DNA of 29,838 nt, from positions 1 to 29,838 of the IMG/VR virus record IMGVR_UViG_3300038701_000879; one strand, given 5' to 3'. This document shows, in pieces, positions 1 to 29,838 of the stretch. Origin of the DNA: a virus. The notes under the pieces were generated by a model. The model was not told the origin of the DNA, did no database searches, and saw only the letters and a list, made by a program, of their open reading frames with translations. The position numbers were made by a program, and so were the translations under genes. The number at the start of each line of letters is the position of its first letter. Within the stretch, counting starts at the first letter, position 1.

Positions 1-693
1 AGACATTGCATTTTTAACCAAAGCAAACGCACCGACAAGAACCGCCAAAATTGCACCGATAGGCGTCGCAATAAAAGCAATTGAAGCTTTTGTCATTCCC
101 AGCATACCGTTCGCCATTCCTTTCAAAGAAGAAGTAAAAAGTTTCCCAGTTCCACCAGCTTCAGCCGAACGCTGAATGAAGCCGCCTATTCCGCCATTCA
201 TAATATTTATTTCGCTAAAGGCTGACTTGATTCCTTGTTCGTATTCGCCTATTTTATCCTTCGAACCGTTGAATTCAGAAGATTGTTCACGCAAAGCTTC
301 TGTCTGATTGTCTATTGCTTCATTCAATTGTTCACGAAGCGCAATTTCTTCTTCAGTATTACCGACAATATTCTTCGAAATTTGATTCAACTGGCTTCGA
401 CTGTCACGAAGTTCTTGCGTCGATTTGTTTTCGGTTGACATTGTCTTTGTTAAATCCTTGTTTGCAGCGTCTAAAGCTGAAGCAAAGCTTTGATTGTCAC
501 GGTAAGCTTTACTTAAATTTTTAAGTTCAGCTTCGTTCTTCGCATAAGCAAGACGACCTTGTTCCGTTGACTGGTCAAGTTCTTTTTGCGCTTTTTTTAA
601 GTCTTGAATTTGCTTCTTGTATTCCGCCGACTTTTTAATTACTTCATTGAAGTCGATTGATAAACTTGCAATATTAATTTTTTCCGCTGCCAT
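1..693 (-). CDS. Tape measure protein, N-terminal part (continues at 29838-27775)
   Basis: First 231 codons of the tail tape measure protein, which sets tail length and occupies the tail lumen. The start is the ATG at 693, 12 bp after the stop of the upstream tail gene at 705. The first ~150 residues are charged and predicted coiled coil (many K, E, Q). A long hydrophobic stretch follows from about residue 190, with Ala/Ile/Val/Gly-rich sequence ending in the KNAM tetrapeptide. The frame runs off the window edge, but bases 4-128 equal 29713-29837 and the frame is preserved there, so the full protein is about 875 residues (565 + 2063 nt = 876 codons). Where the copies diverge, the codon at 1-3 gives Ser and the other copy gives Asn. 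Confidence 0.88.
   Translation of the reverse strand, partial: MAAEKINIASLSIDFNEVIKKSAEYKKQIQDLKKAQKELDQSTEQGRLAYAKNEAELKNLSKAYRDNQSFASALDAANKDLTKTMSTENKSTQELRDSRSQLNQISKNIVGNTEEEIALREQLNEAIDNQTEALREQSSEFNGSKDKIGEYEQGIKSAFSEINIMNGGIGGFIQRSAEAGGTGKLFTSSLKGMANGMLGMTKASIAFIATPIGAILAVLVGAFALVKNAMS
4..128. repeat. Terminal direct repeat, left copy (circular closure)
   Basis: Bases 4-128 are identical to 29713-29837 over 125 bp. The copies diverge at bases 2-3 on one side and at base 129 on the other (window end T). Both lie inside the tape measure gene, whose frame is kept across the join, so this is best read as a circular or circularly permuted genome of 29,709 bp rather than a true duplication. 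Confidence 0.88.
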
Positions 694-704
694 ATCTTAA
701 ATTT

Positions 705-3341
705 TTAATTCGGGTTAAATTGTCCTTCATAATAGTCGCCTATTGTAACAACAAGGTTCACAGTGTCTTCGTCCGTTGCGCCGTATTCGTCAGTCACAAC
801 CAATTTCAAAACATACGTTCCCACGTAGTCAGGGTCATTCGGAACTTCAAGCGTTGCGTTCGGTGAATTTATATTTGATGTCAAAACCGTTTCAGGAATT
901 GCCCCGCCGTTTAACGACGGTTGTGACTGTATTGACCACACAAAAGAAACAATGTCACCAGTGTAATCGTATGAAGCCGCACCCGTTACATTAAAATAAA
1001 CTGGGTAATCTTGAAATTCTTCAGGATATAAACCTTTTGTTTGGTCGTTTCCAGCGTTTGCGTTCGGCGGTTGATTAACCAGTTCAATAACGTTCGCCGT
1101 AAGCGTGCCAATTTCTGAAGAATATTGACCAGAACCAGCGTCGGCAATTGTGAAAGTCCAGCTTTCAGAATATGCGTCAAGCCCGCCCAATGCGTCAAAT
1201 ATTTTCAAGTCAAGGTCTTCAAATAATATTTCAGTTTCCGAAGTTATATCAACACCAGCTTGTCTAAGAATTAAATTTGAATTAAACCCTGACAAGAATT
1301 TTATCTTTAAAGCTGGGTCAAGTTCTGGGTCGAAATAACCGTTCAATAAGTTTGCAGCCGTGACCGTTCTTGTTGAATCGTGCGACATACTAAAAGAATA
1401 ACTTCCTACTTGTGAAGGCGGTTGATTTACTGGGAATTTTGCAATTTCAATCATAACCGCTTTTGACAATTTTTCTGGTGTGTGCGTCACACTATTCAGA
1501 TAATAAAAACGCCCCGTTTGCTTCATATATTTTAACCTGAAGAAATCAAGGTTAAAAATATCAACAAGCGTCAAATTCAAACTGAATTCAACTTCACGAA
1601 AGTCATTAATCAACGATTGAAACGCTTTGTAATAATTACCCAGAAAATAAGTCATTGACATATTTTCAAGCGAAAGAAAAGGAACGTCTTCGGTTACGTT
1701 TATCGGTGTCACCTCACTAAAAAGCTTCACGTTTACCGAAGTGTCAATTCTTTTTATTCTCATTGTTTTAATAGGCGTTTCTTTATTTTCAACAATACCG
1801 TCTTTCAATTCCCAGATAGGAATTGAATAAACGTTTTCACCGCCTAAAGTTCCCGACTTATTTGGTATTTCAAAAATACTGGTGAACATTGTTTTTTCAA
1901 TTGAAGTGTTTTCGTTTTCAATTAACATTTCACCGTCATTGTTTGGAACGACAATTTCTTCAGGATATTGATACGAAGCTTTATTTATTTGAGCATATCC
2001 AGAAACATAATTTTCTTTTTTAATCTCTTTCAGCTTTTGCGTCCAGTCTTCAGCGTTACCCCTATCATTCAACAAAGCTTCAATTTGCGTAAATCTATAA
2101 TCTGAAGTGTTTCTTATTGGGTTTAATACTAAACCATACCGACGAATTACATCTTTAATAAAGTCAAGTTGATTCGTGTCGCCAATATAATCAACAACTT
2201 TAATCAATTGACCGCCTTCCTGAAGAAAAAGTTGACCGCTTACACTTACATTGTAGTTAATTTGATAATATGTAGGTTGATTGTTGTAACCGTCATAATA
2301 AGGGTCGTAAGGGTCATAATAATTCCCTATGTCTTCATTCCCGTAATCTGAAGAACCGTTCACCCAGAAAGAAACTTCGTCACCAACTTGAACCGAAAAA
2401 GTGACTGAAATTGTTTTCGTTCCGCCACCTGAATCGCTTTGACTTGCAAGGTATAAATAAGCCCTTGACACCCCGTTTATTTTAACCCTAAATTGCAAAT
2501 AAGTGCTATATGAAGAATAATTTATTGTTAAGTTAAATTTGTAAGTCCCAGCAACCGAAAAGACAATCTTATTACCTAAATAAGAAGCCCCAGTCAACGC
2601 CCCTGAAGGCGTGAATTCTTTTTCAAATGTTATGTATGAAGTTGCAGTTCTGTATTCTGAAAGCGTGTTTGTTGAAGTCGTTCCTTTTGACGTGCTTGTG
2701 AACGCAGTGTCTTCAACGTCATACCCCTTGACTGGTGTCACAACTTCTGTTAAATACTTTTCGTTTGTGCTAAAAAAAGAACCTACCAAATTAAGCCCGT
2801 TTGATTCAAATATTTTTCTGAATAACGTGTGCGTATAAATTGAAGGTGCAATCTTTTCAGCTTTAACCGAAGAAGAAAGACCCAGACCGAAATTCGCAAG
2901 ACCATAAATAAAACCTTCAGTATGTGAAAAACTGTCAACAACTTCTTGCGACGTCAAAATATGGTCAAGGTCTGAAAGTTCCAAATCTGAAAGCGTTTTT
3001 CCCTTCAACCTTTCACCTAAATCAACAACACCGTCATAAACATTTATTTCAAAAAATTCAGTCGTTGAACTTATTACAACATAACCGTTTATCACAAGCG
3101 GAATTCCGTCAACAATATAGTCAGCAACAACGTTTTCAAAAGGCTTTCGGCTTACATTACCAATTACCCCCAGCATATCAAGAATTTGCGTGTTTCTTGT
3201 TGTTCTGGGAAGCTTTATTGAATAAGAATAAGTTGACTTTCGTGAAGCAATGTCACCGATGTCACCGATTTGAATTTTTCTTGTAATTGGCTTCGGAAAT
3301 AAATCAACTACATTTTTATTTAAAAATAATTGTTCAGCCAT
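705..3341 (-). CDS. Large tail/baseplate protein with C-terminal PKD-like domain
   Basis: 878-residue protein between the 370-residue tail protein and the tape measure gene, so most likely a tail-tip or baseplate component (Tal-like). The N-terminal ~150 residues look like a structured hub domain (MAEQLFLNKNVVDLFPK start). The middle (about residues 220-370) is Ser/Thr/Gly/Tyr-rich beta sequence, including a Tyr/Asp-rich loop near 340-355. From about residue 650 there are two Ig/cadherin/PKD-like units, each introduced by a VNQPP or NQPP motif. The last has the PKD hallmarks NANAGNDQ, IVSFVWS and YVLKLVVTDEYG. Such domains usually bind carbohydrate or stabilise exposed virion proteins; that role here is inferred. 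The gene starts 4 bp after the upstream stop, indicating tight coupling. Confidence 0.7.
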   Translation of the reverse strand: MAEQLFLNKNVVDLFPKPITRKIQIGDIGDIASRKSTYSYSIKLPRTTRNTQILDMLGVIGNVSRKPFENVVADYIVDGIPLVINGYVVISSTTEFFEINVYDGVVDLGERLKGKTLSDLELSDLDHILTSQEVVDSFSHTEGFIYGLANFGLGLSSSVKAEKIAPSIYTHTLFRKIFESNGLNLVGSFFSTNEKYLTEVVTPVKGYDVEDTAFTSTSKGTTSTNTLSEYRTATSYITFEKEFTPSGALTGASYLGNKIVFSVAGTYKFNLTINYSSYSTYLQFRVKINGVSRAYLYLASQSDSGGGTKTISVTFSVQVGDEVSFWVNGSSDYGNEDIGNYYDPYDPYYDGYNNQPTYYQINYNVSVSGQLFLQEGGQLIKVVDYIGDTNQLDFIKDVIRRYGLVLNPIRNTSDYRFTQIEALLNDRGNAEDWTQKLKEIKKENYVSGYAQINKASYQYPEEIVVPNNDGEMLIENENTSIEKTMFTSIFEIPNKSGTLGGENVYSIPIWELKDGIVENKETPIKTMRIKRIDTSVNVKLFSEVTPINVTEDVPFLSLENMSMTYFLGNYYKAFQSLINDFREVEFSLNLTLVDIFNLDFFRLKYMKQTGRFYYLNSVTHTPEKLSKAVMIEIAKFPVNQPPSQVGSYSFSMSHDSTRTVTAANLLNGYFDPELDPALKIKFLSGFNSNLILRQAGVDITSETEILFEDLDLKIFDALGGLDAYSESWTFTIADAGSGQYSSEIGTLTANVIELVNQPPNANAGNDQTKGLYPEEFQDYPVYFNVTGAASYDYTGDIVSFVWSIQSQPSLNGGAIPETVLTSNINSPNATLEVPNDPDYVGTYVLKLVVTDEYGATDEDTVNLVVTIGDYYEGQFNPN

Positions 3342-3345
3342 TTTT

Positions 3346-4458
3346 TTAAAGTTTTGCAGTGATTAAGTCAGGTAAATTCACGGTCAAAATAAATTCTTGA
3401 TTCCCTTTCTTATTCTTGAATTCAAAAGTTTCTTCAATTCTTACATCAACAAAAACACCTTCCTTGTTCGGTGTTCTTGAAGTGTAATATTGAATCAAAG
3501 GCGAATAAAAAAGGCTTCGAATTTGCTTTGCTTCATTTTCATCGCACTTCGTTTTTATCTTTAAAGACCTTGAAGCGGTCTTGCCTATGCTTTTGAATCC
3601 AGAATCAAAACTTCCTACATTATTGAAAGTATTGCTATTTATTAAATCAATGTCCTTGCCTTTTATCTTTTCAGTTGTGAATTCATCAAATAACCAATGC
3701 GAAAACCCGCCTTCAGAATTCCACCATTTCAAATAAACACCAGAACAAGGCTTCTTTTTCTTCAAATAAACATTTGACCTGAATTCGCCGTCTTCATAAA
3801 TTTCAAGATTATTAACACCCGTGTTCAATGGAAGTAAACCGCTTAACGTCCAGTTTTCCGAATTACTTCTGTCAATATTAAACCTAAAAGCCCCCGTGAA
3901 GTCAGGTGTTATGTCTGGCGTTTCAACTTGATTGTTTAGGTTTTTAACCCTTATTTTTTTTGAAGCTGAATAAACAACCCTTTGAATATCGAAATGAAAC
4001 GGGAAGCCTTCAAAATAAGTCAAATAAAAATCAATTCCGTTGTCTGATTTACAAAGCAACTGAAAATGGTTTTCAAAAACACTTTCGTCAATTTGTTTAA
4101 CCGACTTGAAAAATTCATAATTCTTCGCAAAGCTTTCAGAAGTCGTTTCATTGAACACCTCAACAACAATCGACTGAAGCAAATAAAGCCCTGAAATGCT
4201 TTTGAAAAATGCGTTCGTAAAAAAATTCGTGTCACCGAACCCGTTTTGATTCAACACGGTCTTGACCGCTTCTTTTAAATTAAACAAATACCTTCCTTCT
4301 GAATTTGGAAAAATTGTAAATGTATTCGGAAACAATGACGCTGGCAAAACAGTAACTTCAGCCCTATCGTTGCCAATTAAAGAAGACGTGAATTCAATGA
4401 ATGAATCGTTGTAAGCTGGGTAAATTCCCGAAGGTTCTTTTATTATTGTTATAGCCAT
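3346..4458 (-). CDS. Tail protein, distal-tail (Dit)-like candidate
   Basis: 370-residue protein beginning MAITIIKEPSGIYPAYNDSF, rich in beta-strand-like alternating hydrophobic sequence and without membrane segments. I do not recognise a specific domain. Position supports a tail role: it follows two connector-sized genes and precedes the large tail-tip protein and the tape measure. Its size and place just before the hub-like protein fit a distal tail or minor tail protein. Near residue 230 there is a basic run (YLKKKKPCSG) followed by an aromatic segment (VYLKWWNSEGG), possibly a surface loop. Start ATG at 4458 is preceded by an A/T-rich leader and lies 3 bp from the previous stop. The functional name is inference from synteny only. 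Confidence 0.5.
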   Translation of the reverse strand: MAITIIKEPSGIYPAYNDSFIEFTSSLIGNDRAEVTVLPASLFPNTFTIFPNSEGRYLFNLKEAVKTVLNQNGFGDTNFFTNAFFKSISGLYLLQSIVVEVFNETTSESFAKNYEFFKSVKQIDESVFENHFQLLCKSDNGIDFYLTYFEGFPFHFDIQRVVYSASKKIRVKNLNNQVETPDITPDFTGAFRFNIDRSNSENWTLSGLLPLNTGVNNLEIYEDGEFRSNVYLKKKKPCSGVYLKWWNSEGGFSHWLFDEFTTEKIKGKDIDLINSNTFNNVGSFDSGFKSIGKTASRSLKIKTKCDENEAKQIRSLFYSPLIQYYTSRTPNKEGVFVDVRIEETFEFKNKKGNQEFILTVNLPDLITAKL

Positions 4459-4461
4459 AAT

Positions 4462-4917
4462 TTAAACGTTTTTTGCAAGAACTTCAAGTTCCGCCCTAAT
4501 TTCTGTTATTATTCTATTTACATTTAATTTCGCAACCCTATCAATTATTTTATTGATACGTTGCGGCGTGATTACTTCTTCATAAATTTTCAATGCGTTT
4601 TCTTGCTTCGTTCCTTCCTTCGCAATCTTTTTCGCAATAGCCCACGCAAGCCCCCTGACTGACTGATTTTTTTTAAAGGACTTTATTCCCCTTATTTTTA
4701 ACCAGCTTAAAATTGCGGCGACTGGCGGCATTTTTCCCGCTTTACGTCCCGCAAGATAAACAAAGCCCCGAATCGTTCCCTTGTTTGGCTCATATATCGC
4801 TTCAAGCCCTTTTCCGAATTCCCCTGAAGCCTTCTTGCCAGAAGCTTCGTAAAGCTTTCTTATATCGCTTAAAATAGCGTCAATTTCTTCATGTATTATT
4901 TTGTCGTCTTCAGACAC
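4462..4917 (-). CDS. Small tail-completion/connector protein (gp10-like candidate)
   Basis: 151-residue, basic, mostly helical protein. It has a central segment GRKAGKMPPVAAILSWLKIR followed by a Lys-rich stretch and RGLAWAIAKKIAKEGT. The combination of a P-P-V-x-A-I-x-x-W-L-K segment and RxLAxAIAKKIxxEGT is common in small proteins next to tail terminators in tailed phages (HK97 gp10-like or similar neck/tail completion proteins). The start shares a base with the stop of the upstream 137-residue gene, so the pair is translationally coupled. No enzymatic motif is seen. Role assigned by size, composition and position. Confidence 0.45.
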   Translation of the reverse strand: MSEDDKIIHEEIDAILSDIRKLYEASGKKASGEFGKGLEAIYEPNKGTIRGFVYLAGRKAGKMPPVAAILSWLKIRGIKSFKKNQSVRGLAWAIAKKIAKEGTKQENALKIYEEVITPQRINKIIDRVAKLNVNRIITEIRAELEVLAKNV

Positions 4918-5330
4918 TATTCTTCAATTGTTATGTTATACGAAACAATAAGCCCGTCGAAATTGTAATCAAAAGCATTTATCACTTCAATTGTTCGCCA
5001 AAGATTAAACGTAACTTCTTGACCGCAACGAATTGTTTCTTTAATTGTTGCAACCGCTGAATCAATAAGCGGTTTAATATGGTTTTGATAGCGTGCGTCA
5101 TAACTTTCTTCGTCAATATCTGAAGAAACCAGAACCATAAAGTCGCCTGAATAAATTTTTCCTTCAATTACATTCATATCATTGACGACGTCTTCAATTA
5201 TTACGGGGTCAAGAAATAAGTGCGGGACGTTTTTTTGTTCAACCTCATTGTAAAGGTTTTGAAAATCCCTTCTTGCATAAACAAAAGGGAAACTTTCAGC
5301 CGTGCAAATTGTTTTTAAAATATCATACAT
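4917..5330 (-). CDS. Putative tail terminator / head-tail joining protein
   Basis: 137-residue acidic protein. The length, mixed alpha/beta pattern and C-terminal sequence of alternating strands (FNLWRTIEVIN, DGLIVSYNITIEE) fit small tail terminator proteins that cap the tail tube and join it to the head. It overlaps the upstream gene by 8 bp and the downstream gene by 1 bp, inside the cluster leading to the tail genes. The start ATG at 5330 lies within the final codons of the upstream reading frame. No catalytic motif visible. An alternative is another neck component. Confidence 0.42.
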   Translation of the reverse strand: MYDILKTICTAESFPFVYARRDFQNLYNEVEQKNVPHLFLDPVIIEDVVNDMNVIEGKIYSGDFMVLVSSDIDEESYDARYQNHIKPLIDSAVATIKETIRCGQEVTFNLWRTIEVINAFDYNFDGLIVSYNITIEE

Positions 5331-5871
5331 CGTTTTTCGTTTTTATTTTATCCATTTGCTTTTGAAGTTCGCTTGCGGTCTTCTTCATTAACAACGTTGT
5401 GAAAACTTCTGAATAAGGTAAATTCATAATTTTCTTATATTTTAATATGTCGCCGCCCGATAAACTTTCAAGCGTGTTATAAATACCAAATTTCGACATT
5501 TTTTCGTCACCTTCGACGGCTTCCCATTTGAAATTAATTTCAGTCGGTGAAAGTCTGTTGTCTTCAGCTTTTGCAATTGTATCAAGTTGAACTTTAATCG
5601 AAGAAATTATTCCGAAGAATTCAACGATTTTCATTTCAAAAACTTCTTTCAGTTTCAAGCCCTGAACACGTGCTACAATTTTAATCAATTCAGCGTCTTG
5701 ATTCGAATAAAGATTTTGTTTTATATGTTCAACGTGTTTAAGTTTTAAGTGAAAAACTTCCTTGACCGTTTCAATCGGTTTAAGGTATTGAAGCGCAACA
5801 ATATATTCTTGAATCAATTCAGGGTCTTGATTTAAAAATTCCTTTAACTTAAAATTTATTATTTCTTTCAT
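5323..5871 (-). CDS. Uncharacterised virion-assembly protein, possible tail assembly chaperone
   Basis: 182-residue protein, mostly helical and charged. The N-terminal half has repeated leucine/lysine segments (NFKLKEFLNQDPE, LKHVEHIKQNLYSN). The C-terminal half has a compact segment FKWEAVEGDEKMSKFGIYN followed by LSGGDILKYKKIMNLPYSEV. The latter resembles small proteins found upstream of tail genes in Bacteroidota phages, and a tail assembly chaperone role is possible. It overlaps the upstream 55-residue gene by 4 bp (ATGA) and the downstream gene by 8 bp. I saw no convincing programmed-frameshift site at its end, although an A-rich AAAAACGAAAAACG run lies just before the next start. Function uncertain. 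Confidence 0.5.
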   Translation of the reverse strand: MKEIINFKLKEFLNQDPELIQEYIVALQYLKPIETVKEVFHLKLKHVEHIKQNLYSNQDAELIKIVARVQGLKLKEVFEMKIVEFFGIISSIKVQLDTIAKAEDNRLSPTEINFKWEAVEGDEKMSKFGIYNTLESLSGGDILKYKKIMNLPYSEVFTTLLMKKTASELQKQMDKIKTKNDV

Positions 5872-6035
5872 TTGCTTGATGTTATATGAAAGCCGCTACA
5901 AATCGGACATTTGTAATATTGACGGGCTTTTTTTATAAATCTACCTTTTAAATAAAGCGGTGTTTTCCGCACTTCCTTCAAAGCTTTCTTTGCTTCCTTT
6001 TTTGTTTTATACCTTACTTTCTTACATTGTTTCAT
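5868..6035 (-). CDS. 55-residue zinc-ribbon-like micro-protein
   Basis: Short gene between TerL and the 182-residue gene. ATG at 6035, TGA at 5868-5870 overlapping the next ATG as ATGA. The protein is very basic at the N-terminus (MKQCKKVRYKTKKEAKKALK) and ends with YKCPICSGFHITSSK, a C-x2-C knuckle at residues 43-46 followed by a His at 50. A CPxC...H-[IL]-T-S ending is seen in many tiny phage and Bacteroidota proteins of unknown role; it could bind zinc or nucleic acid. An upstream ATG at 6039 is not usable because it meets a stop after four codons. Both genes around it are packaging/assembly genes, so it is expressed late. Confidence 0.7.
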   Translation of the reverse strand: MKQCKKVRYKTKKEAKKALKEVRKTPLYLKGRFIKKARQYYKCPICSGFHITSSK

Positions 6036-6043
6036 TCATATTT

Positions 6044-7228
6044 TTATTTTCTAAATTTTAAAACGTTTCCTGAAGTTGCTGAAGCTGCAAGCCTATCAAC
6101 AACAAAATATCTTAACGGGTCAATTACGTGATTCCAGTCGTCAACTGGCACGCCTAACGATTCGCCCGACTTGTTCGTTTTCCAGCAATAATTTGTAAAT
6201 TCTTCAACCGCTTCAGAACCCACAAGAACAAATTGAAATTCTTGCATTATCGAAATACCTGAAAGAATTCCTTTGTCATTTACCTTTACAATACTTATTC
6301 CGTAAGTCCTTAATTCAGCAATTGACTTCGGTTCGGCTGAATCCGCAATAATAATTCCGTTCAAAAGTTCCTTGTCGTTCAGGATATGTTTCGCAATTTG
6401 CGAATTCAACATTCCCTTCTTATAAAGACTTACATAAACATAAATTTTCCCGTCGTATCTGTAAAGCTTTATGACCGTTGTCGGGTCATTCGTGAAACCC
6501 CAGTCAATCGCAGCACCCAAATACTTCGCATCTTTCGGAACGGCTTTTGATTCAGTCCAGTTTTCAAAAATTACGCCTTCAGTTATTCCCAGAAGACCAA
6601 GCCCCAAAACACGCCATTTATTCAGGAAGTATTTCGAACCTTCGTCAGCCTTTTTCTTAAACCAAAGAATCGAAGCTTTTTCGTTCTTCGGAATAAATTC
6701 GTTGTCAGTAAAATTCAGAACCAAAAAATCGACGTGCGGTTGTCCGATTAATTCTTTGTGCGCCCAGAACTTTCGTCTGGGGTTATAGTCCATAATCGTA
6801 AAAACCGAAGTTCTTGAATAAAGTTCGATATACGTTGAAAACTTTATTTCACTGGCTTCATTTATGTATAAATGCGTCCTTCTTGAACCAAGCCTTGACG
6901 CTTCACCTTCAACCGAAAAGAATTCAATCATATTCGTTCCGTAAGTGTAGGTTCTGTCTGTCTTGTTTATCTTAAATTGACCATACAAGCCCCACGCCTT
7001 CAGAATCTTTTCAAAGTCCCTTAATGCACCAGATTTTAAGTTCGGTAAGCTTTCAGCAACGACCGACAAAATAAGGTTCTGACGTTTACTAATTGCCAGC
7101 AATATAAAAAGCATAAGAATTGAAATCGTTTTTGACGACCCCTTCCCGCCCTGAATGATTCGCACTTCCTTTTTAAGTGTGCAAATCTTTTCGAAAGCCG
7201 TTGTTGTTTTATATTGCAATCCATTCAT
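6044..7228 (-). CDS. terL: Terminase large subunit
   Basis: 394-residue packaging motor ATPase and headful nuclease. Residues 27-34 (GGKGSSKT) are the Walker A motif. Residues 119-125 (HLYINEA) are Walker B with catalytic Glu124. IMDYNP at 145-150 corresponds to the coupling motif. The C-terminal RNase H-like nuclease shows candidate acidic residues Asp242 (AAIDWGFTND), Asp296 (IIADSAEP) and Asp364/Asp370 (VDDWNHVIDPLRY). Length is normal for the short XtmB-type large terminases. It begins one base after the TerS stop. Unusually, the pair lies downstream of portal, capsid and lysis genes. Confidence 0.95.
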   Translation of the reverse strand: MNGLQYKTTTAFEKICTLKKEVRIIQGGKGSSKTISILMLFILLAISKRQNLILSVVAESLPNLKSGALRDFEKILKAWGLYGQFKINKTDRTYTYGTNMIEFFSVEGEASRLGSRRTHLYINEASEIKFSTYIELYSRTSVFTIMDYNPRRKFWAHKELIGQPHVDFLVLNFTDNEFIPKNEKASILWFKKKADEGSKYFLNKWRVLGLGLLGITEGVIFENWTESKAVPKDAKYLGAAIDWGFTNDPTTVIKLYRYDGKIYVYVSLYKKGMLNSQIAKHILNDKELLNGIIIADSAEPKSIAELRTYGISIVKVNDKGILSGISIMQEFQFVLVGSEAVEEFTNYCWKTNKSGESLGVPVDDWNHVIDPLRYFVVDRLAASATSGNVLKFRK

Positions 7229-7801
7229 TTAAACTTCGCCGTTCATTATTCCTTCGACTAAAGCTTTATGTTTGTCGTTGGAAGTTGTAATATTTATGAC
7301 CGCCGCTTTTTGTTGGTTGTCAACCTCGTAAAATCCGACGTGCTTGTTTATCATTTCAATTGCCCTTTCTTTTGAAACAAAACCAAGCTTAACCGTTTCA
7401 GTTGTTGAAATAAGGTCGCCTTTTTGATTATAAAACTTATTTATACTGTGGTCAAACTTATTTATAAGTCTTTTCAATTCAATAGGCAGTTCTTTTATTT
7501 GTTCAGGCGTCAAGCACATCGTTTCTGTAATGTCAGACTGAACCCAGTTAACAAGTTCCCGAAGTATTCCTTCGTGTGTAGTTTTTACAACCTTTGCGGC
7601 TTCGTCGTACTTCTGTTTTATGTACTCTTTAACTTCTGGGTATTGCTGAATTTTTGAAAAGTTGGTTGAAGCCGTGTCGTCCTTTACATTCTTGTAAAAT
7701 TTCAAATACGCTTGTTTACCGTTAAAATCATTATTGAACCATTCGTCAATAATTAAACAGTATTTCTTTAAAGCGTTTTTTGTCAACTTCTTTTCCTTCA
7801 T
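7229..7801 (-). CDS. terS: Terminase small subunit
   Basis: 190-residue DNA-recognition subunit of the packaging terminase, directly upstream of TerL with no gap. The N-terminus reads like a Terminase_2-type helix-turn-helix: CLIIDEWFNNDFNGKQAYL, then a segment with Thr/Ser and YPEVKEYI. This matches the pattern in which 'NGxxAYLKFY' leads into a recognition helix and 'YPEVKxYIxxK'. A central helical oligomerisation region follows (WVQSDITETMCL, IELKRLINKF). The C-terminus (KERAIEMINKHVGFYEVDNQ) is typical of this family, where a helix precedes the TerL-binding tail. Start ATG at 7801 lies 7 bp after the lysozyme stop. Confidence 0.88.
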   Translation of the reverse strand: MKEKKLTKNALKKYCLIIDEWFNNDFNGKQAYLKFYKNVKDDTASTNFSKIQQYPEVKEYIKQKYDEAAKVVKTTHEGILRELVNWVQSDITETMCLTPEQIKELPIELKRLINKFDHSINKFYNQKGDLISTTETVKLGFVSKERAIEMINKHVGFYEVDNQQKAAVINITTSNDKHKALVEGIMNGEV

Positions 7802-7808
7802 TTTCTTA

Positions 7809-8285
7809 TTAAATATTTCGACATTTAAAATACAAAAAAGCTTCTTCGTTTCGACGCTTTTTCAATCCATTTAAAACAATCAATTCACCAGTCACACGGT
7901 CACGCCCTTTATTCCAGCGTTTGAACTGTTTTTCAATATCTGGGTCATTCGGGTCATTGTTTATTCGCTTCAGTAAAGTCGAACTTCTGAAGTTTGCAAT
8001 TCCCACGTTATAAGCGAAAGAAACCAAAGCGTCAAACTGACATTGAAACAAGTTCTTCTTCACGTATTTTTCAACACTGTCTTCAAATATGTTTAACCAG
8101 TAAGAATGTAAAGCGTTACCACGTTCACGGGTCACGGGTTCGTCTGTCATTTTTACTGGCGTTCCGTCTTCCCAAAAAGTATTTCCCCAGCCTATCGTTG
8201 GGACACCGACCGCATCTAAATAAGGGTGATTCCTAAATTGTTCGTATTTACGAATTAATGCTTTTCCTTCTTCTGAAATATTCAT
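7809..8285 (-). CDS. Endolysin: GH24 T4-type lysozyme
   Basis: 158-residue peptidoglycan muramidase. Catalytic triad Glu15, Asp24 and Thr30 in EQFRNHPYLDAVGVPTIGWG has exactly the E-x8-D-x5-T spacing of T4 lysozyme (Glu11, Asp20, Thr26). Further family motifs are FDALVSFAYNVG at about residues 84-95 and an FKRWNKGRDRVTGELIVLNG segment leading to GLKKRRNEE near the end. There is no signal peptide or SAR-like segment, so release depends on the holin encoded upstream at 10987-11517. The gene sits between the tail fibre and TerS genes. Confidence 0.95.
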   Translation of the reverse strand: MNISEEGKALIRKYEQFRNHPYLDAVGVPTIGWGNTFWEDGTPVKMTDEPVTRERGNALHSYWLNIFEDSVEKYVKKNLFQCQFDALVSFAYNVGIANFRSSTLLKRINNDPNDPDIEKQFKRWNKGRDRVTGELIVLNGLKKRRNEEAFLYFKCRNI

Positions 8286-8295
8286 ATCAATCTAT

Positions 8296-10947
8296 TTAAA
8301 AAATATTCAAATCCCTACATCTATTATAAATCAAGTTTCCGATTACCGTTCTTGTTTCTGTCTTGTAATGCGTACCGTCTGAAAGTAATTGCGGCGGAAC
8401 TTGACCGATTGCAATTTTGTCAAGGTCGTCTTGCGTTGGCGTGAACCCAGCGTCTTCAAGACCATAAGAAGAAACTATTGTCACACCACCTGAAGCGTAA
8501 ATCGGTGAAGACAAGTATTCACGAAGCGAAATAAAGTAACGCCCGAATTCTTCTTTCATTGCCGCTTCATAACTTGCACGTGAAGCCGCCGTTCCTGAAG
8601 AAAGACCAAGCACAATTACATTCGTCGCTTTTGAATGTTCAATCATTCTTCTGTGTTGAAGAATCAATTCTTCGTTCGTTCCCCAGCCGCCGTTTTGACC
8701 TATAAAAATGACCATTAAGAACGGGTTATTCTGGTTAATATCATAAGCCGTTCTTATTGCCGTCGGTCTATCAATTACCACTTCAGAACCCGCAACGCTT
8801 CTGGTGAATTCCCAGTCACCAGTTAAGTCGGCGTAACTTGCACCAGTCCAAACAAGCGTTCCTTCAACGTCACCAATTTTACAAGGGTTTACGTGATTTG
8901 AACCGCCCTGAAGTAAAGGCGTAACCGTTTCACCAAATTCGGTTTTAATTCCGCCGTCAACGTCCCTATCGGCAATTAACACAGAGGTTGTTGTTGCTGG
9001 AATTGTCAATTCCTTTACAATCATAACGTCACCGCCTTGACGTGCCGAAATTGTTTTTGAATTTTCGCCGCCAGTTCCAGCGTTCAAAACAGTAAGACCC
9101 GAAAGCGTTCCCAGTGTTGTCGTCCAGCCGCCTTGCGCCGTTAATGAATCACCCCAGCAAACAATATAATTCGAACCAAGACCGAGTTCAGCCGAAACGT
9201 CAGCCCCTATTTCTTCAACAAGTTCTTGACGTATTCCAGAAGCAAGGTCAGAAGCAACAAAAACAATGTTTTCGTTTCTATAATAAAGTTCAAAAGTATA
9301 ATCAAGATAATTGTCGGTTAATGCGTTAGGGTCTGAACCTTCATAAATCGCAAAAAGAATAGTCAATTCGTTAGCCCCTTCATAATAAGAAGTATAAGAC
9401 GACCCACTATTAATAATGTGCTGGTAAATATTTATTCTCACAGTTCCGTCAGTGAATTGCGGAAAACTACCTTCAAGCCCTATCGGTTCATCAGTCGGCG
9501 ACCAATCCCCAAAATTATCAACTATCTTAAATGTATTGAACGAACCACTATCAACCGCCCTTCTTGAAATAATCGTTAATTCTTCGTCAAGGTCTGTTAA
9601 ATCCGCATAAGTAAACTTGATATAAAACCCAACAACTGAAGAATTCGGAAGCCCTAATTCTTTTTTAAATCTAAATTTTGCATCTGAAAGAGTTTCAAGC
9701 GAAACGGGCGTTCCACCCCTTACCGACAAATTTGCAATGTCTAAAGGTGTATAAGATTTATCGCTTGAATTTAACTTGCTATTAACATAATCAACAACAA
9801 ACTTTTCTTCAGCATAACCGTTGTACTGGGGCGTTCCAACTTTTTCACCTAAATCTTGACTTGAATCAAAAACAAAAGACCTTAAAACGTGCGTTCCTAA
9901 AGGCGTGCTTGAACCGTCGTTTGCGGTTATTATATAATAAACTCTTTGATATACCGAAGAAGCCCTTTGCGCTTCAGCAAAAAAATCAATAACCGACTGG
10001 TCAGACATATCAATTTCAACTTCAGCCGTATAATCATTTTCAGCCGTGAAATCTATTGTTTGAGCGTAAACGGTTGCAACCGTATTGTCACCGCTTCCCC
10101 AAGCCAAACCGTTAGTTATTTTAAACCTAAATTGTCCCGCACCTTCAGCTTTTATGATAAATTTAAGAACCTTGCTTGAAAGGTCTGAATATTCGACCCC
10201 GTTTCCTATTCTTGAATACATATAATTATACCCGCCTGAAGTCGAATTCAACGTGTGTTTTATTCCGTACATATTCGTTCCGTCACCAAAAGCTTGAACC
10301 GAGCCAGTTCCAGCCCCCGACTGAATTACAACACCGTAAGAAGTAAGAATTTCTTTTTCGTAAAGATTATATGATTCAAAAGGAAGTACGGCGTCATAAA
10401 CGGCTTTTCCAGTAACACCTTTTGAAGTATTATTCTGGTCAATAGTGTTTTCATAAACGTCAGCGTCCTTGACCCACACACCAGCAACAACGGAATAATA
10501 ACCGTTATTTGTCGAAGTCGAATCGTTTGCCACTTTTGCGGGCGTCCCGTCCGAAGGCACTGGGTCAACCGCATCAAGTTCAGCTTTTGTTTGATACGTG
10601 ATTAAACCTTCGAAAGCTTTTGCGTCAAGTTCGTCTTTCAAATCCTTCGTCGTACCAGAATAACCGCCCTTGTCGGTCTTTTCTTCAACCCTTAATTTTA
10701 GCTTCGAAATGTCATTTGTGAAAATCACCAGAAGAAGCGCAGCAATCGTTTCTTCTTGCGTACCGTACACGACCCCGTTAATTTGAAAATGGTCGTAAGG
10801 TGTGCTTGAAACAAGTTGCTGACGTGTGTCGTTAACATTGTAAATTCCCACCGCTTCAACGCCTTGCTTCAAAGGTTGGTAAATCTTTGCATAATTCACA
10901 CCGTTAAGGCTGAAATATTCTGTCGAAATTGTTGTTATTATAATCAT
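8296..10947 (-). CDS. Tail fibre / receptor-binding protein with C-terminal SGNH hydrolase domain
   Basis: 883-residue protein. The N-terminal ~190 residues look like a virion-attachment and shaft region with short beta repeats. Residues 200-570 are beta-rich, Ser/Thr/Gly/Asp-rich modules of carbohydrate-binding style. Residues ~590-883 form an SGNH/GDSL esterase domain: block I WGDSLT with Ser601, block II NAGTGGE (Gly near 624), block III GQNGG with Asn752, block V DGTH with Asp857 and His860. Such domains deacetylate or de-esterify surface polysaccharide; the substrate here is unknown. It lies between the holin and lysozyme genes. High beta content and position support a host-recognition fibre or spike. 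Confidence 0.8.
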   Translation of the reverse strand: MIIITTISTEYFSLNGVNYAKIYQPLKQGVEAVGIYNVNDTRQQLVSSTPYDHFQINGVVYGTQEETIAALLLVIFTNDISKLKLRVEEKTDKGGYSGTTKDLKDELDAKAFEGLITYQTKAELDAVDPVPSDGTPAKVANDSTSTNNGYYSVVAGVWVKDADVYENTIDQNNTSKGVTGKAVYDAVLPFESYNLYEKEILTSYGVVIQSGAGTGSVQAFGDGTNMYGIKHTLNSTSGGYNYMYSRIGNGVEYSDLSSKVLKFIIKAEGAGQFRFKITNGLAWGSGDNTVATVYAQTIDFTAENDYTAEVEIDMSDQSVIDFFAEAQRASSVYQRVYYIITANDGSSTPLGTHVLRSFVFDSSQDLGEKVGTPQYNGYAEEKFVVDYVNSKLNSSDKSYTPLDIANLSVRGGTPVSLETLSDAKFRFKKELGLPNSSVVGFYIKFTYADLTDLDEELTIISRRAVDSGSFNTFKIVDNFGDWSPTDEPIGLEGSFPQFTDGTVRINIYQHIINSGSSYTSYYEGANELTILFAIYEGSDPNALTDNYLDYTFELYYRNENIVFVASDLASGIRQELVEEIGADVSAELGLGSNYIVCWGDSLTAQGGWTTTLGTLSGLTVLNAGTGGENSKTISARQGGDVMIVKELTIPATTTSVLIADRDVDGGIKTEFGETVTPLLQGGSNHVNPCKIGDVEGTLVWTGASYADLTGDWEFTRSVAGSEVVIDRPTAIRTAYDINQNNPFLMVIFIGQNGGWGTNEELILQHRRMIEHSKATNVIVLGLSSGTAASRASYEAAMKEEFGRYFISLREYLSSPIYASGGVTIVSSYGLEDAGFTPTQDDLDKIAIGQVPPQLLSDGTHYKTETRTVIGNLIYNRCRDLNIF

Positions 10948-10986
10948 TTTGAAAAACGTTTTTTTTATGTGTTTGACGCAAATTTT

Positions 10987-11517
10987 TTATTCTTTTTCCT
11001 TGTCCTTGTCAACAAATTCTTTGATGTCAAGATTATTATTGAACTTCGTAATCTTATTCATAAAGCCTAAAGGCGGGAACTTCCCGTTCGTTATTATGCT
11101 AATGTTAACAAGTGCGCTTCCCGCTGGATATATGAAAACCATTAACCGCATAACCATACGAAAATAAAACGCAATAGGGCTTTCGTCGCCTAAAATGTGA
11201 ACAATTCCACGTCCCAGAAAGAAAACAAACACAATTAACGTCGTTTTCATAAAGAAACCTTGAACATTCTTCTTCATTTCGAAGTCTTTTTTAATATAAG
11301 CGTGAACGTATGACCCGACAACGTGGTCAATAAGAACCGCCCCGAACACGAACGACATAAAAGCTATATTCAAATGAAGCCAATCGGTCACACCTTCAAA
11401 AATTAAAGCCATAGGTGAAGAAACGATTGATAAAATTAAAGCCGACTTTACTTTCAAGGCAATTGTGCCTTTGTGCATTATTATTAAATTCTTGATTATG
11501 AAGTTCGTTAAGTTCAT
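10987..11517 (-). CDS. Holin, phage_holin_4-like
   Basis: 176-residue integral membrane protein with about four hydrophobic segments. They lie near residues 25-42, 47-70 (AFMSFVFGAVLIDHVVGSYV), 88-106 (FFMKTTLIVFVFFLGRGIV) and 122-142 (MVMRLMVFIYPAGSALVNIS). The pattern of a charged cytoplasmic loop (HAYIKKDFEMKK), then a membrane segment, then a final segment followed by GKFPPLGF and a charged tail fits the Phage_holin_4 family. It would permeabilise the inner membrane and release the GH24 lysozyme encoded two genes downstream. Its start is immediately next to the stop of the spanin-like gene (11517/11518). Confidence 0.75.
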   Translation of the reverse strand: MNLTNFIIKNLIIMHKGTIALKVKSALILSIVSSPMALIFEGVTDWLHLNIAFMSFVFGAVLIDHVVGSYVHAYIKKDFEMKKNVQGFFMKTTLIVFVFFLGRGIVHILGDESPIAFYFRMVMRLMVFIYPAGSALVNISIITNGKFPPLGFMNKITKFNNNLDIKEFVDKDKEKE

Positions 11518-12135
11518 TTAAAATAATTTTATTGCGTAACCGATATGAATTTGTTTTTTGTTGTCGATTCCGCCCGTTAATACTCTTTTCTTATTTGCAA
11601 TTTGTATCTGAAGACCGAAAGAAGGCGTTGCGTCCTGAATCGTTGGCAAATTAGCAAATCCGCCAATGTAAAAAACTGGCTTCGTTCGGTTCGTTTTGAA
11701 TGTTATTGTCTGGGGCTTTGTTTCATAACTTATTACTTGCTTCTTCAGTGTTCCGACAACTTCACTTTTAACCGTTATAATCTGAACACTGTCTTCAAGC
11801 TTTTCGGTGTAATTCCTTTCTTTTATCGCTTCTTTATAAAGCGACAATTGCTTCAAGCTATCATTCGCCTTTATTGCTTCATTGTACTTCTGAAGAAGTT
11901 CTTCGTTTACTGGGTTTTCAACCTCAACAACACGAAACCCTTTTGAATAGTCAGTTGAATCAACGTAAACCGTGTCAACTTCTTTTTCTGGCTTCGGGTC
12001 ATTAATTTCAACCGAACCCGTTTTCTTCGGAATTTCAACCTTGACCGTTTCTTTTTTTCCTATCATTAAAATATAAATGATTAACCCCGTAATTACGAAG
12101 TAAGGAATATTTTTTTTGTTTAAAATTAAACTCAT
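11518..12135 (-). CDS. Membrane-anchored periplasmic protein, spanin candidate
   Basis: 205-residue protein with one N-terminal membrane anchor (about residues 10-26, PYFVITGLIIYILMIG) and a periplasmic stretch rich in Glu/Lys/Pro and Val. A predicted helical coiled coil follows (~75-115, EELLQKYNEAIKANDSLKQL). The last 60 residues are alternating hydrophobic strands (FYIGGFANL, FGLQIQIA, QIHIGYAIKLF) and the protein ends in Phe. No signal peptidase II lipobox is seen. Next to the holin, this suggests a protein tethered to the inner membrane that reaches the outer membrane. A single-chain spanin is one reading; a structural or DUF-type conserved protein is another. It overlaps the connector gene by 4 bp (ATGA). 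Confidence 0.5.
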   Translation of the reverse strand: MSLILNKKNIPYFVITGLIIYILMIGKKETVKVEIPKKTGSVEINDPKPEKEVDTVYVDSTDYSKGFRVVEVENPVNEELLQKYNEAIKANDSLKQLSLYKEAIKERNYTEKLEDSVQIITVKSEVVGTLKKQVISYETKPQTITFKTNRTKPVFYIGGFANLPTIQDATPSFGLQIQIANKKRVLTGGIDNKKQIHIGYAIKLF

Positions 12136-12641
12136 AGTTTTGAAATTTTAACCGACCCGAATCCAGTGTCGCCCCTTTCGTTTTCACAATACCTTTTAAA
12201 TAAATCTGGTTTGCTTAAAATGTACTTTCGTATAATTTTAAACTTTATATTTCCGTCAATCTGGGCTTGTTTCGCAAGGTCTTTTATTACATTCCTATCA
12301 ACCCCAGAAGAATCGTTTGTGAATTTTTGTTGCGCCCCGAACGGTGTCAAATTCACGTTTATCATATAAATAAATCTTGCGTAAACCAAGTCAGCAAGAA
12401 AGGCTTTAATTCCGTCGTGAATATACACTTCACCTTCATAAGTGAATTCAGAACCGTTTAAAAGGTCGGCGTAATTCGCTTCGTCCTTATTTTTTAAAAC
12501 GTCGAAATAAAACCCTTTTAAAGCGTCTTGAAGGTCTGACCCTTGCGCCAACGCAATAGCTTCAGAAAGCTTTTCAGAATCAACCTTCTTCGAAATATTC
12601 CTTAAAGCGACAAATTCCGCTTCTGTTATTAAATTAGCCAT
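12132..12641 (-). CDS. Head-tail connector / adaptor protein
   Basis: 169-residue soluble, helical protein immediately after portal, overlapping it by 8 bp. It begins MANLITEAEFVALRNISKKV, continues with helices that include DALKGFYFDVLKNK, has a beta hairpin-like FTYEGEVYIHDGIK, and then a long helical core (AFLADLVYARFIYMINVN). Early helical TEAEF/IAL segments with a core 'LxDLVYARFI' helix are typical of adaptor proteins that dock onto the portal and open the head-tail channel in Bacteroidota phages (DUF6712-like). The family assignment is from memory and was not searched. Position is the strongest evidence. Confidence 0.6.
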   Translation of the reverse strand: MANLITEAEFVALRNISKKVDSEKLSEAIALAQGSDLQDALKGFYFDVLKNKDEANYADLLNGSEFTYEGEVYIHDGIKAFLADLVYARFIYMINVNLTPFGAQQKFTNDSSGVDRNVIKDLAKQAQIDGNIKFKIIRKYILSKPDLFKRYCENERGDTGFGSVKISKL

Positions 12642-13971
12642 TTGTTTCGGTGTTTTTAATTTCTGGGTTTCCTAACATTTCAGCCGCAATTTCTTCGCTG
12701 AAACCGTAAATATTAACAATCATTGCAACGCCCGCTTCTTTAGTCGTTGTCTTCGCTGAAACTGATTGCTGAATTGCAAGCAAAGCAGTAACACCACCCA
12801 CAGACCCCCGAAGGGTTGCTTGCGCTTCAGCGTTTACGTCTTTCGGTGTTTCATCAACTTTAACTTCTTCATACGGGTTTAAAATTTTCAGCCCCTCAAC
12901 TGGCTTTTGAAATTTCTTCATTAACATAACAAAAACTTCTTCAATCTGGTCACGGTCTTCTTCTCTACTTTCAAACAATTGCTTCTTTGCTTCTTTTAAA
13001 ACTTCGCCACTATTCCCGAACATTGAATTGTCTGAAGGGTTCACAAGTATCAAAGGAACGCCGCAAGCTTTGCAAATATTCTTTTCGGCTTGCGAATCCG
13101 AATATTCAAAAAGCTTGTCATTATAAGGCGAAGAAAGGTCGTCGATTTTTATTTGCTTCGAAAGGTCGTCGGTTTGTTGCGAAGCTTCAAGAAGAACCAC
13201 TTCTGAAGAATTGTCAGCACCCCGAACCCCGTTCAATTCTTTCTTAAAGTCACGACGGTCTTCGTCACTTGCGAACGGTTGAGTTGTTAACAATTTAGTG
13301 TTAAGAAAGCCTTTTTCTGAACCTCGACTTCTGAATGTTTGCGAATTACCTTCAAGAAGTGCTTCGCTTAAAACTGGGTTTAAATCGGTTAAAGAGTAAA
13401 CAAAGGCTTCGTCTTTCTTTATATGAATCAATTGACCGTTATAATTACTAATGTCGCCGCCAGCGGCTTCAATTTGCTTTTCAATTACTTTTTGTTTAGG
13501 GTTAAACCTATCAATTACCGTGAAGCTTGAAGACATAATCTTTGACCCTTTTGACTTATCCCAATTATCATAAATAATAAACTTCCCTGAATAACCTTTG
13601 TCGTCGTCTTTTCCGACCCTAACGTGTGTAACTGGTATAACAACAATCGCTTTAAAATCAAAGTTCCCGTCATAACTTACTTGAATGTAACAATTATTGT
13701 GTTTTGCGTATTCACGTGCCGCAACCCTCAACACTTCGTTCAGTGTTTGACCTTTTGAGTTTACAATAATATTTCCCAGTTTCCCGAAAGAATTCCCGTA
13801 AATAGCTTTTGCAACCCTATCAATACAAGTCTTTGAAGTTACCGAAATGTTAATCAACGCTTCAACCAAAGAAGGGAAGGCGTTGTCTTTTCCAAAATTG
13901 AAACACTCATTCCTTTTGTCTTTCTTGACGTCAAGAATTGTTTTCGAAACCTGATTATAATATAATTTCAT
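12634..13971 (-). CDS. Portal protein
   Basis: 445-residue portal that forms the dodecameric DNA channel at one capsid vertex and docks the terminase. The N-terminal region (residues ~30-110) contains FPSLVEALINISVTSKTCID and a Tyr/Asn-rich strand NCYIQVSYDGNFDFKAIVVI. The middle contains the clip/stem-like FEYSDSQAEKNICKACGVPL followed by NPSDNSMFGNSGEVLKEAKK. That 'Ixxa.gVPp.Lv....fgNs.e' arrangement is the conserved stem-loop region of portals. It is a little shorter than most HK97-type portals. It lies downstream of a strong minus-strand terminator hairpin (13984-14014), which may limit its level relative to capsid. Confidence 0.88.
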   Translation of the reverse strand: MKLYYNQVSKTILDVKKDKRNECFNFGKDNAFPSLVEALINISVTSKTCIDRVAKAIYGNSFGKLGNIIVNSKGQTLNEVLRVAAREYAKHNNCYIQVSYDGNFDFKAIVVIPVTHVRVGKDDDKGYSGKFIIYDNWDKSKGSKIMSSSFTVIDRFNPKQKVIEKQIEAAGGDISNYNGQLIHIKKDEAFVYSLTDLNPVLSEALLEGNSQTFRSRGSEKGFLNTKLLTTQPFASDEDRRDFKKELNGVRGADNSSEVVLLEASQQTDDLSKQIKIDDLSSPYNDKLFEYSDSQAEKNICKACGVPLILVNPSDNSMFGNSGEVLKEAKKQLFESREEDRDQIEEVFVMLMKKFQKPVEGLKILNPYEEVKVDETPKDVNAEAQATLRGSVGGVTALLAIQQSVSAKTTTKEAGVAMIVNIYGFSEEIAAEMLGNPEIKNTETNG

Positions 13972-13983
13972 TTGTTATACATT

Positions 13984-14014
13984 TAAAAAAAGGGCTGAAG
14001 TTAACCAGCCCTTT
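13984..14014 (-). terminator. Intrinsic terminator upstream of portal
   Basis: Stem AAAGGGCTG (13989-13997) pairs with CAGCCCTTT (14006-14014) around an 8-nt loop. On the minus strand it is followed by seven T (13984-13990). It lies between the stop of the 237-residue gene at 14022 and the portal start at 13971, so it should end or attenuate transcripts coming from the capsid genes. Confidence 0.8.
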
Positions 14015-14021
14015 CAATTAC

Positions 14022-14735
14022 TTACTGATTCAAAACTTTGTCAACGAAGTCTTTAATCGATGTCGCTTTAATTTCTGGGTATGCTTCACGCAATTCAGAA
14101 AGCTTCATTTTCATAAGGTCTTCTTTAGTTTTGGTTTCAGAACTATTTAAAGCAGCTTTTGCAGCTTCTTCAGCCGCTTGTTCACTTGCTTTCAATGCTT
14201 CTTCTTCAGGCGACAACGTTTCGGCGTCATTCACTTTTATTTCATTCACGTCTTTTTCGCCAGCTTCGCCAGAACCTTCAACAAATTCTTTTCCTTCAAC
14301 AAGCCCGCCGCCTGAAAGGTCTTGACCCTTTGCAGCTTTAGCCGCTTCAATTTCGGCTTGAATAGCAAGTTTTTCTTCAATTTGTTCGTCGGTCATTTTT
14401 GGTTTTTTAAGAAGTTCTTCCCAGCCTTCAGGATATTTCGAAAATAACTTGATTCTTTCAGGGTTTGTTCTTAAAAATTCGATTGCTTTTTCGTCGGTCA
14501 TTGTACCGTTCGAAATGGTCGTTTTGTCGCCTTTCTTGTTTTTGTACTGGGCGGCATTTCTTTTGAATTCGAAATTCGTCATTTTGTAATGATGTTTAAG
14601 GCTTAAAATCATATAAGCAATGTCAGAAGGACAAGTCAAACAAACTTTTCGACCAGTTTTTTCAGTGTAATCTTTTGCCAGCAAATTCAAATTCGCCTTG
14701 ATTACTTCTTTTGATGCGCTTAAAATTTCAAGCAT
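14022..14735 (-). CDS. Virion/head-associated protein with HeH/SAP-like C-terminus
   Basis: 237-residue acidic protein of unknown function. The N-terminal ~120 residues form a helical domain with a CLTC Cys pair near residue 32. The middle is low-complexity Glu/Ala/Gly, with charged helical repeats such as EEAAKAALN. The last ~35 residues (LMKMKLSELREAYPEIKATS then IKDFVDKVL) fit the helix-extended-helix or SAP-like fold often appended to phage head proteins: 'MKxxELrxxyPeI...sikdFvdkiL'. That motif typically binds DNA or acts as a docking element. It lies between the tail-tube candidate and portal, and is bracketed by terminator hairpins on both sides. Confidence 0.5.
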   Translation of the reverse strand: MLEILSASKEVIKANLNLLAKDYTEKTGRKVCLTCPSDIAYMILSLKHHYKMTNFEFKRNAAQYKNKKGDKTTISNGTMTDEKAIEFLRTNPERIKLFSKYPEGWEELLKKPKMTDEQIEEKLAIQAEIEAAKAAKGQDLSGGGLVEGKEFVEGSGEAGEKDVNEIKVNDAETLSPEEEALKASEQAAEEAAKAALNSSETKTKEDLMKMKLSELREAYPEIKATSIKDFVDKVLNQ

Positions 14736-14763
14736 AGTTAATAAAATATTTAAAAGGGTTCGA

Positions 14764-14798
14764 AAAAAGCGAAATCGGTGTCACCCTATTCGCTTTTT
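14764..14798 (-). terminator. Terminator-like hairpin after the 192-residue virion gene
   Basis: Stem AAAAAGCGAA (14764-14773) pairs with TTCGCTTTTT (14789-14798), with an inner GGTG/CACC extension. On the minus strand the right arm is followed by a T-rich end, so it can act as an intrinsic terminator or a 3'-end stabilising hairpin. The A/T tails on both arms make it potentially bidirectional. Confidence 0.75.
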
Positions 14799-14822
14799 AT
14801 TTTGCTATTAATCAACTAATTC

Positions 14823-15401
14823 TTAAACCGAAGCAAATAAAGAATCAAAAGTCGCTTTTGAAGTTGCGTAATCGGTTTCAAGAAATACGTTGTAAGGATA
14901 TTGTTCAACGTCACCTTCTTCAGTCGCCAAAGTAAACAATGTCGCACCGCTATTTTCAAGGGTGTTGTTTGTCATTTCAGAAAGCTTCAAGCCGTTTTCC
15001 CAGCCAGCAACTTTGAAAGCTTCAGCGTTGTTCACGCCTTTGTATCTCGTTTCGTAAACCATAACAAAACGACCGTTCTTCAATTCGTTTGCACGTTCGG
15101 CGTTTGCCGCTGAAGAATTCGCAAGCCTTGTTAAGAAGTTGTGTGTAAACCCGTCAACGTCTTCAGTGTTTGGCGTGAAAGCCGAATTTGCTGAAGCAAG
15201 GTCTTTATACCACTGAACAGAAAAACCAGCCGTTGCAGCCTTCAAAACTAAATCTGAAATTGTTGCGCCAGCTTGAACAGAAGCGGTTCGGTCAATGTCG
15301 TCCCAGTTAATAAGTACGCCTTTACCGCCGTCAATTCCTTTCTTCGGTGCGTCAGCGCAATCAAATAAAAGGTCGTCAGTAACTTTTTTATTACAAGCCA
15401 T
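14823..15401 (-). CDS. Structural protein, probable major tail tube protein
   Basis: 192-residue acidic protein placed directly after the major capsid gene. It starts MACNKKVTDDLLFDCADAPK and continues with alternating strands and helices. The end, LETDYATSKATFDSLF, is of a type found at the C-termini of tail tube proteins, and the Ala/Thr/Gly-rich, Lys-poor composition suits an abundant virion component. The strongest alternative is a capsid decoration protein, because other tail genes lie 9 kb downstream. It is expressed between two hairpins (15419-15442 and 14764-14798), consistent with tuned high-level production. Confidence 0.5.
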   Translation of the reverse strand: MACNKKVTDDLLFDCADAPKKGIDGGKGVLINWDDIDRTASVQAGATISDLVLKAATAGFSVQWYKDLASANSAFTPNTEDVDGFTHNFLTRLANSSAANAERANELKNGRFVMVYETRYKGVNNAEAFKVAGWENGLKLSEMTNNTLENSGATLFTLATEEGDVEQYPYNVFLETDYATSKATFDSLFASV

Positions 15402-15418
15402 AATTTTTTAAAGTATTA

Positions 15419-15442
15419 AAAGGGGCGTGTTTCAGCCCCTTT
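15419..15442 (-). terminator. Hairpin after the major capsid gene
   Basis: Stem AAAGGGGC (15419-15426) and GCCCCTTT (15435-15442) with an 8-nt loop. The minus-strand T tract after it is short (TTTTAAT), so it may be a weak terminator or a 3' stabiliser for the capsid mRNA. Confidence 0.65.
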
Positions 15443-15456
15443 GATTAATTATTCAG

Positions 15457-16371
15457 TTAAACCGACAAAGTGAATTCAACAATTTCTTCAGGATTCACGA
15501 TTGTAACGCCCGCTTTTCCTTTTGAACGCATATAAACCTTGTCGTCAGTTTCGTCGTACCAAATTTTCATAATGTTTTCTTCTTCGGTAACGTCAGAACC
15601 AACAACGAAAGAAGAACCACGACCCGCAAACATTCTGTCTGTTCCGTCAAGCCCGTAAATTCTTTGTAAAGTTCCACGTGAACCACCGATTTTTAAAACA
15701 CCGTTGTCGTGTTCAGCGTCATAATGATACAAGTTTGCAGCTTTTTGAGCAGCAATATACAAGTCAAAAACGTCGTCACCCACTGCAATCACAAGTTCGC
15801 CCGAACGTTTCACTTTCGCTGGTGAAGCCACATACATAGCATCAACCAAATCAATAACGTTCGCTTTTGTGATAGTGGTCGCCGCTGAAGTGTTTCCGTC
15901 AATTGCAACGCCTGAAGCGTCAATCAATTTAATGAACCCGTCAAATAACGTGTAAGTTCCGCCCGTGTCACCTTGCCAGTAAGTTAATTCAAGGGTTTCT
16001 TGAATTGCCGACACTTTTGTTTCAACGATTTTTTCTTCCCAGCCAGCGGGTGCGTCGTTGTTACTTGAACCGGGCGCAAGAACCATATTCGGGAATTTTG
16101 TCTGAAGGTCGTCTTCACAAAATCCTTCAAAAACAGTGAAAGGCTTCACTTCGATAAATACTTCAGTAATATCGGTGTCACCTGAAGGCGTCTTGCAATT
16201 ACCCGCTTGCAAAGTTGCGCTTGTTCCGATATGCGGAACGCTTGTTTTTCCTTTCACCCCAGCCATAAAGCGGGCGAATTTTCCAGTGTCGCCACCAGCG
16301 AAAAGCGTTGCAGTCAAAAATTCATTTGCCCTTGCAACGTAGTCAGTAAAATTGGTTACATCGTAAGCCAT
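15457..16371 (-). CDS. Major capsid protein
   Basis: 304-residue protein directly downstream of the head protease/scaffold gene, the usual place for the capsid subunit. It starts MAYDVTNFTDYVARANEFLT, has a Gly/Thr-rich segment (HIGTSATLQAGNCKTPSG) and then a region with KPFTVFEGFCEDDLQTKFP. A long acidic helix follows, with the beta-rich domain of the C-terminal half (GELVIAVGDDVFDLYIAAQ, IGGSRGTLQRIYGLDGTD). No Lys-rich core domain was recognised that would name an HK97 subfamily; the fold is inferred from context. No cleavage site could be identified, although the upstream protease suggests maturation cleavage of scaffold or capsid N-terminus. Confidence 0.8.
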   Translation of the reverse strand: MAYDVTNFTDYVARANEFLTATLFAGGDTGKFARFMAGVKGKTSVPHIGTSATLQAGNCKTPSGDTDITEVFIEVKPFTVFEGFCEDDLQTKFPNMVLAPGSSNNDAPAGWEEKIVETKVSAIQETLELTYWQGDTGGTYTLFDGFIKLIDASGVAIDGNTSAATTITKANVIDLVDAMYVASPAKVKRSGELVIAVGDDVFDLYIAAQKAANLYHYDAEHDNGVLKIGGSRGTLQRIYGLDGTDRMFAGRGSSFVVGSDVTEEENIMKIWYDETDDKVYMRSKGKAGVTIVNPEEIVEFTLSV

Positions 16372-16404
16372 AATTTCAATTTATTAATTATTAATTAAAC
16401 AATA

Positions 16405-16426
16405 TGAAGCCCGCTTTAGGCTTTCA
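16405..16426 (-). terminator. Hairpin after the protease/scaffold gene
   Basis: TGAAGCC (16405-16411) can pair with GGCTTTCA (16419-16426), with one bulged base, 8 nt after the stop of the protease gene. The minus strand has no strong T run after it, so it is more likely a weak attenuator or mRNA stabiliser. Confidence 0.4.
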
Positions 16427-16433
16427 TTTCTTT

Positions 16434-17207
16434 TTATTTTCTTTTTACGTTTCTTAAAACGCCAGTCAAATAATTTCCGCTTTTCTTTTCCGACTGATTC
16501 CCTTCGGTGTCAGTGTCTTCAGCTTTAAATTCTTTGCTTCCTACAAGCTTATTCAAAGCCTTGATTTTTTCTTCTTGCGCTTTGAATTTCTTTTCGAATT
16601 TTGCCGAAACCTTCGCTTCAATGTTTCCGACAACTTTTTCAAGTTCAGCTTCAACGTTTTCTTCTTCTTGTGCGTTTGCTTCGGTTGTGTCGGCTGGTGC
16701 TGAAACTTCCTTCACTTTAACAATTACGCCGTTCGCATCGGTCACAACACTTTTTCCGATTGAAGGAATAAAATATTCACCAACGCCGAAAGAATATGTT
16801 TCGCCGTCATACTCATATTCAAGCGTGTCACCTTCATTGAACGAAGTGCTTATTGTTTCAACTTCCCAGTTCATAACTTCTTTGATAATTTCAGCGTTCA
16901 CGTCAGTCGTGTCGGTTGTGTCTTCAGTTGAAGAACCGTCGTCGGCTGGTTTAATTTCTGAAATTTTTCCGTCAACAAATACAACCGTTGCGTCTTCAAG
17001 TGAAGGCATAATGTATTCGCCGTCTGGCACTGGTTCGCCGTCGATTGTTCCAGCGTCACCGACTTGCGGGTTTTCGCCTTCAGCAACGTCAGCAAAGTCA
17101 ATTTCTGTTCCGTTTGAATCCTGAAGAACCAGTGCGTTAACTTCTGGTTCATCATTTTCAAGCAATGCTTTGAAAGCATTTAACAATCTGGTTTTTGCTT
17201 TACTCAT
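16434..17207 (-). CDS. Nested scaffold protein from an internal in-frame start
   Basis: In-frame ATG at 17207 (Met182 of the protease) is preceded by TTTAAAACAAAACAAA, the same A/T-rich leader found before many other starts in this genome. The product would be 257 residues, starting MSKAKTRLLNAFKALL. It would contain the acidic low-complexity region and the C-terminal basic tail but not the protease. This parallels lambda, where the scaffold Nu3 is translated from inside the protease gene C. The internal start is inferred from leader resemblance and the domain break; it has not been proven that it is used. Confidence 0.6.
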   Translation of the reverse strand: MSKAKTRLLNAFKALLENDEPEVNALVLQDSNGTEIDFADVAEGENPQVGDAGTIDGEPVPDGEYIMPSLEDATVVFVDGKISEIKPADDGSSTEDTTDTTDVNAEIIKEVMNWEVETISTSFNEGDTLEYEYDGETYSFGVGEYFIPSIGKSVVTDANGVIVKVKEVSAPADTTEANAQEEENVEAELEKVVGNIEAKVSAKFEKKFKAQEEKIKALNKLVGSKEFKAEDTDTEGNQSEKKSGNYLTGVLRNVKRK

Positions 17208-17750
17208 TTTGTTTTGTTTTAAATTAAAATTTTTCGATTCGTATTTCGCAACGGCTTTCGTCGCTGACTTCAATTCGGTTGCAAAGCCGAGTTCAACGGC
17301 TTCACTTCCTGAAATAAAGGTTTCGTTATCAAGCAAGGCTTTCACAGTGTCCTTGTCAATACCAAGAAGACCAGAATAAAAAGAAGCAAATTCGTTTTCA
17401 ATCTTGCGAAGTTCTTTCGCAACCGCTTCAAGCTTTTCGGCTTTTCCTTGAACTTCAGCCCAAGCAAAATGAATCATAACCGCTTTATCAACGTCTTCAA
17501 CAATTCTGGTTTCGCCAGACATAAAAATTTGAGCCGCTATTGAATAGGCTTTGTCTGTAATTGTGGTAACTGGTAAATCAAGATTGCGAAGATAATTGTA
17601 AATTGATTCACCTTCGTCAACATTGCCGCCTTCTGAATGAATATTCACTTCAACTTCGGTCGGTTCTTCGTAGGATTTGAATTGACGAATGACGTCGGTC
17701 AAAGAAGTTTCTTCACCTATTACGCCAGAAATGTAAATTGTTGCTTTCAT
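16434..17750 (-). CDS. ClpP-like head maturation protease fused in frame to scaffold
   Basis: 438-residue protein. Residues 1-165 form an S14 ClpP-like serine protease: the N-terminal strand, VEVNIHSEGGNVDEG (substrate-binding 'NSpGG' equivalent), nucleophile Ser70 in AYSIAAQIFMSG, His94 in VMIHFAWAEV, and acidic Asp141/Glu143 in LLDNETFISGSEAVELGF. Residues ~182-438 are acidic, Ser/Thr/Glu-rich low-complexity sequence with repeated YSFGVGEYFIPS/GEYIMPS patterns, ending with a coiled coil and a basic KKSGNYLTGVLRNVKRK tail. This is the expected layout of a prohead protease with scaffold. The promoter at 17768-17775 lies just upstream. The scaffold half has its own internal start at 17207. Confidence 0.88.
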   Translation of the reverse strand: MKATIYISGVIGEETSLTDVIRQFKSYEEPTEVEVNIHSEGGNVDEGESIYNYLRNLDLPVTTITDKAYSIAAQIFMSGETRIVEDVDKAVMIHFAWAEVQGKAEKLEAVAKELRKIENEFASFYSGLLGIDKDTVKALLDNETFISGSEAVELGFATELKSATKAVAKYESKNFNLKQNKMSKAKTRLLNAFKALLENDEPEVNALVLQDSNGTEIDFADVAEGENPQVGDAGTIDGEPVPDGEYIMPSLEDATVVFVDGKISEIKPADDGSSTEDTTDTTDVNAEIIKEVMNWEVETISTSFNEGDTLEYEYDGETYSFGVGEYFIPSIGKSVVTDANGVIVKVKEVSAPADTTEANAQEEENVEAELEKVVGNIEAKVSAKFEKKFKAQEEKIKALNKLVGSKEFKAEDTDTEGNQSEKKSGNYLTGVLRNVKRK

Positions 17751-17767
17751 TTATACAAGTATTCACG

Positions 17768-17797
17768 CAAATATATAATTTTAACCACTTAACAAAA
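17768..17797 (-). promoter_or_regulatory. Late promoter, Bacteroidota type
   Basis: On the minus strand TATATTTG (17768-17775) matches TAnnTTTG exactly. TTTTG (17793-17797) is a plausible -33 element, separated by 17 nt. The ATG at 17750 lies 17 bp downstream. It should drive the late (head, lysis, packaging, tail) unit. The same TATATTTG box precedes the HNH gene. Confidence 0.7.
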
Positions 17798-17825
17798 TGA
17801 TTTTTGTTATTTTTTTCTTTTTTCT

Positions 17826-17865
17826 TGTGTATTTGTTTTATTTTGTTTTACTTTGTTTTACTTTG
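17826..17865 (+). promoter_or_regulatory. Tandem 10-bp repeats, candidate early promoter/operator
   Basis: Four consecutive 10-mers (TGTGTATTTG, TTTTATTTTG, TTTTACTTTG, TTTTACTTTG) occupy 17826-17865 in the divergent control region, ending 26 bp before the ATG at 17892. The 10-bp period puts the TTTG ends on one face of the helix. TTACTTTG boxes resemble TAnnTTTG except at the second base. They may be tandem promoter elements or a regulator-binding array for the early unit. Confidence 0.45.
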
Positions 17866-17891
17866 TATTTCAATTATAAAACTTTTATTTT

Positions 17892-18122
17892 ATGAACAAC
17901 GCAAGACGTAAACAAATCGCAAGCATTAAAACTGAAATTGAAGAAAAACTTTCTTTACTTCAGGAACTTCAAGAAGAAGAACAAGACTACTTTGACAATA
18001 TGCCTGAAAACCTTCAATATTCTGAACGTGGTGAAAAAGCTGAACAAGCCGCTGACGACCTTCAAAATATTATTGACGAAATTCAATCACAACTTGAAGA
18101 ACTTGAAACTGTAATCGAATGA
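17892..18122 (+). CDS. Small coiled-coil phage protein, first early gene
   Basis: 76-residue, highly acidic, almost entirely helical protein (ARRKQIASIKTEIEEKLSLL at the start, YFDNMPENLQYSERGE in the middle and a C-terminal coiled coil). The central YFDNMPENLQ-S-ERGE segment is a recurring feature of small hypothetical proteins of tailed phages; no biochemical role is known to me. It is the first gene after the divergent control region and overlaps the next gene by 4 bp (ATGA). Acidic helical proteins of this size sometimes inhibit host DNA-binding factors, but nothing here proves that. Confidence 0.8.
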   Translation: MNNARRKQIASIKTEIEEKLSLLQELQEEEQDYFDNMPENLQYSERGEKAEQAADDLQNIIDEIQSQLEELETVIE

Positions 18123-18418
18123 AAAAGTTTTTAAAAACACTTAAAGAACACGGCGTTTCAGTTCGTCACGAAACAACCGAAGAATCGATTGTCGTTCGTG
18201 AAATAATCGAAGGTTATGAACTTGAATTTATTTTAAAATACAATGTTCACATCAAAAATTATTTACCCGCCACTTATGACCAGCCTGAAGAATGTGACTT
18301 CGAGTTTGAAAATACTGGTCACGAAGAAATCGCACTTTACAAAGGCGAAGAAATGATTGAATTAACACAAGAAGAACTTAATTCAATTGACGCAATTCTT
18401 GAATCAATTTTATATTAA
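18119..18418 (+). CDS. Hypothetical early protein
   Basis: 99-residue acidic protein with alternating strands in its first half (GVSVRHETTEESIVVREIIE) and a Tyr/Asn segment (YNVHIKNYLPATYDQP). It ends with a short helix (ELNSIDAILESILY). No known domain was recognised. It follows the first gene by a 4-bp ATGA overlap, showing translational coupling in the early unit. The stop at 18418 is 17 bp before the next start. Confidence 0.65.
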   Translation: MKKFLKTLKEHGVSVRHETTEESIVVREIIEGYELEFILKYNVHIKNYLPATYDQPEECDFEFENTGHEEIALYKGEEMIELTQEELNSIDAILESILY

Positions 18419-18435
18419 CTTAATACTTTAAAACA

Positions 18436-18591
18436 ATGGCTAAAAAAACCGCAATTCAAAACTTCAAACTTTCTGAAGAAACAAAGAAAGAATTTAACGA
18501 CCTATGCGAAGAAAATCACACTTCAGCAAGTCACGAACTTCGACAATTCGTTCACTCAAAAATCAAAGAATTTAAAACCCCGAAGCAATGA
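18436..18591 (+). CDS. 51-residue ribbon-helix-helix-like protein
   Basis: Start ATG at 18436 is preceded by ACTTTAAAACA, the recurrent leader of this phage. The stop overlaps the next gene as ATGA. The protein begins MAKKTAIQNFKLSEETKKEF and then NDLCEENHTSASHELRQFVH. A short strand (QNFKLS) followed by two helices with the turn HTSASHELRQF resembles Arc/CopG-type DNA-binding proteins, where the strand pairs across a dimer. A transcriptional regulator of the phage is plausible. The size is right for an RHH monomer. Confidence 0.65.
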   Translation: MAKKTAIQNFKLSEETKKEFNDLCEENHTSASHELRQFVHSKIKEFKTPKQ

Positions 18592-18824
18592 AATCACAAA
18601 CACCTTTATTCGACTTAATTGACAACCTTTCAGTCGGTGAAGCTTTCTTCTTGATTGCTTTGCTTTTCGCTTGTCTTTTTCTTTTCAGGCTTACAGTTAA
18701 ATATATGGTTCAAAATCGAACCGACATCAAAAAGCTTGAACAAGGTCTTCGTGAACTTGAAGAACTTCGCAAAGCTAATTCAAAACAAACACCCGATTCA
18801 CTTCGTAAAATCTGTAATAATTAG
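18588..18824 (+). CDS. Small single-pass membrane protein
   Basis: 78-residue protein with one hydrophobic segment at about residues 17-37 (GEAFFLIALLFACLFLFRLT). It is followed by a basic, charged cytoplasmic helix (KKLEQGLRELEELRK). The organisation fits a type II or N-out single-pass membrane protein. Its role is unknown; host takeover, superinfection exclusion or receptor remodelling would be typical, but there is no evidence for any. It overlaps the previous gene by 4 bp. Confidence 0.6.
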   Translation: MKSQTPLFDLIDNLSVGEAFFLIALLFACLFLFRLTVKYMVQNRTDIKKLEQGLRELEELRKANSKQTPDSLRKICNN

Positions 18825-18829
18825 AAACT

Positions 18830-19063
18830 ATGATTAAAAGACTTTTAAATATTAGAACCCGTGAAGAACGTATTCACGACTTAATTGAAAATACTATTCG
18901 AAACATTCATTCAGAAGAATTCAATTTCACCCTTGAAGAACAAACCGACATCATTGAAGGTATTCAAAAAGCCCAGTTTCAAATTCTTGAAAGAAAGCTT
19001 TCAGAACTGGAACTTGTCAAAGACCAAATTGACAGAATCACAATTCTTTCGGTCAATGATTAG
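18830..19063 (+). CDS. Hypothetical helical protein
   Basis: 77-residue protein composed of charged helices (NIRTREERIHDLIENTIRNI, QFQILERKLSELELVKD). It has no Cys, no membrane segment and no recognisable domain. It starts 5 bp after the membrane-protein gene and overlaps the next gene by 8 bp. The genes on both sides are similarly small, as is typical of an early region with host-modifying functions. Confidence 0.6.
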   Translation: MIKRLLNIRTREERIHDLIENTIRNIHSEEFNFTLEEQTDIIEGIQKAQFQILERKLSELELVKDQIDRITILSVND

Positions 19064-19184
19064 TTCAGAAGAAATTCAAGACCTTTTTAAGTCCGAACAA
19101 AATCGAAACTTCAAAAAGATAATTTCGGGGTTTTATTACACCGAATCTGAATACAATGGAAACCCAGTTGAAAACGAAATTTAA
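19056..19184 (+). CDS. 42-residue hypothetical micro-protein
   Basis: ATG at 19056 within GGTCAATGATT, overlapping the previous gene's last codons by 8 bp. It starts MISSEEIQDLFKSEQ, contains an aromatic segment (GFYYTESEYN) and ends NPVENEI. No domain is recognised. Retained because it fills the only space between two coupled genes and ends 2 bp before the next ATG. A longer start in this frame (18885) would overlap the previous gene almost completely and is not credible. Confidence 0.5.
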   Translation: MISSEEIQDLFKSEQNRNFKKIISGFYYTESEYNGNPVENEI

Positions 19185-19186
19185 TT

Positions 19187-19639
19187 ATGATAAAAACAAA
19201 AAGAAAATGCGACCTTGAAGAATGTAATAACCCACACTTCGCAAAAGGTTTTTGTAAGTTTCACCAGTACAAAAGACCAGACTTCAAGAAACCGCAACCG
19301 AAGAACAAAAAGCCTATCAATAAAAAGTCAGAAAAAAGCCGTGTCGCTGGTTTAATGTACACCAGAAAACGAAAAGCTTTTATGAATAAAAAAGAAAATA
19401 AGATTTGCCCCGTCGCTTCTTATTTTTTAAAGCAAGAAGGTCTTTCGCCTGAAGAACAACTTGACTGGTCAATGAATTTAAAAACAACTGAAGTTCATCA
19501 CAAAGCTGGTCGTGTCGGTAAACTTTTGCTTGCAACTGAATACTGGCTTGCAGTATCAAGAAAGGGTCACACCTTTATTCACGATAACCCTGAATTCAGC
19601 TATCAAAAAGGCTGGCTTATAAAATCAACAACCGTTTAA
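19187..19639 (+). CDS. Zinc-finger HNH-like nuclease
   Basis: 150-residue basic protein. The N-terminal zinc knuckle C8-x4-C13-x9-C23-x2-H26 (CDLEEC...GFCKFH) is followed by a Lys/Pro-rich linker. The C-terminal region has EVHH (His104-His105), GRVG, a Trp/Leu segment, GHTFIHDNP (His128 and His132) and a KGWL ending. That H-H...GHxxIHxNP arrangement matches a minimal HNH/His-Me finger fold such as NinG-like or phage recombination endonucleases. It could resolve recombination intermediates made with the Rad52-like protein, or act on packaging DNA. It precedes the TOPRIM gene by 17 bp. Confidence 0.68.
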   Translation: MIKTKRKCDLEECNNPHFAKGFCKFHQYKRPDFKKPQPKNKKPINKKSEKSRVAGLMYTRKRKAFMNKKENKICPVASYFLKQEGLSPEEQLDWSMNLKTTEVHHKAGRVGKLLLATEYWLAVSRKGHTFIHDNPEFSYQKGWLIKSTTV

Positions 19640-19656
19640 TTTTAAACTTTAAAACA

Positions 19657-20529
19657 ATGGATAAATTTAATAGAAATTGGATAATACAAAACGCACTTGA
19701 AGAAATTCCGCAATATGAAAAAGGCGTCCTTACAATTAGAGGTCTTCATTACAGACTTGTTGCACGTGGAATGACAAATTCATTTCAACATTACAAAAGA
19801 GTTGTCGCCGCAATGATTAAAGCACGCTGGGACAGCTTAATTTCATTTGATACTTTTTCAGACAATGACCGTGAAGTTATTGGCGAAACCGATTATTCTG
19901 AAACTTCACCAGAAGAAGAAGCACAAAGAACAAAAAACACAATTAATTACTGGTTAAAAAACTACTATAAAAACCGCTGGGAAAATCAACCTTATTACCC
20001 AGAAGTCTTTATTGAAAAGAAAGCCCTTCAAGGTGTTTTTCAACAACCTTGCGAAACAATGGAAGTTTCACTTTCACCTTGCAAAGGTTATCCGTCATTA
20101 ACTTTTTTAAAAGACGCTTCAGACCGATTCAAGAAAGCAAAAAGAAACGGCAAAAAACCAGTCATTTTGTATTTTGGTGATTACGACCCTTCAGGCGAAG
20201 ACATTCCCAGAAGTATAAAACAAAATCTTTACGATATGGGTGTCAGTGTCGAAGTTAAAAGAATAAGTTTACTTGAAGAACAAGTCATTGACTGGAACTT
20301 GCCGCCAGCACCAGCAAAGAAAACCGATTCAAGAACGGCGAACTGGGACGGTTTAGGACAAGTCGAACTTGATGCGGTTCACCCTGAAAAATTAAGAAGG
20401 CTTTGTCTTGATTCTATTCAAGACCTATTCGACGAAGAACTTCACGAAGAACTTCTTGAACAAGAATCTGAAGAAAAAGAAGTTTATCAAGGAATTTTAA
20501 AACAATTTATAATCGACGAATTGAAATAA
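19657..20529 (+). CDS. Topo VI-A/Spo11-like TOPRIM protein (Mini-A-like)
   Basis: 290-residue protein. Near the N-terminus, LTIRGLHYRLVARG (Tyr32) resembles the winged-helix catalytic region of Topo VI-A/Spo11, where an R-x-x-Y-Y segment bears the DNA-cleaving Tyr. The TOPRIM domain lies at about residues 116-200: acidic Glu120 in EVFIEKKAL, then LYFGDYDPSGED with Asp175 and Asp177. The Topo VI-A equivalent is a D-x-D 'DGDPxG' motif. No Topo VI-B (GHKL) partner is encoded nearby. Similar orphan A-like proteins are known from phages and plasmids as Mini-A; I assign that family by pattern only. It is followed by a terminator at 20539-20580. Confidence 0.65.
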   Translation: MDKFNRNWIIQNALEEIPQYEKGVLTIRGLHYRLVARGMTNSFQHYKRVVAAMIKARWDSLISFDTFSDNDREVIGETDYSETSPEEEAQRTKNTINYWLKNYYKNRWENQPYYPEVFIEKKALQGVFQQPCETMEVSLSPCKGYPSLTFLKDASDRFKKAKRNGKKPVILYFGDYDPSGEDIPRSIKQNLYDMGVSVEVKRISLLEEQVIDWNLPPAPAKKTDSRTANWDGLGQVELDAVHPEKLRRLCLDSIQDLFDEELHEELLEQESEEKEVYQGILKQFIIDELK

Positions 20530-20538
20530 TTGTTCCTT

Positions 20539-20580
20539 AAAAAAGGGTTTCGGTTTAATTTTTTACCGTTTCCCTTTTTT
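20539..20580 (+). terminator. Terminator between TOPRIM and Rad52-like genes
   Basis: Stem A6-GGG-TTT-CGGT (20539-20554) pairs with ACCG-TTT-CCC-T6 (20565-20580), with an internal T-T mismatch loop. The right arm ends in six T. It separates the first early operon from the promoter at 20597-20604. Confidence 0.8.
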
Positions 20581-20596
20581 ATTCAAAATATTAGTT

Positions 20597-20604
20597 TAAA
20601 TTTG
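20597..20604 (+). promoter_or_regulatory. Promoter -7 box upstream of the Rad52-like gene
   Basis: TAAATTTG is an exact match to the Bacteroidota -7 consensus TAnnTTTG, 24 bp before the ATG at 20629. The nearest upstream feature is a terminator, so it marks a separate transcription unit for recombination genes. A -33 TTG element is not evident. Confidence 0.7.
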
Positions 20605-20628
20605 TACCAAAATAAAACAATTTTAATT

Positions 20629-21318
20629 ATGCAAAACAAAGATTATTTCTTTACTGAAGAAGAATTCAAAGACATTCAGAATTCAGCCTTCACAGACGAA
20701 CAATTGATTCTTCTTCGTGAACCAACGCCAGAAAGCGAAATCGAATACAAAGAAGACAAGTCAGGCTTTAAATATAAAACTGTCAAAGGTTCTTATATGA
20801 AGAAGCGAATGAATCTTATTTTCGGCTTCAATTATGACTTTGAAATAAAATCACGTGAATACTTTCAGGCTTCTTCTGAAGTTCTTGTTGAAGGTCGATT
20901 GACTATTCGTTCAAATGGGTTTACAGTTATCAAAGAACAATTCGGAAAACATATATTGACCAGCGTTACAAAAACACAAGGAAACAAGACTTTCACTTTT
21001 CCTTCTGAAGTCGGTAACGCATACAAGTCAGCCGCAACGGACGCTTTCAAAAAGTGCGCTTCTGAAATTGGTCTTTGCTGGGACATTTACACGCAAGAAG
21101 CCCCAGAAACCGAAGGCGAAATCATAATGACTGAAGAAGACCATAACGCAAAGAAAATCACTGAACGCCTTGAATACTTCCTGAAACAACAAACAACCGT
21201 TGACGGCTTCAACGAAGTTGTTCAGTTATTCAAAGACAACAACACCGTCAAAGAAATTCACCTGAAACTTATTGAAGAATATAAAGAAAGACTTATGAAG
21301 GTCGTTGATAAAAAATAA
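20629..21318 (+). CDS. Rad52-family single-strand annealing protein
   Basis: 229-residue recombinase that would anneal complementary ssDNA and load onto 3' tails. The core at residues ~47-153 shows the Rad52 pattern: KYKTVKGSYMKKRMN, FGFNYDFEIKSREYF, VLVEGRLTIRSNGF, and the signature GNAYKSAATDAFKKC followed by ASEIGLCWDIY. The C-terminal part is helical and charged. Start ATG at 20629 is chosen over the upstream in-frame codon at 20530, because that leader would cross a terminator and a promoter, and because TTTTAATT precedes this ATG as in other genes. The PD-(D/E)XK exonuclease at 21545 is its likely partner. Confidence 0.88.
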   Translation: MQNKDYFFTEEEFKDIQNSAFTDEQLILLREPTPESEIEYKEDKSGFKYKTVKGSYMKKRMNLIFGFNYDFEIKSREYFQASSEVLVEGRLTIRSNGFTVIKEQFGKHILTSVTKTQGNKTFTFPSEVGNAYKSAATDAFKKCASEIGLCWDIYTQEAPETEGEIIMTEEDHNAKKITERLEYFLKQQTTVDGFNEVVQLFKDNNTVKEIHLKLIEEYKERLMKVVDKK

Positions 21319-21345
21319 TTGTTTAATTTTAAACCCTTTTTAATT

Positions 21346-21561
21346 ATGTCAAAAACAAGATACGTTTCAACAATAACACTTTACACTTACGGCGACACAC
21401 CTGACGAAGCTTTGCAAGAAGGTCAAATGATTTGCGCCGAAATAAATAACAAATATGATTCAAGGGCTTCGGTCGAAAAACTTCACCTTCAGCCTTTCGG
21501 AACAATGCAATCAAAAGAAATTAACATTAATAATCTTAAACATTATGAACCAGAATTTTAA
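21346..21561 (+). CDS. Small protein between annealing protein and exonuclease
   Basis: 71-residue acidic protein beginning MSKTRYVSTITLYTYGDTPD and ending KHYEPEF. It contains an alternating strand (YVSTITLYTYG) and a helix with DEALQEGQMICAEI. No known domain. Its ATG at 21346 carries the TTTTTAATT leader, whereas an upstream in-frame codon at 21319 has none. It overlaps the exonuclease gene by 17 bp. The tight position between recombinase and exonuclease suggests a helper or regulator of that pair, but this is inference. Confidence 0.6.
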   Translation: MSKTRYVSTITLYTYGDTPDEALQEGQMICAEINNKYDSRASVEKLHLQPFGTMQSKEININNLKHYEPEF

Positions 21562-22543
21562 AACACCTATCGAAGAAATCTTGTTTCGTTCAAGTAAGGT
21601 CGGCTTACTTGCTGGCGGTTTAGTTAGAAACGAATTAACAGACAACCAAAAGCAAGAAATCAAAGACCTTGAAGCGGTCGCCGAATCATTTGTCGGACTT
21701 ACTTCAAAACAACAAGAAACACTTGACAAATACGACAAAACAATTGCTGACGACGGTTCTTTAACCCCGAAGCAAATGCAAGACCGTGACGAATTCAGAA
21801 GTCGTTTGACCAGAAAAAAGGGTCTTACAAAAACACAACAAGAACGCCTTGACTATCTTTACGAAAAACGTGACGCTGAACCAGAACTTTCAGTCGGTGC
21901 AAAGACATATATTAAAGACGTCTGGTTATGGTATGAAAAAGGATTCAAAGAAGAAATCACTTCAAAGCAAACACGCAAGGGCAAGCAAGCTGAAGAAGAC
22001 GGAATCAATCTTATTTCATTTGTTGACGGTATTCCTTACGGCAATAACAACAACCAACCGAACGGCGGTCGTGTCACAAAAGGAAATTTGACTGGTGCTT
22101 GTGACGTGAACACTTACTTCAAGCTTGTAGAAAAAAGAATTATTGACGACATTAAAGCTTCTTGGAATCCAAAAACATTTATGTCAACTAATTATTCAAC
22201 CCTTGAAGAATGGCAAGGACGGGCGTATATGTACCTTTATGACGCCGACATTTTCAGACTTCGACGTGTTCTTGTTGATTGCCCGCCCGACGTTTACGCT
22301 GAAGAATACCGAAAATTTTGCTGGGCGAATAACATCATTGACGACACCGTTGAAGAATACCAGCCTTTAATTCGTCAATTCGAAGCAAATTTCCTATATG
22401 AAAATTCAGGTCGTTATACTAAAGAAGAACGCATTAAAACTTTCGCTTTTGAGCGTGACGAAAAACTTGAATCAATTCTTTTAAAATCGATTGAAATGGG
22501 TGTTGAATATTACAAGACAATCACCCTTAATATGATTGACTAA
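21545..22543 (+). CDS. PD-(D/E)XK exonuclease, partner of the Rad52-like protein
   Basis: 332-residue nuclease of the YqaJ/lambda-exo type. A charged, coiled N-terminus (~1-115) is followed by the catalytic core: Glu150/Glu151 in the helix KGKQAEEDGINLI, Asp187 in LTGACDVN, and the motif-III strand with Asp202 and Lys204 in IIDDIKASW. Then come WQGRAYMYLYD (motif IV Gln224) and a basic FRLRRVLVDCP strand. It would resect double-stranded ends to 3' tails for the Rad52-like protein. Start ATG at 21545 is favoured over the upstream in-frame ATG (21455), because the longer start would overlap the whole 71-residue gene. Stop is 8 bp before a terminator hairpin. Confidence 0.85.
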   Translation: MNQNFKTPIEEILFRSSKVGLLAGGLVRNELTDNQKQEIKDLEAVAESFVGLTSKQQETLDKYDKTIADDGSLTPKQMQDRDEFRSRLTRKKGLTKTQQERLDYLYEKRDAEPELSVGAKTYIKDVWLWYEKGFKEEITSKQTRKGKQAEEDGINLISFVDGIPYGNNNNQPNGGRVTKGNLTGACDVNTYFKLVEKRIIDDIKASWNPKTFMSTNYSTLEEWQGRAYMYLYDADIFRLRRVLVDCPPDVYAEEYRKFCWANNIIDDTVEEYQPLIRQFEANFLYENSGRYTKEERIKTFAFERDEKLESILLKSIEMGVEYYKTITLNMID

Positions 22544-22550
22544 TTTAATC

Positions 22551-22576
22551 AAGCCGCTTCGATTCGGGGGCGGCTT
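22551..22576 (+). terminator. Hairpin after the exonuclease gene
   Basis: Stem AAGCCGC (22551-22557) pairs with GCGGCTT (22570-22576), with a 12-nt loop. Only a weak T-rich tail (TTAAATCTTTT) follows, so it may attenuate rather than fully stop transcription into the DnaA-like gene at 22590. Confidence 0.55.
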
Positions 22577-22589
22577 TAAATCTTTTCTT

Positions 22590-23141
22590 ATGAACCCAGA
22601 AAGAAATAAATGCGAAAGAATAAAGAAGCTTGTTGAACTTGCTTCTAACTGTGAAGACGTCGGGAAACGAACAAGAAAACGCCCCTTCCCTGAACTTAAA
22701 AAGATTTACGCAAAACTTTGTAAATTATTCACGTTGGCTTCACTTGAAGTTATTGGCGACGTTTTAGGCGGCTATGACCACGCAACCGCACTTCACGCAA
22801 TAAACACTTTTGACGACTTAATTTCAAGCAACGGTCTTGACCTTCTTGAAGTTTATGAAAACGTATTTAAAAAACTTACTGAAGAAAGAAAGGCTTTGTC
22901 TGAAGCTGAAGGAAAAGGCGAAGTGCCTTTGACTGTTCACGAATTAAATCAAAAATACAGAATTTCACTTATTAAAATAATCGAAAAAGGTCATTCAATA
23001 ATCAACAAGAAAGACGACCGAATCAAAGTTCTTGAATTACTTCTTAACGAAAGCTTTGAATTAACAAACCCAGACTTCAAAAGAAGCCTTGAAGAACTTT
23101 ATTCTTTTCGTGCCAGATTAAAACGTGAATTATTAAAATAA
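22590..23141 (+). CDS. Orphan DnaA domain IV-like DNA-binding protein
   Basis: 183-residue protein. Residues ~30-78 match the DnaA C-terminal DnaA-box-binding domain: KRPFPELKKIYAKLCKLFTL, then IGDVLGGYDHATALHAINTF. The basic loop plus the signature G-G-x-D-H-x-T-x-x-H-A helix is what contacts the DnaA box in bacterial DnaA. It has no AAA+ domain (no Walker A/B). The rest is helical and charged, with no second domain recognised. Such a protein could bind phage or host DnaA boxes to redirect initiation, or block host initiation. The ATG at 22590 is used because the upstream in-frame codon at 22536 lies before the hairpin. Confidence 0.82.
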   Translation: MNPERNKCERIKKLVELASNCEDVGKRTRKRPFPELKKIYAKLCKLFTLASLEVIGDVLGGYDHATALHAINTFDDLISSNGLDLLEVYENVFKKLTEERKALSEAEGKGEVPLTVHELNQKYRISLIKIIEKGHSIINKKDDRIKVLELLLNESFELTNPDFKRSLEELYSFRARLKRELLK

Positions 23142-23146
23142 ATTTA

Positions 23147-23154
23147 TATCTTTG
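23147..23154 (+). promoter_or_regulatory. Promoter -7 box upstream of the small HTH gene
   Basis: TATCTTTG is an exact match to TAnnTTTG, 23 bp before the ATG at 23178 and 5 bp after the DnaA-like gene's stop. It marks an independent transcription unit for the HTH gene, which also has its own terminator. Confidence 0.72.
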
Positions 23155-23177
23155 TTTAAAATTAAACTTAAACCATT

Positions 23178-23369
23178 ATGAAAAAACAAGCTACAATCGA
23201 ACAACTTGAAACAACTGACAAGGTTTACCAGCTTCGACAAGACGAAACAAGAAACGACAACGACTTGTCTGAACTTCTTGGAATATCTAAAGTAACGCTT
23301 TACACAAGACTTAAAAAAAGTAACTGGAAAAAAGCCGAAATTGCACTTGTCAACAACCTATCGAAGTAA
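23178..23369 (+). CDS. Small HTH DNA-binding protein
   Basis: 63-residue protein with a C-terminal helix-turn-helix at about residues 28-55 (DLSELLGISKVTLYTRLKKS): helix, G-I-S turn and recognition helix VTLYTRLKK. The N-terminal half is acidic (TIEQLETTDKVYQLRQDE). It is a candidate phage transcriptional regulator and the clearest small one here. It has a private promoter (23147-23154) and terminator (23372-23406), the arrangement expected of an independently controlled switch gene. Size rules out a full CI-type repressor. Confidence 0.7.
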   Translation: MKKQATIEQLETTDKVYQLRQDETRNDNDLSELLGISKVTLYTRLKKSNWKKAEIALVNNLSK

Positions 23370-23371
23370 TT

Positions 23372-23406
23372 AAAAAAAATACGTCAATTCTTCTGGCGTT
23401 TTTTTT
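23372..23406 (+). terminator. Terminator after the small HTH gene
   Basis: A-run then ACGTCA (23381-23386) pairs with TGGCGT (23394-23399) allowing one G-U pair, extended by A/U pairing, and followed by a run of eight T. It ends the one-gene HTH unit before the promoter at 23421-23428. Confidence 0.75.
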
Positions 23407-23420
23407 AACTTCATTTAGTT

Positions 23421-23428
23421 TAATATTG
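23421..23428 (+). promoter_or_regulatory. Candidate -7 box close to the SSB-tail zinc protein start
   Basis: TAATATTG differs from TAnnTTTG at one position and ends only 4 bp before the ATG at 23433. Transcription starting the usual few bases downstream would give a leaderless or nearly leaderless mRNA. Confidence 0.5.
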
Positions 23429-23432
23429 TACT

Positions 23433-23888
23433 ATGTTTGAAATAAGCGTTCATAAAAAGAAAGAAGGTCGCTATTGTTGCGCCTATGCTTGCACAAATAA
23501 GCCAGTAAAAAAGAAAGGCGGCTTGTGTCACAAACATTACGCCCGAAAGCTTCGTGAACTTTGCCCTAAAAAAGTAAGATATTCACAAATGAAGCAAAAA
23601 GCAAAATCAAGAAACATTCCTTTCAGTTTAACCCTTGAAGAATTTCTTTTGTTTTGCCGAAATACTGGCTATTTAACCAAAGGTCAAAGAGGTCAAAACG
23701 CAACCGTTGACAGACGTTGCAATTTTCAAGGTTATCACCTTTTTAACATTCAATTGTTAACAAATAAGGCGAACGCTTCAAAAGGCAACCGACATTCTGG
23801 TTCGAAATTCTGTAAACCAGAACCAGAAAAAACACTTAACGAATTAGTGTCTAACTATGAAGGCGGCGAAGACGACCTTCCTTTTTAA
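23433..23888 (+). CDS. Zinc-finger nuclease-like protein with an SSB-like C-terminal tail
   Basis: 151-residue basic protein. N-terminal zinc knuckle of Cys15/16, Cys20, Cys32 and His35 (CCAYAC...GLCHKH) resembles that of the HNH-like protein at 19187. A basic middle region follows. Residues 91-115 (TVDRRCNFQGYHLFNIQLLT) resemble the 'DRxxNxxGYxxxNIxxxT' core of HNH-type phage endonucleases, but no clear catalytic His is seen. The last residues GGEDDLPF match the SSB C-terminal interaction tip; the phage SSB itself ends EDDDLPF. It may compete with SSB for SSB-interacting proteins. Start ATG lies just after the -7 box, so its mRNA may be leaderless. Confidence 0.62.
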   Translation: MFEISVHKKKEGRYCCAYACTNKPVKKKGGLCHKHYARKLRELCPKKVRYSQMKQKAKSRNIPFSLTLEEFLLFCRNTGYLTKGQRGQNATVDRRCNFQGYHLFNIQLLTNKANASKGNRHSGSKFCKPEPEKTLNELVSNYEGGEDDLPF

Positions 23889-23901
23889 AATTTTAAACCT
23901 T

Positions 23902-24198
23902 ATGAAAAAATTAAATGCACCACAATCACAAACGCAAGAAGTTCTTTATTATTTAATAAACCGAATTAAGATTGACAGACGTCAAATGATGCTTTCTTGT
24001 GGCGTTTTAAACCTTCCTGACCAGATTATGCGTTTGCGTCGTCGTTATGGTCTTGAAATCGATTTAAACGAAGTGAATGTCACAAATAAATTCGGTCGTG
24101 ACATAAAGTTCGGCGAATACATTCTTCAGGATAAAAAGAAAGCTTCTGAAGTTTACAAGGCAATGCAACTTCAAGACAATAAAAATGAACGAGTTTAA
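23902..24198 (+). CDS. Winged-helix (HTH_39-like) DNA-binding protein
   Basis: 98-residue protein. The core (SQTQEVLYYLINRIKIDRRQ, LNLPDQIMRLRRRYGLEI, VNVTNKFGRDIKFGEYIL) fits the winged helix HTH_39 family of phages. There, helix-turn-helix 'ILNLPDQIMRLRRRYG' is followed by a wing (V.NKFGR..YG.Y.L). This architecture suggests sequence-specific binding in replication or transcription. The ATG at 23902 is preceded by TTTTAAACCTT, the standard leader here. It overlaps the next gene by 14 bp. Confidence 0.7.
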   Translation: MKKLNAPQSQTQEVLYYLINRIKIDRRQMMLSCGVLNLPDQIMRLRRRYGLEIDLNEVNVTNKFGRDIKFGEYILQDKKKASEVYKAMQLQDNKNERV

Positions 24199-24625
24199 AA
24201 CATATACAATCAAATCAAAGGACGTTTGCGCCGTATGGGTGTTTAAATACCAGCTTGACGGTGAACTTCGTTCTTTTGAAGTTCTTGACGGTTCTTTCAC
24301 TGTTAAACAAGCTGACTGGTTATTCAGGGGCGGGCGTTTCCCTTACAATGAAGAAATTATGAAGAAATGGTTGACTTATTTTAAAAAATATTTTGAAATT
24401 GAAGTCGGTATTCCTGAAATAACCTTTGATTATTTTTACGAAATTTACGGCAAGAAAAGAACCAAGTCTGAAACAAAAAAGTTCTGGTCAAAAATGACGT
24501 CTAAAGACAGAACGCTTGCGGTTCTGGGTGTTAAGCGTTACTTAAATATTTGTAAACTTGACAATCGTTCGCCAGTTGACCCGATTCGCTATTTAAGAAA
24601 CCGTCGTTTTGAAGACGAATACTAA
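24185..24625 (+). CDS. Replisome-organiser-like protein (replication initiation)
   Basis: 146-residue protein. The N-terminal ~75 residues are beta-like (TYTIKSKDVCAVWVFKYQLD) with an aromatic GGRFPYNEE helix. The C-terminal region (ITFDYFYEIYGKKRTKSETK, WSKMTSKDRTLAVLGVKRYL, PVDPIRYLRNRRFEDEY) matches the C-terminal domain of many phage replication proteins: 'FYxxYxxKxxKxxTxxxWxkLxxxDRxxAxxxxxxYL...P..YLrnrrf'. That domain recruits or loads the host helicase. No ATPase motif is present. With the DnaA-like protein, MazG and SSB nearby, this is the best candidate replication initiator/organiser. Confidence 0.65.
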   Translation: MNEFKTYTIKSKDVCAVWVFKYQLDGELRSFEVLDGSFTVKQADWLFRGGRFPYNEEIMKKWLTYFKKYFEIEVGIPEITFDYFYEIYGKKRTKSETKKFWSKMTSKDRTLAVLGVKRYLNICKLDNRSPVDPIRYLRNRRFEDEY

Positions 24626-24636
24626 AATTTAAAACT

Positions 24637-24735
24637 ATGAAATCAATATTAAAATCAATTATTAAATTCTTTGTCGAACTAAATAAAAAACTTGAACCTT
24701 ATGGAAAAGCCGCAGCCGAAGCAATTAAACGATAA
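24637..24735 (+). CDS. 32-residue amphipathic micro-protein
   Basis: Starts ATG at 24637 behind AAAATTTAAAACT, the recurrent leader of this genome; stop at 24735. The peptide begins MKSILKSIIKFFVELNKKLE and is an amphipathic helix with a basic face. It overlaps the start of the next gene by 35 bp. It may be a real micro-protein or a leader that couples translation to the downstream ATG at 24701. Confidence 0.45.
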   Translation: MKSILKSIIKFFVELNKKLEPYGKAAAEAIKR

Positions 24736-25057
24736 TCTTAAAAGCGTTTGCGAATTGTGCTTCGACAACTTTCTTGAAGAAGAACACATTCCTTCTGGAC
24801 GCTCAAAGATTTACGACATACTTTCTGAAGGCAATTACATAAACCTTTCAAATAAGGAAAAAAAAGAATACTATGAAAAAGCCCGAACAATCTTGACCGC
24901 TGAAGAAATGAAGAAGCCAGACAAACAAAGAAAGCTTTATTTGCTTTCAGGAAACCGTTCTTTATTTATTTCATTCAAAGCAAAGGTTTTAATTCTTGAA
25001 GACTACTTTGCAAGGATTGACGCCAACGGTAAACATTTAAAAGAAATATTAATCTAA
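24701..25057 (+). CDS. Hypothetical protein
   Basis: 118-residue protein beginning MEKPQPKQLNDNLKSVCELC. It has a Cys pair (CELC) near residue 17-20 and is then mostly charged helix (NKEKKEYYEKARTILTAEEM), ending with a hydrophobic helix (LFISFKAKVLILEDYF). No domain recognised. The ATG at 24701 is preferred; a TTG 9 bp upstream (24692) is in frame but weaker. It lies in the replication cluster, so it may assist initiation. Confidence 0.55.
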   Translation: MEKPQPKQLNDNLKSVCELCFDNFLEEEHIPSGRSKIYDILSEGNYINLSNKEKKEYYEKARTILTAEEMKKPDKQRKLYLLSGNRSLFISFKAKVLILEDYFARIDANGKHLKEILI

Positions 25058-25068
25058 AATCAATAATT

Positions 25069-25401
25069 ATGAAACACCCTATTCGAACAACTATCTTTTC
25101 ATTTTACGGTATTATTGCCGTAGTTTTAATACTTAAAGTATTTAACGTCATTCATTTAAGCTGGTTAATTTTAGCTTCACCGTTTTTAATTGGCTTATTT
25201 ATTTTTGTTGCTTACATTGCGACGCTTTTAATCTGGTCTTACGTTCACCACAAAAGAGAAATGAAACGTATTTCTGAAGAAGAACTTAACACCGAAACAA
25301 GCTTTTTTTGTCACGGTTGCGCCAGACCTTTCGACAAACCAGTGAAGCACCTTAAAGGCGAATCAATTTATCATAAACATTGCACACCTAAACAAAGATA
25401 A
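25069..25401 (+). CDS. Membrane protein with C-terminal zinc-ribbon-like domain
   Basis: 110-residue protein. Two hydrophobic segments occur at about residues 8-28 (FSFYGIIAVVLILKVF) and 31-57 (WLILASPFLIGLFIFVAYIA). A charged linker and a cytosolic Cys/His cluster follow: C81-x2-C84, His94, His102, His104 and Cys105, in SFFCHGCARPFDKP through KGESIYHKHC. The C-terminus may bind zinc. Two close membrane helices plus a soluble finger could dock phage or host factors at the membrane, but the role is unknown. The ATG is preceded by ATAATT. Confidence 0.6.
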   Translation: MKHPIRTTIFSFYGIIAVVLILKVFNVIHLSWLILASPFLIGLFIFVAYIATLLIWSYVHHKREMKRISEEELNTETSFFCHGCARPFDKPVKHLKGESIYHKHCTPKQR

Positions 25402-25403
25402 CT

Positions 25404-25661
25404 ATGAAAAAAAAATCAAGAAGAACACAACCAGCTTCAACAATTAGAAAAACCACTTTTAAAGAAAGAAATCACGGCTTGACGCCAGCCGAAAAAGTTA
25501 TTGCCGAAGCACCTATTGAAGCAATTGTTAACGAATACAATTTAATTCAACAAAAGAAATCAAAGCTTTCAAAACACCTTCGGGACGTCGTCGAACTGAA
25601 GGTTCAATTTTTAATCAAGGAAGGTAAAATCAAAAACCAGCCTTCCAATGTTAAAGAATAA
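25404..25661 (+). CDS. Hypothetical basic protein
   Basis: 85-residue protein with a strongly basic start (MKKKSRRTQPASTIRKTTFK), a segment HGLTPAEKVIAEAPIEAIV and a C-terminal charged helix (SKLSKHLRDVVELKVQFLIK). No domain recognised; the basic N-terminus suggests nucleic-acid contact. It begins 2 bp after the preceding stop and overlaps the next gene by 14 bp. Confidence 0.55.
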   Translation: MKKKSRRTQPASTIRKTTFKERNHGLTPAEKVIAEAPIEAIVNEYNLIQQKKSKLSKHLRDVVELKVQFLIKEGKIKNQPSNVKE

Positions 25662-25872
25662 AAAACGAATTGACGACATAATCAAAGAACACGACCCGAA
25701 AAGCTTCGAAGTTAGTGTTCGTACAATTGCCGACGTTCCGACAAAATGGTCAAGGTTTTTTCCTTATGATGATGCGGCAATTAAATTGATTTATCAAAGT
25801 AAAATTATTGACGGGGTCAAGATAAAATTCAGATACACGACCCTTATTATTAACGCCAGACATAGGCAATAA
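25648..25872 (+). CDS. Hypothetical small protein
   Basis: 74-residue protein. It starts MLKNKKRIDDIIKEHDPKSF and ends with a basic strand (RYTTLIINARHRQ). It has a strand-like centre (VSVRTIADVPTKWSRFFPYD) but no recognised domain. It overlaps the previous gene by 14 bp and is followed by a short gap before the MazG-like gene. Its size and basic C-terminus would suit a nucleic-acid-associated factor, without direct evidence. Confidence 0.5.
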   Translation: MLKNKKRIDDIIKEHDPKSFEVSVRTIADVPTKWSRFFPYDDAAIKLIYQSKIIDGVKIKFRYTTLIINARHRQ

Positions 25873-25883
25873 AACCATTTTAA

Positions 25884-26219
25884 ATGAAAACAGAACACGA
25901 AAGTTTAACCGTTCAAGAATCAATGTTTCAATATCTTGAAGAAAAGGTTATCAAATGGGCTGAAGAAAAAGGAATTCTTCAGAAAGCAACCAAAATGAAA
26001 CAAGGAATAAAAACCCTTGAAGAAGTTAACGAACTTCTTGCAGCTATTCACGACAACAACGAACCTGAAATTGTTGACGCACTGGGTGACATTTTAGTCA
26101 CTATAATCATTCAGGCTGAAATGAACGGTTTAAAATTAACCGACTGTCTTGAATCCGCTTACAATGTTATTGCAAAGCGTTCAGGAAAAATGATAAACGG
26201 CGAATTTAAAAAGGACTAA
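25884..26219 (+). CDS. MazG-like nucleotide pyrophosphohydrolase
   Basis: 111-residue all-helical enzyme that would hydrolyse (d)NTPs to monophosphates, changing nucleotide pools or alarmone levels during infection. The core at residues 44-70 matches the EExxE...ExxD motif: TLEEVNELLAAI (Glu46, Glu47, Glu50), then PEIVDALGDILVTI (Glu62, Asp65, Asp69). After that come a hydrophobic helix (ILVTIIIQAEMNGLKL) and the C-terminal helix with NVIAKRSGKMINGEF, typical of phage MazG-like proteins. Length is that of the short single-domain form. Confidence 0.88.
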   Translation: MKTEHESLTVQESMFQYLEEKVIKWAEEKGILQKATKMKQGIKTLEEVNELLAAIHDNNEPEIVDALGDILVTIIIQAEMNGLKLTDCLESAYNVIAKRSGKMINGEFKKD

Positions 26220-26221
26220 CA

Positions 26222-26524
26222 ATGAAGAACGGTGTCGCCTTAATTGCAAAGGAACGGTTGAAACAAATTGAAAAATATGGCTTCACCGTTCAGCATTACG
26301 AAAACAATCCTGAATTATACCACAAGAAACAATTGCAGCAATGCGCCGTTTCTTTGCTGGTTCACGAACTACCCAGTTACGGCGAAGCTGACAAGCATAT
26401 TCCCGAAGGCTGGAATCAAGACTGGTTTATTAAAATGACAAAGAAACCACTTCTTGAAAGACTTATTATTGCGGGGGCTTTGATAGCTTCAGAAATTGAC
26501 AGAATTGAAAAAATAAACCAATGA
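26222..26524 (+). CDS. Conserved phage hypothetical protein (IAKERxxQIEKYG type)
   Basis: 100-residue protein starting MKNGVALIAKERLKQIEKYG with a FTVQHYENN segment, then EGWNQDWFIKMTKKPLLERL and IIAGALIASEIDRIEK. The early 'IAxERxxQIxKYGxTxxHY' helix and the late 'RLIIAGALIxxEIDRI' helix occur in a recurring family of small phage proteins next to nucleotide-metabolism genes. Its position after MazG fits that, and an all-alpha NTP-pool enzyme fold is possible. I know no confirmed activity. Confidence 0.6.
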   Translation: MKNGVALIAKERLKQIEKYGFTVQHYENNPELYHKKQLQQCAVSLLVHELPSYGEADKHIPEGWNQDWFIKMTKKPLLERLIIAGALIASEIDRIEKINQ

Positions 26525-26787
26525 CAAAAACACAATTGAATTTAGGAATTGAATTGAATCAAAAAATTGAAGCCCTTGAACTTTCACGTTCAAAATATAA
26601 AAGCGGCTTTGATATGATTTGCAATTCAGAAGAACAAAATCAAGAAATCAAGCTTATTGAATTTCACGGACAAATTAATTCTTGTCACGAATTCCCTAAA
26701 CTTGAACTTCAAAAATTGTTCGAATACAGAATCAAGCAAATAGATTTTCAGCTTGAAAAACTTAATCAAAAATTTAATCAATTATAA
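26521..26787 (+). CDS. Hypothetical helical protein
   Basis: 88-residue charged protein (MTKTQLNLGIELNQKIEALE ... IKQIDFQLEKLNQKFNQL). It overlaps the previous gene by 4 bp (ATGA) and precedes SSB by 2 bp. The C-terminal 25 residues form a coiled coil. No domain recognised; the close coupling to SSB suggests co-regulation. Confidence 0.55.
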   Translation: MTKTQLNLGIELNQKIEALELSRSKYKSGFDMICNSEEQNQEIKLIEFHGQINSCHEFPKLELQKLFEYRIKQIDFQLEKLNQKFNQL

Positions 26788-26789
26788 TT

Positions 26790-27215
26790 ATGAGTACATT
26801 AAACAAAGCAATGTTAATCGGTCATTTAGGCGACGACGTCAAAATGCACTATTTCGAAGGCGGCGGGTGTGTTGGTAGATTCCCGCTTGCTACAAATGAA
26901 AGCTACACAAATAAACAAACTGGCGACAAAGTCACTTCGACCGACTGGCATAATATAGTCGTAAGAAACAAGGCGGCTGAAGTTTGTGAAAAATACCTTT
27001 CTAAAGGCGACAAAGTTTACGTTGAAGGCAAGATTAAAACAAGAAAATATCAAGCTGAAGACGGTTCAGACCGATATTCAACAGAAATTCAAGTTGACAA
27101 CTTCAAGTTCTTAACTACAAAAGGAAGTCAAACACCAGATTCAACACAAGGAATCGCACCACAATCAAGCGCAGCTTTAACACCTGAAAGCGAAGACGAC
27201 GACCTTCCTTTCTAA
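26790..27215 (+). CDS. ssb: Single-stranded DNA-binding protein
   Basis: 141-residue OB-fold protein protecting replication and recombination ssDNA. Landmarks are MLIGHLGDDVKMHYFEGGG, FPLATNESYTNKQTGDK, then TDWHNIVVRNKAAEVCEKYL with the conserved Trp53 in the W-H pair. KGDKVYVEGKIKTRKYQAED is the classic SSB strand and loop. The ~30-residue disordered tail ends SEDDDLPF, the SSB-Ct tip that docks partner proteins. It is the final early-unit gene and stops 20 bp before a bidirectional terminator. A second protein (23433) carries a near-identical tip. Confidence 0.95.
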   Translation: MSTLNKAMLIGHLGDDVKMHYFEGGGCVGRFPLATNESYTNKQTGDKVTSTDWHNIVVRNKAAEVCEKYLSKGDKVYVEGKIKTRKYQAEDGSDRYSTEIQVDNFKFLTTKGSQTPDSTQGIAPQSSAALTPESEDDDLPF

Positions 27216-27234
27216 AAATAAAACTTCCAAACAC

Positions 27235-27269
27235 AAAAAAGCCTTCAGATTGATTCTAAAGGCTTTTTT
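27235..27269 (+). terminator. Bidirectional terminator between early and late units
   Basis: AAAAAAGCCTT (27235-27245) pairs with AAGGCTTTTTT (27259-27269), a stem of 11 bp with A and T tails. It terminates the plus-strand early operon and can also serve the minus-strand transcripts ending at the HNH gene, whose final codons (27256-27269) lie within it. Confidence 0.85.
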
Positions 27270-27753
27270 CTTTTTTATGGTATGACCATATATATTTTTT
27301 ATGAAGTCTTCTAATTCCATTGCAACAATTTGTTATTGCTGATTGCGTGAAACCATTTCTTGAAGCTTCGTTTGCTGAATTCCATTCTTTTATAAAATTC
27401 CCTTTTTCGTCATACTGAAAAACTTTCTTGCTCAAAGAATGATTTTTATTTTCAAGACTTGTGACCCACTCTAAATTGTTTACGCAATTATTATTTTTAT
27501 TTTCGTCAATATGATTGACTTCAGGTTTGTTTTCAGGGTTCGGAATAAAGGCTTCAGCAACAAGGCGGTGAATTGAAAATTGAGTTCTTTTTTTATCCTT
27601 ACTCAATCCTACACGGTTATAACCAGAAGAATCAATATTTAACAAGCTTAAAACCCCGCCTGAATAACCTTTTCTTTTTTCGCTTCTTACACGACCCTTG
27701 TCGCTTATTTCGTAAATTTTTTCGTAACCCTTTATTTGCTTCCATTTTTCCAT
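27256..27753 (-). CDS. Free-standing HNH homing endonuclease (NUMOD4-HNH-NUMOD1)
   Basis: 165-residue homing-type nuclease. Residues ~3-45 (EKWKQIKGYEKIYEISDKGR) are NUMOD4-like. The HNH_3 core is at ~60-97: His62-Arg63 (IHRLVAEAFIPN), then VNHIDENKNNNCVNNLEWVT with Asn80, His81, Asp83 and Asn92. The C-terminal DNA-binding region (VFQYDEKGNFIKEWNSANEA ... YIWSY) matches NUMOD1. It sits between the tape measure stop and the early/late terminator, an intergenic spot typical of selfish homing genes. A private TATATTTG box (27758-27765) ends 4 bp before its ATG. Confidence 0.9.
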   Translation of the reverse strand: MEKWKQIKGYEKIYEISDKGRVRSEKRKGYSGGVLSLLNIDSSGYNRVGLSKDKKRTQFSIHRLVAEAFIPNPENKPEVNHIDENKNNNCVNNLEWVTSLENKNHSLSKKVFQYDEKGNFIKEWNSANEASRNGFTQSAITNCCNGIRRLHKKYIWSYHKKEKSL

Positions 27754-27757
27754 AAAG

Positions 27758-27765
27758 CAAATATA
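27758..27765 (-). promoter_or_regulatory. -7 box for the HNH gene, likely leaderless start
   Basis: On the minus strand TATATTTG matches TAnnTTTG and ends 4 bp before the ATG at 27753, so the mRNA would begin at or near the start codon. The box is identical to the late promoter's -7 box (17768-17775). No -33 element was found at a normal distance. Confidence 0.6.
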
Positions 27766-27774
27766 TAAAATATT

Positions 27775-29838
27775 TTATAAACTTGCGTTTTGCTCAATCA
27801 CGTCAACTTTATTCGACACGCTTGAAATTTCATCAACGCCGACAATAGGGTTCGGCAATGACGAAACCGCTTCAGCCGTCTTCGAAGCAAACATTTCATA
27901 ATCAAACAAGCTTTCAGGTTGTGCGCTTGTTCCTAAAATACCACCGTTCGCAAATTTACGACCGCCGCCAGCTTCGTTGATTCTTGAAAGCAAAGGCGCA
28001 AACATTGAAGTTGAACGTTTATTGATAACCGCTTCACCGCCTTCAAGTTCACCGAACGGCGTTTTGATTCCGCCTTGTGCGTGACTTGCGCCCTGAAGAA
28101 GACCGCCCTTTGCGTAAGTTGTTTTTGTCGAAGCTATTTTTGACACGTTAAGAAGCCCCGAAGTAACCGCTAAACCAGCCGCAACAAAACCCAATGTCGG
28201 ACCCACAATCGGAATTCCCGCAAGTGCTTTATACGCCGCAGTTGCCGACTGATATGTTGCAATTGTAGTTTCAGCAATTGCAGCCGCTTTTCCGACCGCA
28301 GTTTGTTCACCCGCAACCGACTTGAACGAAGCAAAAACAGACTGAAAACCTTCAATTTTTGACTGGGTCAAAGCACGGTCAATATTCTTCTGGCGTTCAG
28401 CGTACTTCTTATTTATCAAAGCAACGTCAGCCCCAGTTTTTTCAGCCTTGAAAAGTTCCGCATTTTTGTCAGCTTCAAGTTGTGCCGTTAAAATTTCATA
28501 TTCAGAAGCGTTTTGTTCTTGCATAATAGCAAGCTTGTTTTCAAAGTCAGCGGCTTCTTGTTCCGCTTTCGCTTCTTTTCTTTGTTGTTCCAGTTCTTCG
28601 TTCGCAATTCTGTTTTCTTCATTTACGGCGTTTATAGCGTCGTTGTATTGCGTTTGACTGATAACACCTTCTTCAAGTCTTTTCGCTTCAAATTCCCTTC
28701 TTTGTTCAGCAAGACGTTCAAGGCGGTCACGTTCTTCATTAAACAATTGTTCTGAAAGGAATTTTTCAGAATCAAGCTTTGATTGATTCGCCTGAACATA
28801 AGCTTCAAGTTCCCTTTGTGCGTTGTCAACCGTTAATTCAGCACGCTTCGCAAGAAGGTCGTTTTGAATGTTTAAAAGTTCAGTGTCATATTTTTCTTGA
28901 CTGATTTTCTTCGCCTTTAATTCAGCGTCAAGAATTTCAATCGACTTTCGTGCAACTTCTTCTTCGATTGCAAGTTGTTCTTTCAGGGTTTTTGCACGTG
29001 TCCCTTGTTGAGCAATAAAAAGGTCAAGTTGTTCTTTCTGTTTTTCAATTGCTTTTTCTTGTATTTCACGGTATTTGTCGGCGGCTTCTTTTCGAAGTGC
29101 GTTCAGGTTCGTCAATTGTTCAGATTCTTGACCAGTGATTCGTTCTTGAATGTCTGAAATTGTCGTTAACGCTTCAGCTTGTGCGTCAAGTGTTTCTTTT
29201 GTTTTTCCTTCAGCTTCAATTCTTAAATTTGCAACCGCAAGGGCTTGTTGTGCAATAGCAAGTTCAGCCGCAAGTTGTTCTTTCAATACTTTTCCCAGTT
29301 CGTCATTCGCTTGAATTCTTTCAGAAATTGACTTGCTTTCGTCGTCACGTATTTGACGAAGTTTTTCAGCTTGCTTTTGATAGTCAAGTTGTGTTTTTTG
29401 GGCTATTCTTTGCGCCTTTTCAAGTGCAATTTCAGCTTCAGCCAAGCGTTTTGAAGCTTCAACGCTTTCTTGTATTTCAGAAGTAAACCCACGAAGCGAA
29501 GCCGCTTGTTCGTCAAACCCTAAAAATTCAAGACCTTTCGCAATTGCGTCAAGTGCTTTAAAGATTCCTTTTTCAACCAATTCAAACCCCTTCACAAGTC
29601 CGTCAATTAAGAATTCGCCTAAAGGTTCAAGTATCTTCAGAAGCCCGTTAATAATTCCGCTAAACGCACTAAACGCCTTTTTAATTTTATTCGTTGCCGT
29701 TTCGCTTCGATTCATTGCATTTTTAACCAAAGCAAACGCACCGACAAGAACCGCCAAAATTGCACCGATAGGCGTCGCAATAAAAGCAATTGAAGCTTTT
29801 GTCATTCCCAGCATACCGTTCGCCATTCCTTTCAAAGT
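27775..29838 (-). CDS. Tape measure protein, C-terminal part (continues from 1-693)
   Basis: 688 codons that join in frame to the N-terminal part at 1-693. The hydrophobic segment (SIAFIATPIGAILAVLVGAF) is followed by a coiled-coil stretch of more than 300 residues (ALEKAQRIAQKTQLDYQKQA, many Glu/Lys/Gln). Another hydrophobic region follows (GIPIVGPTLGFVAAGLAVTS). The end is Gly-rich (TYAKGGLLQGASHAQGG, GELEGGEAVINK, FANGGILG). This is the usual order for tape measure proteins of Bacteroidota siphophages. Stop at 27775 leaves 21 bp before the HNH gene. Confidence 0.9.
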   Translation of the reverse strand, partial: TLKGMANGMLGMTKASIAFIATPIGAILAVLVGAFALVKNAMNRSETATNKIKKAFSAFSGIINGLLKILEPLGEFLIDGLVKGFELVEKGIFKALDAIAKGLEFLGFDEQAASLRGFTSEIQESVEASKRLAEAEIALEKAQRIAQKTQLDYQKQAEKLRQIRDDESKSISERIQANDELGKVLKEQLAAELAIAQQALAVANLRIEAEGKTKETLDAQAEALTTISDIQERITGQESEQLTNLNALRKEAADKYREIQEKAIEKQKEQLDLFIAQQGTRAKTLKEQLAIEEEVARKSIEILDAELKAKKISQEKYDTELLNIQNDLLAKRAELTVDNAQRELEAYVQANQSKLDSEKFLSEQLFNEERDRLERLAEQRREFEAKRLEEGVISQTQYNDAINAVNEENRIANEELEQQRKEAKAEQEAADFENKLAIMQEQNASEYEILTAQLEADKNAELFKAEKTGADVALINKKYAERQKNIDRALTQSKIEGFQSVFASFKSVAGEQTAVGKAAAIAETTIATYQSATAAYKALAGIPIVGPTLGFVAAGLAVTSGLLNVSKIASTKTTYAKGGLLQGASHAQGGIKTPFGELEGGEAVINKRSTSMFAPLLSRINEAGGGRKFANGGILGTSAQPESLFDYEMFASKTAEAVSSLPNPIVGVDEISSVSNKVDVIEQNASL
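29713..29837. repeat. Terminal direct repeat, right copy (circular closure)
   Basis: Exact copy of 4-128 offset by 29,709 bp. The last base (29838) is T where the left copy has A, and 29711-29712 are TT where the left copy has GA. The substitutions alter the tape measure codons at the two edges (Ser/Thr and Ser/Asn), consistent with population variants or assembly edges. Confidence 0.88.

What the first reader, a model, noticed from the sequence alone, without database searches (positions are those of the whole stretch)
1..29838. No GATC site seen anywhere in the genome
Scanning every GAT on the plus strand, I found none followed by C. GATC is palindromic, so this covers both strands. With about 37% GC, about 100 sites would be expected in 29.7 kb, and GAT itself is frequent. 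Such complete loss is a classic sign of long-term restriction by a GATC-specific system (MboI/Sau3AI/DpnII-like) or of a methyl-directed defence in the host. No phage methylase is visible. My count is by eye.
Basis: seen in the sequence. Interest (0 to 1): 0.75.

Follow-up and report, generated by a model that had tools for sequence, protein, structure and literature searches.

The report
Phage genome purged of restriction sites
This marine-type bacterial virus has no GATC site at all, but that is one entry in a long list of erased words: it has also lost about ten other short palindromes and, contrary to what has been reported for phages, many two-part sequences of the kind read by Type I-like restriction enzymes, so its genome looks like a record of its hosts' DNA-cutting defences.

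Summary
Confirmed: GATC occurs 0 times (100 expected by base composition, 74 first-order, 27 second-order Markov, 48 by synonymous-codon shuffling). It is not alone: CGCG, GGCC, CTAG and CCNNGG are at 0 copies; CCGG, CATG, CCNGG, GGNCC, CTNAG and GGNNCC at 1. Wider gaps are normal. Codon choice points to selection on the word: Asp before C is GAC 68 times of 68, while Asn before C is AAT/AAC 48/47.

The larger result: bipartite words with 4-9 bp gaps are also purged (CAN8TG 13 vs 112; CCAN7TC 0 vs 28; GAAGN6TA 3 vs 35). There are 60 such 3+2 words, against a mean of 0.29 (maximum 3) in 200 codon shuffles. The effect holds in held-out halves of the genome and vanishes at gaps of 10 or more. Of the 50 strongest, 48 carry A...T 8-10 bp apart (background 14%), the adenine geometry of Type I/IIB enzymes. 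Relatives show it with partly different words; sampled host chromosomes do not. Rusinov et al. 2018 reported no Type I avoidance in phages.

Best reading: long exposure to many host restriction systems, Type II plus bipartite adenine systems; no phage methylase was found. The host is unknown. A tenfold loss of GAG/CTC is unexplained.

The parts
1..29838 (.). Whole genome: zero GATC, CGCG, GGCC, CTAG and CCNNGG; one copy each of CCNGG, GGNCC, CTNAG and GGNNCC
   Evidence: Exact counts against Markov and codon-shuffle expectations
1..29838 (.). Whole genome: depletion of bipartite words with 4-9 bp gaps carrying A..T 8-10 bp apart (CAN8TG, AGN6CT, CCAN7TC, GAAGN6TA, AGCN5CT, CAGN6TA, GAAN7TAA and others)
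   Evidence: Gap-resolved scans, shuffles, held-out halves, A..T geometry
1..29838 (.). Whole genome: GAG/CTC at 49 copies (538 first-order, 320 codon null), GGAG/CTCC at 0; cause unknown
4890..4893 (.). The only CATG
16070..16073 (.). The only CCGG; also present in the 95%-identical contig L084
6044..7228 (-). Terminase large subunit, used to find relatives
   Evidence: Pfam Terminase_3 and Terminase_3C; relatives
12634..13971 (-). Portal protein, used to find relatives and related prophages
   Evidence: Weak Pfam Phage_portal match, below its cut-off; 36% identical to the annotated portal of phi46:1
15457..16371 (-). Probable major capsid protein (named from gene order; no Pfam match)
   Evidence: Conserved in relatives; no Pfam family

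Best explanation
The genome has been purged, largely through codon choice, of the recognition sites of many host restriction-modification systems. Shown: about 11 Type II-like palindromes are at 0-1 copies; bipartite words with 4-9 bp gaps are strongly depleted, and nearly all of the strongest carry A and T 8-10 bp apart; codon choice avoids the words; relatives carry partly different forbidden words; sampled host chromosomes do not avoid the bipartite words. Inferred: the palindromes are targets of Type II enzymes, and the bipartite words are targets of Type I or the related Type IIB/IIG enzymes, which methylate an adenine in each half on opposite strands. Unmodified phage DNA is cut on entry, so genomes with fewer sites survive; the set of missing words reflects the hosts the lineage has met. 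The phage appears to rely on this and not on a methylase of its own or a known anti-restriction protein.
For: Counts and nulls for palindromes. Spacing controls: CC..GG 1, 1, 0 at gaps 0-2 and 33 at gap 4; CA..TG 13 at gap 8 and 62-122 at the other gaps from 1 to 12. Asp before C: GAC 68, GAT 0. Bipartite words: 60 hits vs mean 0.29, max 3 in 200 shuffles; held-out halves o/e 0.45 and 0.30 against 0.96-1.03 for control gaps; none to one hit at gaps 10-21. A..T at 8-10 bp in 48 of the top 50, background 14%; A(8)T is the most depleted of 160 base-pair/distance combinations in four genomes. Relatives with different sets. Prophage versus its own host chromosome in Tenacibaculum soleae. HsdS domains in 96 of 150 Flavobacteriaceae, DpnII-type enzymes in a few. 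No phage methylase.
Against: The window's host is unknown and no methylome or matched enzyme links any word to a real system. The 4-base bipartite words (CAN8TG, AGN6CT) are shorter than ordinary Type I sites, so one system per word does not explain them simply. Published work found no Type I avoidance in phages (PMC6286503). GAG loss is not explained. Comparison with G009 uses words chosen for being rare in the window.
Confidence: 0.8

Rival explanations
1. A single GATC-specific restriction system, or a methyl-directed GATC defence, explains the finding.
For: GATC = 0; DpnII-type enzymes occur in Flavobacteriaceae.
Against: Explains one of about 11 missing palindromes and none of the bipartite words.
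Confidence: 0.03
2. Only orthodox Type II restriction acted. The gapped words are Type II interrupted palindromes or by-products of them, and Type I or IIB enzymes played no part.
For: Some gapped words are palindromic (CAN8TG, AGN6CT); interrupted-palindrome Type II sites exist, and the scan finds CCN7GG and GCN7GC, which I know as BslI and MwoI sites, in L033, L034 and L041.
Against: Many purged words are not palindromic (CCAN7TC, GAAGN6TA, CAGN6TA, GAAN7TAA), and nearly all carry A..T at 8-10 bp with no excess of C..G or G..C in the window.
Confidence: 0.1
3. The missing words reflect a mutational bias or genome signature of phage or host, not restriction.
For: Flavobacteriaceae chromosomes mildly under-use GGCC and CCGG, and the sampled chromosome of G044 strongly lacks CATG and GGCC.
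Against: Host GAG is normal; T. soleae's chromosome keeps GATC and CATG while its prophage has none, and shows no depletion of the prophage's bipartite words; replacing bases differ by context; a mutational process with a fixed 4-9 bp gap and an A..T requirement is not known to me; closely related phages differ in their sets.
Confidence: 0.05
4. The depletion of GAG/CTC (and of CGA in G003 and G011) comes from a separate defence with a three-base target, for instance a nickase or a backbone-modification system.
For: Loss in all frames and on both strands, not in host chromosomes, replaced by different bases in different contexts.
Against: No such system was identified in any host; a literature search gave no GAG precedent.
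Confidence: 0.3

Closest known systems
Restriction-site avoidance in dsDNA phages (Rusinov et al. 2018, PMC6286503)
   Same: Complete or near-complete loss of short Type II palindromes, GATC among them.
   Different: That survey found no avoidance of Type I and IIG sites; here bipartite words with Type I-like geometry are heavily purged. It tested sites of recorded hosts; here no host is needed.
Type I restriction-modification systems and BcgI-like Type IIB/IIG relatives (PMC3874165)
   Same: Bipartite targets with gaps of about 4-8 bp and an adenine methylated in each half on opposite strands, matching the gap range and the A..T spacing of the purged words.
   Different: These are the inferred enzymes and not the object found. 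Some purged words (CAN8TG, AGN6CT) specify only four bases, fewer than usual Type I sites. CCAN7TC equals what I remember as the CjePI site.
Cellulophaga phage phi46:1
   Same: Nearest cultured relative by terminase (46%); lacks GATC, GGCC and CCGG and shows the A..T gapped depletion.
   Different: Its bipartite words are its own (o/e about 1.0 in the other genomes); GAG and CGCG are normal in it; it carries an annotated integrase.
Prophage of Tenacibaculum soleae UCD-KL19 (G015/L108)
   Same: 61% portal identity; GATC, CATG, GGCC, CCGG and CCAN7TC at 0.
   Different: Integrated; its bipartite words are largely different from the window's (o/e 1.13 for window words); GAG only about halved.

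Membership tests
Restriction-site avoidance, Type II sites | Recognition words far below composition- and codon-based expectation | tested here: met
Restriction-site avoidance, Type II sites | The host carries a restriction enzyme for the avoided word | tested here: inconclusive
   Host unknown; DpnII-type enzymes over the cut-off in 6 of 300 Flavobacteriaceae genomes
Avoidance of Type I/IIB (bipartite adenine) sites | Depletion limited to the gap range of such enzymes | tested here: met
   60 words at gaps 4-9, one at gaps 10-21
Avoidance of Type I/IIB (bipartite adenine) sites | An A in one half and a T in the other at a fixed separation | tested here: met
   48 of 50 strongest words, background 14%; A(8)T most depleted combination
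Avoidance of Type I/IIB (bipartite adenine) sites | The purged words are methylated or cut by an identified host enzyme | not testable with these tools
   No methylome and no host; HsdS domains in 96 of 150 Flavobacteriaceae only shows that such systems are common
Self-protection by a phage DNA methyltransferase | A DNA methyltransferase gene in the phage | tested here: not met
   No such Pfam or PHROG match; each predicted protein was scanned in at least one of the two libraries, except the fragment at 1-693

The most novel reading that the evidence does not exclude
Phages of this flavobacterial group are under strong, lasting selection by Type I-like bipartite adenine systems, strong enough to erase whole classes of two-part words. 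The forbidden lexicon of a phage can then be read as a list of the Type I/IIB specificities in its host population, and the accepted view that phages do not avoid such sites fails for this group. The three-base loss of GAG (and of CGA in G003 and G011) may mark a further defence with a three-base specificity.
Probability: 0.6. Interest if true: 0.85.

Novelty: new variant of a known kind. Interest (0 to 1): 0.72.

Why it matters
GATC loss alone is ordinary. Wholesale loss of bipartite words with the adenine geometry of Type I enzymes contradicts the published rule that phages do not avoid Type I or IIG sites. It offers a way to infer Type I specificities, and perhaps hosts, from uncultured phage genomes, and it shows how many restriction systems one small phage without a methylase may have had to escape.

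Tried and rejected
GAG loss as a host signature: rejected, Flavobacteriaceae chromosome stretches have GAG o/e 0.86-1.22. GAG loss as codon usage alone: rejected, it is lost in all three frames and on both strands. GAG loss as one mutation type: rejected, the replacing bases differ by context. GAG as a phosphorothioation-type (Ssp) target: idea only, no precedent found. Gapped depletion as an effect of protein sequence: rejected, synonymous shuffles remove it. Hairpins: rejected, many purged words are not self-complementary. CTGC/GCAG orientation bias (3 vs 24) looked like Type III strand bias but relatives do not share it, so it was not pursued. A terminal repeat was missed by the first exact prefix-suffix test, so the 'circular unit' of 29,822 is meaningless; one search found the repeat by alignment, and the counts are not affected. 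No paper on GATC loss in flavobacterial phages was found.

Full report
Observation. GATC is absent from all 29,838 bases. Expected numbers fall from 100 (base composition) to 74 (first order) and 27 (second order), and 48 remain when synonymous codons are shuffled in place. Chance is excluded under every model. Aspartate codons show it most plainly: before a C the phage uses GAC 68 times and GAT never, whereas asparagine before a C is AAT 48 and AAC 47.

More than GATC. The same tests put CGCG, GGCC and CTAG at 0 and CCGG and CATG at 1. The interrupted palindromes CCNGG, GGNCC, CTNAG and GGNNCC are at 1 and CCNNGG at 0. Spacing is an internal control: CC..GG is at 1, 1, 0 for gaps 0-2, 15 at gap 3 and 33 at gap 4; GG..CC is at 0, 1, 1, then 15 and 23. 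AGCT, TCGA, ACGT and TGCA are normal under the codon null. Six of sixteen 4-bp palindromes are effectively gone, the most of 43 phage genomes or fragments compared; that panel is small and was gathered mainly through terminase and portal similarity.

Bipartite words. In the same spacing scan CA..TG is at 13 for gap 8 while the other gaps from 1 to 12 give 62-122, and AG..CT is at 17 for gap 6 against about 68. A scan of two-part words found strong depletion only at short gaps, about 4-9 bp. In the window 60 words of 3+2 bases pass log10 p < -4.5 at gaps 4-9 and one at gaps 10-21. Two hundred codon shuffles give a mean of 0.29 and a maximum of 3, and a best log10 p of -6.5 against -29.5 observed. 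Words were also found in one half of the genome and tested in the other: o/e is 0.45 and 0.30 in the held-out halves, while words found at gaps 12-23 return to 0.96-1.03. A greedy reduction lists CAN8TG (13 of 112), AGN6CT (17 of 85), AGCN5CT 3/51, GAAN7TAA 9/57, CCAN7TC 0/28, GAAGN6TA 3/35, ACN5GTG 1/29 and CAGN6TA 5/37 among others (the two palindromic counts are halved here because that table counts both strands). Many 3+2 words overlap, so 60 is not a number of enzymes.

Adenine geometry. Without choosing any word, among 160 combinations of base pair and distance the most depleted is A followed by T 8 bp later, in the window, G003, G010 and phi46:1. Of the 50 most depleted words 48 contain A..T at 8-10 bp, against 14% of the rest (p about 1e-37); T..A is in none. 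Seven related genomes give 36-47 of 50. Overlap between words makes these p-values optimistic, but the contrast between A..T and every other pair does not depend on that. [quoted passage not shown] BcgI-like Type IIB enzymes share the architecture (PMC3874165). This is the basis for the Type I/IIB reading; the link to an actual enzyme is inferred.

Relatives. The phage belongs to a group with Cellulophaga phage phi46:1 (46% terminase), IMG/VR contigs of about 30 kb and a prophage of Tenacibaculum soleae; 3 of 300 Flavobacteriaceae genomes carry a relative. Forbidden sets differ. L001 (81% terminase) lacks CCGG but has 30 GATC and 44 CGCG; G003 lacks GGCC and CTAG but has 91 CGCG and 85 CCGG; G010 lacks GATC and GGCC, has one CCGG, and has 132 CGCG. 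Window bipartite words have o/e 0.46 in G009 and 0.51 in L001, 0.65-0.78 in G003, G010, G011, G012 and phi46:1, and about 1 in G015, G016, G018 and G020. CCAN7TC is low in most of them. G009 aligns to the window over about 21 kb at 80% identity; of 104 sites of the avoided palindromes in it one is kept in the window, against 219 of 531 control palindromes, and 10 of 117 bipartite sites against 127 of 333. Because the words were picked for being rare in the window, these are illustrations and not independent tests.

Hosts. T. soleae shows the contrast inside one genome: its prophage has GATC 0 of 49 and CATG 0 of 97 expected, its chromosome 185/276 and 324/404; the prophage's bipartite words are at 1.01 in the chromosome, and at 0.64-0.79 in held-out halves of the prophage. 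Sampled host-chromosome stretches give essentially no gapped hits. T. soleae has HsdS domains at three loci; 96 of 150 Flavobacteriaceae genomes have HsdS domains; a DpnII-type enzyme is over the cut-off in 6 of 300. The window's own host is unknown.

Controls. T7 has no A..T excess (11 of 50). The relatives G016 and G020 show no significant gapped depletion, so the effect belongs to some lineages and is not produced by the method. In L033, L034 and L041 the blind scan returns CCN7GG and GCN7GC, which I know as the BslI and MwoI sites.

The phage's own genes. Pfam and PHROG scans gave terminase subunits, a portal match, a Clp-type protease, lysozyme, a Rad52-like protein, an exonuclease, a topoisomerase-like protein, SSB, MazG and HNH endonucleases, and no methyltransferase or known anti-restriction family. 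Ocr-like inhibitors are hard to see by sequence, so an inhibitor is not excluded.

Unexplained. GAG/CTC is at 49 copies against 538 (first order) or 320 (codon null), in every frame and on both strands, and GGAG is at 0. GAG is low in the close relatives G003, G009-G013 (0.05-0.36) but 1.52 in L001; G003 and G011 also lack CGA (0.16-0.17). Host chromosomes are normal. Replacing bases vary by context, so this looks like selection against the word, but no system with this three-base target is known to me in these hosts.

Against the literature. Rusinov et al. 2018 (PMC6286503) state that avoidance is not observed for Type I and Type IIG sites. Their test used sites of R-M systems in recorded hosts; the present scan needs no host and looks for the geometry. 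Searches of the held library found no report of such avoidance, but the library is partial and the searches were few. I therefore call this a new variant of a known kind.

Noticed in passing
window 1-29838: GAG/CTC is about tenfold depleted on both strands and in all frames, and GGAG/CTCC is absent. Relatives range from 0.05 to 1.52 of expectation, while host chromosomes are normal.
   Followed up: partly
G003 (L109/L110) and G011 (L115/L116): CGA/TCG is also strongly depleted in these two relatives (o/e 0.16-0.17).
   Followed up: no
window, e.g. 464-28298: GCAG occurs 24 times on the + strand and CTGC only 3 times, against gene orientation and GC skew; relatives do not share the bias.
   Followed up: partly
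window 4-128 and 29713-29837: Exact 125-bp direct repeat at the contig ends, splitting the tape-measure gene: the contig looks like a complete, circularly closed genome.
   Followed up: partly
window 27256-27753: NUMOD4/HNH endonuclease gene of the homing type next to the tape-measure gene.
   Followed up: no
G044 chromosome (L150, L158-L161): A Flavobacteriaceae genome carrying a distant prophage relative itself lacks CATG (1 vs 257), GGCC (12 vs 195), CTAG (36 vs 350) and GATC (34 vs 248) in 100 kb sampled.
   Followed up: no
L033, L034, L041: Distant phages in which CCN7GG and GCN7GC (BslI- and MwoI-like words) are strongly depleted, alongside an A..T gapped signal like the window's.
   Followed up: no
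L001, 13448 bases: 81% identical terminase, yet GAG is over-represented (1.52) and conserved Glu codons have switched from GAA to GAG (88 of 142): a different word usage at close relationship.
   Followed up: partly
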